From Rugalucina vietnamica (taxonomy: Eukaryota; Mollusca; Bivalvia; Lucinida; Lucinidae): DNA of 64,000 nucleotides. The notes beneath the pieces are model-generated. The model saw only the letters and a list, made by a program, of their open reading frames with translations. It had not been told where the DNA came from and did no database searches. Made by a program: the position numbers and the translations under genes. Below are positions 1 through 64,000 of the stretch, piece by piece (the stretch's first letter is position 1; the number at the start of each line of letters is the position of its first letter). Location: assembly GCA_964017185.1 (NCBI GenBank), contig OZ024877.1, positions 8,534,006 to 8,598,005 on the forward strand, given 5' to 3'.

Positions 1-2
1 GG

Positions 3-104
3 GAGTTGGTCCATGAAAGAAAAATGGTTTATGGACATTTCAGTGATTGGTTCACCATCAAATGTGAAAGTGATATTCAAGACATCAAGAAATTTCGTCT
101 ATGA
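3..104 (+). other. Possible 3' end of an upstream coding sequence
   Basis: One frame is open from the window edge to TGA at 102-104 and reads VHERKMVYGHFSDWFTIKC, then ESDIQDIKKFRL-stop. Its composition looks protein-like and no repeat was recognised, but it is only 33 codons. It could be the last exon of a neighbouring gene or a transposon fragment. I do not recognise the family. Confidence 0.25.
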
Positions 105-656
105 TCTAGCGCGACATGCTTCCTCTTTAACTCTGTAGTAAACTTTACTATTTCACTGAACAAGTTACCCAGAAAGTGGAGGCAGCCGGGCCACGACAAG
201 CCTGCCGTCACTCATTTTATCAGACTATTTTGAATAGTATGCGAATGTCAATTTTCAGCCATTACGCGCCTCTGTTGTCATGGAAATGAGGTGCATTTAG
301 TTTCGCATTTTTTAATTTTCGTTTCTACTTTATTTTTGTTAAATTGAACTATCATTTATCATTTTTATATGTAATATTTGTTTTATCATTAAAATTCTGT
401 AAATTATTTATGCAAAGTCAAACAGAATGAATATACGAAAACAATTTAATATTGTATATTCTACTTACCCAAAGTATGAGGATTCTAGGTCATTTCTTCC
501 CATAACAATTTCGGCCAAATACCATTTCGGCCTATAAAATTTCGATCCCTAATCATTTCGGGCCGCAATCTTTATTTTCATTCATTTATGTATATGAACT
601 ATTGGCTTTCGTAACATTAAACTAATTGTTAAAAGTTCTATAGATGCTTGGCAGAG
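105..656. other. AT-rich sequence, no gene seen
   Basis: No coding signal was seen. A short degenerate array of ATTTCGGCC-like units lies at 505-575. An ATTAAA near 389 could belong to a 3'UTR of the fragment at the left edge, but this is weak. Confidence 0.4.
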
Positions 657-1015
657 AAGATAGAGATTCACCACGAGGACCGAACAACTAACCAAATGTT
701 GTGAACCACTGCAGAAGGTGAGAGTGTGGTTAGGCGCCTGTAAAACATGTTTGAGCCCCCAGTAATTTAAATTACTAATCGTTCCAAGGCGATACTCCTG
801 TTGTGGTTCTAGCTGTTTTGTGTTTTGGAGTCGATTTTTATGCTGTTTGAGCCTTATGTACGTTTTCATATTTGTAGTTCAGTTCGGGTAACTGAGTGGC
901 CGCCTATTGGGGAATAGCTGCTCACTCGGCTAACAACATGTGTTCATGGTATAAGTGCTTAAGTGTCATTTTAGTTTTTTCCCACCCCATTTCCTAATCA
1001 TTACCTATTTGTACA
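657..1015 (+). repeat. Dispersed repeat family P, copy 1
   Basis: Begins GAGATTCACCACGAGGACCG and ends near CCTATTTGTAC. It shares blocks (GTTCCAAGGCGATACT, TAACTGAGTGGCCGCCTATT, CATGGTATAAGTGC) with 2965-3140, 3397-4054 and 24477-24880. Class unknown: no clear TIR and no obvious polymerase III promoter. Confidence 0.7.
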
Positions 1016-1082
1016 TTTTTTGGATTGGGATTAACATAATTCTGATATTACACGCATTTTTTTTTCTACATTTTCTTCGGCA

Positions 1083-2783
1083 CAATTTGGCACTGGCACT
1101 TGGACATACTAAGGAAGTTGTATACAAAACATTGGTTCAACCTCAGCTTGAGTATGCAACTTCTATTTGGCATCATTATAATAAAATTAGATTTCAATGG
1201 TGGAGAAGGTGCAAAGGACTGCAGCCAGGTGGACGTGCAGGCGATGGACAAACACCCGTACATGTACTTAGCGTCGACGACATGCTAGATGAACTTGAGT
1301 GGCCCTTCCTTGAGGTACATATAGGGAGCGATCCTTCTTAACCTTCTTTTACAAGATGGTAATTCGTCTCTCACTAATAAGAAAGACCATCTACATTTTG
1401 TTAATATATGTCGGTGAGTTCTTTGATGGCTGACTAAATGTATAGGCCAATTTTAGCTCTAAAATGTCGGTTGCAAGTAGAGCAAGTCATTGTTGAAGAA
1501 AACAATCCAAGAGCCATACACTCAAATATCCAGCAAATGAAGAAAGAATGTGGGGGAAATAATTTCACATACAATGACAAAATAGAAGATAGCACAAGTG
1601 CCACACACCTAGGCATAATTCGGAAGTCCAATGGAAAACCAGATATTGAAGAGAAGATAAATCTAGATGTGTATTCCTTAAAAGGGCGGGTTTTCATGGG
1701 GGAGGGGTTGAAACCATCACAAAATGTGTATATTCGGTTCATCTTTGTAGTTCCGTGGTTGCTTTATGGTCCTGAGGCATTATCACATACAAAGAAAGAT
1801 ATTGAAAGAGTATTGAAAGGTTTCAGAGACAGTGTCAGTCTACAGTTTACCTAGCTCTTTTGGGATTCTTGTCTCTGAAGTAGCTGGCATTGTTTCGTGT
1901 GGCGGCCCTAAAAAGTCTCCCCGTACATCAGCCATATATAGTGCAGATTATATTTCTTTCTGTCATTTGAGATCAGTTAGAATATTCAGAGTACTAAAAT
2001 TGTACGTTTAGAGTCATCTTCTAAACATTGTTTTAGTTTTTTGACCCTGTTTAGGTTATGTATCCTTGATTTAGACTTACCCTGTGCAATTTTTTGAAAT
2101 TGCAGTATATTTATCTGGCTATCGTCGCCGGTTAATAAAGGGTCACTGATGAGGGTTCAGTACCCGAAATTGCGCAATATGGCCCGTACTACCTCCCTTT
2201 GAACGTTTTCACTGCTTCCAAAGGATCAAGCTTTTATATTTTATTACATAAAAAAATTAAAAATGCTCTGACTACCTTCGTCAACATGATAAGGCATAAA
2301 GATACAATTTAATCTGACATAGCATTAAGGCAAATGACATTGAAAGATAAAAAAAGGTTTATGTTTGAATAAATTTCATCTATATTTCAAATGCTAAGTA
2401 ATACTCCCTCAAATAATGAATGAAAAAGAATTATAAACTATAAAATAAATCAGGCCACTGTTTCTAGTTGGGATCAGGACGTTAAGAGTAAGACATCTTT
2501 AAAGTATATTAACACTGACTCTCTCAAAGTTTGCAAGTGCCATCATGTCTGGTCTACAGTTTGGAGCAGCATTCATGACAATAGAAGAGCGCAATTGAAG
2601 TATTGGTTGTTAAGAGGAACATATATACCACAGCTAGGGAAACAGGGCAGTCTCAATCAATATAAAGTGAATCTAACTTGCAGATTATGTTCAGTAGCTC
2701 CAGTAACTAGGCAACACTTTGTCAGTGAATATATATGTACCTTTCTGAATCCTGAAAGAACAGCATACATAGAACCCGGCTAA
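1083..2783 (+). mobile_element. Decayed CR1/jockey-type LINE, 5'-truncated
   Basis: Reverse-transcriptase C-terminal pieces occur in shifting frames. KEVVYKTLVQPQLEYATSIW is at about 1110-1170. A block with THLGIIRKSNGKPDIEEKIN and VVPWLLYGPEAL is at 1438-1854. A C-terminal block at about 2450-2783 has SLKYINTDSL, AQLKYWLLRGTYIPQLGKQG and a CCHC-like knuckle starting TCRLC. The order matches the end of jockey/CR1-group ORF2. Several frame changes and stops lie between the pieces, so it is inactive and old. The endonuclease and RT catalytic core are missing. Confidence 0.75.
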
Positions 2784-2964
2784 ATAGAAGATATTCCCAT
2801 GTCACAGTAACAAAACCCTGGGTTTCTGTTGCTTGGCCCACCGGGGTCCAACTGGTGTTTTTCTTTTGCTCCGGAGTTAGTTGGTTATTCGGCGCCCAGG
2901 GATTCAATATGTGAGTCTTGGTTTTTGATTCATCAGGATGTTTGTCATGATTTATTTGTTTGTT

Positions 2965-3390
2965 CTTGATGATTCATTGACTAGTTAGAGATTCACCACG
3001 AGGACCGAAGAACTAACTAAATGTTATGAACCACTGCAGAAGCTGAGGGTGAGGTTATGGCCATGTAAAACCGGTTTAAGCCCCCCAGTTATTGATAACT
3101 GACCGTTCCAAAGCGGGACTGCTGCTGTGGTTCACATTTATCCTAATTATTTCAATTACGTGTTTTACGTTGCATGACTTTATGGCCACCTGAATATAAT
3201 TTGGCTGTTAACTTAGCCCTCTGCATTTCATTTGTTCTGTCCAAGCTAGCACTGTGTCCACCTCACTTCAATAGCTGCTCACTCTGCTTTTTGTTATACA
3301 TGTTATACGTTGGCACCTATATTTTATATGTACTAACATGGTTTACCTTATTGCTTGTTTATATTTGTGTATATTAGAGCCACTGCAGAA
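2965..3390 (+). repeat. Repeat family P, copy 2 (diverged)
   Basis: Starts ATTCATTGACTAGTTAGAGA and is clearly homologous to copy 1 to about 3140 (GAACCACTGCAGAAGCTGAG). After that only short matches remain, such as AATAGCTGCTCACTCTGC near 3270. Confidence 0.6.
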
Positions 3391-3396
3391 AAAAAA

Positions 3397-4054
3397 GTAC
3401 AAGTAGGCAAAGATCAGGAAAAGGCGCAATCAGAAAAAGACTCCCACTCCAAAAACCAAGGTGGGAAAAAACCAAACTAACAATCAGGCACTTATACCAT
3501 GAAAACACTTCGTAAGCCGAATGAGCAGCTATTTTCCCAATAGGTGGCCACTCAGTTACCTTAACTTAACTAAAAATATGCAAACATACATAAGGCGCCA
3601 ACAGCACAAAAATATTTTAAACACCAAGACATAAAACAAAAAGAACCACCACAGAAGTATCGACTTGGAACGATCAGTAACACGAAGTTACTGGCGGGTT
3701 TAAATCGATTTTACACGGGTTGCGGTTATGGCCATGTACAACCGGTTTAAGCCCGCCAGTAACTGTGTTACTGATCGTTCCAAGTCGATACTTCTGTGGT
3801 GGTTCTTTTTGTTTTATGTCTTGGTGTTTAATTTTTTTTTGTGCTGTTGGCGCCTTATGTATGTTACTATGTTTTCATATTTTAGTTAATTAAGGTAACT
3901 GAGTGGCCACCTATTGGGAAAATAGCTGCTCATCCGGCTTACGATATGTTTCATGGTATAAGTACCTGATTGTTAGTTATTTTTTCCCACCTCGGTTTTT
4001 GGAGTGGGAATCTTTTTCTGATTGCGCCTTTTCCTGATCTTCGCCTACTTGTAC
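3397..4054. repeat. Near-perfect 0.65 kb palindrome of two inverted family-P copies
   Basis: The left arm starts GTACAAGTAGGCAAAGATCA at 3397 and the right arm ends with its complement at 4054. Both arms (about 325 bp each) carry the whole family-P body head to head, with a short centre near 3723-3732. Arm-to-arm similarity is far higher than to the other P copies, which points to a recent inverted duplication or ongoing arm conversion. Confidence 0.85.
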
Positions 4055-4747
4055 CTTCTGATACAATTAACTATGGACGCTTAAGTAGTGCTAGACAAAG
4101 AACAGATTGATAAGGACTCATGGGTGTTGCTTGAACTACAATCTATGGAATTTATACACAAAGTTCACCATTAAAAACTTTCTGAGTTGTAAAAACTGGC
4201 AGTGTTCTGTGCTACATAAGACATGCAGTTACATGTGTAGAAATTTATGAAAGAAAAACTCTGTAAATAAAGAAATCTCCACTGTAAATAGAGCTCACGT
4301 ATAAATAAGACATCCTCAATTCCACGTCATAAGATGTTTCTCAATTCCACGTCATAAGATGTTTCTCCAAAAAGTCAGCGGAGGAGATTTACTAATAAAG
4401 AAGAAGAAGAAGAAGAGGAGAGACGATAATTATGTCCCATTGACATAGGCTTTGCGCTCTCTGTACTTTCTTTCAGCTTCACAGGTTCTCTTCTTTTCTT
4501 TATTATTTGCTGCTCCTTTATTAATAAGACAGCGCCACTTTAATAGATCCAGTGCAGTTTCTTTCCGAGACTCATTTGATATGTTGAAGTCTTTCAGTGG
4601 GGCTTTGAGTGTGTGTTTTTTTTTGTGGTGGGGGTCTTTTTGTGGCTCTATGGAGCTTATGCTCATTGTTATGTATCTTGCCGACTAAAAATAAATCTTG
4701 ACTTGTTTTGCCTGGCCAACAACACCAGCATCAACTCAACAAATACA
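4055..4747. other. Intergenic sequence, no gene seen
   Basis: Only simple features were seen: a 25-bp tandem duplication (CAATTCCACGTCATAAGATG) at about 4316-4365 and an AAG microsatellite at about 4399-4417. Confidence 0.4.
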
Positions 4748-4843
4748 GCCCCTTGGACTCTTTGACTCGAGCTTGCCGTTTGAGCACTTGTATTACACAC
4801 GAAGACCATGTGTTCTGAAGATTTGAGTTTCTTTTCATGTTGC

Positions 4844-5158
4844 ATTACGAAAACTTGCCAATGCAACATATAGAAACAAATTTAAGCAGTAAAAAGTGAA
4901 AATGTCTTGCAAAAAAAAAAAAAAAAAAGAAAAAAAAAGAAACTGATATTTTTAAATTTTTTGCTCAAATCATTGAATGTGCGTACACGTTTTTAGCGAA
5001 TACCCACAATCAATGTTTTGGATCAAAAATAAGAAAAATAGTTATACCCCTGCCATCCCCAGTTTTTTTCTATATAAAAGTGGGCCTTTTCCTAATCGTT
5101 GCCTAGGGTTTTTTTTTTTCAAGGAGGTATACTTTCCAAGGACATGTTTTCCTGATGT
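4844..5158 (-). mobile_element. MITE family T, copy 1 (inside W copy 1)
   Basis: Starts ATTACGAAAACTTGCC and ends GACATGTTTTCCTGATGT, the inverse of the other T copies. It contains CCCACAATCAATGTTTTG and an A-rich run. The T copy separates two W segments that are contiguous in W copy 2, so the insertion is direct. Confidence 0.75.
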
Positions 5159-6025
5159 CAACAAGACATTTGGGTTGATTGATCTGTTGATTTGAGTGCC
5201 AGTTTCAAACTAAATGACCTTTAAAACGGCATGCTGAAATGAAATTTTTATCTTACTATGTGGCATTTTAGTCATGTAGACACCAATAGGTAACTGTTTA
5301 ATTGAAAAAAAATCTGGTTTTAATTGTTCCTATCCTATTTTAAATGTGTGTTTTAATCATGCATTTGTTATATATAATTGATTCAATAATATTGATTCTT
5401 TTTAAAGCTATTACTTATAATTTATATATATATATTCTAAAGGGGAGTAATCCAATTAATTAATATATATTTCTTTTTATGTTTCTACAATTTATTATCT
5501 AGAACTTTATAGAAGAATGTCATTGATTATTTTTATAACTGTTATATAATTTAGAAGTATAGAAAATTCTATGAGCACTTTGTGGATAATTCCAGATGAA
5601 AATGGAGTGAGTGTTTTTTTTACCATAAGTTAAAAATATATTTGGACTATGTATACTACTACTGAGATCTCGAAGGATCTAGTAGACTTTCGTTTAGTCT
5701 TGATGATCGTTGCGGCCTTGAATTCTTCTCTGGAGAATTCTAAATTCTCTTTGGAGAATTTAAAAGAACTTTCGTTTAGTTCGTTTCTTTTCTAGAGAAA
5801 AGTTTATTATATCATTCTCTAGAAACCTGTAGAATTTCCTTAGATGTATAAATATAGGTCCCAATTCAGTCTTAGGCATTCAGAAATTTGAAGTGATTTA
5901 AAGTATATAATTTTGGTTGTTTCACTAGTGTTTTGGATTAGAAGAAAAGTGTGGATTAAAATATACATGTGCTCATATTCTGGTTACTGGATTGTGGACT
6001 TACATTTGAGGGACAAGGACTTTTG

Positions 6026-6076
6026 TAAGTTATTTATTTATTTATTTACTTATCTGTTTGTTTGTTTGTATGTATT
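6026..6076. repeat. TTTA / TTTG microsatellite
   Basis: Runs of TTTATTTATTTA followed by GTTTGTTTGTTTG. A simple repeat. Confidence 0.9.
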
Positions 6077-6779
6077 TGCAGCATTTATTTGTTTGATTAA
6101 ATATTGTTAAGTTTAAATTACTTGGTTGTTTTTCGCTGTACCTGTCTAGTTACGCTAGGTCGTAACACATTGTTTATGTTGTGCAAAGAATTTTGCAACA
6201 AAAGTGCGCTTAAACCAAACAGTTCAGGGGCGGATCCAGGATTTCTAAAGGGGTGGGGGTCAAATGTGGAAAAGGAGGGATTCGTTTGCCTAATTCCACA
6301 CAAATTTCTTGAAATTCCCCTTTTCGCTAACCCGACTGACTCGTGACTGTTTGCGCCGACCCCGCTGTTTTTATTGCCTTTAAAAATAAAATAAAAATAT
6401 TTTCATGCCGGCCGACCCTCAACATTTAAAGAGGAAAGTATACAATGATTTTAAAACTACTATAATTGCAACAATAATAGTCAAACTCACTTTCGTTAGC
6501 TTTCTAATTGTTTTTAACTTCATTGCATGTCTAATTCTTGTACTAATAATTGATTTTAGCGCATTATTTTTTATCTTTTTCGCCCATTTTCAACAAAGAA
6601 AAAATAAATGAAAAAGAAAGAATTTCCGACCTACCGACCCTATCCCGTCGTCGGCATGTTAGCGGAAACACGGCTATTTTTAATTTTATGCATTTAAAAT
6701 GCTGAAACGGCAAGCTCGAGTGAAAGGGGCCTAACATTTCGACCGCCTATCCAGACTATCTTTCCAGCTCCATTTTAGA

Positions 6780-6942
6780 ATATGCCTAAAACTCATTCTT
6801 TAGGTAACCACAATAATCATCAATTATGCAAACGTCAATTCGATTGGATCGGAAATATTATTCAACCAATGAGAGTTGGCTTTACAAAATTGTCAGATTC
6901 TCACAATTTCTTCATCCGGGACACCATTGAAAAAGAAAGAAA
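6780..6942 (+). promoter_or_regulatory. Putative RANBP9/10 promoter and 5'UTR with two opposed CCAAT boxes
   Basis: Immediately upstream of the start codon lies a short non-repetitive stretch. It has an inverted CCAAT (ATTGG) near 6843 and a forward one (ACCAATGAGAG) near 6866, about 20 nt apart, plus an ETS-like CATCCGGG near 6913. There is no clear TATA box, as is usual for housekeeping genes. The transcription start is not determinable here. Confidence 0.5.
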
Positions 6943-7132
6943 ATGGCGATGTCTAATGGTTCGGGACAAAGTGAGTCCCAGAGTTCATCGTCTAGCGACT
7001 CAGAGGATCGACTCAAAACATTATATCCAGCTGTAAATACTGCAGAGACGCCTCTACCATTGGCATGGAGTACCAAGGATAAATACAACTATCTGTGTCT
7101 CTCACAAAACAACCTCAGAGTTCACTACAAAG
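6943..7132 (+). CDS. RANBP9: RANBP9/10 exon 1 (start codon)
   Basis: The first ATG of the frame sits in context AAAATGG. The Ser-rich N-terminus is followed by [17 protein letters not shown] and [18 protein letters not shown], matching the conserved start of the SPRY region in RANBP9/10. It ends in phase 1 (AAA G) before donor GTAATT. The N-terminus lacks the long Pro/Gln-rich leader of mammalian RANBP9 and so resembles RANBP10. Confidence 0.96.
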
Positions 7133-10100
7133 GTAATTTTGTAATGTTTGTTGTTATGTGCTGGTATATCAACATAAACGTTGCCATATTTGCGTCATTA
7201 CATTTGTTCCGATGGTAATAAATTTCATCCGATTGTTAGACTACCTATTTTTCCTTCCACTAACTATTTTTTTATCGGTTTGGTTGCACCGATTTTTACG
7301 TCGTAGTTACAAGAAAAGGAAATTTCTATTTATAGAATTTTGCCTCTTTGTTTATGGAGTGAATCAGCTGATTGTGAATTTCTGGGTCACAGATGATGAC
7401 CATTGATTGAATCTTTTAGAAATACATTCTTAACTGAACTGCACACACCAGAATTGCAATACCCTTGTATTGTTTTATAATTGTTAATTATTCTAAATAG
7501 ATTGAGACATCATTTGCTCTAACACATGCATCAAACATATCCTTTGTTTTGTCTATTTCTTAAAAATAACAATACCCCATAATGACACTTGTCCATCATA
7601 AAAGGTGTGAGATTTTTTGATTTAATGATTATTTCGTTATTTGATTGGCTTATGTCATGCCATTTGACAAACACTTGATAACCTGTGTATGGAGTTATAG
7701 CTAAGCAACAGTGTAGATGTCATTCACTTCCCAGATTAACTTTTCCTCTGATCACGAATTGACCAATGAAATAAGAATTTATAAGCTTTCAACACTAAAG
7801 GAGTGGGAAATAAGAAATCTAAACATTGAAGTAACTAAAGTGCTCCGAAAAGATAGAAACTCAGATTCTTTAAAATAGATTGGAACACACTGGACCCCAG
7901 GAGCAGTAAATTTTATTGCTTTGTTGTTCAGTTTCTTGAATTGTTAGATATCAAACCGGTCTCCAAAATACAAAATATATCTTAGTTATCTCCTACAACT
8001 AATGTTTCTCTGTTGTAAATTAGAATGTCAACTTAAAAAAAAAGTGTTGTATCTTGAATCCCACAATTTTGTTAAGATCATTGCCCAAGAAATGACTGTT
8101 GGGATTGTAGGAGGTTAAGAATAAGAAGTTGATAATCATTTATACTTGATTGTAAACAAAGGGTCTTACATGTAGGTTTGACCACAGATTTCCCCATCCA
8201 TAAAGGTCAGACAGTCAAAGATGATATGCTGGGATAACTTTGGAAGGGGCCATGTTATTTTCAAAATGGCCTCTTCATTTTTAAAGTATTGGCCAGCTTT
8301 ACAATACAAGGAGATAGGGGATAATGTTTCTTCCAAAGATTTTTATTCAAAATGACCCCTTTCATAAAACAGATATGATGATGATGATGATGACGATCAT
8401 TATCAGGCCTACAATGTTGGGTAGAAGTCACATAAATGGGATAGTCATGGTGCTAAATTGTCTATTTCGATAATGTCGGCTCTCAAAATGTCTATTCCCA
8501 AAACATAGTCCTATAAATTAATGTCTACTGTGTCAAAATGCCTATTTTCAAAATGTCTACTATCATAAAATGGTTGATTCAATAAATTTTATTTTTATGT
8601 TCAGGTTAAATGATATCAACAATGAACTATCTTGAATGAAAATTTTGAAATAGACTTTGGCCAGTATTTTTTTATTTTCTGATTTACAGATCCCCGCCAC
8701 CCCAAATTTTCAAAATTGATATTTATAAGAATAAACAGCTATGGATAATTCTCAAATACGGAGACAATCTCCATATCGGGGGATTGTCTCCGTTTTAGGA
8801 GACAATATATAGAAGATGAAATAAGTAAATACTGTTGTAAGGCACAAGTCATTCTGCTTGGGGATCTCAATGCAAGAGTAAATGTAAAAGACAAAGATTA
8901 CATACAACATGATGAAATTTCTCATAATCAGTTGCCACAATGTTACATAGCTGATAACATTTATTATAGTAGGAATTCTCAAGATAGAGGTCCTACTAAT
9001 GATCAGGGAAAACAATTATTAAACTTTTGTATTGGAACACGTATGAGAATGTTAAATGGCAGAACGCTTGGAGATACCAAAGGCAGACTGACTTGTCACC
9101 ATTACAATGGGTCATCGACAGTGGATTGGTGTTTAGTGAGTTCAGAGTTTTTAGATTCTATTTTGTATTTCAGAGTTAATGAGTTTTTAACATTGTCTGA
9201 TCATTGTCCAATAACAGTTGGGATAAGGGCTTGTAGTACTAGTCTTGTGCATGACTCTAAGGCTGAATTATTTCCATTACCTACACAGATAAAATGGAAT
9301 GAAAAGATTGCACTGCAATTCAAAGCATCGTTATATTCTGAGAAAATTCAAAGTAAAATTAAGTCATTTGTGTTGAGTGTTGAAGATGCTGACACTGCAG
9401 CAAATTTTCTCACTAATGTTTTATATGATTGTCTTGCATCATGCAAGATACACGTTAAAAAGAAAATGAGCAAGAATCGTAAGAAAAAACATAAAAGATG
9501 GTTTGATGAGGATTGTATTGATCTAAAAAGAAACATGCAAAAACAAGCACGGATGATACGGATTCAGAATGGCAGCCTTGATAGCGTACAACGTTTTTTT
9601 GCTGCAAAGAAAAAATTTAAAAAATGTGTAAAAAGAAAACATTTATTATATAAAAATAAACTTGTTGAAAGTTTGAATATGCTAGAGAGCAAAAATCCTC
9701 AAGCCTTTTGGAAGACTCTTGATGAAATTCAAAACCTTGACTCTCAACCCAAGGAAAATAATGATGCCTTGAGTCCTGAGGAATGGTTAGCATATTTTAA
9801 GGACCTCATGTGTAAGAATGTTAAGAACTGTAGAACACCCAGTTACACACCTAGCCATAATGTATACTCACAGGATAAGCTTGATGCTGTCATTACCAAC
9901 TCTGAGATAATGAAGGCAGTTTCGTCCCTTAAGAATAAAAAAGCAAGTGGCCATGATGGGATTACAAATGAAATAATCAAAACATCCATGCCAGAATTAG
10001 TACAGTGTTATAAACATTTATTTAATCTTATTCTAGTTAATGGTCAATTTCCAGATTGCTGTAGGAATAATCTTATAAAACCGTTGCATAAAGGGGGTGA

Positions 10101-12456
10101 TCTAAATGACCCTTCAAACTATCGGGGTATTCATACATGTGATACCTCCCTCATCATCAGGGAGACTCCAGGAAATGAGCCGTAAAATTGGACAAATTTC
10201 TTCTAAAATGAGCCACTTTTTAACAAAAATTCAAAATCTCCCTGAAATGAATCAGAAATTTTCCTATATATTCTTTACATTTTTCAAAAATCTCCCTGAA
10301 ATGAAAGAAAAATCTCCCTGATTCCTCTTTCAAACTCATCACATGTATGGGTATTGCTATGTCAAGCTGCCTTAGTAAATTATTTTGCAAAATATTGGAT
10401 AGTAGATTGCAAGCTTATCTTGAGGAGTATGACATTATCAATAGATGTCAAATAGGCTTTCGACCTAAGTCTCGTACTTCTGACCATATTTTGGTTCTTA
10501 CATCCATTATAAACAAGTTTATCTCAAAGAAAAAGTACTTATTTACTTGTTTCATAGACTTAAAAAAGGCCTTTGATACAGTATGGAGAGATGGTATGTT
10601 TTTCAAATTAAAAATGTATGGAATTAATGGAAGATTTTTGAATGTTATTGCTGATATGTATAAAGAGGTAAATTATAATATAAAACTTAAGGACGGTTAT
10701 ACAGAATCCTTTAATACCTCTATTGGGGTTAAACAAGGTTGTATTCTCAGCCCAAAACTTTTTAATATATATATCAATGATCTACCATTAATATTTGATG
10801 ACTCTTGTGATCAAGTTAGTATCGATGATTATAAGCTTAGTTGCCTGATGTATGCTGATGACATAGTACTAATTTCCTCTTCAGCAGCAGGTCTTCAAGT
10901 TGGCATTAATAAATTACAGCTGTACTTGTCTGAATGGCATTTAGAATTAAATACTTCAAAAAGCAAAATTATGATTTTTAATAAATCTGGTCAAAAACTT
11001 AAACAGTATAAGTTCTATTTTAAAGAACAGGAGCTAGAAATAGTTAATGAATACAGGTACTTAGGCATAGTCATCAAGACATCTGGAATTATTGACATAA
11101 AAAAACTATCACATAAAGGTATGAAAGCCTTGTTTGCTATGAAACAAAAATTATCATCAAAAGAGATAAATGTGCAGATTGGTATGAAGCTTTTTGAATC
11201 TATGATCAGGCCAATTATAACTTATGGTTCTGAGATTTGGGGTCCATCACATATCAAATTTCATAAGGTCAATAATGCTAGAGATATGGAATCTTGTTAT
11301 GACAAAAATTGTTATGACACTTTAGCTATCAGACATTTTAAATACCTTTTACAAGTTCACAAAAATAGTACAAACTTAGCAGTAAGAGGTGAACTTGGTG
11401 CATTCCCTTTAGATATATACATAATGGTTCATTTGATAAAATACTGGCTTCGTTTGCTACAAAGTGATAAGCAGTCACTTGCTTATAAATGTATGAATGA
11501 GCAGCTGCAGACAGAAGATTCACAATGGATTTTAAGTATAAAAAAGATTTTATACATAAGCGGTTTCCAGCATGTATGGGTTAATAAAAGCACCTTTAAT
11601 ATTGAGAAATTAGCCTTTGCTTTGAAAGGTAAGTTAGAGTCAAAATATAAATCTTGGTGGAAGTCAAAGTTATCAGAAAGTAGTAAATTAGAATTTTATA
11701 GGATTGTCAAATCAGAGTTTTCACTTGAAAGGTACATCAAGAAAACATGTCCGTGCAATGAATACCCCCTTAAACCCCACTTTTATATAGTAAAACTGGG
11801 GTTTGCAGGGGTATACCTATTTTTCTTATTTTTGCTCCAAAACATAGATTGTGGGTACTCGTTAGAACCGCCTCGCCGAGGCGGTTCTAACGTGTACCCA
11901 CAATCTATGTTTTGAGCAAAAATAAAAAAAATATCAAAATTTTCCAGCTGAAAATTTTCAAATTTTTAAGCTAAAAAGATCTCTGTTTATTGCATGGGAA
12001 AGTTTTCGTAATGTTTACTCCTCCCACTAGAGGCCAAAGTTAAACGTAGATTTACCCAGTTAAGAATAAGTGCACATAGTTTGGCCATTGAAACTGGGCG
12101 ATATAGCAGACCTCGGATATCTCGAGAGAGACGATATTGCTTCTCATGTAAGGATGCAATTGAGGATGAAAGACATTTCTTGCTCCAGTGCAAACTTTAT
12201 AACACATTAAGAGAGGAATTAAACTTAGAATTAAACAAAATTGTAGGTAATTTGCTGCTACACGATCAGACTTTAATAGAACTTTTCTCTACATTTGACA
12301 GTGATTTCACACCACTATTTATGGATTATGTTTATAAGGCTTTTGAACATAGAAATACAGTTATTTAAGTAAGATTGTATGTATTATTACATAAAGATAT
12401 TTTACATGACTTGATAAATTGTCGTGTCATTTTGGGGACGTGTCTGTGCACTGTAT

Positions 12457-12489
<33 letters not shown>

Positions 12490-15400
12490 TAAAAATTGAC
12501 AATTTTCAGCTGCAAGAACCGGTTGTGTCAGGTATGTGTATACATTGCACACACGCGTTGTCCTTCTGTCACGATTACTTGTTAGGTGAAACTGGTTCAT
12601 ATACTCTTCAAAGCAATACTATACCATCGGAATACATCATCAAAGTGGTTATCATCATGGTAAAATGTCTAGGTAATATATAAAGATATTGTGTGTATGC
12701 ATTGTTTCAGTTAATATGGTGCACTCATGTACACCCTGGTTTTACTTTAAAGAACAGGGATGTTCAGTGGTTAATATTGCATGGACAGGTTACCGTGATG
12801 TTATTTAAGGCCACAGTAGGGGTAGTGGAGAGATTATGTATGATTATGTTGTTTGGTGTGCTGCCTTTGTATGTACTTTGTCATGTCTTAACTTGTATTG
12901 GACAAGAGACAATAAACTATCTTATCTTATCTTATCTTATCTTATATATGTTAAAAAATTGCTACATTGCCAAAAAATAAGATGTCCCTCGATCGGGGGA
13001 ATGTCTCCCGTTTTGGAGACAAACTTGTCTCCGATTCTGGGGACATTCTCCCTATCGGGACAGTATGAAAAAATGTCATATTTTAGGCATTTTCAGACTG
13101 TCCTGCGCATTTTACTACGAAAAAGCGCATGTTAAAACAAGTTGGGAAGATACCAGTCCATCAAGACCTAAATTTAATCCGTTGCATCAAAGAAATTCAC
13201 CGTTGCGATTTGTACAGAGATATGGGACAGACCCTGGTATAGTCACTAGATTAAAGACCTGGAAGAATTGTTTATTTTCTTCGTGATTTTATTGTTAAGC
13301 ATGGTTATTTTTACGATAAATTTTCAATGAGAAGGCATGAGCTTTAATCTGAAACTTTTTATTTAGGTCATTTCCTGTCTCCCGATCGGGGGACAAAATT
13401 TTAACACATTATGTATAAATTGATCAAAATGCATTAGACTCTATGGCAGTGTCTCCCGATCGAGAGAATGTCTCCATTTTTGAGAATTATCCCCAGCTGA
13501 TAAAAGATAAAATGAAAATTTGTTACATGTATTTTTATTTAATTTTTTCCTTCATACTATCCCAGCATAATCATTTTTTATACCAAAACTGTGCTATTAT
13601 CTTGGTACAATGACTGACTTTTGATCTAGTTTCTCAACATTCTTTAATCATCTTCACACTGGTCATTTTTAAGGTATAATCCCGGGTAATAATAATAACA
13701 AAAAAAATCTTGCCCTAAGTATTTTATTTAGACAGATCCAAAAGTTTTGGGTCTTTATTTTTTTTTTTATTTTGTCCTTCGTATCAGGACTTTTCCAAAA
13801 AATTCTGTAATATCAGAAAATAAAAATGCTCTGGCTTTTCTGAGATTTAACTGGTTATTCAAACTTTTATACTGTTGGCATTATGGGAAAGCCATTTTGG
13901 CACAGTAGACATTATGGGAATAGACATTTTGGCACAGTAGACATTTCGGAATAGACATTTTGGCACAGTAGACATTATGGGTTAGCCATTTTGGCACAGA
14001 AGACATAATGGGAATAGACATTTTGGCACAGTAGACATTAGGCCATCCTTAAAAAATTCTTTGTTTGCTGTCACCCGACCCATGATTTTGAGGTTGGGTC
14101 GGTAGGTAGGCATTTTTTTTTTTTTTTTTTTTTAATTTTGAAAACTGGGTCGGTAGGTATCTTTTTTTTTTTTTTCTGGAATAAACCATAGATTGATAGT
14201 ATACATGATTATAGCTTTATATACAAATGAAACTTGCAAATATATGTCGAGGGCACCAGGTCAAGATGTGCACTTAAAGGCTATGTCAAGGACAATTACT
14301 ACGCAAGGTTTCTGACACATTCGCAACTACCTTTGATGCAGAGTAAAGCAAACTCTCACGTAACAATTGACAAAGTCAATGGACCGTGAAATATAGGTCA
14401 AGGGCATCGGGTCAATGTGCGTGCTTGAAAGGTATGTCAAGGACAATAACTATGCAAGGTTTTATTTTTCCAGCTATCAGTGATACAGAGAAAACCAAAC
14501 TTTGACGTAAAAAATGACAAAGTCAATGGACCGTGAAATATAGGTCAAGGGCATTGTGTCAATATGTGTACATGAAGAGTATGTCAAGGACAATAACTAT
14601 GCAAGGTTTCATAATCCCAGCTATCACTGATGCAGAGAAAAACTAAACCTCGACATAAATGTCAAACTTTGACATAAATGTTGACGACGAACAGACGGAC
14701 AAACGGACGGAAATTTGGATCCTATATCACGTCCTGCTATAAGCAGGTGCGATAAAAACATGCATCTGACAGGGACTGACGTAAAAATTAACAAAGTCTT
14801 CGGACCATGAAATATAGGTCAAGGGCATCGGGTCTTGTGCGTACTTATAGGGTGTGTCAAGGACATTTATTATGCAAGGTTTCACACTCTCTGACAGCTA
14901 TCACTGATGCAAAGAAAACCAAACTTGAACGTGAAAATCAACAAACTTCGACGAAAAAATTAGCAAAGTCATTGAACCGTGAAATATAGGTCTGACAAGG
15001 GCACCGGGTCAAGGCGCATGCTTGAAAGGTATGTCAAGGACAATTGCTATGCAAGGTTTCACATTCGCAGCTATCACCGATGCGGAGAAAACCAAACTTT
15101 GACGTAAATGTCAAACTTCGAGGTGAATTTTGACGGATGGACAGAAGCATCAATGAAGCATTGAAGAAAAAGGCCCAAAATAATACGATAATGTGTCAGA
15201 TTGTAGATTTAAGAAATAATTTTACTTAACGGTTATTATCGTAATTAATGCGGGATGTTGGAAGGCAGATTGTGATGTATTAACTCACGACAGCGCAGCC
15301 GGAGTGAATTAAATATCGCATCTGCCCTACACAACATCAAGTGTTAATCAAAGATAATTCACCATAAAGTAAAATTATTTCAATTCTAACACGACTATTA

Positions 15401-18400
15401 TATAAATTATAAATGAATAAATGCTTATATTTTACAGTGTTTTACCGTTACTGTATACTCATTCTCGGTGGCCATGAATGTAACTGTTTATGTGAGACTT
15501 CACAAAAACGCCACCTTATTTTGTTTACGGTGAATCCGTGATTGTTAATTTTCACACTGTGATGTTTCCATTAGGTTCAATGGGAAAAACAATAACGTCA
15601 TGGTAGAATGGTTTTAAATAATTTAATCAAATTAATTTATTCCTGTACCTGGAAAAATTTTCAACATTCAATCAAAAGAAAAAAAAAAAGAACACAGCAG
15701 AATGCTTGGCTGAACCTTGGTATTTTTTTACTGTGAACAGAGTCGATCAATTTCCGCAGGAGCAGTGGAATTGTGACTTGCTCAAGGCTTCAGCGAATGG
15801 CCCTGAGGATCGAACCCAGGACCTCTGGAACCGGAATCCCTCACTCTACCCCTGTGCCAGTCCGCTCATGGTCTGGGATAGATGACCAGATGTCACTTCA
15901 ATCGGACCAAGTTTTATTTTTTTAATAGTTGTGACGTACTAGGGTTTAATATAGAAGTTCAAACCTGTATATCTTGGCCCATCTGTAGCTTTCAGTAAAG
16001 GTTTTTTGCTTAGTTTGCTGGCCGATGTCATAATACAGAAAATGCATCGACAGCTGAACTGTTGTTGTTCTCATCGACAGGACCTGTACTAGACAGGGTG
16101 AAAGTAAAATATTTCAAACTAGGGTCAAAAGATTGAGCTGTGCCTATGCACTCCAGCAAGTCCGGGTGGAAAACTTCTCCCTGTGATTTAGAATCTATGT
16201 TAAACTTATAGTTATTTCCTCCGTTTTATGGGGAGGATCTTCTAGTTCTTGAGATAGGTCTCGGAGGACATCCTCCCAGGACCATGCGTGGTCAAAACTG
16301 TATAGTCTATTCTTTAAATTACAGCTGTTGTTTCGAAATATACTGCTACATAAAACGACAGTCCCATCGTCTCTTGGGCGTTTTTCCGCCATTTGTCGCC
16401 GAAATATTGTGACTGGTCTTCACATTTATACATGATTTTATCCGCGTTTGAAACCGCGTTTGATAACCAGTCTGTCGGTAGGACTAATTGCCGCAAGGCG
16501 AACCGAACCAAAAATATGAAACCGAACCGAACCGAATCATTTTATTACCAATTCGGCACCGGGGAAAAATCGGGAAAAAAAAAATTTCTCCAAGAATTTT
16601 CAATAAAATTTTTTGAGTCGGGCCAAAAACATCGGGTCGGTCGGGTGACAGCAAACAAAGAATTTTTTAAGGATGGCCTTATGGGAATAGACAGTTTGGC
16701 CCAGTAGACATTATGGGTTAGACATTTTTGGAATATACATTTTGGGAGTAGACATTCCAGCATCTAGCCCCATAAAATGGAGGCAATGTCCCAACATTAC
16801 AATAGCTGGTGACTGGGACATTAAGTAACAAATCAAACAGACAAACAAACAAAAACAACATATCCAGGAGCTGAGCGGTTTGGTGGAGATGTCCTATTAA
16901 ACTTCATTTATTTTTTTATCAGGTATTGGAAAGACACACAAAGATGCAGCGAGTGTTAGAGCCACCCATCCCATACCTGCAGCATGTGGAATATACTACT
17001 TTGAGGTCAAGGTCATCAGCAAAGGCAGAGATGGGTGAGTGTCTGTTATACTGTAGATGATGTTTCTCTTACACATACCACAGGGATTTTTTGGCAATTT
17101 TGGGAAGGGGCTGTAGGGCCTTTCTGATTGGGAAAATTAGAGACATAAACCCTGAATTTGGGAAGTTTTCAGAATAGACGAAGTTGATCATTTGTTTTCC
17201 AAGTTGACATATTTAATCAAGCTTATGCATTTAGAATCATTTGATAATAGCACAAAATCAAATTTCAACAGCATTTCAAACAGCAGAACTTGAGTTTCTC
17301 AACGAATTGAACTATAGTAAATTATTTTCAGCTGTGATTGGGTTTTTATTTTCTCCAAATTGGGAAAAAAGTCACCTAAAGCTCATTGGGAATGGGGTCT
17401 TATTTCAGACCCTGCTTGAAAAAGATACCTGTACCATATTGTAGGAAATACCCACACAACCTGTGCTGTTGACTTAAGCTATTTAAACTGAAATGATATG
17501 AGCCACCTTGTGGGAAAACCAACAATGTGGTTTCCGAACAGGTCCGACACAAACAGACCTGTACAGTCACAGAAAAGAGCTAGAAGCTTGAAATTTCAGA
17601 TTTAAGTAGAAGACGGGTAGCGAAAACAAAGACGCAGATCAGCTTCGCGGTTACCGCGAAGCTGATCTGCGCCTTTGTTTTCGCATATGCAGATAGTTGT
17701 TTTTCCCACGAGGCAGCTCATATAACTGTATAATGTACCATACTACATGTACCTGCAAAAAATCTGCTGTTTAATTGGTTTCTATCATTTGACAGGCAAT
17801 GTCATTAATATTATTGTCCATTTGGCTCATCTGAAAACAGACTGTCATTGGGGCATTGACACTATCTTATTGCAAGTCCAGCAAGTTTGTACTGTGGTAC
17901 CGGTTAGGGCTGCAGCGATATATCGAACACTCGAGTATTTGCGGTACGACGGCCGACGAACCAGCGTATCGTATCGCCACCTGCTTTTACACAAGGTTCG
18001 CGAACCTCCTTAGAAAAGATTTCATGAAGAAAACTCTCCTTTTTTTTTAAGAAAACTGACATGTTTTGAGCAGAATTGCGTCTATAATTGTCCTATTATT
18101 TACGCAATGTTTCTAGGAAGCCATTCTAATAATAAATATATGTCGGAAAATCCAACTGTATGCATTCCTACTCGGCTGAACGGTGCACTGTAAAATCACG
18201 AGGAGCTGGAAACCAGACAAGCTAACGCGACCTTGGGATTAGCACTCCAAAGAAGCATGCTTTATTGGCTGATTTATTTTTTTTTCCGATATAGCGAGTG
18301 CTATACTGTACGGAATACACACCGAAAATAATGAAAATCCGACCAAATCGGTCCCGAAAACCTTGGACGCCAATTGTTTTTATGCGCAATTGTGTGCGCA

Positions 18401-21400
18401 CAGCTCATTAATATTCATAAGTAGGCACTGGACAAAAAGTGCGGGAAATTTGGTGTGCATATTTGTGTACTGACATATTACACGCCTCAATAAACAATGT
18501 CAAAGGTGAAACTTAGCTGCATAATGCAGCCGTTTCAGCTGGCGATAATCATGTGAACTGATGCGTATAAGGATTATTTTTTGTAAGTGCTAATTTACAG
18601 GTAATTACAAAAGTTCACCGTATTGCAAACCGTATTGCGTATTGCTGTACCTGTATCGCGAACTGTATTGTATCGCCTCCTAGGTGGCAATACGCAGCCC
18701 TAGTACCGGTACATTTGCTTGAGTACCAGTGCCCTTTTATGTGTGCCACATATGTGCTCTATTTATAATGCTGACAGACCTGTGTTTGTTGTTGTTACCT
18801 TGTTGTCAGGTGTTTTGGCTTCAGGGGTTTCTAGGTCATGTAATGTCACTCACACTATTTGCTGTAGATTTGTCAAGTGCACTCAAATTTGATATTTAAG
18901 TTGCCCTTAGAAAGTAAACCTTTTATACAGGTAACCTTGTATACAATATAAATTAACACAGCTTAACTTTCTACATTTATGAATAAGTTAATTTGAAAAG
19001 TAATATATCCTGTTCCATTTCTTTTTGTTGTGTAATTTTTGTTTTTTTAATAGTGTATGCTATTGATTCCCCTTTAAATGTAGGTCTTTTTGTTGAGTCC
19101 TGCTGTGGAAATGCTTTTTCTTTTGGGCTTTGAAAGAAGCTGAGGCACCCTAAACAGGCTTTTCTGACATCATATGAGCCGCATTGTGGGAAAACTAGAT
19201 TTTGCCTATGGGAAAACAAAGGCACAGATCAGCTGATCAGCACTTTTGTTATACCCCCCGCAAAACGAAGTTTTAGGGGGGTATACTGTTTTCAGTCTGT
19301 CCGTAATTCCGTGATTCCGTCATTCCGTGATTCCGTCATTCCGTGATTCCGTCATTCCGTCAACATTTTGACATCTTTGCTGAATAACTTAAGTAGTTTT
19401 TGCCCGATGTTCTTTAAATTTTCAACACACCTGCACCATAAGACAACACATGTGTGGTATGAATTTAGGGGCCAAAGGGTCAGTTTTGCAAGAGTTATGG
19501 GACTTTTTAAACCTATACATAGAATGTTTGCCATAGTGCTAATAGTGCATACTTTGTGAAATCAACTCCTCCTACAGCTTTCAATATTCTCTTTTGATAC
19601 TTTGCAGATATGTGCCAGAGATATTGAAGATATGCATGAAGAAGTATTATGCTGAAAAAATGAATTTTGACAAATTTAGAGCATTTTGAACTTAGCCAAT
19701 TTTTGATAATTGCCATATTCAATAATGGTTGGTAGTGCATAGTTTGTGAAATCAACTCCTCCTAGGGCTTTCAGTATTTCTTTTCAATACTTTGCAGACA
19801 TGTTCCACACATATTGAAGATGTGCATGAAGAATTATAATGCTGAAAAAATAATTTTTGACAAATTTACAGCATTTTTCAACATAGCCATTTTTTGACCA
19901 TTGCTTATATACAATAATGATTGGTAGTTCATAGTTTGTGAAATCAACTTCTCCTAGGGCTTTCAGTATTTCTTTTCAATACTTTGCAGACATGTTCCAC
20001 ACATATTGAAGATGTGCATGAAGAATTATAATGCTGAAAAAATAATTTTTGACAAATTTACAGCATTTTTTAACATAGCCATTTTTTGACCATTGCTTAA
20101 ACAATAATGGTTGGTAGTGCATATTTTGTGAAATCAACTCCTCCTAGGGCTTTCAGTATTTCTTTTCAATACTTTGCAGACATGTTCCACACATATTGAA
20201 GATGTGCATGAAGAATTATAATGCTGAAAAAATAATTTTTGACAAATTTACAGCATTTTTCAACATAGCCATTTTTTGACCATTGCTTATATACAAAAAT
20301 GGTTGGTAGTGCACATTTTGTGAAATCAACTCCTCTAAGGGCTTTCAGTATTTCTTTTTGATACTTTGCAGACATCTTCCTCACATATTGAAGATGTGCA
20401 TGAAGAATTATAATACTGAAAAATTAATTTTTGACAAATTTACAGCATTTTTTAACATAGCCATTTTTTGACCATTGCTTATATACAATGATGGTTTGTG
20501 AAATCAACCCCTCCTAGGGCTTTCAGTATTTCTTTTCAATACTTTGCAGACATGTTCCACACATATTGAAGATGTGCATGAATAATTATAATACTGAAAA
20601 AAGTGATATTTGACAAATTTACATCATTTTTCAACATAGCCATTTCTTGACCATTGCTTATATACAATAATGGTTGGTAGTGCATACTTTGTGAAATCAA
20701 CTCCTCCTAGGGCTTTCAATGTTTCTTTTAGATTCTTTGTAGATTTGTTCCAGATATATTTTAGATGTGCATGAATAATCTTCATGCTGAAAATTTAATT
20801 TTTGACAAACTTACAGCTTTTATTTAACTTAGCCAATTTTTACCATTTCTCATGATAAACAATGGTCATAGTGCATACAGTGAAATCAACCTCAAGCTTT
20901 CAATATATTCTTTTAATATCTTATAGATGTGACTGGCATACTGGGGATGTACATGAAGGATTATAATGCTGAAAAGATATCTTTGACAAATTTTCTGCAT
21001 GTTATTGGCCAGCTTCAGATAATTTTGCGGGGGGTATACTGAAAGCCTTGCTTGCAGCCAATTTCTAGTTTTCACTACATGGATAGTACACTTTGTCACC
21101 TTTCTCTTCTTCTTAACTCCAAAATTTCAAGCTTCTAGCTTGCTTCTGCGACTGTACAGGTCGGTTTGTGTCAGACCTGATTGGAATCACCGAAGACGTT
21201 TTTCTGGCATTGCGGCTTATATGTGTCTGACATGAGTCAGAGTTAAGATTATTTGACAATAATTCGTCATTCAGATCTGGTAAGCTATAACACTTCCAAT
21301 ATTTATTACATGAGGTTTCCACATGAATGCATTGTTCCAAGGAACAAAGTTGCTTTTGACAAGACTATAAACATTGAAAGGAGTATACTCTAGTTTCTTT

Positions 21401-24400
21401 GGCCGTGCTGGATGACCTTTGCTAACAGTTATACATAAATATATTCTTGGTCAGACTGCTTCAAGTAGACATTTTAAGTAATGACATTCTGATCAGGTCA
21501 ATAAGATGCAAGGCTTTTTCTGACCTTTTTGGGAAAGGTTTGGTACCAATTGAAATTGGGAAAAAAATAGCACAATTTGAATGAAAAATAGTAAAATTCT
21601 TGGCCAGATTGAGAAAGTTTACCTTTTAAATTTGCATTTTACTGCTAATTGGGAATGTTTCAGGTTAATTGGGAATTTTTTCAGCCAACTGGGAAAAGAT
21701 TTGTTACCGGAAACAACCCAGTTTTGTATAGAGAAAAAGCCCCGAGATGTGTCAGCACATGTCAAGTGACACTTGAAAAATGTCTAAATTTTCATATAAA
21801 AATGCCCACTAAAACATGGTCGGTGAACTTGTTCTATTTATATAATGACCAACTTGTAGCTGATAGGCATTTTGCACAACATTGTTTATTATTGTTACAT
21901 CACTGATAAACTCGCATATAAAGGTTACTGCCAGTTACATAACTGTAATTTTGTTGCCATAAAAGAAAAAACAAACAAACAAACAAAAAAAAACAACAGA
22001 CTATTGTATGCGTTTTGAAACAAAACACTAACAAAGAGACTACGCGTTTTGAAAAAAAAAAAACAGACTATGCGTTTTGAAAAAAAACAACAAAAAAAAA
22101 CAGACTATGCGTTTTGTAGCTATAGTCGACTTTACTGTTATTCAAAGCTCATTTAACATGTTTAAATCTTGCTCATGAAATTTTATCCTTCGTAATAATA
22201 TAGACTATAAACTGAAAAATAAACATGTCTAGAGTTTCAAGTGTATGTTTATTAACTTTCTGATGGGTAATGTCTGATTAGAGTAAGAGGACAGTGACCA
22301 TTGGAGCCTGCTTTTGCACGACTCGAGAAAACTGGTCATTTGGAATTCTGACTAGGTCCAACATAAACAGGCCTGTGCAGCTACAGAAGATGGCTGAAAG
22401 CTTGAAATTTCGGATTTAGAAAGTAGAGGAATGGTACTATCCGTGTAGTGAAAACAAAGGCATGATCAGCTGTGCAGCTGATCTGCGCCTTTGTTTTTGC
22501 ATAGGCAAAAATCTGGTTTGTCATGACGTGGCTCATATTAGCTTAAACAAAGATAGATTTTCCATTGAAATAGTAAAATCTGTCTTCACCCTTAATGCAC
22601 CAGTAATTTGTAACCCCCCCCCCCCCCACACCTCCTCAAGGTAGTACTCTCTTGAAATACAAGACCAAAATAGAGCAAGCTGCCAATACTTTATGGCAAA
22701 GCCAGCAAAGTTTAGATTAGGAACAAATCGGATCCACTCTGTATACCTGGTCAGGCAATGTTCAGCACTGTCCTCTATGATACAGTGTAGCAGAGACAAC
22801 TTAATAGTCTTTACCTTGATAGTGAATATTGTGTAGACCTAGATCAACACTGCAGTTAACAGGTGTGGGCCTGTTTCAGTATCTACGGGTACCATGTATC
22901 ATACTGCAAACATTCTTGCAATCATCATAATCAACAGAATTTGATATTACATTAAGGAACTTAGAGGAGGTGAAAATTATAATTGATAGAATTTGCTATT
23001 ACAGTAGGGGTCTTAGATGAGATCTAAAGGTTTGCATTGTCTCCCTCAAATTCTTTCATATGTAGGGAGAAACTTTGCAGAAAAATAAGGTGAAAATAAA
23101 AAAAAATAATAATGAAAAAACACACCCTTAGCATCAACTGAATTTGCTTGAATAGAAACTACATCATTAAGTCACGCCGGGTAAACGGTCAATTTGTACA
23201 CCGAAGGCATACAATTATGAAATAATTTGACCAGTTCCGGAGTACAAGTTGACCGGTATAAATAGGACGGAAAGATCAGGACTATCGCAATCAAAGTAAG
23301 ATAATTTCTTCTATTTTAGTGTTATACAAAATCCGAAAATGTCATATGATGGGCTATAAATTTGCGGCTTCTAAGACACCGAGACTTCATAAAAAAGTCA
23401 TAAGATTATGTAATTATCATTTTTTGGCGTATACAATATTTTAATTTTAAAATCTAGACCGAGCTAAAATTGTCTGAGGAAAGCTTTTTTAACAGTCCCC
23501 AAAAGATCTTAGCAACGAAATACCAAGATTTATGAATACTCTTTCAATTCAAGGCATTACATTTGAAAGGGTTGCCTTCAGTTTTGAAAATGGGTCCAAA
23601 TTTTTGCGAGCGTACCAATTGACTAGTGGTGTACAATTTAACTTATGACATTTGCAATGCTATTTGGCCTAGTTTAAATTCGGGTCATCAGTATTTTTGC
23701 TACGTTGTATTTCGTGTATGTTTATGATAAGCTACTATTCTTACATACTATCAGTTTCATACGTCTAGATATCATAAGATTTTCTTGCTTTTTCCTGTTG
23801 CAAACTCATGGAAGCGACTGAATGGTGGTCAGTACAACCAGGTATCTAATATTAAGTGGTTGTCAGTATATTTATAATGTAGTTTAGATGTGTATGCACG
23901 ATAAATATGGGTATCAAGCGCGAGAAATTAGAATTCTTTAACTTTACGCTTAGATTTTTATAGGTGTGCTATTTGACAGTGGAGCGTCCAATTTGACTCT
24001 TATAAATCCAGCCACAATAACTGACGTGTCTCACTCTTCGACATTCTTTCTCATTTACACTGCCTTAAAGTGGGGTTTTGATTTTATTGACCACCTTTGA
24101 CTACTCCTAACTGACTGCGTTACACTATAGTAACGAGAACAAACTACTTCGAGAACAAACAGCATTTAGTATGTAGTACTTCGAAATTAACAATTTTTAT
24201 TTAAGTGTTTTCACTATTAGATATTCTTTATTCAGTTCGTACCTTTCAAGATTATTTCTGCTATATAGAGATGAAACAATCGGTATAGGTTTGGCGAAAC
24301 CTAAAGACACACCCACAAGCAGAACTTGGTTTTGCCACGTTTGAACGAGCGACGACAATGGTTAGATGATCGATGATCAAGACCGCTGTCGTCAGCCACC

Positions 24401-26124
24401 AAGGAAATTCGCCTGTCAACGTGTCAATATCTTATTCGGGTAAACAGAACATTGAAAAGATCAAAATAATTAAAAGGTACAAGTAGGCAAAGATCAGGAA
24501 AAGGCGCAATCAGAAAGAGATTCCCACTCCAAAAACCAAGGTGGGAAAAAACTAAAAGAACAATCAGGTACTCATACCATGAAAACATATCGTAAGCCGA
24601 ATGAGCAGCTAATTTCCCAATAGGAGGCCACTCAGTTACCCAAACTTAACTAAAATATGAAACACACATAAGGTGCAAACAGCACAAAAACTTTTAAACA
24701 CCAATACATATAACAATAAGAACCACCACAGAAGTATCGCCTTGGAACGATCAGCAATATAAAATTACTGGCGGGCTTAAACCGGTTTTACATGGCCATA
24801 ACCTCACCCTAAGCTTCTGCAGTGGTTCACAACATTTAGTAAGTTGTTCGGTCCTCGTGGTGAATCTCTAACTAGTCAATGAATCAAAAGGGTCAAACAA
24901 ATAAAGCATGTAATTGCCTTATTTGTTTAAAACCAAACGGCACACATAGACAACTTGAAGTTGTTTAAATGATATACTATTTATGTCATCAAACTTCTTT
25001 AGTTTGGTTTTTATTTCCAGATGACGTTTAAGGGGAAACGACATAAACGGATGTTTTTGACAACCAGTGTTAGATTAAAAATATCCCATCAAAGAATCTG
25101 ATTTATTATTCCTGCATAAATTCGAATGGCATCGGGACTTAACAAACAAATTGTTAAAAATAAAGGAGTAAAGTGTTTAAGAGCCGTTTCCCCCTCAGAT
25201 TGTGGTAAAATGATTTTTTGAATTTTGAATAGAATAAAATATATTCCCAGATGCATCTATCTACATAATATCTTCTTTTAAAATCAAGTACAAGTGAAAG
25301 TGTTATATTTTCGACCAGTAGACGTTGTAGTAGCACAAAGAAGAACCATAGAAATAGCATTCTTTGCATTTGTGGGGGTCTATTTTTATCATAAAACCCT
25401 ATTTTCACATACCGGCCGACACGACAGCCAATTATTTCATACTGTGAGCAAATGATCAAGGATAATCCAGTCATTGCATGCAAAGCGAAAAAAAAAAACA
25501 TTCCAATATAGTAAAAGCAAAGACCGAAATTTGTAAACTATTTTTATTTATGTTATTTCTCTGTTTTCCTGTGGATTGCCATTGAACTCATTGTACTGGA
25601 AATTTGAAAGAAGCCGCAGGCTAACCTACACTCTGGTTACTCAGTATCTCGTTCACTCACAGTTTGCAGAGTTCTGACGTCTAATTAAAAATATCTCAAA
25701 GTGCCGAGAGTTACTCATCAAATGAGCAAAAATGCGGTTTGGGTATTTTGACCAGATCAGGTTGTACACTCACAGAAGATGGCTATATACTGAGTACTTC
25801 TAATATAGAAAGAAAACTAATTGGGCTACATGTCTGACACTATAGAAAGTGAAGTAATTGGACTTCCTTGTATCGAAAAAAGATATGCTGATCAGCTACG
25901 TTGAAAAAGGTTTTCTAACGATACGGCTCATATTCCTTATCGCAATTGTATTATTGGGCTCTTGCCCCCACCAATAGTGTGGTACCAGCTGCACTTGCCA
26001 ATCCGAACCTGGGAGGTACATATCAGCTATAATATTTTTCCATATGTCAAATTTTACACCAAGCTGTCAAATGGTACACAAATAAGTAAAAGATAAATTC
26101 CTGCAATGTAAGCATCTTTTCCTC

Positions 26125-26156
<32 letters not shown>

Positions 26157-28520
26157 CTCACCAAATTTCTTGCCTGATAAAATACGACACCTCCAGATAT
26201 AAACATAAAGAGACATGCAGAGTCTCAAAGGTAAGTACAAATGAACGTTTCTCTTACACGTTCGTGCCATTTATCTTTTCTTTTTTTATTTGAATTGTAA
26301 CATATATTTAATAATCAAGAAAATTCAACTGTATTTCAGTTCTGGAGTTTGGTATGTTTCATGAAAAACGCTTAAACATTTCAAACACATTTTTCTATTA
26401 GTTAAATTGGGCTCCGCTGGTCAATTAGTACGCTTTGGAAATACGGCCCCTCCGCAGATTACACAAACGCATGATTTCCAAAATTGCATGATTAATAATT
26501 ATTTCCCAATATTATTGGCATCCCTGGAATAAAAAACCTAGCCAGACTGTTTAGATTGGAATGCCAGGTTGCATTTCATCTCGATGCAACATTTTTCACA
26601 TAGGTATTTTCCACGCCGAAAATGATTTTGGCAAAATTCATAAGCTTTTGGATGTGCTTTTGTGCGTGTATGATCTTTATTCAAATACCCATCATATGAC
26701 ATTCTCGGATTTTTAAACAAAAGTAAAATAACAAAATAAACTTACGTTTTAACTCTCTCTCCTTTTTTGCGGTTTGTTTACCAGGTCAACTTTCACTCCG
26801 GAAATGGTCAAATTATATATACGATTCACTCCGACGGTGTACAAATTGACCGTTTAGTGGGTGTGTAAGTGCAAGGAGTCTTCTTTGTGAGTCACCATTA
26901 TGTTTTATTCAAATGTGGTCAATAATTATGGGGACAGTCACTCACTGACAGTGACAAGGTCATGTGATTCATTGGCAAACAGTGGCCTTCAACTGTCTTA
27001 ATTGGAAATCTGCATCATCATGAGGACTCAGGTCTGACAGGAAAGCTGTAGATCATAACTACAACTTATCTCCTTTCACATCATAAAATTAAAAAGTCTG
27101 ATCCAACTACAGTAAATTAACTGTCTAAGTTCGATATTTGCGGGCTGTGGTACATGTAAAACAGCTTGGTTTATGTGGAATATAGCTAAAATCAATTTTC
27201 TCATGATGAACTTCAGTCAGCTAAACAATGATACCAAATATGGAGGCTAGTCTTATGGAAATATGTTGTATCATTTTGTACCTGTACTCCTGTTGACACA
27301 CTGTAGTATATCTACACCGGCACTTTTGGGTTTCGTCTTTCCAACGGTGTCAACATAAAAATATCAAATTTTAGAATATTGGAAAAATATGAGCGATCCT
27401 TGGCTTTCTGTTATATCTTAGTTGATAATGCACAAGAATAACCATCATTCGTCGCAGAATGCGTGAAGTTTTAGTGGCTGAATGCTCTAAAACCTTTAGA
27501 AAATCGAAAACAAAATTGTAGGGTTTCGTAGTAAAATTAAGTCCGCCAATGACGAAACCGGACATTTCTGACAAAACCGTACATGTGAAGTTTTCGTTTT
27601 TATCGCACCTGCTTATAGCAGGGTGCGATATAGGAGTCCAAATTTCCGTCCGTCCGTTCGTCCGTCCGACCGTCCGTCCGTCAACATTTACGTCGAAGTT
27701 TGACATTTACGTCAAAGTTTTTGTTATACCCCCGGCATTTATGCCGACGGGTATATAGCTTTCGCTTTTCCGTTCGTCCGTTTGTCTGTTCGTATGTTAG
27801 TTAGTTAGTTCGTTTCTTCGTTCGTAATTCCGGAACGTTCGTGGAATTTATGTCAAAGTTTTGGTTAAAGTTTCTCTAGAGGTGTATATCTCATGAACCA
27901 ATGGTCAGAAACCATTCATATTTGGACCATAGGTACCCTATAGGGTTTGCTTTGTTTCCATGAGTTCGGACCCCAGGGCCCATGCCCCGGGGTAGGGCTG
28001 GAGGTCAAAATCTAGGTCACCTTTAAAATATACTATTTACAATTTTAATGTTTCTTCTCTAAGTCCATATCTTAACAAACAATCAAAGGGATGTATTCTT
28101 ATTTAGTTCCTAGATACCCTATAGGGTTTGCTTTCATATTTCATGCCCGGTACCATCTCCAGGGGTGGGGCTAGAGGTCAAAATCTAGGACTTATTTATA
28201 ATATGGTAAATACCATGATAAATTTTCTGTAAGTCTATTTTCTTGACATCCACAAAGTCTTGTCAGAAAGCATTCATACTTAGACCATAGATACCATGTA
28301 AGGTTCAGACACCAGGGTCCATGTGCGGGGGGTGGGGCTAGAGGTCAAAATCTAGAACTTCTTTAAAAGTTATATTTTCTGTACTTTTCTCTACCACTGT
28401 GTTTAGAAATGATTTGTACATGCACCAAAGGGACTCTATAAGGTTTGCCTGGTTCCTAATGACATTAGACTCTAGGGTCCGTGCCCAGGGTGGGGCCAGA
28501 GGTCAAGATCTAGGACATCT

Positions 28521-28559
<39 letters not shown>

Positions 28560-31500
28560 TATGGAAGAATGACATTCTACTTTACATCTAGGACAGAGGA
28601 CCTGACCCTCAATGTCCGCGATCAAGTCCTAGATTGAGTATACAAGTCAGCTCTGTATACTGTTCTAAAATAGATCTGTCATTCTACTACATTCCCCACC
28701 CCCACCCCCACCCCCCTTCCCATGGTTTTAGACAGTGCATTTTGCAAATACAAATTTATAAGTAATACTTGTTGAGGTTGCTCTCTTTTATTCGGGAATG
28801 GTTCATTGTATCAGTGTCAGTGAGCATGTCTGGGTGGTGGGCCGGGAGGGGGGGGGCTAGGGGAGGGGGCGTTGGAGGGTGCTACCAGCCGGGGGTATAC
28901 GTGCCTCTCAAGGCACTTTTTCTAGTTTTCTCTACATTAGTGATAGCTGTGACTGTGAAACCTTGCATAGTAATTGTCCTTGACATACCCTTCAAGCACG
29001 CACCTAGACCCAGTGCCCTTGACCTATATTTCACGGTCCATTGACTTTTTTAATTTTAACGTCGAAGTTACGTCGAAGTTTGGTTTTCTCTGCATCAGTG
29101 ATAGCCACGAGTGTGAAACCTTGCATAGTAATTGTCCTTGACATACCCTTCAAGCACGCACCTTGACCCAGTGCCCTTGACCTATATTTCACGGTCCATT
29201 GACTTTGTTAATTTTAACGTCGAAGTTACGTCGAAGTTTGGTTTTCTCTGCATCAGTGATAGCCAAAAGTGTGAAACCTTGCATAGTAATTGTCCTTGAC
29301 ATACCCTTCAAGCACGCACCTTGACCCAGTGCCCTTGACCTATATTTCACGGTCCATTGACTTTGTTAATTTTTACGTCGAAGTTACGTCAAAGTTTGGT
29401 TTTCTCTGCATGGGTGATAGCCATGAGTGTGAAACCTTGCATAGTAATTGTCCTTGACATACCCTTCAAGCACGCACCTTGACCCAGTGCCCTTGACCTA
29501 TATTTCACGGTCCATTGACTTTGTTAACTTTTACGTTGAAGTTACATCGAAGTTTGGTTTTCTCTGCATCAGTGATAGCCATGAGTGTGAAACCTTGCAT
29601 AGTTATTGTCCTCGACATACCCTTCAAGCACGCACCTTGACCCAGTGCCCTTGACCTATATTTCACGGTTCACTGACTTTGTTAATTTTTACGTCGAAGT
29701 TTGGTTTTCTCCGCATCATTGATAGCTGCAAGTGTGAAACCATGCATAGGAATTGTCCTTGACATACCCTTCAAGCAGGCACCTTGACCCAGTGCCCTTG
29801 ACCTATATTTTGCGATCCATTGACTTTGCAAATTTTTACTTCAAAATTACTTCGAAGTTTGGTATCCTCTGCATCATTGATAGCTGCGAGTGTGAAACCT
29901 TGCATAGTAATTGTCATTGACATACTCTTCAAGCACTCACCTTGACCCGGTGCCCTTGACCTATATTTCATGTTCCATTGACTTTGCCCGATGCAGGTGC
30001 GATATCGACCTCCGCGGAGTTCTTGTTGTAAGTGTTTTAGTGCACAAAACTTGAAAAATTTCATTTTTTTTTTGCAAACAGAGATGCTTGTTGGTCAAAA
30101 CTCAACACGAACATACTTCAGAAAGGACTTCTTAAGACGTAGATTACAAATATCAAAAAGGTTGCATTTCATTTTTGTCTACTGTAACACTGGTGGAAGG
30201 ACGAAACGCAAAGTGCCGGTGTAGATATACCACAGTGAGACAGGAAGCATGATCATAGAAGTAAATGTAGATCATGTATATGATGCATTATTTATTATTT
30301 TCTACGTATGCAGAAAGCAATTTTCTCAGCTTTCTCTGTCCTGGCCTGATCAAAAGCTGTCCAAATTGTCGGGTCTAAATGTCCAGAAACCTGCTGTATT
30401 ACAGCATGACTTCAGTGGCTGTTTTTGTTGTTGTTATTTTCTGTTTTTACCTGTAAAACACCAACTTGTGCCAAAATAGCTGCATCTTAGTTAAGAAAAC
30501 CTGTCTATGGGGTTTCTGGTTGTACAAAGGTAAATTAATAACTAAATAGCAAAAACATACACACTGTTGGTTTACTGCATCTTTGCTATTGCATGAATGA
30601 ATGCAAAAAGCAGATTTTCCCATGAAGCAGCTGAAATATTAATGAAAACAAAAAATGCTGTACTCTGGTGGATACTTGATGTATACTCAATGAAAGCTGA
30701 ACAGTGTAGATTTCAAACATTATGACTGGTTTGTTTTTTTGTACACCCTAGATGTGATGATATAATGGTTTGTATAATGTATAACCATGATAACCAAACA
30801 AATTATCTGGTATGTCTACGAACAGCATGGTTTTCGTGTTATATCCAAAGACAGGATTTCATTGTGATGGTACAAAGTAATGATCCAAATGGATTATGCA
30901 TCAACAATATCTGCAAATATTATTGCCATGAAAAATTACTCAGAAAGTACTCCCATTGATAAGAATTGTTTTACAATCAGACACCTTGAAACTTGTTATG
31001 GTGAATCTTCAGGTTGATCAATATTACTGGAGCTGAGTCATGAGAAAACTGGATTTTTGCCTATGCAAAAACAAAGGTGCAGATCAGCTGTGCAGTAAAT
31101 GCACAGCTGATCAGCACCTTTTATGTTTTCGCTACAAGGAGAGTACAATCCCTTTTCTCCTGAAATCCGAAATTTCAAGCTTCTAGTGTTCTTCTTTGGC
31201 AGCACAGACCTGTTTGTGTCAGACCTGGTTGGAAATCCCGAAGACCTGCAGTCTGAAGTGCAAACAGTATATTTGTAATTACGTCTTCCCCACCACGCCA
31301 GGAAATGGAGAGAGCTTCTGTTGAGCTTGCTCCCTACTCTCAGTGCTATGCTTACAGATAGTAAAACCACAGCTGATTAAGCTGCCCTCTTTGCCTATAT
31401 AACACAGCCCCTGCTATTCCCCCAGTTTAGCTGTGACTGCTTAGGTCAAATTCCAGCTAGGTCCCCCATCCTACGGGTGTTGGGGGGGAGGGGCCAGGGT

Positions 31501-34500
31501 AGAGAGAACTTTTTTCCAGCTTGCTCCCTACCCCATTCTGTGCTATGTGTACAGAGGTAGTGAAACCACAGCTGTTCACCATGATATTAATATTGCCAGT
31601 CCATCTCAAAAGATCTATCATATGTCTGCTAAGATAGACCTGATGAAACATAATGAGAACCTGAACAGGCTGTGCCCATGAGTTTAAGATTTCAGCCTTT
31701 TAATAAATAAATTGATGTACTGCTTTGTACCTGCTCTAATACAGCCCCTTTCACTCGAGTTTGCCGTTTGATCATTTAGGTCAATCAAATTTGTTCACTC
31801 GAGTTTGCCGTTTGTTTGTAAATCAGGTAACATTTTATTCTATTTTAGAACTGAAACAGTGTCCCAGGTGCCAGGTGTTCTTAAAATCTATTCAGCATTT
31901 ATCTTTAGGTAATGATGTCACCTCTTCTGATAAAACATTGTAATTGCTTGGTTAAAGCAAATTTTTATTTCAAAATTCTTTGCACAACATATACAATGCA
32001 TATTAAGAACACACATTTGTAACAGGATAGAGACAAAAGCAGAATTTTATCAATTTAAGCAGTTACCTGATCGGTATCTACATGGCAAAATTCCCCAAAG
32101 GAAGTTAAAAATTTCACTCGAGTTTGCCGTTTTTAAAGGTCATTTAGTTTGAAGCTGTCACTCAAATCAAAAGATCAATCAATCCAGATGTCTTTGAGGA
32201 CAACATGAAAAGAAGCTCAGATCTTCGGAACACATGGTCTTCTTTTGTGATGCAAATGCTAAAAATGGCAAACTCGACTGAGGAAGTGCACACACAAATG
32301 GAAGTTAAAATTGAAAAGAAAATTTTGGACGCTTTAGGATTGCAATATTTGTTAACATTTGCTTGTTTACTTTGTTGCTTTATGTCCCATTCAACAGCTG
32401 TGGTCATGTGGGGACTTGTGATGATTTTATTAATTTGAAACCCTATTGGGTCAAACAAAATCATATAAAGACACTATATGCCTGGTCACACACAATCTAG
32501 TCTGCCTAAGTTACTTTTACCCTTAAAGCATTATGTTGTAGAGACAAGCCTCAACCAATGTCAGAAATTTGTTTCAAAAATCATTTGGATTAGTTAATCT
32601 GTGTTATTTAAAGCAATATTTTGTAAAAAATGTATGTAGACATTGAAGATTGACATAATCTGCTGTCATTCTAAAACCACTAAAGCAGCCAAATAGATTT
32701 GTACAGCTGAGTGATTGTCAGTTAGAATGGTCAGGAGTGTGAATAACTGTTCTCGACTTTTGGGCAGTATTAACAGCAAGAAGTTTTGGCCAGCTTCCAT
32801 TCATGAGTAGCTTGAAATTTTATTGAAAGTGGCAAAGCATGCCAGGGGAAAATATGATTTCAGTGTGAAACCTCTGAATTTGTGTTAACAGACTATATCA
32901 TATTTATTCTAGGAGAAGAAATAACGTTTTTTTGTCAGTTCTCTTACAAAATTGATGGTCTAGACACTAAAGAACCATCTCCATAGTGCACTTATCATGT
33001 TCATTTAATAGTTCAGATCATTTGGATTCCAAGGGCAAGATATTGATTTACATTCAACCACTTCCTAGGCCCTACAAAGTTTGCAAATTTTTTACTATCG
33101 TGTTGTATGTTGTCAGTTGCTGGCTAAAACAGGGTACTCAGTAATGAATAATGCTAAACTACATGTACATGTACCTCCAGAAAGCCTGTCTACTAAAAAG
33201 TGTAGACTTTAGCATGGTAAAGAAGCTGCAAGTCTTTTCCCCATGACCTCAGTTGTATACTGTTGATGACTTAGACAAAGCCACAAATCAAACAGACTTT
33301 CACTTTTATTCTGAACATACATGTATTGTATATTTCAGATACCTTGGTATTGGATTGGCCGCTCAAGGAGTCAGCATGAACAGACTGCCAGGTGAGGGAC
33401 TTGAATAATTAATCATAACAGCAGAGTTGTCGCTAACTGAGTCAGAATCAAAAAGTTGGAGTTTAAAACTCTTAATTTGGAGTTGAACTCCAAATTATGA
33501 GTTTTAAACTCCAACTTTTTGATTCTGACTCCTAACTCTTTGAAAAGCTCCAATTGTGATGTGTAGGAAGATTGGAAGAATCCAACATTGCAGGAAATGC
33601 CTCACTTTTACTCCAATTTTCAAAATCCTAGTGAGAACTCTGTCAAAGTATATAAAAGAGCTGATGAATGGCTGACCCTCAAAATAAATAGGGATGGCAC
33701 CTAGGAGGTTTGTGAGAAAAAACTTGGAAGATTTGTGAGAAAAAATTTTTGATGATGACGAGATGTCACGATGACAATAGGTTATTATAGCGACAGTGGT
33801 GGCGACGACAATTAATAGTTCCACATTGGTACTTCTGAGTATGGCAGAAGCCATTTGTAACAAAGGCCTCTCACAAGGAATATTTTCTCTTAAAGACTTT
33901 GAAAAGCCCTTTGTGTCCTTCACTAAGAGGAATTTCAACTGATTTAAGCTCTACCAAAAAAAATGCTTTAGAAAAAGAGATTTTTTTATGAAACTGGCTA
34001 TCTAATGTATGTAGTTAGAGAAGTATATTTAGAGAATATACCAATGTAAATACATATGAGCCGCCTCGTGGGAAAACCAACAATCTGCATATGCGAAAAC
34101 AAAGACGTAGATCAGCGTCGCGGTAACCGCGAAGCTGATCAGCGCCTTTGTTTTCGCTACACAGATAGTACACTTCCTCTTCTTTTTAATTCCGAAATTT
34201 CAAGCTTCTAGCCTGCTTCTGTGACTGTGCAGCCTGATTTGTGTCGGACCTGTTCGGAAACCACATTGTTGGTTTTCCCACTAGGCGGCTCATATATCCT
34301 CCTGCCATGCTGCAATGTTTTCCATCTTCAGGTTGGGACAAACACTCCTATGGTTACCATGGTGACGATGGTAACTCGTTCTGTTCCTCTGGTACTGGGG
34401 AGCCGTACGGCCCCACCTTCTCAACCAATGATGTGATAGGATGTTGTGTAAACCTCATAGAAAACACATGCTTCTACACCAAGAATGGGGTCAACCTAGG

Positions 34501-37500
34501 TAGGCTTTGTAGAAATGTTATAGAAGAAAGAGCAAACTGTCAGTAAGATTTCAGAGAAAGAGTGAGCAAATACCAAAGTGAAATATAGGTCAACCTTGTT
34601 AGAACGCTATCTTTGGGGTCCATGGAAACAGATGTGTTATATGTGAACCGTGTTATAATGAGGTTATTCACAATAGACATATAGCTAAAAAAAAATTTGG
34701 GGAGCCATGGCATGGCCGTGCTATATTGAAACCCACACTAAAGTGAGGCCTGTTATAATGAGGTTGAACTGTACATATACAGCTACAAGGGTGTAGGTCT
34801 GTCGGTCATGTTGCCATTGTTTTCACATGAATCATCAAAAAGTTCTTTGTTGTGCAACTTAAAAAATAAGCATCTCAGAATTTGGATTGGAATTAAAATG
34901 TTTTAAGATTTTTAAAAATGTCAGGAATAGAAAAGAAAAAATGAGTTAATTTTCTATTTCACTGAAAAAATAACAGGTTGATTTCATTGTGAATGTTTGC
35001 CTTCTATTCCAGGTATTGCCTTCACAGATTTACCAGTGAGTATTTCTAGCCTTTAAACATTGTATTGAGAAATCTCTTAACAAAATTTCCCTTGCAATGT
35101 ATTGACAAACCAACCAGTAAACATTCAGATTGGTGTTTTGAAAAAAAGAACGGCCTCAATTAAGAGAGAAATCTTGTCTTCAATGAGACCTTAGTCAATG
35201 TTTGACTCTAAACCAAGGCTAATAGTAAATTGGGCATCAGGCTTCATGTACAGCCAAAGATGTGTACAGTAGAGGCAGATCAGGCATCTGAAAAGCGAAA
35301 GCAAAGGCATGGATCAGATGTGCAGCTACTGCACAGCCTATCTGCGCCTTTGTTTTTGTGTATTTGAAAAACAGGCTTTCTTGTGGCAGCTCTATTTGAG
35401 CCGCTTGTGGGAAAACCAACAATGTGGTTTCCGAACAGGTCCGACATAAACCGACCTGTACAGTTACTGAAAAGAGCTAGAATCTTGAAATTTTGGATTT
35501 AAGTAGACGAGGAACTGTACTATCCCAGTAGCGAAAACAAAGGCGCTGATCAGCTTCGCAGTAACTGCGAAGCTGATCTGCGCCTTTGTTTTCGCCTGGG
35601 CAGATTGTTGGTTTTCCCATGTGGCGGCTCATTTATAGTGGAGTAAAACTGATACAATAAATACAGTATCAAATTGTAAAATGAATAGGTTGTCAAAACA
35701 CTGACCATATTTATGTCAACAAATAGATTTAAACTTGGTTGATTCATTATATGATAAACTTGAATTACAAACAGACACCAAATAGGCTAATCAGTCACAC
35801 AAAACAAAATCAGATACTTTTCAAGTGCAGACATTGGTCAGTCTTACATCAACCAGTCAGACTGTTCAGAGCTTCTTGTCCCTACGGGGTATGCCAGGAC
35901 CAAACTGTTTTAGAAAGACGTCATGCTAGAAAGTGCTAGTACGTGTACGTGTTTATGCTGGCTATTTATGTCATTATGTCGGTTTTGCTTTTGTTTTGCA
36001 GCACCTATAGAAAAATTTGACCAACATTTTTGTGCTGATGTTGACTATGTTTTCTGTGTTTCAGCCTAATCTATACCCTACAGTTGGTCTACAGACTCCT
36101 GGTGAAGTGGTAGAGGCCAACTTTGGTCAGAGTCCTTTCGTCTTTGATATAGAAGATTATATGAGGGTATGTAGCTTACATTATATTGAAATATATATAA
36201 ATGAAAGTCTGGAAAATATGTGGTAAGGAAGTAAGTTCATACAAATGAGCCGCCTCATGGGGAAAAACAACAGTCTGCATAGGCGAAAACAAAGACGCAG
36301 ATCAGCTTCGCGGTAACCGCGAAGCTGATCAGCGCCTTTGTTTTCGCTACTCGGATAGTACAATTCCACTTCTACATAAATCTGATATTTCAAGCTTCTA
36401 GCTCTTTTCTGTGCTTGTACAGGCCGGTTTGTGTCGGACCTGTTCGGAAACCACATTGTTGGTTTTCCCACGAGGTGGCTGCCATGTCAATTTTGCATAC
36501 AAAGCCTCACCATTGGTTCCTCAAAAGATGCTAGAAAAACATTACGCTACTTAAAATTGGCTGCAAATTTTCATAAGAAAGCAGTCCATGGCGGCATAAT
36601 TTTGTGCTTGAAAAATCATAGAAGACCTTATAGAAGCCATCCGTAATAAGTTTGTTAAGTTGTTATAGGAATGGAGAATGAAGACTCGACTGACCATAGA
36701 GCGGTTCCCTGTCAATGATAAGAAGGGAGAGTGGCAAACAGCATTACAAAGGTATACAAACATCTAGAATATAGGAATCAACCATTGTTTTCAGTGTTCA
36801 AACATTTGATGCCATCATGGATCATGAGGAGGGTGTTGTAACACAAGGTCGAAGGCCACATGTTCAAACCCCTTCCAAGTGATTCAGCGAATGTTTGTGA
36901 AGACTGAAACAAAACATGGTTGATCTCTATTCTTGCATTTCATGGGAATTCACTTAAAATCTCTTGAAAATAACATTACGAACGTAAGAATGTAAAAGCT
37001 CACCGAAATCCGCAGGGCGTCTTTAAGGTCGGCCATTTTGTTTCTATGGAACAGAATGACATCACATCACATTGACCAATGATGTAGACAGATTTAAGCC
37101 CAAAGCCATGTTCAAACAGAAAGTGAATTTCATGATTTGAACATGGGTTTGCTGTTTGATCACATCTCTCCGCCTTATTGAAAACGGCTTTAAACAGCTA
37201 TGTGCATAGATATCTATGCAAGAATAGGACTTAAAGCAGGGCTCAAAAAAGTCGAAACGCCAAAACCTTGCATCTTACATTGCGGTGTTTCATGGCCAAT
37301 GTGAGTAAATAATGTAACATGGTCTAGGTCATGTGACTGGTAAAGGTTTTTCATAGATAGATGGAGAATTTCAAGATTGACACTGCTTTCTCAAACTAGT
37401 GCAAAGAAGAAAAAAAAGAATTAGTTTGGCCAAGCATGAAATTCGGTTTAATACTGAATATTCATCAAAAGTGATGATTTTGACAAACAAATGACACATT

Positions 37501-40500
37501 TTTATGCTATAAAACCCAGAAGAAAAAAGCTAAATTGTAAACCGTTTTGGTTTGAATATAAGATAATCATTCACAAAAATGTATTGCATTGTTAGCTCAC
37601 CTGAGCCGAAGGCTCACAAGGTGAGCTTATAGTATAGTAGCTGAGCCGGCGTCCGTCCGTCCGTGCGTCCGTCCGTCCGTCCACATTTTCAAACTTGAAT
37701 ATCACTAAGACAACAAGGCCAATTGTGACCAAATTTTATCTAAAGCATTATTGAGGAGGGGGAAAGGTTGTGTTAGGTTTTGGGCCAGGTCGGATCAGAA
37801 CTCTGGTTTCCATGGCAACAGATAGCTCCCATAGACTTACAATGGGAATAACATATAAAAATCTTCTTCTCTGAAACAACAAGGCCAAGAGCATTCATAT
37901 TTTGTGTGTAGCAATGTCTAGTGGTCCTCTTCATAAATCCTGCCAACCTTGCCCCTGGGGTCAATACGGCCCGCCCCGGGGGCGTCATGGGGAAAATATA
38001 AAAAAATCTTCTTCTCCGAAACCACAAGGCCCAGAGCTTTCATATTTTGTATGTAGCAGTGTATAGTGGTCCTCTTTATAAATCCTGCCAATCATGCCCC
38101 TGGGGTCAAAAATGACCTGCCCCGGGGGTTATTAGCTCCCATAGACTTACAATGGGAAAACAGAAAAAAATCTTTTTCTCCGAAACTACAAGGCCCAGAG
38201 CTTTCATATTTTGTGTGTAGCAATGTCTAGTGGTCCTCTTCATAAATCCTGCCAACCGTGCCCCTGGGGTCCATACGGGCCCACGCCCCAGGGGCGTCAT
38301 GGGAAAAACATAAAAAAATCTTCTTCTCCGAAACCACAAGACCCAAAGCTTTCATATTTTGTGTGTAGCAATGTATAGTGGTCCTCTTTATAAATCCTGC
38401 CAATCATGCCCCTGGGATAAAAAATGGCCCCGCCCCGGGGGTCATTAGCTCCCATAGACTTGCAATGGGAAAAACATAAAAAAATCTTCTTCTCCGAAAC
38501 CACAAGGCCCAGAGCTTTCATATTTTGTGTGTAGGGTCCATATGGGCCCCGCCCCGGGGGCGTCATGGGAAAAACTTTAAAAAATCTTCTCCGAAACCAC
38601 AAGACCCAGACCTTTCATAATTTGTCAGTAGCAATGTATAGTGGTCCTCTTTATAAATCCTGCCAACCGTGCCCCTGGGGTCCATACGGGCCCCACCCCG
38701 GGGGTGTCATGGGAAAAACATAAAAAAAATCTTCTCCGAAACCACAAGGCCCAGAGCTTTCATATTTTGTGTGTAGCAATGTATAGTGGTCCTCTTTATA
38801 AATCCTGCCAACCGTGCCCCTGGGGTCCATACGGGCCCCGCCCCGGGGGGTCATGGGTAAAACATAAAAAAAAATCTTCTTCTCCGAAACCACAAGGCCC
38901 AGAGCTTTCATATTTTGTGTGTAGCAATATAAAGTGGTCCTCTTTATAAATCCTGCCAACCGTGCCCCTGGGGTTTTTACGGGCCCCGCCCCAGGGGCGT
39001 TATGGGAAAAACATAAATAATCTTCGTCTCCGAAACCACGAGACTTAAAGCTTTCATATTTTGTGTGTAGCAATGTATAGTGGTCGTCTTTATAAATTCT
39101 GCTATAAATCCTGCCAACCGTGCCCCTGGGGTCCATCCAGGCCCCGCCCCGGGGGCATCATGGGAAAAACATAAAAAGATCTTCTCCGAAACCATATGGC
39201 CCAGAGCTTTCATATGTTGTGTGGACCAATGTATAATACTCTCCTTTATAAGTGCTGCCAACGGTACCCCTGGGGTCCATACAGGCCACACCCCAGGCAT
39301 GTCATTATCTACCATAGACTTATAATGGAAATATATGAAAAAATCTTCTGTCACAAAGCTGGTATATTTGGTATACAACATTATCATGTGGAGCACTACG
39401 TAAATCCTGCCAATGTTGCCCCTGGGGTCAAATATGGCCCCATCCGGGGGGTCATTATAGGACCCTGACCTTGTTAGATGATTTTTTCAAGTGAACCAAA
39501 ATGGCAGACAAGAGGATACACAATCCAGACAAGAGCTATTCTGCTGATTTAAGTTGGGTTTCAAGGTCACATGGCCAAGATGGCCACCATACCCGCATAT
39601 GGTAAAAACCTCAATTACTTTGTCTAGTGACTGTACTTGTTGGCTACTTGTTATATTTGAGCTGCCGCATGGGAAAACCAACAATTTGCATACGCAGCAC
39701 CTTTGTTTTCGCTACACAGATAGAACACTTCCTTTTCTTCTTAAATTCGAAATTTCAAGCTTCTAGCCTGCTTCTGTTTCTGTACAGCCGGGTTTATGTA
39801 AGACCTGGTTGGAACCCCAAATTGTTGGTTTTCTCACGCACAGGCTCATTTTTGCTTTATAATTTCCAGGCTAGTCTCGACATATCTGATTCACCACGGT
39901 TACTGTGCTACTGCTGAGGCCTTTGCCAGATCTACAGGACAGTCTATAGAGGAGGAAATAGTCTCTATCAAAAACAGACAAAGTATCAAGAATTTTTCTC
40001 AATTTAAAGTTTTTATTGTTATGCCTTTGAACTTTTGTGTGCCAATGACAATTTTAAAATTAAAACATTGGCCTCCAAATGCTGGGTAGAAAAAGCTAGA
40101 AAAATAAATTTTATGAGCCAAAGATTATATTAATACATCTGACCTCCACCAAATGGGGCTGTGAAAAATGAGTGTGTTAGGTAGAACTTGAAGTCCCACT
40201 TAAATGGAAGCAGCATTTTTATGACCATAGCAATTTTCTGGGACATTAAGCTAGAGTAGAAAAAGCCCTTCAGGCTACTATGTGGTATTATTTTGGCAAG
40301 CTTTGTGACCAGAGGGACACACTTTTTTTACAATTCACAATCTTTGCAGGAATACAGAAGTTAGTCCTAGCGGGTAGGATGGGTGAAGCTATAGAGACCA
40401 CACAACAATTATATCCGGGTCTTCTCGAGAGAAACACTAACCTCATGTTTATGTTAAAGTGTAGACAGTTCATAGAGATGGTGAATGGATCGGACAGTGA

Positions 40501-43500
40501 AGTCCGCGGGGCGGCCCTGCGGAGCCCTAGATCTCAGGCGGGGGGTAGCAACAGGTCGAGCCCCTCCCGTAGCCCCATACACCACATCCACTCCCCTAGG
40601 GTAACCATGGGGACACACTCAGGGAGCAGTAGCCCCAGTAGAACTAAACCCATCAAAATTCACACCCCATCTCAGTCATCCCTGGCAACCGTTACCACAG
40701 TGACCTCCCATAGCAACAGTCATGTGACTTCCAACAGCCAGGATTTAAAAACTGAGGCAATGAACACGACAAACTCCAATGTATGTCTGAGTGTTTCTAG
40801 TGTTATGAATGGAAGTGACACTCGTTTAATTGAGGATGTGGAAATGTTAGATGGGATCGCAGAGGAGGAGGACGTTTCTATAGTGACAAACGGTAACAGT
40901 GAAAACGGACACTGTATGAACGGAAACTCATTCAATGATTGTGATAAAGAGGATGATATGGGTGAGTGTACTACTTGTCTAGTCTTATTTCATTGATTAG
41001 TAGTAATCGAATCATCATTCATTTTGTGATATAATGATAAACTTGTGGTGGAGTACACTGGCCTATTGGTAGAGCAGCAAGACACATTATCTTATAGCAC
41101 TGGTTAATACCTAGTTATCCTGACATGACTGAAAAATTGTTGACTTTTATATGTTTAACTAAAAAAAAACACAAACTTGTCTAAGATGAATTGATTTTCA
41201 TACTTTTTCCACCACAACTATGGGTACCAAATCATTTGTATTGAGTAAGGTATTATATTGCTTGATATAAGCAAACCAGAAATACTTCAAAAGGTTATTA
41301 ATGACACCATGTTGCACTGTTAGCGTGCGTTTCAGACACAGACCCCCCGTTACCTCCCAGCAAACACCAGGTGTGTGGGGGAAGTCAGCTGGCCATAGAG
41401 AAGATGTTACAGTTTGGGAAAGAGCTACAGGCCATGAGTACCAAACTGAAGAAAGACCAGGGGAAGAATGAGGCCAACAAGAAAGCTCTACAGGTAAGCA
41501 GTTGCTTGTCTGATTTAATGATACAGTACAGTCAGCGTGATGTTTATATCCTTCGCGTTCACGCATGAAAGAAAAAAGGATTAAGTTCCACGCAAAACCC
41601 ACGCAAAACCCTCGCTTATTCCTTGCAAAATCCACGCTTGTTCCACGCTATGTCCACGTTCGTTCCTCGCAAGAAGCGTGAGAGTTGCGTGAGATATCAG
41701 CAGTCCCACGCTTGCTCACGCTTTCCACGTTCATTAAGAAAAAGAAGCGTGGAAAGGATTAAGAGACATGCGAGAAAAGGATTATCGTTTCGCCTCGTTT
41801 AAAAAGGGACAGGTAAAATTGTTAAAGTCTTGTGACCAAATTAAATATATATATTTTATTTATTTATTTATTAGTTCTTAGTACGAGTCTTAAGAGTCGG
41901 TACAATGCCCCTTTAACCTGTTCTTTTATCTTTCAAGCATTTACAAAAGTCAACAGAAGGTACATGTACATGTATTCTTTATTCCTGTATCGGCACAATT
42001 ATTGTACACATGATTAATAAGCGGCATAACCTCTTAATTATAATTAGCAACTGTAATTTGGTGCATAAAGTTATAAAGTATCCTAATCAAACAAAGAAAC
42101 AAATGAGTTTGTGTTTGTGTGATAAGTGATAAAAGTCAAGCCGATCTTTGAGATTTTAAACTTTAGAAAAACGAAAAATAACTTAAAAACCGAAAACAAA
42201 AGATTATAGAAAATACAAACAAAAATACGCAGAATTGTGACACATCATACTGATTAGTACATGTGCATGTACGTACACGGCAAAATTCCAGAATTTCAGG
42301 AAATTACTTCACTGATTTAATTTAGGTTGACAAGAGATATATACATAAATATAAACTGTGAAAAGAATCACATTTTTCATCTCTCTTTTTCCTGAGCGTG
42401 AAACGAATGTGGAAAGCGTGAGCGAGCGTGGGACTTCTGATATCTCACGCAACTCTCTTAATCCTTTCCACGTTTCTTTTCACGCTACAGTTGAGCAGTT
42501 CCACGTTTCGTTTCCATGCTCCACGCAAAACTCACGCTACTTCCTCGCAAAACTCACGCAAAATCCACGCTAATTCCACGCAAAATCCACGCAAAAAAGT
42601 CACGTGACATGCGAAATTCCACGTTCGTAAGCGTGAGGGATATAAACATCACGCTGACTGTACTGTAAGCCTTCATTAGAGAACTTTGAGTTTTCATAGA
42701 CTTATAATGGGAAAAGTGGTAATTGGTTGTTACTGCTATTTGAATTTTGTTTTTGCAGAAATGTTTATAAAGTAGTCCTCTACATTGCATGTGACATTTC
42801 ACCTAGATTGTTTGATTTGATATTCATTTGGCCATACATTCTACATGATTAAGTAATATGTAAACTCATTTGAGCTTCTTGGTACATGGGCCTCTGGTTA
42901 ATACGACTAATACTATCAGCTTTCATATTAACCACATTTTTCTCCATGTATAAATCAGCGCAAGATTTGTGGTACAACTGCCATTCTTAAATGGTGTGAC
43001 AAAAACTGGAATAGCTGGGCTTTAAAGGTACCCACAGTCGCATCGTAATGCTAAGTTTCTTATATGTATCATTTATTTTGCCATATTTCAGGATGCATTT
43101 AGTTTGTTAGCATATAGTGATCCATGGAACAGTCCTGTCGGTGCCCAGCTTGACCCAGTACAGAGGGAACCAGTGTGTGCCGCCCTCAATAGTGCCATAC
43201 TAGGTAATGTAAAGAACTATCGGTGTCTATCTCAACTTTCATATATATTAAATACACCTTGACCTCTTTATGACACAATTCATTACAGCACAGTTTTGGA
43301 TATATCACTGATCACTGTTAGACACCAATCTGTCACTTTAGACCATGTTTTCGTACTTGTGCTTGAGAAAACCAGCAATTTGGGTTCCAGCAAGGTCCGA
43401 CACAAACCGGGCTGTACAGTCACAGAAGATAGGGATTGTACTATCCATGTAGCGAAAACAATGGCGCTGATCAGCTTCGCGGTTACCGCAAAGCTGATCT

Positions 43501-45568
43501 GCGTCTTTGTTTTCACATATACAGGTTGTTTGTTTTCTTGTGCAGCGGCTCAAATATACTTATATATAGCTCATTGAAAAGTTTCGAGTGAATCAGGTTC
43601 AATTAACATATGACAATATTTGATTCATTCTGAAGAGACTACTGCCGATACTTCAGCATTCGTTTTCATGGCATAAGATGCCATCCATCATTGCTATTGA
43701 CAACCGTGCTCATCACCACCGAATAAACTATACACATTCTTTGACAAATGTCAGAAGCTTCCATTGAAATGTATAGAGAAATGCAAAATTTGGATACTAA
43801 CTTAAAATTAAGTCCTCTACTCCACCAGCCGATGGAAAAATTTAAACCAAATGGGTGTCGTTTTCAATGAGGGTGTTTGAGGCAAGAGAAGGCATGGCCA
43901 CTTAAAAATATGGCTTTCTAGTTCTCAATAATTTTGAAAATCACAAATTGCACATGTATCACGTGCAACAGTTCCAGCAGTTGAACTGTTTTATGTCACT
44001 AAATGAGCGGCCTCGTGGGAAATCAACAATGTGGTTTCCGAACAGTTCCGACACAAACTGACCTGTACAAGCACAGAAATGAGCTAGAAGCTTGAAATTT
44101 CGGATTTAAGTAGAGGAATTGTACTATCCGAGTAGCAAAAACAAAGGCGCCTTTGTTTTCGCCTTTGCAGATTGTTGGTTTTTATCGCACCTGCTTATAG
44201 CAGGGTGCGATATAGGAGTTCATATTTCCGTCCGTCCGTACGTTCGTTCGTACGTTCGTTCATCCGTCAACATTTACGTCGAAGTTTAGTTTTCTTGACA
44301 TCAGAGATAGCTGCGAGTCTGAAACCTTGCATAGTTATTGTCCCTGACATACCCTTTAAGCACGCACCTTAACCCGGTGCCCTTGACCTATATTTCACGG
44401 TCCACTGACTTTGAAAATTTTTACGTCAAAGTTTTGTCAACATTTACGCCGAAGTTTGGTTTTCTCGACATCAGAGATAGCTGCGAGTCTGAAACCTTGC
44501 ATAGTTATTGTCCTTGACATACCCTTCAATCAGGCACCTTAACCCGGTGCCCTTGACCTATATTTCACGGTCCACTGACATTGATAATTTTTACGTCGAA
44601 GTTTGGTTTTCTTGACATCAGAGATAGGTGCAAGTCTGAAACCTTGCATAGTAATTGTCCTTGACATACCATTCAAGCACGCACCTTAACCTGGTGCCCT
44701 TGACCTATATTTCACGGTCCACTGACTTTGAAAATTTTTACGTCGAAGTTTGGTTTTCTCGACATCAGAGATAGCTGCAAGTCTGAAACCTTGCATAGTA
44801 ATTGTCCTTGACATGCCCTTCATGCCCTTCAAGCACGCACCTTGACCCGGTGCCCTTGAACTATATTTCACGGTCTATTGACTTTGCCCGATGCAGGTGC
44901 CATATCGACCTCCGCGGAGTTCTTGTCTCATGAGGCGGCTCAAATCATTACAATGTTGACCAGAATCATGAATGAAACTAAAATTTTTGGAAGAAATTTT
45001 ATATTTTTTTAAAATATTGAAATTCTAGTGGTGGTTAATTTTCATTGACGCTGAGTATATTTGAAAAAATTCTCTCTGTTTTCCAGATTCAACTTTGTCA
45101 GAGTTTTAGGATTTCATAAGTTAACTATAGGCTGCGACACGAGAAAACCGGTCTTCGGGGTTTCCGACCAGGTCTGACACAAACTGGTCTGTGCAGCCAC
45201 AGAGGATGGCGAGAAGCTTGAAATTTTAGATTTTAGAAGAAAATGAATTGTACTATCCGTGTAGCAAAAACAAAGGCACTGATCAGCTTCGCAGTTAGCT
45301 TCGCAGTAACTGCGAAGCTGATCTGCGCCTTTATTTTCGTATAGGCAAAGATCCAGTTTTTCATGGCGCGGCTCATATATGCCATAAATTGACATCTGAC
45401 ACCTTAAAACCTAAAGGCGTTTCTCTGTATATTTCAGATTCCTTTGGTCTCCCACGCCAGACTCCTCTAGAACTGACCATAGCCCAAACCTCTGAGTGTA
45501 TGAAGCTCATGTCCAAGGCGGGGATCGGGTCCTGTGCCTTTGCCAGTGTCACAGATTACCTCCATTGA
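6943..45568 (+). CDS. RANBP9: Ran-binding protein 9/10 ortholog (CTLH/GID complex scaffold), 12 exons, complete
   Basis: Spliced CDS = 6943-7132, 16923-17034, 33339-33391, 34332-34499, 35013-35035, 36065-36166, 36669-36751, 39870-39982, 40350-40961, 41336-41493, 43092-43203, 45438-45568. It totals 1857 nt (618 aa plus stop), close to my recollection of about 620 aa for human RANBP10. All introns are GT-AG and all phases agree. SPRY/B30.2 covers about residues 28-216 ([50 protein letters not shown]). LisH lies at about 244-276, CTLH at about 281-340, a Ser/Pro-rich low-complexity linker at about 340-485, and CRA at about 490-618, ending DYLH. Known of the family: a scaffold subunit of the CTLH/GID E3 ubiquitin ligase (yeast Gid1/Vid30), also reported to bind Ran and various receptors in cytoplasm and nucleus. 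A single copy suggests the pre-duplication ortholog of both vertebrate paralogs (inference). No stop or frameshift was seen. Confidence 0.97.
7133..8735 (+). other. Intron 1, 5' part, no element recognised
   Basis: AT-rich intronic sequence with stops in all frames. A GAT/GAC microsatellite lies at about 8374-8400. Degenerate ATGTCTATT/CAAAATGTCTA units at about 8460-8575 resemble the minisatellite at 13865-14040. Confidence 0.5.
8806..10131 (+). CDS. LINE ORF2, endonuclease C-half to RT N-part
   Basis: Endonuclease motifs: GDLNARVN near 8859, then [16 protein letters not shown] and [11 protein letters not shown] near 9190-9225. A Lys-rich linker follows ([20 protein letters not shown]). RT motifs begin with [19 protein letters not shown] and the NYRGI block. 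It is open from about 8806 up to the MITE at 10132. Confidence 0.85.
10132..10349. mobile_element. 218-bp MITE with 12-bp perfect TIR inserted in the LINE
   Basis: Ends CATACATGTGAT and ATCACATGTATG are perfect inverse repeats. The flanks repeat GGTATT (10126-10131 and 10350-10355). Removing one copy leaves the LINE codons for NYRGI-AMSSC contiguous and in frame. The interior has repeated CTCCCTGAAATGAA units. A 6-bp duplication does not fit hAT (8), Harbinger (3) or mariner (TA). Confidence 0.8.
10350..11733 (+). CDS. LINE ORF2, reverse transcriptase core
   Basis: RT blocks in order: [74 protein letters not shown], the catalytic [11 protein letters not shown], and [17 protein letters not shown] thumb/connection region follows with RYLGIVI and [12 protein letters not shown]. 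Both catalytic Asp residues of YADD are present. It is broken at 11734 by a family-T MITE. Confidence 0.9.
11734..12014 (+). mobile_element. MITE family T, copy 2 (inside the LINE ORF2)
   Basis: Begins ACATCAAGAAAACATGT and ends GTTTTCGTAATGT (TIR ACATYA.GAAAAC). The core contains AACCCCACTTTTATATAG and a strong hairpin built on GTTAGAACCGCCTCG / CGAGGCGGTTCTAAC within TACCCACAATCTATGTTTTG arms. Target duplication is not resolved. Confidence 0.8.
12015..12368 (+). CDS. LINE ORF2, C-terminal zinc-knuckle segment
   Basis: Reads [40 protein letters not shown], then [13 protein letters not shown] (C-x2-C..H..C knuckle usual at the end of jockey/CR1 ORF2), and stops at 12366-12368. It continues the frame expected after the MITE. 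Confidence 0.85.
   Translation, partial: LLLPLEAKVKRRFTQLRISAHSLAIETGRYSRPRISRERRYCFSCKDAIEDERHFLLQCKLYNTLREELNLELNKIVGNLLLHDQTLIELFSTFDSDFTPLFMDYVYKAFEHRNTVI
12461..12487. repeat. Poly-T tract in the LINE 3'UTR
   Basis: A T run of about 27 bases, followed by TTATTAAAAATTGACA. It could be the remains of a small insertion's A-tail. Confidence 0.8.
13865..14040. repeat. GACATTNTGGGAATAGACATTTTGGCACAGTA minisatellite (described as two half-units)
   Basis: About five copies of the half-units GACATTATGGGAATA and GACATTTTGGCACAGTA. The array resumes at 16679 after the Harbinger-like element, so the element landed inside it. Confidence 0.75.
14240..14753 (-). mobile_element. Helitron-like family A, copy 3 (3'-truncated, reversed)
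   Basis: Ends (as its 5' end) with ATATCACG..CTGCTATAAGCAGGTGCGAT next to a CGGACGG-rich stretch. Core units contain GGTCAAGGGCAT and ATGTCAAGGACAATAACTAT, which are reverse complements of the core at 28920-29990. The 3' terminus is missing. Confidence 0.8.
14760..15150 (-). repeat. Helitron-like family A, copy 4 (core fragment, reversed)
   Basis: More than two further core units (AATATAGGTCAAGGGCATCG, CAAGGTTTCACA) and the remnant GACGGATGGACAG of the CCGT-rich zone. Both termini are lost. It lies directly behind copy 3 in the same orientation. Confidence 0.7.
15181..15730. other. Interior of the Harbinger-like element, no coding seen
   Basis: An imperfect inverted repeat at about 15245-15350 (ATTAATGCGGGATGTTG against CAACATCAAGTGTTAAT) may be a small foldback insert. 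The rest is AT-rich. Confidence 0.4.
15735..15871 (-). mobile_element. tRNA-headed SINE, copy a
   Basis: On the minus strand there is an A-box-like TGGCACAGGGGTAGAGTG and a B box GGTTCGATCC (complement at 15807-15816). Then CCTTGAGCAAGTCACAATTC follows, shared with copy b and resembling the CORE/MIR-type central motif. It cannot fold as a full tRNA because no acceptor stem is seen. Confidence 0.65.
16028..16392 (-). pseudogene. Unassigned coding-like region of the Harbinger-like element
   Basis: On the minus strand a frame starts at ATG 16392 (context CAAATGG) and reads [13 protein letters not shown], then [20 protein letters not shown] to a stop at 16195. An overlapping frame from about 16216 to TGA at 16028 is equally protein-like ([27 protein letters not shown]), so either a frameshift or an unrecognised splice separates them. 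It starts 286 nt inside the right TIR and reads inward, as an element's own first exon would. I do not recognise the family. A captured host exon is the alternative. Confidence 0.45.
16923..17034 (+). CDS. RANBP9: RANBP9/10 exon 2 (SPRY)
   Basis: The acceptor is TTTTTTATCAG and the donor GTGAGT. It encodes [18 protein letters not shown] and [18 protein letters not shown], the SPRY core strands that are nearly invariant in RANBP9/10. It follows a 9.8 kb intron filled with transposons. Confidence 0.96.
17090..17440. repeat. Diverged repeat Q, copy 1
   Basis: Repeated TTGGGAAAA/ATTGGGAATG motifs (TTTCTGATTGGGAAAATTAG, CAAATTGGGAAAAAAG) match the stretch at 21510-21740 in the same intron. No ends or coding were found. 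Confidence 0.4.
17500..17719 (-). mobile_element. MITE family S, copy 1
   Basis: Ends GAGCCACCTTGTGGGAAAAC and CCCACGAGGCAGCTC, flanked by ATAT/ATAT. The centre holds the palindrome CAGCTTCGCGG-TTACCGCGAAGCTG inside AAAGNCGCAGATCAG arms. It also carries AAGCTTGAAATTTC and a GACCTGTACAGTCACAG block shared by all S copies. Confidence 0.9.
17905..18702. mobile_element. hAT-like element, 798 bp, 8-bp target duplication
   Basis: TIR TAGGGCTGC at the left and GCAGCCCTA at the right. The flanks are GTACCGGT (17897-17904) and GTACCGGT (18703-18710). TAGGGCTGCARCGA-type ends and 8-bp duplications define hAT elements. Subterminal GTATCG-type repeats occur at both ends. No transposase frame, so non-autonomous. 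Confidence 0.92.
18711..19175 (+). other. Intron 2 sequence, no element recognised
   Basis: AT-rich with no coding and no clear repeat. Confidence 0.4.
19176..21218 (+). mobile_element. MITE family S, copy 2, split by a Helitron-like insertion
   Basis: Left end GAGCCGCATTGTGGGAAAAC, right end GCATTGCGGCTT, with ATAT duplications at 19172-19175 and 21219-21222. The S body breaks at TTTTGTT (19250) and resumes at TTTTCACTACATGG (21069), which align end to end with intact S copies. Confidence 0.88.
19251..21068 (+). mobile_element. Helitron/Helentron-like family C element with a 190-bp tandem core
   Basis: Starts ATACCCCCCGCAAAA. The inverse TTTTGCGGGGGGTAT lies at 21023-21037. A 3' tail with a small AAGC/GCTT hairpin ends TTTCTAG, and the next base is T. 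Directly after the 5' repeat is a CCGTGATTCCGTCATT minisatellite (19300-19365). The core has about eight units of about 190 bp, starting near 19561, 19751, 19943, 20133, 20325, 20503, 20696 and 20885. There is no protein-coding capacity. Insertion lies between T and T in the host MITE with no target duplication. Confidence 0.85.
21510..21740. repeat. Diverged repeat Q, copy 2
   Basis: Same TTGGGAAAA-type units as at 17090-17440 (AATTGAAATTGGGAAAAAAA, CTAATTGGGAATGTTTCAGG). Confidence 0.4.
21997..22116. repeat. Short A-rich minisatellite
   Basis: Four copies of AGACTATGCGTTTTGAAAA-type units with variable A runs. It is preceded by a CAAA microsatellite at 21970-21990. Confidence 0.8.
22304..22534 (+). 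mobile_element. MITE family S, copy 3 (diverged)
   Basis: Left end near GAGCCTGC..CGAGAAAACTGG, right end TGTCATGACGTGGCTC. The centre is CATGATCAGCTGTGCAGCTG. The 4-bp duplication is no longer visible. Confidence 0.7.
22535..23168 (+). other. Intron 2 sequence, no element recognised
   Basis: Contains a C run at 22614-22627. No coding signal. Confidence 0.4.
24477..24880 (-). repeat. Repeat family P, copy 5 (inside element V)
   Basis: Starts GTACAAGTAGGCAAAGATCA and ends GTGAATCTCTAACTAGTCAA, the full-length reverse of copy 1. Its arm sequence matches the palindrome at 3397-4054. Confidence 0.8.
25723..25931 (+). mobile_element. MITE family S, old relic
   Basis: GAGCAAAAATGCGGTTTGGG.. GTTGTACACTCACAGAAGAT.. 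and GATACGGCTCATAT keep the order of S landmarks but have lost the central palindrome. Confidence 0.5.
26126..26156. repeat. Poly-T tract
   Basis: A T run of about 31 bases inside element V. Confidence 0.9.
26538..26720 (-). CDS. Small Cys/His-rich ORF in the right arm of element V
   Basis: 60 codons reading [13 protein letters not shown], then [20 protein letters not shown] and KCCIEMKCN. The Cys/His spacing suggests a metal-binding fragment. The left arm holds a decayed homologous stretch (NPKMSYDG before stops). It may be a fragment of the element's protein; the family is not recognised and the ORF is too short to be certain. Confidence 0.35.
   Translation of the reverse strand: MFKNPRMSYDGYLNKDHTRTKAHPKAYEFCQNHFRRGKYLCEKCCIEMKCNLAFQSKQSG
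27602..30025 (+). mobile_element. Helitron-like family A, copy 1 (complete, interrupted)
   Basis: Starts ATCGCACCTGCTTATAGCAG, followed at once by TCCGTCCGTCCGTTCG repeats. The core has about seven visible units of 157-158 bp after the inserted element (GTGAAACCTTGCATAG near 28955, 29112, 29270, 29428, 29587, 29735, 29894). The 3' part has the inverse GCAGGTGCGATAT, then a hairpin CTCCGCGGAG and TTCTTG before T. There is no coding sequence. Insertion lies between T residues in element Y. Confidence 0.85.
27726..28925 (+). mobile_element. Helitron-like family B element inside family A
   Basis: Starts ATACCCCCGGC with its own small hairpin (GGCATTTATGCC), then TTCCGTTCGTCCGTTTGTCTG. Four core units of about 170 bp follow, each containing GGGGCTAGAGGTCAAAATCT. 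There is a T run at 28526-28553 and GCCGGGGGTATAC at 28889. The terminal hairpin is GTGCCT-CTCA-AGGCAC (28901-28916) with TTTTTCTAG before TT, the textbook Helitron 3' end. No helicase is encoded. Confidence 0.88.
30238..31030 (+). other. Intron 2 sequence, no element recognised
   Basis: A short relic resembling the right end of MITE family S (CAGATTTTCCCATGAAGCAGCTGAAAT) lies near 30608-30634 (described, not counted as a copy). Otherwise AT-rich and non-coding. Confidence 0.4.
31033..31256 (-). mobile_element. MITE family S, copy 4 (diverged)
   Basis: TCATGAGAAAACTGG at the left and the palindrome CAGCTGTGCAG / CTGCACAGCTG-like centre near 31085-31115. Also AAATCCGAAATTTCAAGC and TGTTTGTGTCAGACCTGG in the right half. 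The right terminus is degraded. Confidence 0.65.
31257..31580. repeat. Direct duplication of a roughly 110-bp unit
   Basis: 31290-31377 and 31485-31575 share AGCTTGCTCCCTAC, CAGTGCTATG/CTGTGCTATG and AAACCACAGCTG in the same order. Confidence 0.6.
31744..32285. mobile_element. TIR element, family W copy 2
   Basis: Starts CCCCTTTCACTCGAGTTTGC. CACTCGAGTTTGCCGTTT recurs at about 31796 and 32115. The right end has the inverse AAATGGCAAACTCGACTGAG. The segment 32107-32280 is homologous, inverted, to W copy 1. Non-coding. Confidence 0.55.
32286..33338 (+). other. Intron 2, 3' part, no element recognised
   Basis: AT-rich, with a polypyrimidine-containing acceptor region just before exon 3. Confidence 0.4.
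33339..33391 (+). CDS. RANBP9: RANBP9/10 exon 3 (SPRY)
   Basis: This 53-nt exon lies between acceptor TATATTTCAG and donor GTGAGG. It encodes [18 protein letters not shown], matching human YMGIGLSAQGVNMNRLPG. It lies 16.3 kb downstream of exon 2, so it can only be found by protein similarity and phase. Confidence 0.96.
33439..33531. repeat. 93-bp near-perfect hairpin in intron 3
   Basis: GAGTCAGAATCAAAAAGTTG reads forward at 33439 and its inverse ends at 33531. The arms are about 45 nt with a single mismatch seen (TTAAGAGT against TTATGAGT) and essentially no loop (GGAGTTGAACTCC centre). Either a tiny MITE or a hairpin RNA precursor. Confidence 0.85.
34058..34291 (+). mobile_element. MITE family S, copy 5 (intron 3)
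   Basis: GAGCCGCCTCGTGGGAAAAC to CCCACTAGGCGGCTC, flanked by ATAT on both sides. Centre CGTCGCGGTAACCGCGAAGC. It reads as a nearly complete TIR palindrome and ends 41 nt before exon 4. Confidence 0.92.
34332..34499 (+). CDS. RANBP9: RANBP9/10 exon 4 (SPRY)
   Basis: It encodes [20 protein letters not shown], then [19 protein letters not shown] and [12 protein letters not shown]. These include the SYGYHGDDG and FYTKNG signatures of the RANBP9/10 SPRY domain. Donor is GTAGGC. A family-S MITE ends only about 40 nt upstream of the acceptor, at 34291. Confidence 0.97.
34586..34773. mobile_element. Short TIR MITE, mariner-type end
   Basis: AGGTCAACCTTGTTAGAACG at the left against the inverse of TTATAATGAGGTTGAACTGT at the right, with a second internal GTTATAATGAGGTT. 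CAGTTCAACCT-type ends are common in mariner-derived MITEs. Target site unclear. Confidence 0.5.
35013..35035 (+). CDS. RANBP9: RANBP9/10 exon 5 (23-nt microexon, SPRY)
   Basis: This microexon encodes GIAFTDLP between acceptor CTATTCCAG and donor GTGAGT. It corresponds to [13 protein letters not shown] of the vertebrate proteins, and its 23 nt restore phase 0. The length and phase fit make it secure despite its size. Confidence 0.93.
35241..35392 (+). mobile_element. MITE family S, old partial copy 6
   Basis: Right half only: GATCAGATGTGCAGCTACTG, CTGCGCCTTTGTTTTTGTG and TTCTTGTGGCAGCTC. The next S copy begins six bases later. Confidence 0.65.
35398..35630 (-). mobile_element. MITE family S, copy 7 (intron 5)
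   Basis: GAGCCGCTTGTGGGAAAACC to CCCATGTGGCGGCTC, flanked by ATTT/ATTT. Central palindrome CAGCTTCGCAGTAACTGCGA. Confidence 0.92.
36065..36166 (+). CDS. RANBP9: RANBP9/10 exon 6 (end of SPRY)
   Basis: It encodes [20 protein letters not shown] followed by [14 protein letters not shown], the C-terminal edge of the SPRY region. Acceptor is TGTTTCAG and donor GTATGT; phase is 0 at both ends. Confidence 0.96.
36247..36480 (+). mobile_element. MITE family S, copy 8 (intron 6)
   Basis: GAGCCGCCTCATGGGGAAAA to CCCACGAGGTGGCT. Left flank AAAT; the right terminus is altered so the duplication is not visible. Centre CTTCGCGGTAACCGCGAAGC. Confidence 0.88.
36669..36751 (+). CDS. RANBP9: RANBP9/10 exon 7 (SPRY-LisH linker)
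   Basis: It encodes [16 protein letters not shown] then [11 protein letters not shown]. This follows the conserved MREW junction and corresponds to the helical linker before LisH. Acceptor is GTTATAG and donor GTATAC. Confidence 0.93.
36752..37593 (+). other. Intron 7, 5' part
   Basis: An imperfect inverted repeat (CTATTCTTGCAT at about 36926 against ATGCAAGAATAG at about 37216) encloses a second one (CATGTTCAAA..TTTGAACATGG, 37109-37146). It may be a decayed foldback MITE. No coding. Confidence 0.4.
37594..39470 (+). mobile_element. Helitron-like family D, copy 1 (3'-truncated)
   Basis: Starts AGCTCACCTGAGCCGAAGG, then GGCGTCCGTCCGTCCGTGCG. The core has about eleven GC-rich units keyed by CCGAAACCACAAGGCC (near 37870, 38014, 38179, 38325, 38492, 38588, 38736, 38882, 39029, 39185). 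Spacing varies from 96 to 167 bp, depending partly on a 20-bp block AGCTCCCATAGACTTACAAT. The family's 3' hairpin is absent. Confidence 0.8.
39659..39847 (+). mobile_element. MITE family S, copy 9 (short, intron 7)
   Basis: GAGCTGCCGCATGGGAAAAC to CTCACGCACAGGCTC, flanked by ATTT/ATTT. It lacks most of the central palindrome (GCAGCACCTTTGTTTTCGC only), so it is an internally deleted copy that still moved or was deleted later. Confidence 0.88.
39870..39982 (+). CDS. RANBP9: RANBP9/10 exon 8 (LisH)
   Basis: It encodes [20 protein letters not shown], the LisH dimerisation motif, then [17 protein letters not shown] leading into CTLH. Acceptor is ATTTCCAG. Donor GTATCA is weak but keeps phase. 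A short family-S MITE ends 22 nt upstream, at 39847. Confidence 0.95.
40350..40961 (+). CDS. RANBP9: RANBP9/10 exon 9 (CTLH plus Ser/Pro linker)
   Basis: This is the largest exon, 612 nt. It starts [18 protein letters not shown], then [20 protein letters not shown] and [12 protein letters not shown] (CTLH). A long Ser/Pro/Thr-rich disordered stretch with several SPS and NGS repeats follows, ending in an acidic segment ([18 protein letters not shown]). Donor is GTGAGT. The linker is the fastest-evolving part of the family, so no residue-level function is claimed for it. Confidence 0.96.
41050..41115 (+). repeat. Degenerate tRNA-like / SINE-head sequence in intron 9
   Basis: CTGGCCTATTGGTAGAGCAG resembles an A box and ACTGGTTAATACC a degraded B box. 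Too diverged to be a tRNA. Confidence 0.3.
41336..41493 (+). CDS. RANBP9: RANBP9/10 exon 10 (CRA start)
   Basis: It encodes [20 protein letters not shown] and [20 protein letters not shown], corresponding to [20 protein letters not shown] in human RANBP10. Acceptor is GCGTTTCAG and donor GTAAGC. A mariner-like MITE begins 29 nt after the donor. Confidence 0.95.
41524..42665. mobile_element. Mariner-like non-autonomous element, 1.14 kb, with long GCGTG-rich arms
   Basis: TA duplications (41522-41523, 42666-42667) flank ends CAGTACAGTCAGCGTGATGT and the exact inverse ACATCACGCTGACTGTACTG; the perfect TIR is 28 bp. Both 200-300 bp arms are packed with CACGC/GCGTG words (TTCCACGCAAAA, TCCACGCT). 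CAGT termini and TA duplication indicate Tc1/mariner. No transposase. Confidence 0.88.
42668..43091 (+). other. Intron 10, 3' part, no element recognised
   Basis: No coding or repeat seen before the exon 11 acceptor. Confidence 0.4.
43092..43203 (+). CDS. RANBP9: RANBP9/10 exon 11 (CRA)
   Basis: It encodes [20 protein letters not shown] followed by [17 protein letters not shown], almost identical to the vertebrate CRA segment. Acceptor is ATATTTCAG and donor GTAATG. Confidence 0.97.
43361..43551 (-). mobile_element. MITE family S, copy 10 (intron 11, left end worn)
   Basis: GAGAAAACCAGCAATTTGGG, GCACAAACCGGGCTGTACAG-like block, centre CAGCTTCGCGGTTACCGC, right end TTGTGCAGCGGCTC followed by AAAT. 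Confidence 0.8.
43552..44004 (+). other. Intron 11 sequence, no element recognised
   Basis: No coding or repeat recognised. Confidence 0.4.
44005..44941 (-). mobile_element. MITE family S, copy 11, split by Helitron-like family A
   Basis: Left end GAGCGGCCTCGTGGGAAATC, right end CTCATGAGGCGGCTC, with AAAT duplications at 44001-44004 and 44942-44945. The S body is interrupted within its GATTGTTGGTTTTCTCATGA right arm. Confidence 0.88.
44184..44925 (+). mobile_element. Helitron-like family A, copy 2 (complete)
   Basis: ATCGCACCTGCTTATAGCAG at the start, then TCCGTCCGTACGTTCG. About four core units of about 150-170 bp (CTGAAACCTTGCATAGT). Then GCAGGTGCCATAT, hairpin CTCCGCGGAG and TTCTTG. It sits between T residues of the host MITE with no duplication. 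Confidence 0.87.
45130..45374 (-). mobile_element. MITE family S, copy 12 (intron 11)
   Basis: GGCTGCGACACGAGAAAACC to TTTTTCATGGCGCGGCTC, right flank ATAT. Belongs to the GACACGAG sub-type together with the copies at 49602, 50601 and 61555. The centre has a duplicated half-palindrome (CAGCTTCGCAGTTAGCTTCG). Confidence 0.82.
45438..45568 (+). CDS. RANBP9: RANBP9/10 exon 12 (C-terminus, stop)
   Basis: It encodes [40 protein letters not shown] and LH-stop, matching the family C-terminus GSCSFARVDDYLH. TGA is at 45566-45568. A degenerate family-S MITE lies just upstream in intron 11. Confidence 0.97.
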
Positions 45569-45710
45569 CAGAGGCTGACGGGACCAGCTACAATGTTGGT
45601 CTATACCTAGATACATGTCCATTTAAATCCAGGGTTCTGACAGAAAACAAAAAGAATTGACTTTTTTAGCTCAATTGGAAATGAAGCTCAATTGTAACTA
45701 ACTGAAATTA
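45569..45710 (+). other. Start of the RANBP9/10 3'UTR
   Basis: This is non-coding sequence after the stop codon up to the first transposon. No AATAAA was seen, so the transcript probably runs on, either into the repeats or past them to about 50.5 kb. The end of the mRNA cannot be placed from sequence. Confidence 0.5.
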
Positions 45711-48700
45711 AGGCCAAGTTTCCACGGACAATTTTACTTTGACAAAGATTATTTGTCACAGATGTTTGGCAATGAGTTTGCGCTCTCACACAGCAAAGAT
45801 TACTTATTAGCTCACCTGAGCCGAAGGCTCACAAGGTTAGCTAATAGGATGGCCATGATCCGGCGTCCGTCCGTCGTCGTCCGTCCGTCCGTCGTCGTCG
45901 TCCACAATTTCAAAGATCTTCTTCTCTGAAACCGCTTGGCCGATCTAGTTGAAATTTTATGTGGAGCCTCCTTGGGTAGTGGCATTTCAAGTTTGATCGC
46001 GAAATCCAGGTCACATGACCAAGATGGCCGCCACGCCCATATATGGTAAAAACCCTTCAAAAATCTTCTTCTCCAGAACCGGTGGGCCGATTTCCACGAA
46101 ACTTGGTATGTAGCATTGGGGACTTCAGCCCATCATAGTTTGATAAAATGATGACCCTTGGATGACCTTGACCTATTTTACGGCAAGGTCAAATTTGGAA
46201 ACATAGGCTTTAACATGGGAAAAAGTGAAAACTATGGATTTTTTGAAAACTATTGCAGCCTGAGGCCTGAAAAGTGGTAGATGCAAACAACTAATGGAGT
46301 AGATGAAGGTATGTGATTAATTTAGGTCAAGGTCATCTCTTGACCTTGGCCAGTATGTCATCCATACACACTTTTCAAAGATCTTCTTCTCTGAAACTGC
46401 TTGGCCAATCAAAGTGAAATTTTATGTGGAGCATCCATGGGTAGGGAAGACGAAAGTTTGATCGCAAAATCCAGGTCACATGACCAAGATGGCCGCCACG
46501 CCCATATATGGTAAAAACCACTAAAAAATCTTCTTCTCCAGAACCCGCCGGCCGATTTTCACGAAACTTGGTATGTAGCATTTGGGGCTCCAGCCCATCA
46601 TAGTTTGATCAAATGATGACCATAGGATGACCTGGACCTATTTTACGGCAAGGTCAATTTTGGAAACATAGGCTTTTACATGGGAAAAAGTGAAAACTAT
46701 GGATTTTTTGAAAACTATTGCAGCCTGAGGCCTGAAAAGTGGTAGATGCAAACAACCAATGGAGGAGATGAAGGTATGTGATTAATTTAGGTCAAGGTCA
46801 TCTCTTGACCTTGGCCAGTCTGTCGTCCATACACACTTTTCAAAGATCTTCTTCTCTGAAACTGCTTGGCCAATCAAAGTGAAATTTTATGTGGAGCATC
46901 CATGACTAGGGGAGACAAAAGTTTGACCGCGAAATCCAGGTCACATGACCAAGATGGCCGCCACGCCCATATATGGTAAAAACCACTCAAAAATCTTCTC
47001 CAGAACCGGTGGGCTAATTTCCGCGAAACTTGGTATGTAGCATCGGGGACTTCAGCCCATCATAGTTTGATAAAATGATGACCCTTGGATGACCTTGACC
47101 TATTTTACGGCAAGGTCAAATTTGGAAACATATGCTTTTACATGGGAAAAAGTTTTTGAAAACTATTGCAGCCTGAGGCCCGAAAAGTGGTAGATGCAAA
47201 CAACTAATGGAGTAGATGAAGGTATGTGATTAATTTAGGTCAAGGTCATTTCTTGACCTTGGCCAGTCTGTCGTCCATACACACTTTTCAAAGATCTTCT
47301 TCTCTGAAACTGCTTAGTCAATCAAAGTGAAATTTTATGTGGAGCATCCATTTAATAGGGGAGATGAAAGTTTGATTGCGAAATCCAGGTCACATGAGCA
47401 AGATGGCCGCCACGCCCATATATGGTAAAAACCACTCAAAAATCTTCTTCTCCAGAACCGGCAGGCCGATTTTCACGAAACTTGGTATGTAGCATTTGGG
47501 ACTCTAGCCCATCATAGTTTGATCAAATGATGACCATAGGATGACCTTGACCTATTTTACGGCAAGGTCAAATTTGGAAACATATGCTCTTAAATTGGAA
47601 AAGTGAAACTATTGATTTTTTGAAAACTGTTGCAGCCTGAGACCTGAAAAGTGGTAGATGCAAACAACTAATGGAGTAGATGAAGGTATGTGATTAATTT
47701 AGGTCAAGGTCATCTCTTGACCTTGGCCAGTCTGTTGTCCATACACACTTTTCAAAGATCTTCTCTGAAACTGCTCGGCCAATCAAAGTGAAATTTTATG
47801 TGGAGCGTCTATGGATAGGGGGAACGAAAGTTTGATCGTGAAATTCGGGTCACATGACCAAGATGGCTGCCATGCCCAACTATGGTAAAAACCACTCAAA
47901 TATCTCCTTCTCCAGAACCGGCTGGCCGATTTTCGCGAAACTTGTCCAGCCCATCATAGTTTGTTGAAATAATGACCCTAGGATGACCTTGACCTATTTT
48001 ACGGCAATGTCAATTTTGGAAACATAGGCTTTTACATGGGAAAAGGTGAAAACAGTGGATATTTTGGAAACTGGTGCAGCCTGAGGCCCGAAAAGTAGTA
48101 GATGCAAACAACTAATGGAGTAGATGAAGGTATGTGATTAATTTAGGTCAAGGTCATTTCTTGACCTTGGCCAGTCTGTCGTCCATACACACTTTTCAAA
48201 GATCTTCTTCTCTGAAACAGCTTGGTCAATCAAAGTGAAATTTTATGTGGAGCATCCATTTAATAGGGGAGATGAAAGTTTGATTGCGAAATCCAGGTCA
48301 CATGAGCAAGATGGCCGCCACGCCCATATATGGTAAAAACCACTCAAAAATCTTCTTCTCCAGAACCGGCAGGCCGATTTTCACGAAACTTGGTATGTAG
48401 CATTTGGGACTCCAGCCCATCATAGTTTGATCAAATGATGACCATAGGATGACCTTGACTTATTTTACGGCAAGGTCAAATTTGGAAACATATGCTCTTA
48501 CATTGGAAAAGTGAAACTATTGATTTTTTGAAAACTGTTGCAGCCTGAGACCTGAAAAGTGGTAGATGCAAACAACTAATGGAGTAGATGAAGGTATGTG
48601 ATTAATTTAGGTCAAGGTCATCTCTTGACCTTGGCCAGTCTGTTGTCCATACACACTTTTCAAAGATCTTCTCTGAAACTGCTCGGCCAATTAAAGTGAA

Positions 48701-49431
48701 ATTTTATGTGGAGCGTCTATGGATAGGGGGAACCAAAGTTTGATCGTGAAATTCGGGTCACATGACCAAGATGGCTGCCATGCCCAACTATGGTAAAAAC
48801 CACTCAAATATCTTCTTCTCCAGAACCGGCTGGCCGATTTTCGCGAAACTTGTACAGCCCATCATAGTTTGTTGAAATAATGACCCTAGGATGACCTTGA
48901 CCTATTTTACAGCAATGTCAATTTTGGAAACATAGGCTTTTACATGGGAAAAGGTGAAAACAGTGGATATTTTGGAAACTGGTGCAGCCTGAGACCTGAA
49001 AGTTGCTAGATGCAGACAACTAATGGAGTCAATGAAGGTAAGTAATTAATGAAGGCCAAGGTCATTTCTTGACCTTGACCCCAGGTCATTTAAATATCAA
49101 AATTAAAATTATGGTTTTCTCAGAAATCACTGGGTTTGGAAACTATTGCAGCCTGAGACCTGAAACTTTGCAGATGCAGACAACTTATGAAGTCAATAAA
49201 GGTGTGTGAGTATTCAAGGTCAAGGTCATTTCATGATGACTTAATACTCCAAGATCAGGCTTCAGGTGAGCGTTCTCAGGACCAATGGTCCTCTGGTATT
49301 ACTTAGCTTGCTCACCTTTGTCACAGATATTTGACGATGAAACTTCGCCACAGAATTGAATTTACGCGAGCATATTTTTTCTGCGAAGGTCCTACTTTGT
49401 CAAAGAAAAATTGTCCGTGGAAATGAGGCCT
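45711..49431. mobile_element. TIR MITE X, split by Helitron-like family D
   Basis: Left end AGGCCAAGTTTCCACGGACA then ATTTTACTTTGACAAAG. Right end is the inverse, TTTGTCAAAGAAAAATTGTC then CGTGGAAATGAGGCCT. The arms continue as TTTGTCACAGATRTTTG. Without the insert it is about 0.23 kb. It lies in the presumed 3'UTR or just past it. Confidence 0.72.
45809..49296 (+). mobile_element. Helitron-like family D, copy 2 (complete, 3.5 kb)
   Basis: Starts AGCTCACCTGAGCCGAAGG, then GTCCGTCCGTCGTCG repeats. The core has about seven units of 443-468 bp keyed by CAAAGATCTTCTTCTCTGAA (45908, 46376, 46843, 47289, 47755, 48198, 48662). It ends TTCAGGTGAGCG, hairpin AGGACCAATGGTCCT, then CTGG before T. Non-coding. 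Units keep GGTCACATGACCAAGATGGC and ACCTATTTTACGGCAAGGTC. Confidence 0.87.
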
Positions 49432-49601
49432 ATGGGAGTACCAGGGTTTTAAGTTAAAGAAAAAGGTCTGGAACAAATTTGAAAAGAAACAGATGTTTTG
49501 ACAGATTTTTGGTGTGATAAAAACAAGGTGTTTATGGGTCATTTGGAAAAGGCCTTTTGTAGTAATGGACTCTGGATATTAAAACACATTCCCTCTCGTA
49601 T

Positions 49602-49836
49602 GAGCCGCGACACGAGAAAACCGGTCTTTGGGAGTCCTGATCCGGTCTGACACAAACAAGGCTGTACAGTTACAGAATACGGCTAGAATCTTGAAATTTT
49701 GTGTATGAGTAGAGTAGGAATTGTACTATCCGTGTAGCGAAAACAAAGGCGCTGATCAGCTTGGCAGTTACTGCGAAGCTGAGCTCCGCCTTTGTTTTCG
49801 CACAGGCAAAAATCCCGTTTTCTCATGATGCAGCTC
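49602..49836 (-). mobile_element. MITE family S, copy 13
   Basis: GAGCCGCGACACGAGAAAAC to TCTCATGATGCAGCTC. Flanks GTAT/ATAT (one mismatch). Centre CAGCTTGGCAGTTACTGCGA. Confidence 0.88.
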
Positions 49837-50018
49837 ATATTATAGTCAACAATCATCATTGCGTGAATGGTATTTATTTATTATGAAAGTCTGTATATAC
49901 ACAGCCAAGCAATTTTGTATGCCTGATGTACATTGGAAATTAATAGTTGGGTGAAGTCTATGAGTTTTGGAATAATGAACACCGGGATCTTGTTTTGATG
50001 GAAGATATTATAGCATTT

Positions 50019-50253
50019 GAGCCGCCGCATGGGAAAACAAACAATCTGCATAGGCGAAAACAAAGGCACAGATCAGCTTCGCAGTAACTGCGAAGCTGAT
50101 CAGCGCCTTTGTTTTCGCTACACGGATAGTACAATTCCTTTACTATCTAAATCCAAAATTTCCAGCCTCTTACTATCTTCTGTGACTGTACAGCATGGTT
50201 TGTGTCAGACCTGGTTGGAAACCCAGATTGTTGGTTTTCTCACACACAGGCTC
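50019..50253 (+). mobile_element. MITE family S, copy 14
   Basis: GAGCCGCCGCATGGGAAAAC to TTCTCACACACAGGCTC, flanked by ATTT/ATTT. Centre CAGCTTCGCAGTAACTGCGA. Confidence 0.92.
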
Positions 50254-50263
50254 ATTTTATGTT

Positions 50264-50600
50264 TTGGCGGCTGGGCATGTTAGACGATTATGATGTTATG
50301 TGCAATTGAATTAACATAAATGTGATGTTGTAAATGACAATTTATGTACAGTTAATGGGCTTGCTGTATTTGTGATGTTTTGTTAGATCTTTCAACTTCT
50401 ATAATTGTACAGGATGTTAAATAGTGGTGAGATTTTGCAACATGTTTCATGCAATTCTATTATAATCTCAACATCTGCAGAAATCTGCTTTGCACACTAT
50501 ATATATGCATTAATTGGTATTTTAAAAACAATTATTACAGTATCATTATCTACGGGGAGTGTTTATGCCTAGTGGTAAAGTAACAGCAACAGTGTAAATT
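50264..50600 (+). other. AT-rich unique sequence, possible 3'UTR
   Basis: Not repetitive and not coding. It could be the distal RANBP9/10 3'UTR if the transcript reads through the upstream repeats. Confidence 0.3.
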
Positions 50601-50835
50601 GAGCCGCGACGCGAGAAAACCGGTCTTCGGGATTTCCGACCAGGTCTGACACAAACTGGCCTGTACAGTTTCAGAAGAAGTCTAGAAGATTGAAATTTCG
50701 GATTTAAGAAGAAAAGAAATGGTACTATCCGTGTAGCGAAAACAAAGGCGCTGATCAGCTTCGCAGTTACTGCGAAGCTGATCTGCGCCTTTGTTTTCGC
50801 ATAGGCAACAATCCGCTTTTCTCACGATGCGGCTT
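50601..50835 (-). mobile_element. MITE family S, copy 15
   Basis: GAGCCGCGACGCGAGAAAAC to TTCTCACGATGCGGCTT, flanked by AATT/AATT. Centre CAGCTTCGCAGTTACTGCGA. Confidence 0.92.
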
Positions 50836-51105
50836 AATTAATGTCTTTGTGCAAAGTACAAGTTCCAAATAGTACTAGTCAAGTACACAGGAATAGATGA
50901 CTTTGTCCCAACATAACTGAAAAATTATTGACTGATACATTAATTGCAACACAAATTAACAAGTCATTAGTAAGAAAGGCTACATTACAAATGTTCCAAG
51001 TTTTAAACAAATGCCTAAATCTGTTTGCGTTATTATTTTGGTTTTGCATATTTGAGGATTCTAAAAGTAAACAAAATTGAAAAGAAAAGTTTTGATTGCC
51101 TCTGA

Positions 51106-51190
51106 AGAGCATAGTGACCAAGTGGTGGAGTACAGGACTGTGGAGCATGAGGTCCTGGGTTTGATACATACCTCTGCTCTAGGGTGTCCA
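51106..51190 (+). repeat. Degenerate tRNA-like SINE head
   Basis: GTGACCAAGTGGTGGAGTA (A-box-like) and GGTCCTGGGTTTGATACAT (B-box-like) at tRNA-like spacing, resembling the heads of the SINEs at 15.8 and 61.2 kb but on the plus strand. Confidence 0.5.
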
Positions 51191-52499
51191 AAAGAAACCA
51201 AAAGAAAATAATGATGAATACTTATTTAGCTTACATCGAGTTGTAACTCATTCAGATTGTAAGCACTTGGTTTGGGTTAAGCTAGTATCTCACTGGCATG
51301 CGAATTTCTCGCGACTGTTTTGCGAATTTTGTAGCAGACTTTCGCATGACATTTGTGCGAGTGTCACACGAGTGTCGTGAGAATTTTCATGTGTCGCAAA
51401 CTAGTCACGAACTGGTCGTGAAGGTTTTAAAGATGTTTAAAAAAATTTATGGGAATTTTTCGCCAAAATATTTCGCAAGACTGTCGCCTGACTGTCGTGC
51501 GACGGTCGCGAACCTTTCACTGCAAAATTTTGGCGAATTTACAATGCAAAATTTTCGCGACACTCGTACGAATGTTGTGCGAGTGTTGTACGAGTTGTAC
51601 AACGGTCGTGCGACAGTCTTGAGAAAACATGCGTACACCTTGCAAAATTTTGGCGAATTTACAATGCAAAATTTTCGTGACACTCGTACGAATGTTGTGC
51701 GAGTGTTGTACGACGGTCGCACGACAGTCTTGAGAAAACATGCGAACACCTCGCGACTATCTGGCGAGAAAATAAAACTAAGCGGCTGTCATACGAATTA
51801 AAATGAGACACTCTCACAAATGTCGTGCGACAGTCGCGAGATATATTTTCAAAATTTGCAAAGGGGGTGTTACAAATGTGCCCACGCATGGATTTTCTTT
51901 AAATTTTACAAATACGTAGGTCATCATATATGAGCTATGGAAATGTATATATTGAATTAAATAATTAATTATAGGACTCAGGAGGCAACCTTGGCTCACT
52001 CCCACAATGACATGATACCCGCCCTCATCTTTGTGTGTCCTAAAATTTAAGTTTTATAATTTTCTAAGATTTGTCAAGTGGATTGGCTCGAGAACATCCC
52101 AGGCATTATACTTATACCGTAAAATCATTTTACAGAAGTATTATATTGATTTCCTGATTAAATAATTATGAAATTTCTCAATTTTTTCTCGAAAATTTAC
52201 AAAAAATACCAAATTCAACTTAAAAGATAAATATGTTCCAGTCTTTGTCAAGATACCATATTTGCATAAAAACATGCCATATATATCCTCTTGATATGAG
52301 AAAAATTTCATGATAATTCAAAGCCGGTAACATTGTCATTTTTTACGTTGTATACATGTAGGTCACTTTTCATAATTTTAACAAAATGTTGAAATTGCTC
52401 CAAATCATCGCAAAAAGGTTTTGGATTTTGACCATAATGCATATTTCTGACGCACATTGTGATAAGACAATCCTGAATGGCATACATGTAGTTACATTT

Positions 52500-52570
52500 A
52501 TGTAACTGAGTGGCCACCTGTTGGGAAATAGCCATTCTCTTGGCAAACTGTACATTCTCTTTGTACAAGT
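52500..52570 (+). repeat. Repeat family P, short relic
   Basis: GTAACTGAGTGGCCACCTGT and TGGGAAATAGC match the P block; the rest is lost. Confidence 0.5.
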
Positions 52571-53600
52571 AACTATTTGTTATTTCGCTTGTTTTCCACG
52601 TGGGATTTTACGTTGAACTTTGGTTCTAATTGCAGCAGCTTCTGGTCATTGCTTACGTTTGCCAAAAAGATGTTATTCATGATGGTTTTCTACCATCTGT
52701 TTTTCACAATTGACTGTTTTCCTTAGGTTTAGAACGATATCAAGTAATTCTAAAAAAGCAGTGAGACCAAATGGCTTACAGGTTGCCTTCAGTTGAATCA
52801 ATGCTGAAAGCTCTGGACTCCGAATTATTCTATTGAGGAAATAATAGAGGATGTTTAACTTTGTTTAACTGATAATCATATGTTATGCTTCTCGTATAGG
52901 AGTGAGACAGGGAGGTCCATGTGAAATTGTCTCGTAGTGATAAACTGAATCTGATATTATTATTTCTCACTCTTGGACCAAATGTATTTTCTTGTAAAAG
53001 ACACAAGTGGAAATATAGACAAATGTTCACTGTATATTACTTTATCATACTGTACCAATTCCATGTTTTAATTCTTTAGAGGGAAAGCTAGAGTACCTGA
53101 CCTCCTATATCTCTTACTGTACCCAAATTTTATAACTTTGATTTTCAACAAACGATCTGATTTTGATCTTTACATGAGATTAAAACAGACATAAATTCTG
53201 TAAAGTCATATGCCATAAGTATTTTAAGCATTTAGCCTTCAGTCAAATGAAACACCCGGGATGCAACATCTCTGCATTACATATGTTACCCACATAAATG
53301 CTTGCAAAATAAACATCAAACCAAAATCTCCTATAAAATGTATGCATTTAGGCTGATTATGAAGTATGTTTCATCGTTAAAGCAAGTCCACTTCCTATAT
53401 TCACATTCCTATGGATCTTATTCAGCATATTAAATGTATATTGTACGTTACATACATTACATCATTCAAAACTGAATATTAAAGTTTATATTTTCTTGGT
53501 AAAAATAGGTTTAATAAAGTACGTTCTGTCATATCATGACAAACGTCTTGTAGACAAATTAGTTTCCTTTCATACAAATACAAACATTAATCTGCATGTA
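52571..53600. other. Interior of element Z, no coding seen
   Basis: AT-rich sequence with no long frame, no RNA gene and no repeat recognised. Confidence 0.4.
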
Positions 53601-53616
53601 ACAGGCGAAGAAAAAT

Positions 53617-53692
53617 TCTTTCTTCCCTGACGGGGATCGAACCAGGTTCTCCCGCGTGCTAAGTGAACACTCTACCACGTCGCTGTAAAAGC
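53617..53692 (-). repeat. tRNA-like (Ala-like) SINE head or tRNA pseudogene
   Basis: Minus strand: GCGACGTGGTAGAGTGTTCA then CTTAGCACGCGGGAGAACCT and B box GGTTCGATCC (complement at 53634-53643). The T-arm is good and the anticodon region resembles tRNA-Ala(AGC). However, the anticodon stem is mismatched and no acceptor stem pairs, so a functional tRNA is unlikely. Confidence 0.6.
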
Positions 53693-53936
53693 CGGCTTGT
53701 ACCGCAAGGCAGTACAAGTGTGTTATATACCTATACCCTGTGACATGCATATTATGTGTTCTTATCGGTTGCACAAGCCTGCAAAAGTACTAAGATAGGG
53801 TTTGCATCAAAATAAAACATTGAATGATGAATAAATGTCAGAAAAACAGATTGGGTTATGAGCTTATAATCTTTCTTGAGATTAATATCGCGGTACATGT
53901 ATTGTGATGTTCAATGAAATGTAATTTCTTAATTTA

Positions 53937-53958
53937 TAAGTAAGTAAGTAAGTAAGTA
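53937..53958. repeat. TAAG microsatellite
   Basis: Five TAAG units in element Z. Confidence 0.9.
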
Positions 53959-55158
53959 TGCTAATTAAATAAGGATAACATGAATGCAATTGAACAGCCC
54001 CATGATTTAGCATGTGTATTAACTAGTTACATATAACATCCTTTTAAAATAAGAAGAAAAAGTTCAGCATTTAAAGATCGTATCATATGAAAATTGTTCA
54101 CAGTACATGTTTGCGCTAAATGTAACATATGTAACAAATTGAAAGGGTTCTGAGAGACAACTTCTGAATTCAGGAAGATCAATAATATTGCATTTTAAAC
54201 CCTGCAGTTATACTAATGTGATGTTTAAACACAAAACTTTATTGAAATCTTTAAATTATTTTAAGTCTGTCCAAATGGTAACTTATGTAACAGGGTATAA
54301 GGTCTGTGTGTTGGGTTTCATTAAAAGCATGCTATAATAATATAAATGACTTATAATAAGCCTACAGTAAAACTCCTACAGTCATGAATCATTTATTAAA
54401 GTACTTTGTAATAATTAGTGAACAAGTTAACATTTTGATGAATAAGGGTCATGTGTAATGAATGTAACAAAACACCATGTTACCGGTCCACGATTTTCGT
54501 GAAATTTCACGAATATATTTCTAACATATGTGGGCAATTTTCATATTAAAATGGTGTCTTGACAAAGACTGGAACACAGAAAAATTTTAATTCAAATTCT
54601 ACCTCTTTTAAAATAAGCAGGTGAAAGTTGGGGTTACATGTACATGAAAATGATAGCTCCGCCACTATCTTGATACCAACAAAGTCATTAATAGTATCAG
54701 CAAACTTACCAATGACTACTTTATTTCTGGAAAGCTTCCAACATTTGCTTCATGAATTGTTGGTCACTATAGAAACGTTTAAAGTGGGGTGCCCTTAGCT
54801 ATCGTAGTGACGTCATATATTACGTCATAATTTGCCAGTGGAATTGAATTTATAAGGGAATACACCATTATTATAGCAGTCATAACCAAGACAATTAATG
54901 CACATAATTTCATAAAATTCCATGCGTGGGCAAACTCCCATGTTAATTTCCCATACCCTGTAACAGGCCCTTTGTCTCATAAATGTCATTTCAATGAAAC
55001 TGCAACGTGAAAATTGTGTTTATATCATTAATCTTTGTCGCGAAATAGTTGCGAACTATTCGCAAACTAGACTCCAGTTGTAGTATTCCAGTGAGATAGG
55101 GGCTTTAAGTTACTGATTCTTATGTCTGTTTCTTTTTTCAGTTTTGTTTCATCTTTTT

Positions 55159-55221
55159 ATGTCTCCCCCCGACAGGGTCGGGAGACATATTGTTTTTCCC
55201 CGTGCGTCTGTCCGTCCGTCC

Positions 55222-55276
<55 letters not shown>

Positions 55277-56849
55277 CATCACAAATCGTGTCCGCTCTGT
55301 AACTTAAAAACCGTTAAAGATTTTTCAATGAAACTTGGTACACTTGTAAACCACGACGAGACGATGTGTCATGCACAAGAACCATAACTCTAGCTTGAGT
55401 ATTTTTGGAGTTATTTCCCTTTGATTATTTTCGATACAATTTCGTGTCCGCTTTGTATAACTTGAAAACCGTTAAAGATTTTTCAATGAAACTTAGTACA
55501 CTTGTAGACCACGAGGAGACGATGTGTCATGCACAAGAACCATAACTCTAGCTTGAGTATTTTTGGAGTTATTTCCCTTTGATTATTTTCGACATAATTT
55601 CATGTCCACTGTATAACTTGAAAACCGTTTCAGATTTTTCAATGAAACTTGGTACACTTGTAGACCATGACGAGACGATGTGTCATGCACAAGAACCATA
55701 ACTCTGGCTTGAGTATTTTTGGAGTTATTTCCCTTTGATTATTTTCGACATAATTTCATGTCCACTGTATAACTTGAAAACCGTTTAAGATTTTTCAATG
55801 AAACTTGGTACACTTGTAGACCATGACGAGACGATGTGTCATGCACAAGAACCATAACTCTGGCTTGAGTATTTTTGTAGTTATTTCCCTTTGATTATTT
55901 TCGACATAATTTCATGTCCACTGTATAACTTGAAAACCGTTTAAGATTTTTCAATAAAACTTGATACACTTATTGAGCATGATCAGACGATGTGTCATGC
56001 ACAAGAACCATAACTCTGGCTTGAGTATTTTATGAGTTATTTCCCTTTGATTATTTTCCATACAATTTCGTGTCTGCTTTATAACTCGAAAATCATAAGA
56101 GTTATTTCAATGAACTTGGTACACTTATAAAGCACGCTGAGATTACGTATCGTGCTAAAGAACCATAACTCTTGCTTGCATATCTTTGGAGTAATTTCCC
56201 TTTATTTTCCATACAATTTCATGTCCACCCTATAACTTGAAAACCGTAAGAGAAATTTCAGTGAAACTTGGTACACATATAAAGCATGATGAGACGATGT
56301 GTCATGCACAAGAATTATAACTCATGCTTTCATATCTTTGGAGTTATTTCCCTTTGATTATTTGTCCATACAATTTCATGTCCACTCTATAACTTGAAAA
56401 CCATCAGAAATATTTCAATGAAACTTGGTACACTTATAAAGCACGATGAGATGATGTGTCATGCTAAAGAACCATAACTCTTGCTTGCATATCTTTGGAG
56501 TTATTTCCCTTTGATTATTTTTCATTCAATTTCGTGTCTGCTCTATAACTCAAAAACCATTAGAGATTTTTCAATGAAACATGGTACACTTATAAAGCAT
56601 GATGCACAAGAATCATTACTCTTGCTTTCATATCTTTGGAGTTATTTCCCTTTGATTATTTTCCAAACACTTTCGTGCCCCCTCTATAACTTGAAAACCG
56701 TAAGAGATATTTCAATGAAACTTGGTACACTTATAAAACAGAATGACAGGATATGTGATGCACAAGAACTATAACTCTTGCTTGCATATTTTGGACATGC
56801 ACGTAGAAAGGGGGGAGACATCAGTTTTCACATAGAAAACAAATTCTAG
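55159..56849 (+). mobile_element. Helitron-like family E element (complete, 1.7 kb)
   Basis: Starts ATGTCTCCCCCCGAC..GTCGGGAGACAT (own hairpin), then GTCCGTCCGTCC and a TCTG microsatellite to about 55275. The core has ten units of about 157 bp keyed by ACTTGAAAACCG/GAAACTTGGTACAC (near 55308, 55466, 55621, 55778, 55933, 56090, 56240, 56397, 56552, 56705). It ends with GGGGGGAGACAT, hairpin GTTTTC-ACATA-GAAAAC, then AAATTCTAG before TT. Flanks are T and T. Non-coding. Confidence 0.9.
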
Positions 56850-57287
56850 TTAATTTTTGTAAGTGAAAATTAGGTTTTGCGTCGCTCAAGACATTCGCTT
56901 GTCACTGTTGTTCAGTATGCTTATTTTGTGAATCAGAATTTAATCAATTTCATAACTTTTCATCAAGAACAATTTTTACCTGTCGGAGTAGAACTCTTAG
57001 CCCTCAACTCCAGTAAACTGTTTCCACAAATAATGAGGTTTCTGGAGAGTTTTATTCATATTGTTATGATTCGAAACATCAATGATAAAACTGCAGCTTC
57101 TGCGATCACTGCATATTTTACATGTGAGCAATCATTAGTAATATTACATAAAAACCTGGAAGTATTGTACGTGTATATATGGGTGTTTCTTGAGCCACAC
57201 TGCAACAGAACAGAGAATGGGGAGAGTTGAGCTTCTGTCTGATCAAGTTGGTAAGAGCAAATATTATCTGAATATTTTCGCTTACAC
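56850..57287. other. Unique sequence, no gene recognised
   Basis: A 117-codon open frame at 56877-57230 has no recognisable motif and is probably chance. Confidence 0.4.
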
Positions 57288-57955
57288 CTGGGCCCGAGGT
57301 TATAAAACTTTTTTCATCCTCAACTCAGCTGAGACTATATAATAAGAATCTTACATGAGTGTCAGGTATAGATAGACAAATCTGTCCCGAGGGTCGCATT
57401 TTGGCATCACGAGGCTCACCGAGTGACGCCAAATTGTGACGCGAGGGACAGATTTGTCTATCCATACCTTACACGAATGATGGATTCTTTTTCTTGCATG
57501 CCTTAATGCGGCGAAGCTTGATTTTTATGCTATTTACCTAGAAAAATGCTGCAATCTCGGTGTCCGCCATTTTGAATTAAAACGTTTTGACGTCATTGTG
57601 ACTTGTGCGCTTAGCGATGAAATTACGTGACGTCCTATACAACCAATGTTAAAAAAGAACACTTGAACGCAGGGTGTGACCAGGGTGAGATAACGAGGGT
57701 GATATAAGAATTTCTCACATGGGGTAAAACGTAAGATTTCTCTATCTGGTGTGCAAGATTAAAGTTTATCCTGCTCATAAATGTTAAAATGCCAAAATTG
57801 TTGGCATTTTAACGTAAGCAGGATAAAATACAGGATATGGTGATCTAAGCCTGAAATTTCAATTTATTTGGGCTATTTCAGTAAGTGTGAGCATTCAAAG
57901 TTTTAGTCTCAGCTGAGTTGAGCATGAAAAAAGTTTTATAACCTTGAGGTCCAGA
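57288..57955. mobile_element. TIR MITE with internal hairpins
   Basis: GGGCCCGAGGTTATAAAACT continuing TTTTTCATCCTCAACTCAGC at the left is matched, inverted, by GCTGAGTTGAGCATGAAAAA and AGTTTTATAACCTTGAGG at the right (about 45 bp TIR). Inside are a palindrome at 57358-57472 (GACAAATCTGTCCC..GGGACAGATTTGTC) and a hairpin at 57771-57829 (TTTATCCTGCT..AGCAGGATAAA). Confidence 0.8.
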
Positions 57956-58136
57956 TGAGGGTTCTTGGAACTGCTGTGATTCTGCTGCAGGGTGGCTCAT
58001 AAGGTATATAAATGTCATGATTGCTTTGATAAGTTATTTGTTCTTAATATGAAGTAGTGTTTTAGTATTTTATGCACATAAATTATGAATTTTCTTGGAA
58101 TATGTAAACAATGACATCTACCCTTGTGTGATGATT

Positions 58137-58142
58137 AATAAA
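58137..58142 (+). other. AATAAA on the plus strand
   Basis: TGATGATTAATAAACTGG is the first plus-strand AATAAA I noticed downstream of the gene in non-repeat sequence. The large distance (12.6 kb past the stop) makes it a weak candidate for the RANBP9/10 polyadenylation signal. Confidence 0.2.
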
Positions 58143-58247
58143 CTGGAAATTCCAGATTTCAATAGTTTGTTTTATGCCCTCTTATCAGAAATGTCAAGTG
58201 TAGAAAATAGAGCAGTTCAAGTGCAGAGATGTAAGTGCAGAATAACT

Positions 58248-58491
58248 CAGGGCCCAGTTGTTCAAAATTAACAATGCCGTTAGTTAACGATTCGTTAAAA
58301 TTTCAAAGGGCAATATTACAAAAACACTTATTTTTTAGTTGAAAAAATGTGAAAATTCTTTGCATTGGGATCCTCACATTTTCTCAACAAAAAATAACCA
58401 TGTATTTGCTTTTGAAGTCTACATATAATTATAACAAACTGAGCGCTTAACGACAGGGTTAAGCTAACAAGTTTTGAACAACCGGGCCCTG
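58248..58491. mobile_element. 244-bp MITE with CAGGGCCC termini
   Basis: CAGGGCCCAGTTGTTCAAAA at the left; inverse GTTTTGAACAACCGGGCCCTG at the right in two parts (GTTTTGAACAACC, GGGCCCTG). Second-tier matches: GCCGTTAGTTAACG against CGCTTAACGACAGGGTTAAG. No target duplication is clear. Confidence 0.78.
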
Positions 58492-58944
58492 GTGTCAAGC
58501 ATACTACACCATCATCTTTTGTATCAAATATTTTGTCTAGTCAGATCAGGCTTATGCACCAGTCATTTGTAAACACAGCCCCCCACCCCCACGCCTACGG
58601 GGAATGGTGGGGATAATGACAAACAGTTTTCAGTGCCCTGCTATAAGCCCCACCCCCGCGTTAAAAACTTGAGGTCAAAACTAAGCTCTTTGCCCTGATC
58701 TCCCCAATGTCAAGATCCTAATGTGAAAACCCCAATTCCCTTGCACTGCAGGGACAATGAAGTAATTGCCCCACACTTTAGCCCGGCTATCCCCCACCTC
58801 AGTAGGTGGAGGGCAGTGGTTGTAAATAATGTGCATTATTTTTATAGAGTACACATACCATGGGTACTGAATATTGAATTTTCTAACAAAGACCAGGATA
58901 TGAGTGTTTTACAGACAAGCTAAGAAAAACTCAACAGAGTAATG
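58492..58944. other. C-rich unique or weakly repeated sequence
   Basis: CCCCCACCCCCACG runs. GCACCAGTCATTTGTAA at 58556 resembles CACCAGTAATTTGTAACCC at 22598, each leading into a C run, so this is probably a small dispersed repeat. Confidence 0.4.
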
Positions 58945-59235
58945 ACATCAAGAAAACTGTGTAGTGTATACCCCCTTGAACCCCACATTTATATAGCAAA
59001 ACTGGGGTATGCAGGGGTATACCTATTTTTCTCATTTTTGTTCCAAAACATAGATTGTGGGTACTCGTTAGAACCACCTCATCAAGGCAGTTCTAAACCG
59101 CCTCATCGAGGCGGTTCTAACGTGTACCCACAAACTATGTTTTGAGTAAAAATAGGAACAATATGAATACTGAAAATTTTCAACTTTTACAACTTCAGAA
59201 AAATCTGTATATTGCATGGGCGATTTTTGGTAATG
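58945..59235 (+). mobile_element. MITE family T, copy 3
   Basis: ACATCAAGAAAACTG at the start, AACCCCACATTTATATAGC, and a hairpin with GTTAGAACC..GGTTCTAAC including a duplicated CCGCCTCATCGAGGCGG-like block. Ends TGCATGGGCGATTTTTGGTAATG. Confidence 0.78.
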
Positions 59236-59275
59236 AGGTGAGCAAAAGAGTATCTGAATCTTGTTAGCTCACCTG

Positions 59276-60766
59276 AGCCGTAAGGCTCACAAGGTGATCT
59301 TATAGGATGGCCATGATCCGGCGTCCGTCCGTCGTCCACCCGTCCGTCGTCGTCCACCATTTTCAAAGATCTCCTCTGAAACCGCTTGGCCAATCAAAGC
59401 CAAATTTTATATGAAGCATCTATAGGAAGGGGGAACCAGTGTGTATATAAATAATCCAGGTCACATGACCAAGATGGCCCCCATGCCCATATATGGTAAA
59501 AACCTTTAAAAATCTTCTTCTCCAGAACCCAAAAACCTAGGATCTTGAAACTTGGCATGTAGCATAAGGGACTCAAGGTCCACAATGTATATATAAATCA
59601 TGACTCTGTGATGACCTTGACCTATTTTACGGCAAGGTCAACATAGGTTGCCAATGCATTTGAATGGGGAAAACTTTTAAAATGTCATTTAAAGTGAAAG
59701 TCTTGCAGGAAATGGGCAGTAGGACTGAATATTAATGATTCTGAAAAAAATGGACCCCAAGGGCTCATATGCCCCCACCCCGGGGCAATATACATGTATA
59801 TCTCCATAATAATCAAACATTTTCTTCTGAAACCTCTTGGCCAATCAAAGTCAAATTTTATGTGAAGCATCTATAGGATGGGGTAACCAGTGTATATATA
59901 AAAAATCCAGGTCACATGACCAAGATGCCCATATATGGTAAAAACCCTTCAAAAATCTTCTTCTCCGGAACCGGTTGACTGATTTCAACGAAACTTGGCA
60001 TGAGTATTGATGACTCAAGTACTACAATGTGTATATAAATCATGACCCAGTGATGACCTTGGCCTATTTTACGGCAAGGTCAACATAGGTTGCCAATGCA
60101 TTTGAATGGGGAAAACTTTTGAAATGTCATTTAAAGTGAAAGTCTTGCAGGAAATGCACAGTAGGACTGAATATTAATGATTCTGAAAAAGATTGGTCCC
60201 CAGGAGCTTCTATGCCCCCACCCCGTGGCAGTATACATATATATTTCCATAATATTCAAACATCTTCTCCTCTGAAACCACTCGGCCAATCAAAGCCAAA
60301 TTTTATGTGAAGCATCTATAGGATGGGGTAACCAATGTGTATATAAATAATCCAGGTCACATGACCAAGATGGCCGCCATGCCTATATATGGTAAAAACC
60401 CTTCAAAAATCTTCTTCTCCGGAACCGGTGGACGGATTTCAAAGAAACTTGGCATGAAGCATTGATGGCTAAAGTACTATAATGTGTATATAAATCATGA
60501 CCCTGTGGTGACCTTGACCTATTTGACGACAAGGTCAACATAGGTTGCCAATGCATTTGAATGGGGAAAACTGTTAACATGTCATTTAAAGGGAATAAAT
60601 AAAATAGAAATTGGCAAATGGACAGAATATTGATTATTCTGAAAACAAATGGCCCAAGGGCTTCATCTGCTCCTGCACTGGGGCTAAATACCATAATATT
60701 CAAACATGTTTATTGGCATATGTAGCAGATTTCAGGTGAGCGTTTACAGGACCATTGGTCCTCTGG
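59276..60766 (+). mobile_element. Helitron-like family D, copy 3 (complete, 1.5 kb)
   Basis: AGCTCACCTGAGCCGTAAGG, GTCCGTCCGTCGTCC, three core units of about 440-455 bp (CTTCTGAAACC near 59366, 59820, 60262). Ends TTCAGGTGAGCG, hairpin AGGACCATTGGTCCT, CTGG before TT. Flanks are T and T. Its core is a diverged relative of copy 2 (shared GGTCACATGACCAAGATG). Confidence 0.87.
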
Positions 60767-61060
60767 TTAGATTACCACTCTATTTAAAATGGATTGAAAG
60801 AAAGCACAATAATTGTTGTATCAGATTTTTATTAGAAGTTGGTTTCTTGGTCTAGTATCATACAGTCATAAGCAAACAACAGTTTTAACAGAAACAGGCT
60901 GTTAGTACAATTTGGAATGTTGCATATGGTAAATGGACGTACAGAAAGAGATAATGTATACTTCATGATAAAAGTCTCAATAATTTGTGACAACAAAAAA
61001 TATTTTTTTGACAAAACATGTTACTGACCATTTTTGTTCTGGCTAGATAGCTATTTAAAT
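60767..61060. other. AT-rich unique sequence
   Basis: Contains TTTTTATTAG at about 60825-60836, which on the minus strand is an AATAAA. It may mark the 3' end of a minus-strand transcript coming from beyond 64 kb. Confidence 0.3.
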
Positions 61061-61375
61061 CCCACAATATCCTCAATGCTGAATTTCAAGCTCCTTTAAC
61101 TGTACAGCCTGGTTTGTTTGTTTGTACTGAGGCTCAACGTCCCAGTCAACAATTTTTCAGTCATGTCGGGATGGAGCCAAGGCTTCCTGGGTTTAACCAG
61201 TACTGTAGGGACTTAATGTGTCTTGCTCAAGGACACAACACAGTGCCACATGTGGGGATCGAACCCAGGACCTCTCAATTCGGAGTCCGACAATCTACCA
61301 CTACGCCACCGCGCTCCCTGGTTTGTGTCTGAACTGATTTACATGCCAGTTTTCTCATGACGAGACTCAAAACAT
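61061..61375 (-). mobile_element. MITE family S relic, right half, split by a SINE
   Basis: GCTGAATTTCAAGCTCC..ACTGTACAGCCTGGTTTG then, after the SINE, TGTGTCTGAACTG..CCAGTTTTCTCATGACGAGACTC. The two parts join to the usual S right half. Confidence 0.65.
61117..61316 (-). mobile_element. tRNA-headed SINE, copy b, with 9-bp target duplication
   Basis: Minus strand: head GGAGCGCGGTGGCGTAGTGG (A box), B box GGTTCGATCC (complement 61257-61266), central CCTTGAGCAAGACACATTAA, and a short AAAC-type tail. CCTGGTTTG flanks both sides (61108-61116, 61317-61325), a clear sign of retroposition. Confidence 0.85.
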
Positions 61376-61429
61376 TCATCATCAAATATGCACATTCTCT
61401 GCAAACAACATGATAAGATTTAATATTCT

Positions 61430-61829
61430 AGTCAACAATTGTTCTGTCATGTCTGAACAGAGTTGCAGCTTCCCAGGTTTTAATCAGTGCTTGGGAGTTA
61501 CTGTGCATTGCTCAATGACACAACATGGTGCCGCCAGTTGGGACATCTCGATTTGAGCCGCGCCATGACAAAACCGGATTTTTGCCTAGGCGAAAACAAA
61601 GGCGCAGATCAGCTTCGCGGTAACCGCGAAGCTGATCAGCGCCTTTGTTTTCGCTACTCCGATAGTACAATTCCTCTTCTACCTAAATCCGAAATTTCAA
61701 GCTTCTAGCTCTTTTCTGAGCTTGTACAGGCCGGTTTGTGTCGGACCTGGTCGGAAACCCCGAAGAACGGTTTTCTCGCGTCGCGGCTCATTTGGAGTCT
61801 GATACTCTACCACTACCCCACTGTGCCCC
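61430..61829 (-). mobile_element. tRNA-headed SINE, copy c, split by MITE S copy 16
   Basis: GTCAACAATTGTTCTGTCAT.. and TTGCTCAATGACACAACATG run to 61550. After the MITE, GGAGTCTGATACTCTACCAC and TACCCCACTGTGCCCC complete the head. The order matches copy b. Confidence 0.75.
61555..61789 (+). mobile_element. MITE family S, copy 16 (inside a SINE)
   Basis: GAGCCGCGCCATGACAAAAC to TTCTCGCGTCGCGGCTC, flanked by ATTT/ATTT. Centre CTTCGCGGTAACCGCGAAGC. The flanking SINE rejoins as CTCGATTTGGAGTC when one ATTT is removed. Confidence 0.93.
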
Positions 61830-61882
61830 ACAACATGATGATGTGATACATGAGCCATTTCATGGATAGAACAGTACTTCTT

Positions 61883-62168
61883 ACATCAGGAAAACATGTC
61901 AGTGAAATAAATATCCCCTTAAACCCCACTTTTATATAAGCAAAACTGGGGTATACAGGGTTATACAAATTTTCTTATTTTTTATCCAAAACATAGATTG
62001 TGGGTACTCGTTTGAACCACCTCACAGAGGTGGTTCTAATGTACCCACAATCAATGTTTCGAGCAAAAATATTATAAGTTAAGTATCGAAAACTTTCCAA
62101 TGAAGTTTTCAATTTTTGCTTCTGAAAAAAAAATTGCTGTATATTGAATGGGCAAGTTTTTGTAATGT
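61883..62168 (+). mobile_element. MITE family T, copy 4
   Basis: ACATCAGGAAAACATGTC, AACCCCACTTTTATATAAG, hairpin GAACCACCTC..GAGGTGGTTC in TACCCACAATC arms; ends GGGCAAGTTTTTGTAATGT. A second old S right-half relic follows at 62172-62250. Confidence 0.8.
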
Positions 62169-62308
62169 AAATCCTGAAATTTCAAGCCTGTTTTGTGACA
62201 GACCTGGGCAGAAACCCCTCAGATTGGTTTTCTTGTGACACAGTTCAGTCATAAGTTTACTTACACAAGACAATCTAAATTGATCTGGTTTCAACCAACC
62301 AACAAACA

Positions 62309-62540
62309 AGCCACATCATGAGAAAACAAACACCTTGCATAGGCAAAAAGAAAGGCGCAGACCAGTTTCACAGTAACTATGAAGCTGATCAGCGCCTTTG
62401 TTTTTGCTACATCTAAATCCAAAATTTCCAGCCTCTAGCCATCTTCTGTGCTTGTACAGCTCGGTTTGTGTCAGACCTGTTAGAAAACCACATTGTTGGT
62501 TTTAGAAAACCACATTGTTGGTTTTCTCATGATGCGGCTC
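62309..62540 (+). mobile_element. MITE family S, copy 17
   Basis: AAGCCACATCATGAGAAAAC to TTCTCATGATGCGGCTC, right flank AAAT. It has a local direct duplication of CCACATTGTTGGTTTT at 62490-62526. Confidence 0.8.
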
Positions 62541-62925
62541 AAATATTATTGTAAGTGGAAAATTCTGGGGAATGAATTGACAAGCAAGTATTTGTGTAAT
62601 ATCAAAAACATTTAGAAAGATGATCAGCAAGAACTTGGAATTTGCGAGACCATAAATAACTGAACATTTCGTTTTTGAGAACATTCAGAACAAAGAAAGC
62701 CTTGATTTTTTATGGTTAAAACATTGCTAACAAAGTGGATGTAACAAGTGACAGCAGTCTTTTAAACAATGGCAAAATGTAAATGCATGGACTTAAAATA
62801 TCTACAAATATTAAAACGAAAATTGGTTGCCACACTTACTGATAAAATGAACAAATATACAAAGAATTCTGAGACAGAGTAGTCATGACATAGAAGGGAA
62901 CACAAATGAACAAAGATAATATGAA
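62541..62925. other. AT-rich unique sequence, no gene seen
   Basis: No coding frame and no repeat recognised. Confidence 0.4.
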
Positions 62926-63244
62926 CCAGGGCTAGTAACTAGAAAACATCGTAAGTTCCCATACTTACGACAAACCTATGATGGTCTTAAGATGACAAAC
63001 TTAAAATTTATGCCCTAGCTTTTCCAGTTACTCTAAGTTAACATTACTTTTTGAAATGAAAGATGCCACTGTCTAAGATAGGACAATGCTACTGTGGACT
63101 TAGTTGATTGTAAAGTTACAATGCTGTTAAGCTGTCACCGTAACTTAAGGTCCTTTTCAGTTATTCGCCATGATCCTCAAGACATACTTAAGCTGGTCGT
63201 AAGTTGATTTTAAGCTTAAGATGGCTTTGAGTTACCAACCCCAG
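62926..63244. mobile_element. 319-bp TIR MITE
   Basis: CCAGGGCTAGTAACTAGAAA then ACATCGTAAG at the left; inverse CTTAAGATGGCTTTGAGTTA then CCAACCCCAG at the right. Further internal CTTACGACAAAC/GGTCGTAAG pairs. Non-coding. Confidence 0.75.
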
Positions 63245-64000
63245 ATCCTCTATATAGCGATTTAAACTTGTAAACTCTCATACACTAACTGTCTGAGAAG
63301 CAAAAATGAGCAGAATAAGTTCAATTTTTTAATTTTACTGAATAAATTTCCCTGCACAAATCTGTTAAAAATTAAGCTTTGTCAACCTGATTAAACAAGA
63401 CTGGCTACTTTGAGCATTCAGTCCAAAGAAAAATTAATATAAATCTTCAAACATATAAATATAGATTAAAATAGAAATATTTCCTTTACAAATGAGCAAT
63501 ACAAGACAGCCATATTGCACATTAATAGAAGACCAACATACTGCAAAACGGTTCTAGCTAATCTATATTTGGAATTTTACCAGAACTATATTTTGGGTAT
63601 CCATTTTACGCAACTAAAATATTTGGGAGTTCAGCTAATCAAATCTAAGTGATCTACATAAACTGCATTATCTGAATCCTGTCTTGCGCACGTTTATATG
63701 AACACTAAAGGCACAGATCAGCAGTTCTGCTATGCATGCTAATCAGTGCTTACCATTTTTTACTGTTTCAATTGTATAAACTCTTAATTCTTTATTTGGA
63801 GCATTTATCCTGCTACCTTAGCTGTGCAGCATGGGTTTTAGCTGACATGATCTTAATGTCAAATTGTACCTAGCAATACTAAATATTTGCAGAGGTATCA
63901 TTTTCTCAACAGACACTTATAACACTGAACAAACACAATGCATAGAGCACATATATCTCAAGCCACCATTTTATGGTATTTCATGGTGTAATTTCCATAT
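63245..64000. other. AT-rich unique sequence to the window end
   Basis: Stops in all frames and no repeat recognised. It could be the 3'UTR of a minus-strand neighbour, but nothing proves it. Confidence 0.35.

Follow-up and report, generated by a model that had tools for sequence, protein, structure and literature searches.

Is a short CCGT-rich stretch, standing at nearly the same place in mobile elements whose ends and cores are largely dissimilar, a working part of these elements, or a piece inherited together with their 5´ end? The question is raised by the 64-kb stretch of Rugalucina vietnamica DNA that was analysed here and that we call, at its full length, the window. It contains nine elements and one fragment of five families, A-E (Table 1). 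We consider it very likely that the nine elements are HINEs, that is, non-autonomous Helentron-type rolling-circle transposons. The initial annotation had recognized all five families; it overlooked a minus-strand copy and a minus-strand fragment of family A (A3 and A4), its start of D3 (59276) had to be corrected to 59266, and its element D1 has no 3´ terminus. The sample is thin: B, C and E are represented by single copies, A and D by three to four.

Table 1. Elements and neighbouring features of the window (positions counted from its first letter; HINE is used at the confidence given in the text)
Feature	Position	Strand	Remarks
A1, HINE family A	27602-30025	+	split by nested element B; zone 27645-27682; 3´ subTIR GCAGGTGCGAT; ends CTTG
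A2, HINE family A	44184-44925	+	zone 44227-44268; core units ~147-170 bp; ends CTTG; inside an X foldback repeat
A3, family A copy	14237-14753	-	5´ end 14753; zone 14711-14684; 3´ end missing
A4, family A fragment	~14777-15157	-	no ends; core and weakly matching zone remnant (E 0.005)
B, HINE	27726-28925	+	nested in A1; degenerate TTCG/CCGT/GTTA zone 27767-27834; hairpin tail; ends CTAG
C, HINE	19251-21068	+	8/16-nt period zone 19290-19362; core units ~192 bp; ends CTAG; inside an X foldback repeat
D1, HINE family D	37594-39480 (end approximate)	+	zone 37650-37683; core units ~145-312 bp; 3´ terminus absent
D2, HINE family D	45809-49296	+	zone 45862-45903, mixed GTCC/GTC units; core units ~465 bp; ends CTGG
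D3, HINE family D	59266-60766	+	zone 59320-59358; core units ~442 bp; ends CTGG
E, HINE	55159-56849	+	(CCGT)n(CTGT)n zone 55200-55276; core units ~156 bp; hairpin tail; ends CTAG
Edge CGTC[AC]ACATTT	C 19358-19368; A1 27679-27689; D1 37678-37688; A2 44265-44275	+	exact match
Edge CGTC[AC]ACATTT	A3 14676-14686	-	exact match
X foldback repeat copies (first part)	17500-17720, 22319-22540, 31030-31246, 34054-34280, 35397-35635, 36245-36470	both among copies	
X foldback repeat copies (rest, and others)	49604-49840, 50015-50257, 50603-50834, 61551-61793, 62309-62503	both among copies	
Non-LTR retrotransposon	8749-12368	+	interrupted
Exon-like frame	40250-40996	+	CTLH domain
Tandem array, 31-bp unit	13879-14040		diverged relative 16682-16756
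11-mer repeats	41600-42600		inverted pair 41687/42450

The elements have several neighbours in the window. An interrupted non-LTR retrotransposon carries endonuclease (PF14529) and reverse transcriptase (PF00078) frames. A CTLH domain is encoded in the exon-like frame, which is related to Ran-binding proteins 9 and 10; some of the elements may possibly lie within introns of this gene. Other repeats are the tandem array of a 31-bp unit (TATGGGAATAGACATTTTGGCACAGTAGACAT type), whose diverged relative lies about 2.6 kb away, and a group of CCACGCAAAACCCACGC-like 11-mers, partly tandem, which includes an inverted pair.

At the 5´ side, the first base is A and is preceded by TT in all nine elements. 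An exact inverted repeat of part of the 5´ end, 6-9 nt long, lies inside the first 50 nt of each of them, and all nine 5´ ends fold into a hairpin (-7.7 to -13.3 kcal/mol, calculated without shuffle control). Among 2000 random sites with A after TT, an inverted repeat of at least 6 nt was present at 246, of at least 8 nt at 45 and of at least 9 nt at 15. The 6-nt repeats of A3, B, D2 and D3 are therefore weak alone, and these cases depend mainly on the predicted fold.

The inverse of the terminal motif, which had been described near the 3´ end, was indeed present there as an exact match of 8-15 nt in seven of the nine elements, A3 and D1 having lost that end. It begins 33-46 nt inside the end in all seven. 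Since 8 nt were also attained at 57 of 2000 random sites, the 8-nt motif of A2 is weak alone; 10 nt were reached at three random sites and 11 nt at one. The 3´ termini are CTAG, CTGG or CTTG, and the next base is T in 7/7. For B, D and E, tails with a clear hairpin and a CTAG or CTGG end had been reported. The terminal letters were confirmed for B and E (CTAG) and for D2 and D3 (CTGG), D1 being without a 3´ end. As to the hairpins, folds as good as that of the tail were given by 12 of 500 mononucleotide shuffles for E, 21 for B, 53 for D2, 62 for D3, 102 for C, 322 for A1 and 441 for A2. By these counts the tail hairpin has support in two elements, B and E. It is borderline for D2 and D3 and weak for C, and there is no support for it in family A, in which a palindrome, CTCCGCGGAG, can be made out by eye.

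A tandem core, the central part of the proposed body plan, is present in all five families; it was detected by TRF, and in B by a likeness test instead. In each of the eight elements tested (A1, A2, B, C, D1, D2, D3 and E), likeness to the core begins 0-30 nt behind the CCGT-type zone. Of 200 shuffles, eight were as good for C, which is weak, one for D1 and none for the other six; the end of the E zone was set four bases further on for this test, and A1 offers only 43 bases before the nested B. On the other side, a gap of 7-23 nt separates the core from the 3´ subterminal repeat in A, C and E; in D3 and D2 this gap measures 137-185 nt. Because the interior of A, C and E is almost wholly tandem repeat, a core that lies close to the zone does not in itself demonstrate a role of the zone.

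The families had been said to share no overall sequence, which stands for most pairs. When the cores of A, B, C, D1, D2 and E were compared in 15 pairs, D1 and D2 proved homologous (0/500 shuffles as good). Four further pairs were suggestive before correction for 15 pairs (A-B with 8 of 500 shuffles as good, B-D1 with 9, C-E and E-B with 11 each), and the remaining ten were equalled by 35-478 of 500. A comparison with looser scores was discarded, as its alignments ran across long unrelated stretches; there too, D1-D2 was the sole pair unmatched by shuffles. From these alignments, cores of different families do not appear demonstrably related, D1-D2 being the only clear pair. The other exception to the lack of shared sequence is the short edge motif common to A, C and D1, described below. 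The D core may resemble the core of Drosophila DINE-1.

The location between T residues, also part of the original description, was borne out by T on both flanks of all seven elements with both ends. The foldback (palindromic) repeat X, about 240 bp long and present on both strands in more than 10 copies, has served as insertion site for C and A2, and A1 for B, so that paralogous empty sites are available for these three. Of 13 empty sites for C (14 were listed, one of which, at 17723, was misaligned and left out), 11 have four Ts and two have five, compared with six around the element. For A2, four Ts are found in 9/11 and five in two, again compared with six around the element. Compared with the commoner empty site, both insertions thus bring two additional Ts. 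These extra Ts are either TT carried by the element or a TT target duplication, so that insertion without duplication, as originally described, is one of two readings, and the same ambiguity between no TSD and a TT TSD at a TT target is met in the account of DINE-1 by Yang and Barbash (PMC2374699, excerpts). For B, 12 of 15 empty units read GTTT[GA]G-TTTTC, and the occupied unit has GTTTTTG-TT ahead of the element and TTTTC after it. Three nucleotides, Ts included, are added here, and the T count is therefore less clear than for C and A2. No empty site for A1, D2, D3 or E was found in the window. By eye, the two flanks of D2 (45710-45800 and 49310-49440) resemble each other in inverted orientation, which may place D2 within another foldback repeat.

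The filing of the elements as non-autonomous Helentrons of HINE or pearl type fits this anatomy, with a 5´ subTIR and IR in 9/9 elements and an inverse 3´ subTIR in 7/9. Their body plan had also been called unusual, which we cannot maintain, since the same order of parts is in print in the sections of PMC2374699, PMC7492417 and PMC8268682 on which we draw. The layout of end, microsatellite, repeat and end is genuine but already described for HINE-type elements of flies and oysters. Excerpts of further work agree with this: PMC8268682 has the microsatellite behind the 5´ end, PMC3630058 reports GTCY-rich repeats in a Calliphora element, and PMC4067079 links such elements to Helentrons.

According to the excerpts of PMC7492417, Cg_HINE of Crassostrea gigas has, like the elements here, a 5´ subTIR (normally 11-12 bp in the oyster), an adjacent IR, a microsatellite, an array in fixed orientation and a 3´ subTIR. 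It also has a palindrome, comparable to the tail hairpins of B and E, and a TT-rich site at which no TSD was found, comparable to the T-flanked sites of our elements. This likeness is one of plan. Some Cg_HINE families are unrelated in all modules yet have a common plan, and a GTCY, GTCC or GTCK microsatellite is named for six of 11 elements. A difference is the distance from microsatellite to first repeat, 10-500 bp in Cg_HINE, whereas core likeness follows the zone within 0-30 nt here. In pearl of bivalves, up to six repeats of about 160 bp form a short array with a flank on either side, an architecture like the one here. PMC7492417 groups pearl with HINE, together with the bivalve elements DTC84 and MgE, whose architecture is comparable to that of pearl.

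Drosophila DINE-1, in the excerpts of PMC2374699, has (CCGT)n(CTGT)n behind the 5´ end, within block A, in 12 species, and shares with our elements a subTIR and partial IR, central repeats and a TT target; its 3´ stem-loop is comparable to the tail hairpins of B and E. ATACCC occurs in 12 of the 14 rows of its subTIR table, and B and C begin with ATACCC. Its conserved core exceeds 90 bp and includes (TA)4. DINE-1 differs in being without the CTRR end, which the ends of B, C, D2, D3 and E resemble. Hel-2 Helitrons of Lepidoptera have a variable (CTGT)n downstream of the 5´ subterminal repeat (excerpts of PMC4344730), a likeness of arrangement.

Neither a Rep nor a helicase, as an autonomous Helentron partner would encode, was found by Pfam scan among 16 of the 18 ORFs in the 64-kb window that measure 110 aa or more from stop to stop; the two ORFs outside the scan are antisense in the D1 core. 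Canonical Helitrons insert between A and T. The elements do not match this, with A after TT in nine of nine and a position between Ts in seven of seven. Of the canonical ends, 5´ TC and 3´ CTRR (PMC2374699, excerpts), the latter is matched by CTAG or CTGG in 5/7 elements, and CTTG in the other two does not fit.

Searches of contig collections beyond the window covered viruses and prokaryotes, so that absence there says little about animals. Prokaryote genome contigs gave no match to GTCCGTCCGTCCGTCMACATTT, the D hairpin patterns were absent from both viral and prokaryote genome contigs, and the A hairpin was absent from viral contigs. In viral contigs, two stretches matching GTCCGTCCGTCMACATTT were set aside as chance, with no element ends in the parts viewed, and 85 stretches with a C-like hairpin were rejected, none of them having at least three GTCY units within 150 nt.

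The CCGT stretch was claimed to lie directly behind the terminal motif, and this proved correct: in all nine elements, 40-57 nt separate the 5´ end from the start of the zone, whose limits we drew from repeats and by eye. Allowing up to two mismatches, TCCGTCCGTCCG has 40 matches in the window, compared with 0.52 expected; none of 100 shuffles reached this number. Every one of the 40 falls inside one of the nine elements or A4, in sense orientation, and the rest of the window has none. The zones are 28-77 nt long with a period of 3, 4 or 8/16. Their units are of CCGT/TCGT type in A and of CCGT type in D1; D2 and D3 mix GTCC with GTC, and C has an 8/16-nt pattern. In E the zone is built as (CCGT)n(CTGT)n, and in B it is degenerate.

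A scan for the anatomy that made no use of the zone recovered C, A1, B and E, every one of them carrying a zone. It missed five of the nine known elements (A2, A3, D1, D2 and D3) and is therefore weak evidence that elements without a zone are absent. Its other matches were rejected, as they lay in the core of D1 or D2 or between X foldback repeats, or were inverted pairs without a 3´ stem. The top strand of the zone is less self-paired than the downstream element in seven of eight elements tested (A3, having no background, was excluded), and D1 shows no such effect. The reduction exceeds two standard deviations in B, C and E only; in A1, A2, D1, D2 and D3 pairing differs from that of the remaining element by no more than about one standard deviation.

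The 3´ edge of the zone offers a more specific signal. Exact CGTC[AC]ACATTT occurs five times in the window, each time at the 3´ edge of a zone (A1, A2, A3, C and D1). The motif of D2 deviates at one position, and B, D3 and E are without it. With one mismatch allowed, there are eight matches, compared with 3.0 expected and a maximum of seven in 100 shuffles; placement is thus more informative than count. We found no report of this edge in the excerpts of HINE and Helentron literature used here or in literature searches by terms other than its letters, and its sharing by A, C and D1 may be a small part of the finding that is new.

What, then, maintains the zones? Common descent of a slippage-prone 5´ module is in our opinion the most likely answer, and a direct role of the CCGT zone, a putative one, is possible. 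The role could be that of a selected cis element of Helentron transposition, for example a loading site or spacer beside the 5´ hairpin for the Rep-helicase or a single-strand-binding protein. We think this unlikely. It would account for the equal placement of the zone in five families whose ends and cores mostly differ, for the edge shared by A1-A3, C and D1, for the lower self-pairing in seven of eight zones, and for a similar tetranucleotide at an equal place in Drosophila, moths and oyster (excerpts of PMC2374699, PMC4344730 and PMC7492417). However, length and period vary from zone to zone, B is degenerate, B, D3 and E miss the exact edge, and five of the eight zones pair much like the element around them. 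In the oyster, moreover, the GTCY-type microsatellite is named for only 6/11 Cg_HINE and is described as eroded (PMC7492417, excerpts), and an obligatory role is opposed by mite HINEs, in which, by the excerpts of PMC4067079, only some copies have microsatellites or tandem repeats. In the parts of the HINE and Helentron literature that we cite, no function ascribed to the microsatellite was found. Still more doubtful is the wider proposal that the CCGT/GTCY zone and its edge CGTC[AC]ACATTT form a cis module conserved at the 5´ ends of Helentrons in animals, from insects to the species studied here, which would be needed for strand transfer or for building the adjacent tandem core, while terminal repeats and cores turn over.

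The zones might also be independent, ordinary microsatellites that hitchhike in the elements and have become alike by slippage. The title of Coates et al. (2011) reportedly applies the term hitchhiking to (GTCY)n in moth MITEs. Such convergence is nevertheless quite improbable, because all 40 CCGT-type matches fall in the elements or the fragment, the position of the zone is fixed and the edge motif is shared. The elements themselves could alternatively be cut-and-paste MITEs with a TT target duplication, as the addition of exactly two Ts by C and A2, relative to the common empty site, would suggest; DINE-1-like elements were formerly classed as MITEs, among others (excerpts of PMC4067079 and PMC2374699). 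This we regard as very improbable, since the 3´ inverse repeat, starting 33-46 nt from the end in 7/7, is not terminal, five of the seven ends are CTAG or CTGG, and B adds three nucleotides rather than two.

Under the preferred reading of inheritance by common descent, a Helentron Rep-helicase from another locus would recognize the ends of the elements. Rolling-circle copying of the element would follow, and then its joining into T-rich sites. The cores might grow via replication slippage, template switching or unequal exchange. Most simply, the CCGT zone would be a slippage-prone stretch passed down with the Helentron 5´ module and retained on account of its position beside the recognized end.

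The plan itself adds little to published HINE work. The edge common to families A, C and D makes the function of the zone testable by deletion. If the zone acts in transposition, it would provide a sequence handle on the start of Helentron copying and on the continued spread of satellite-like repeats.
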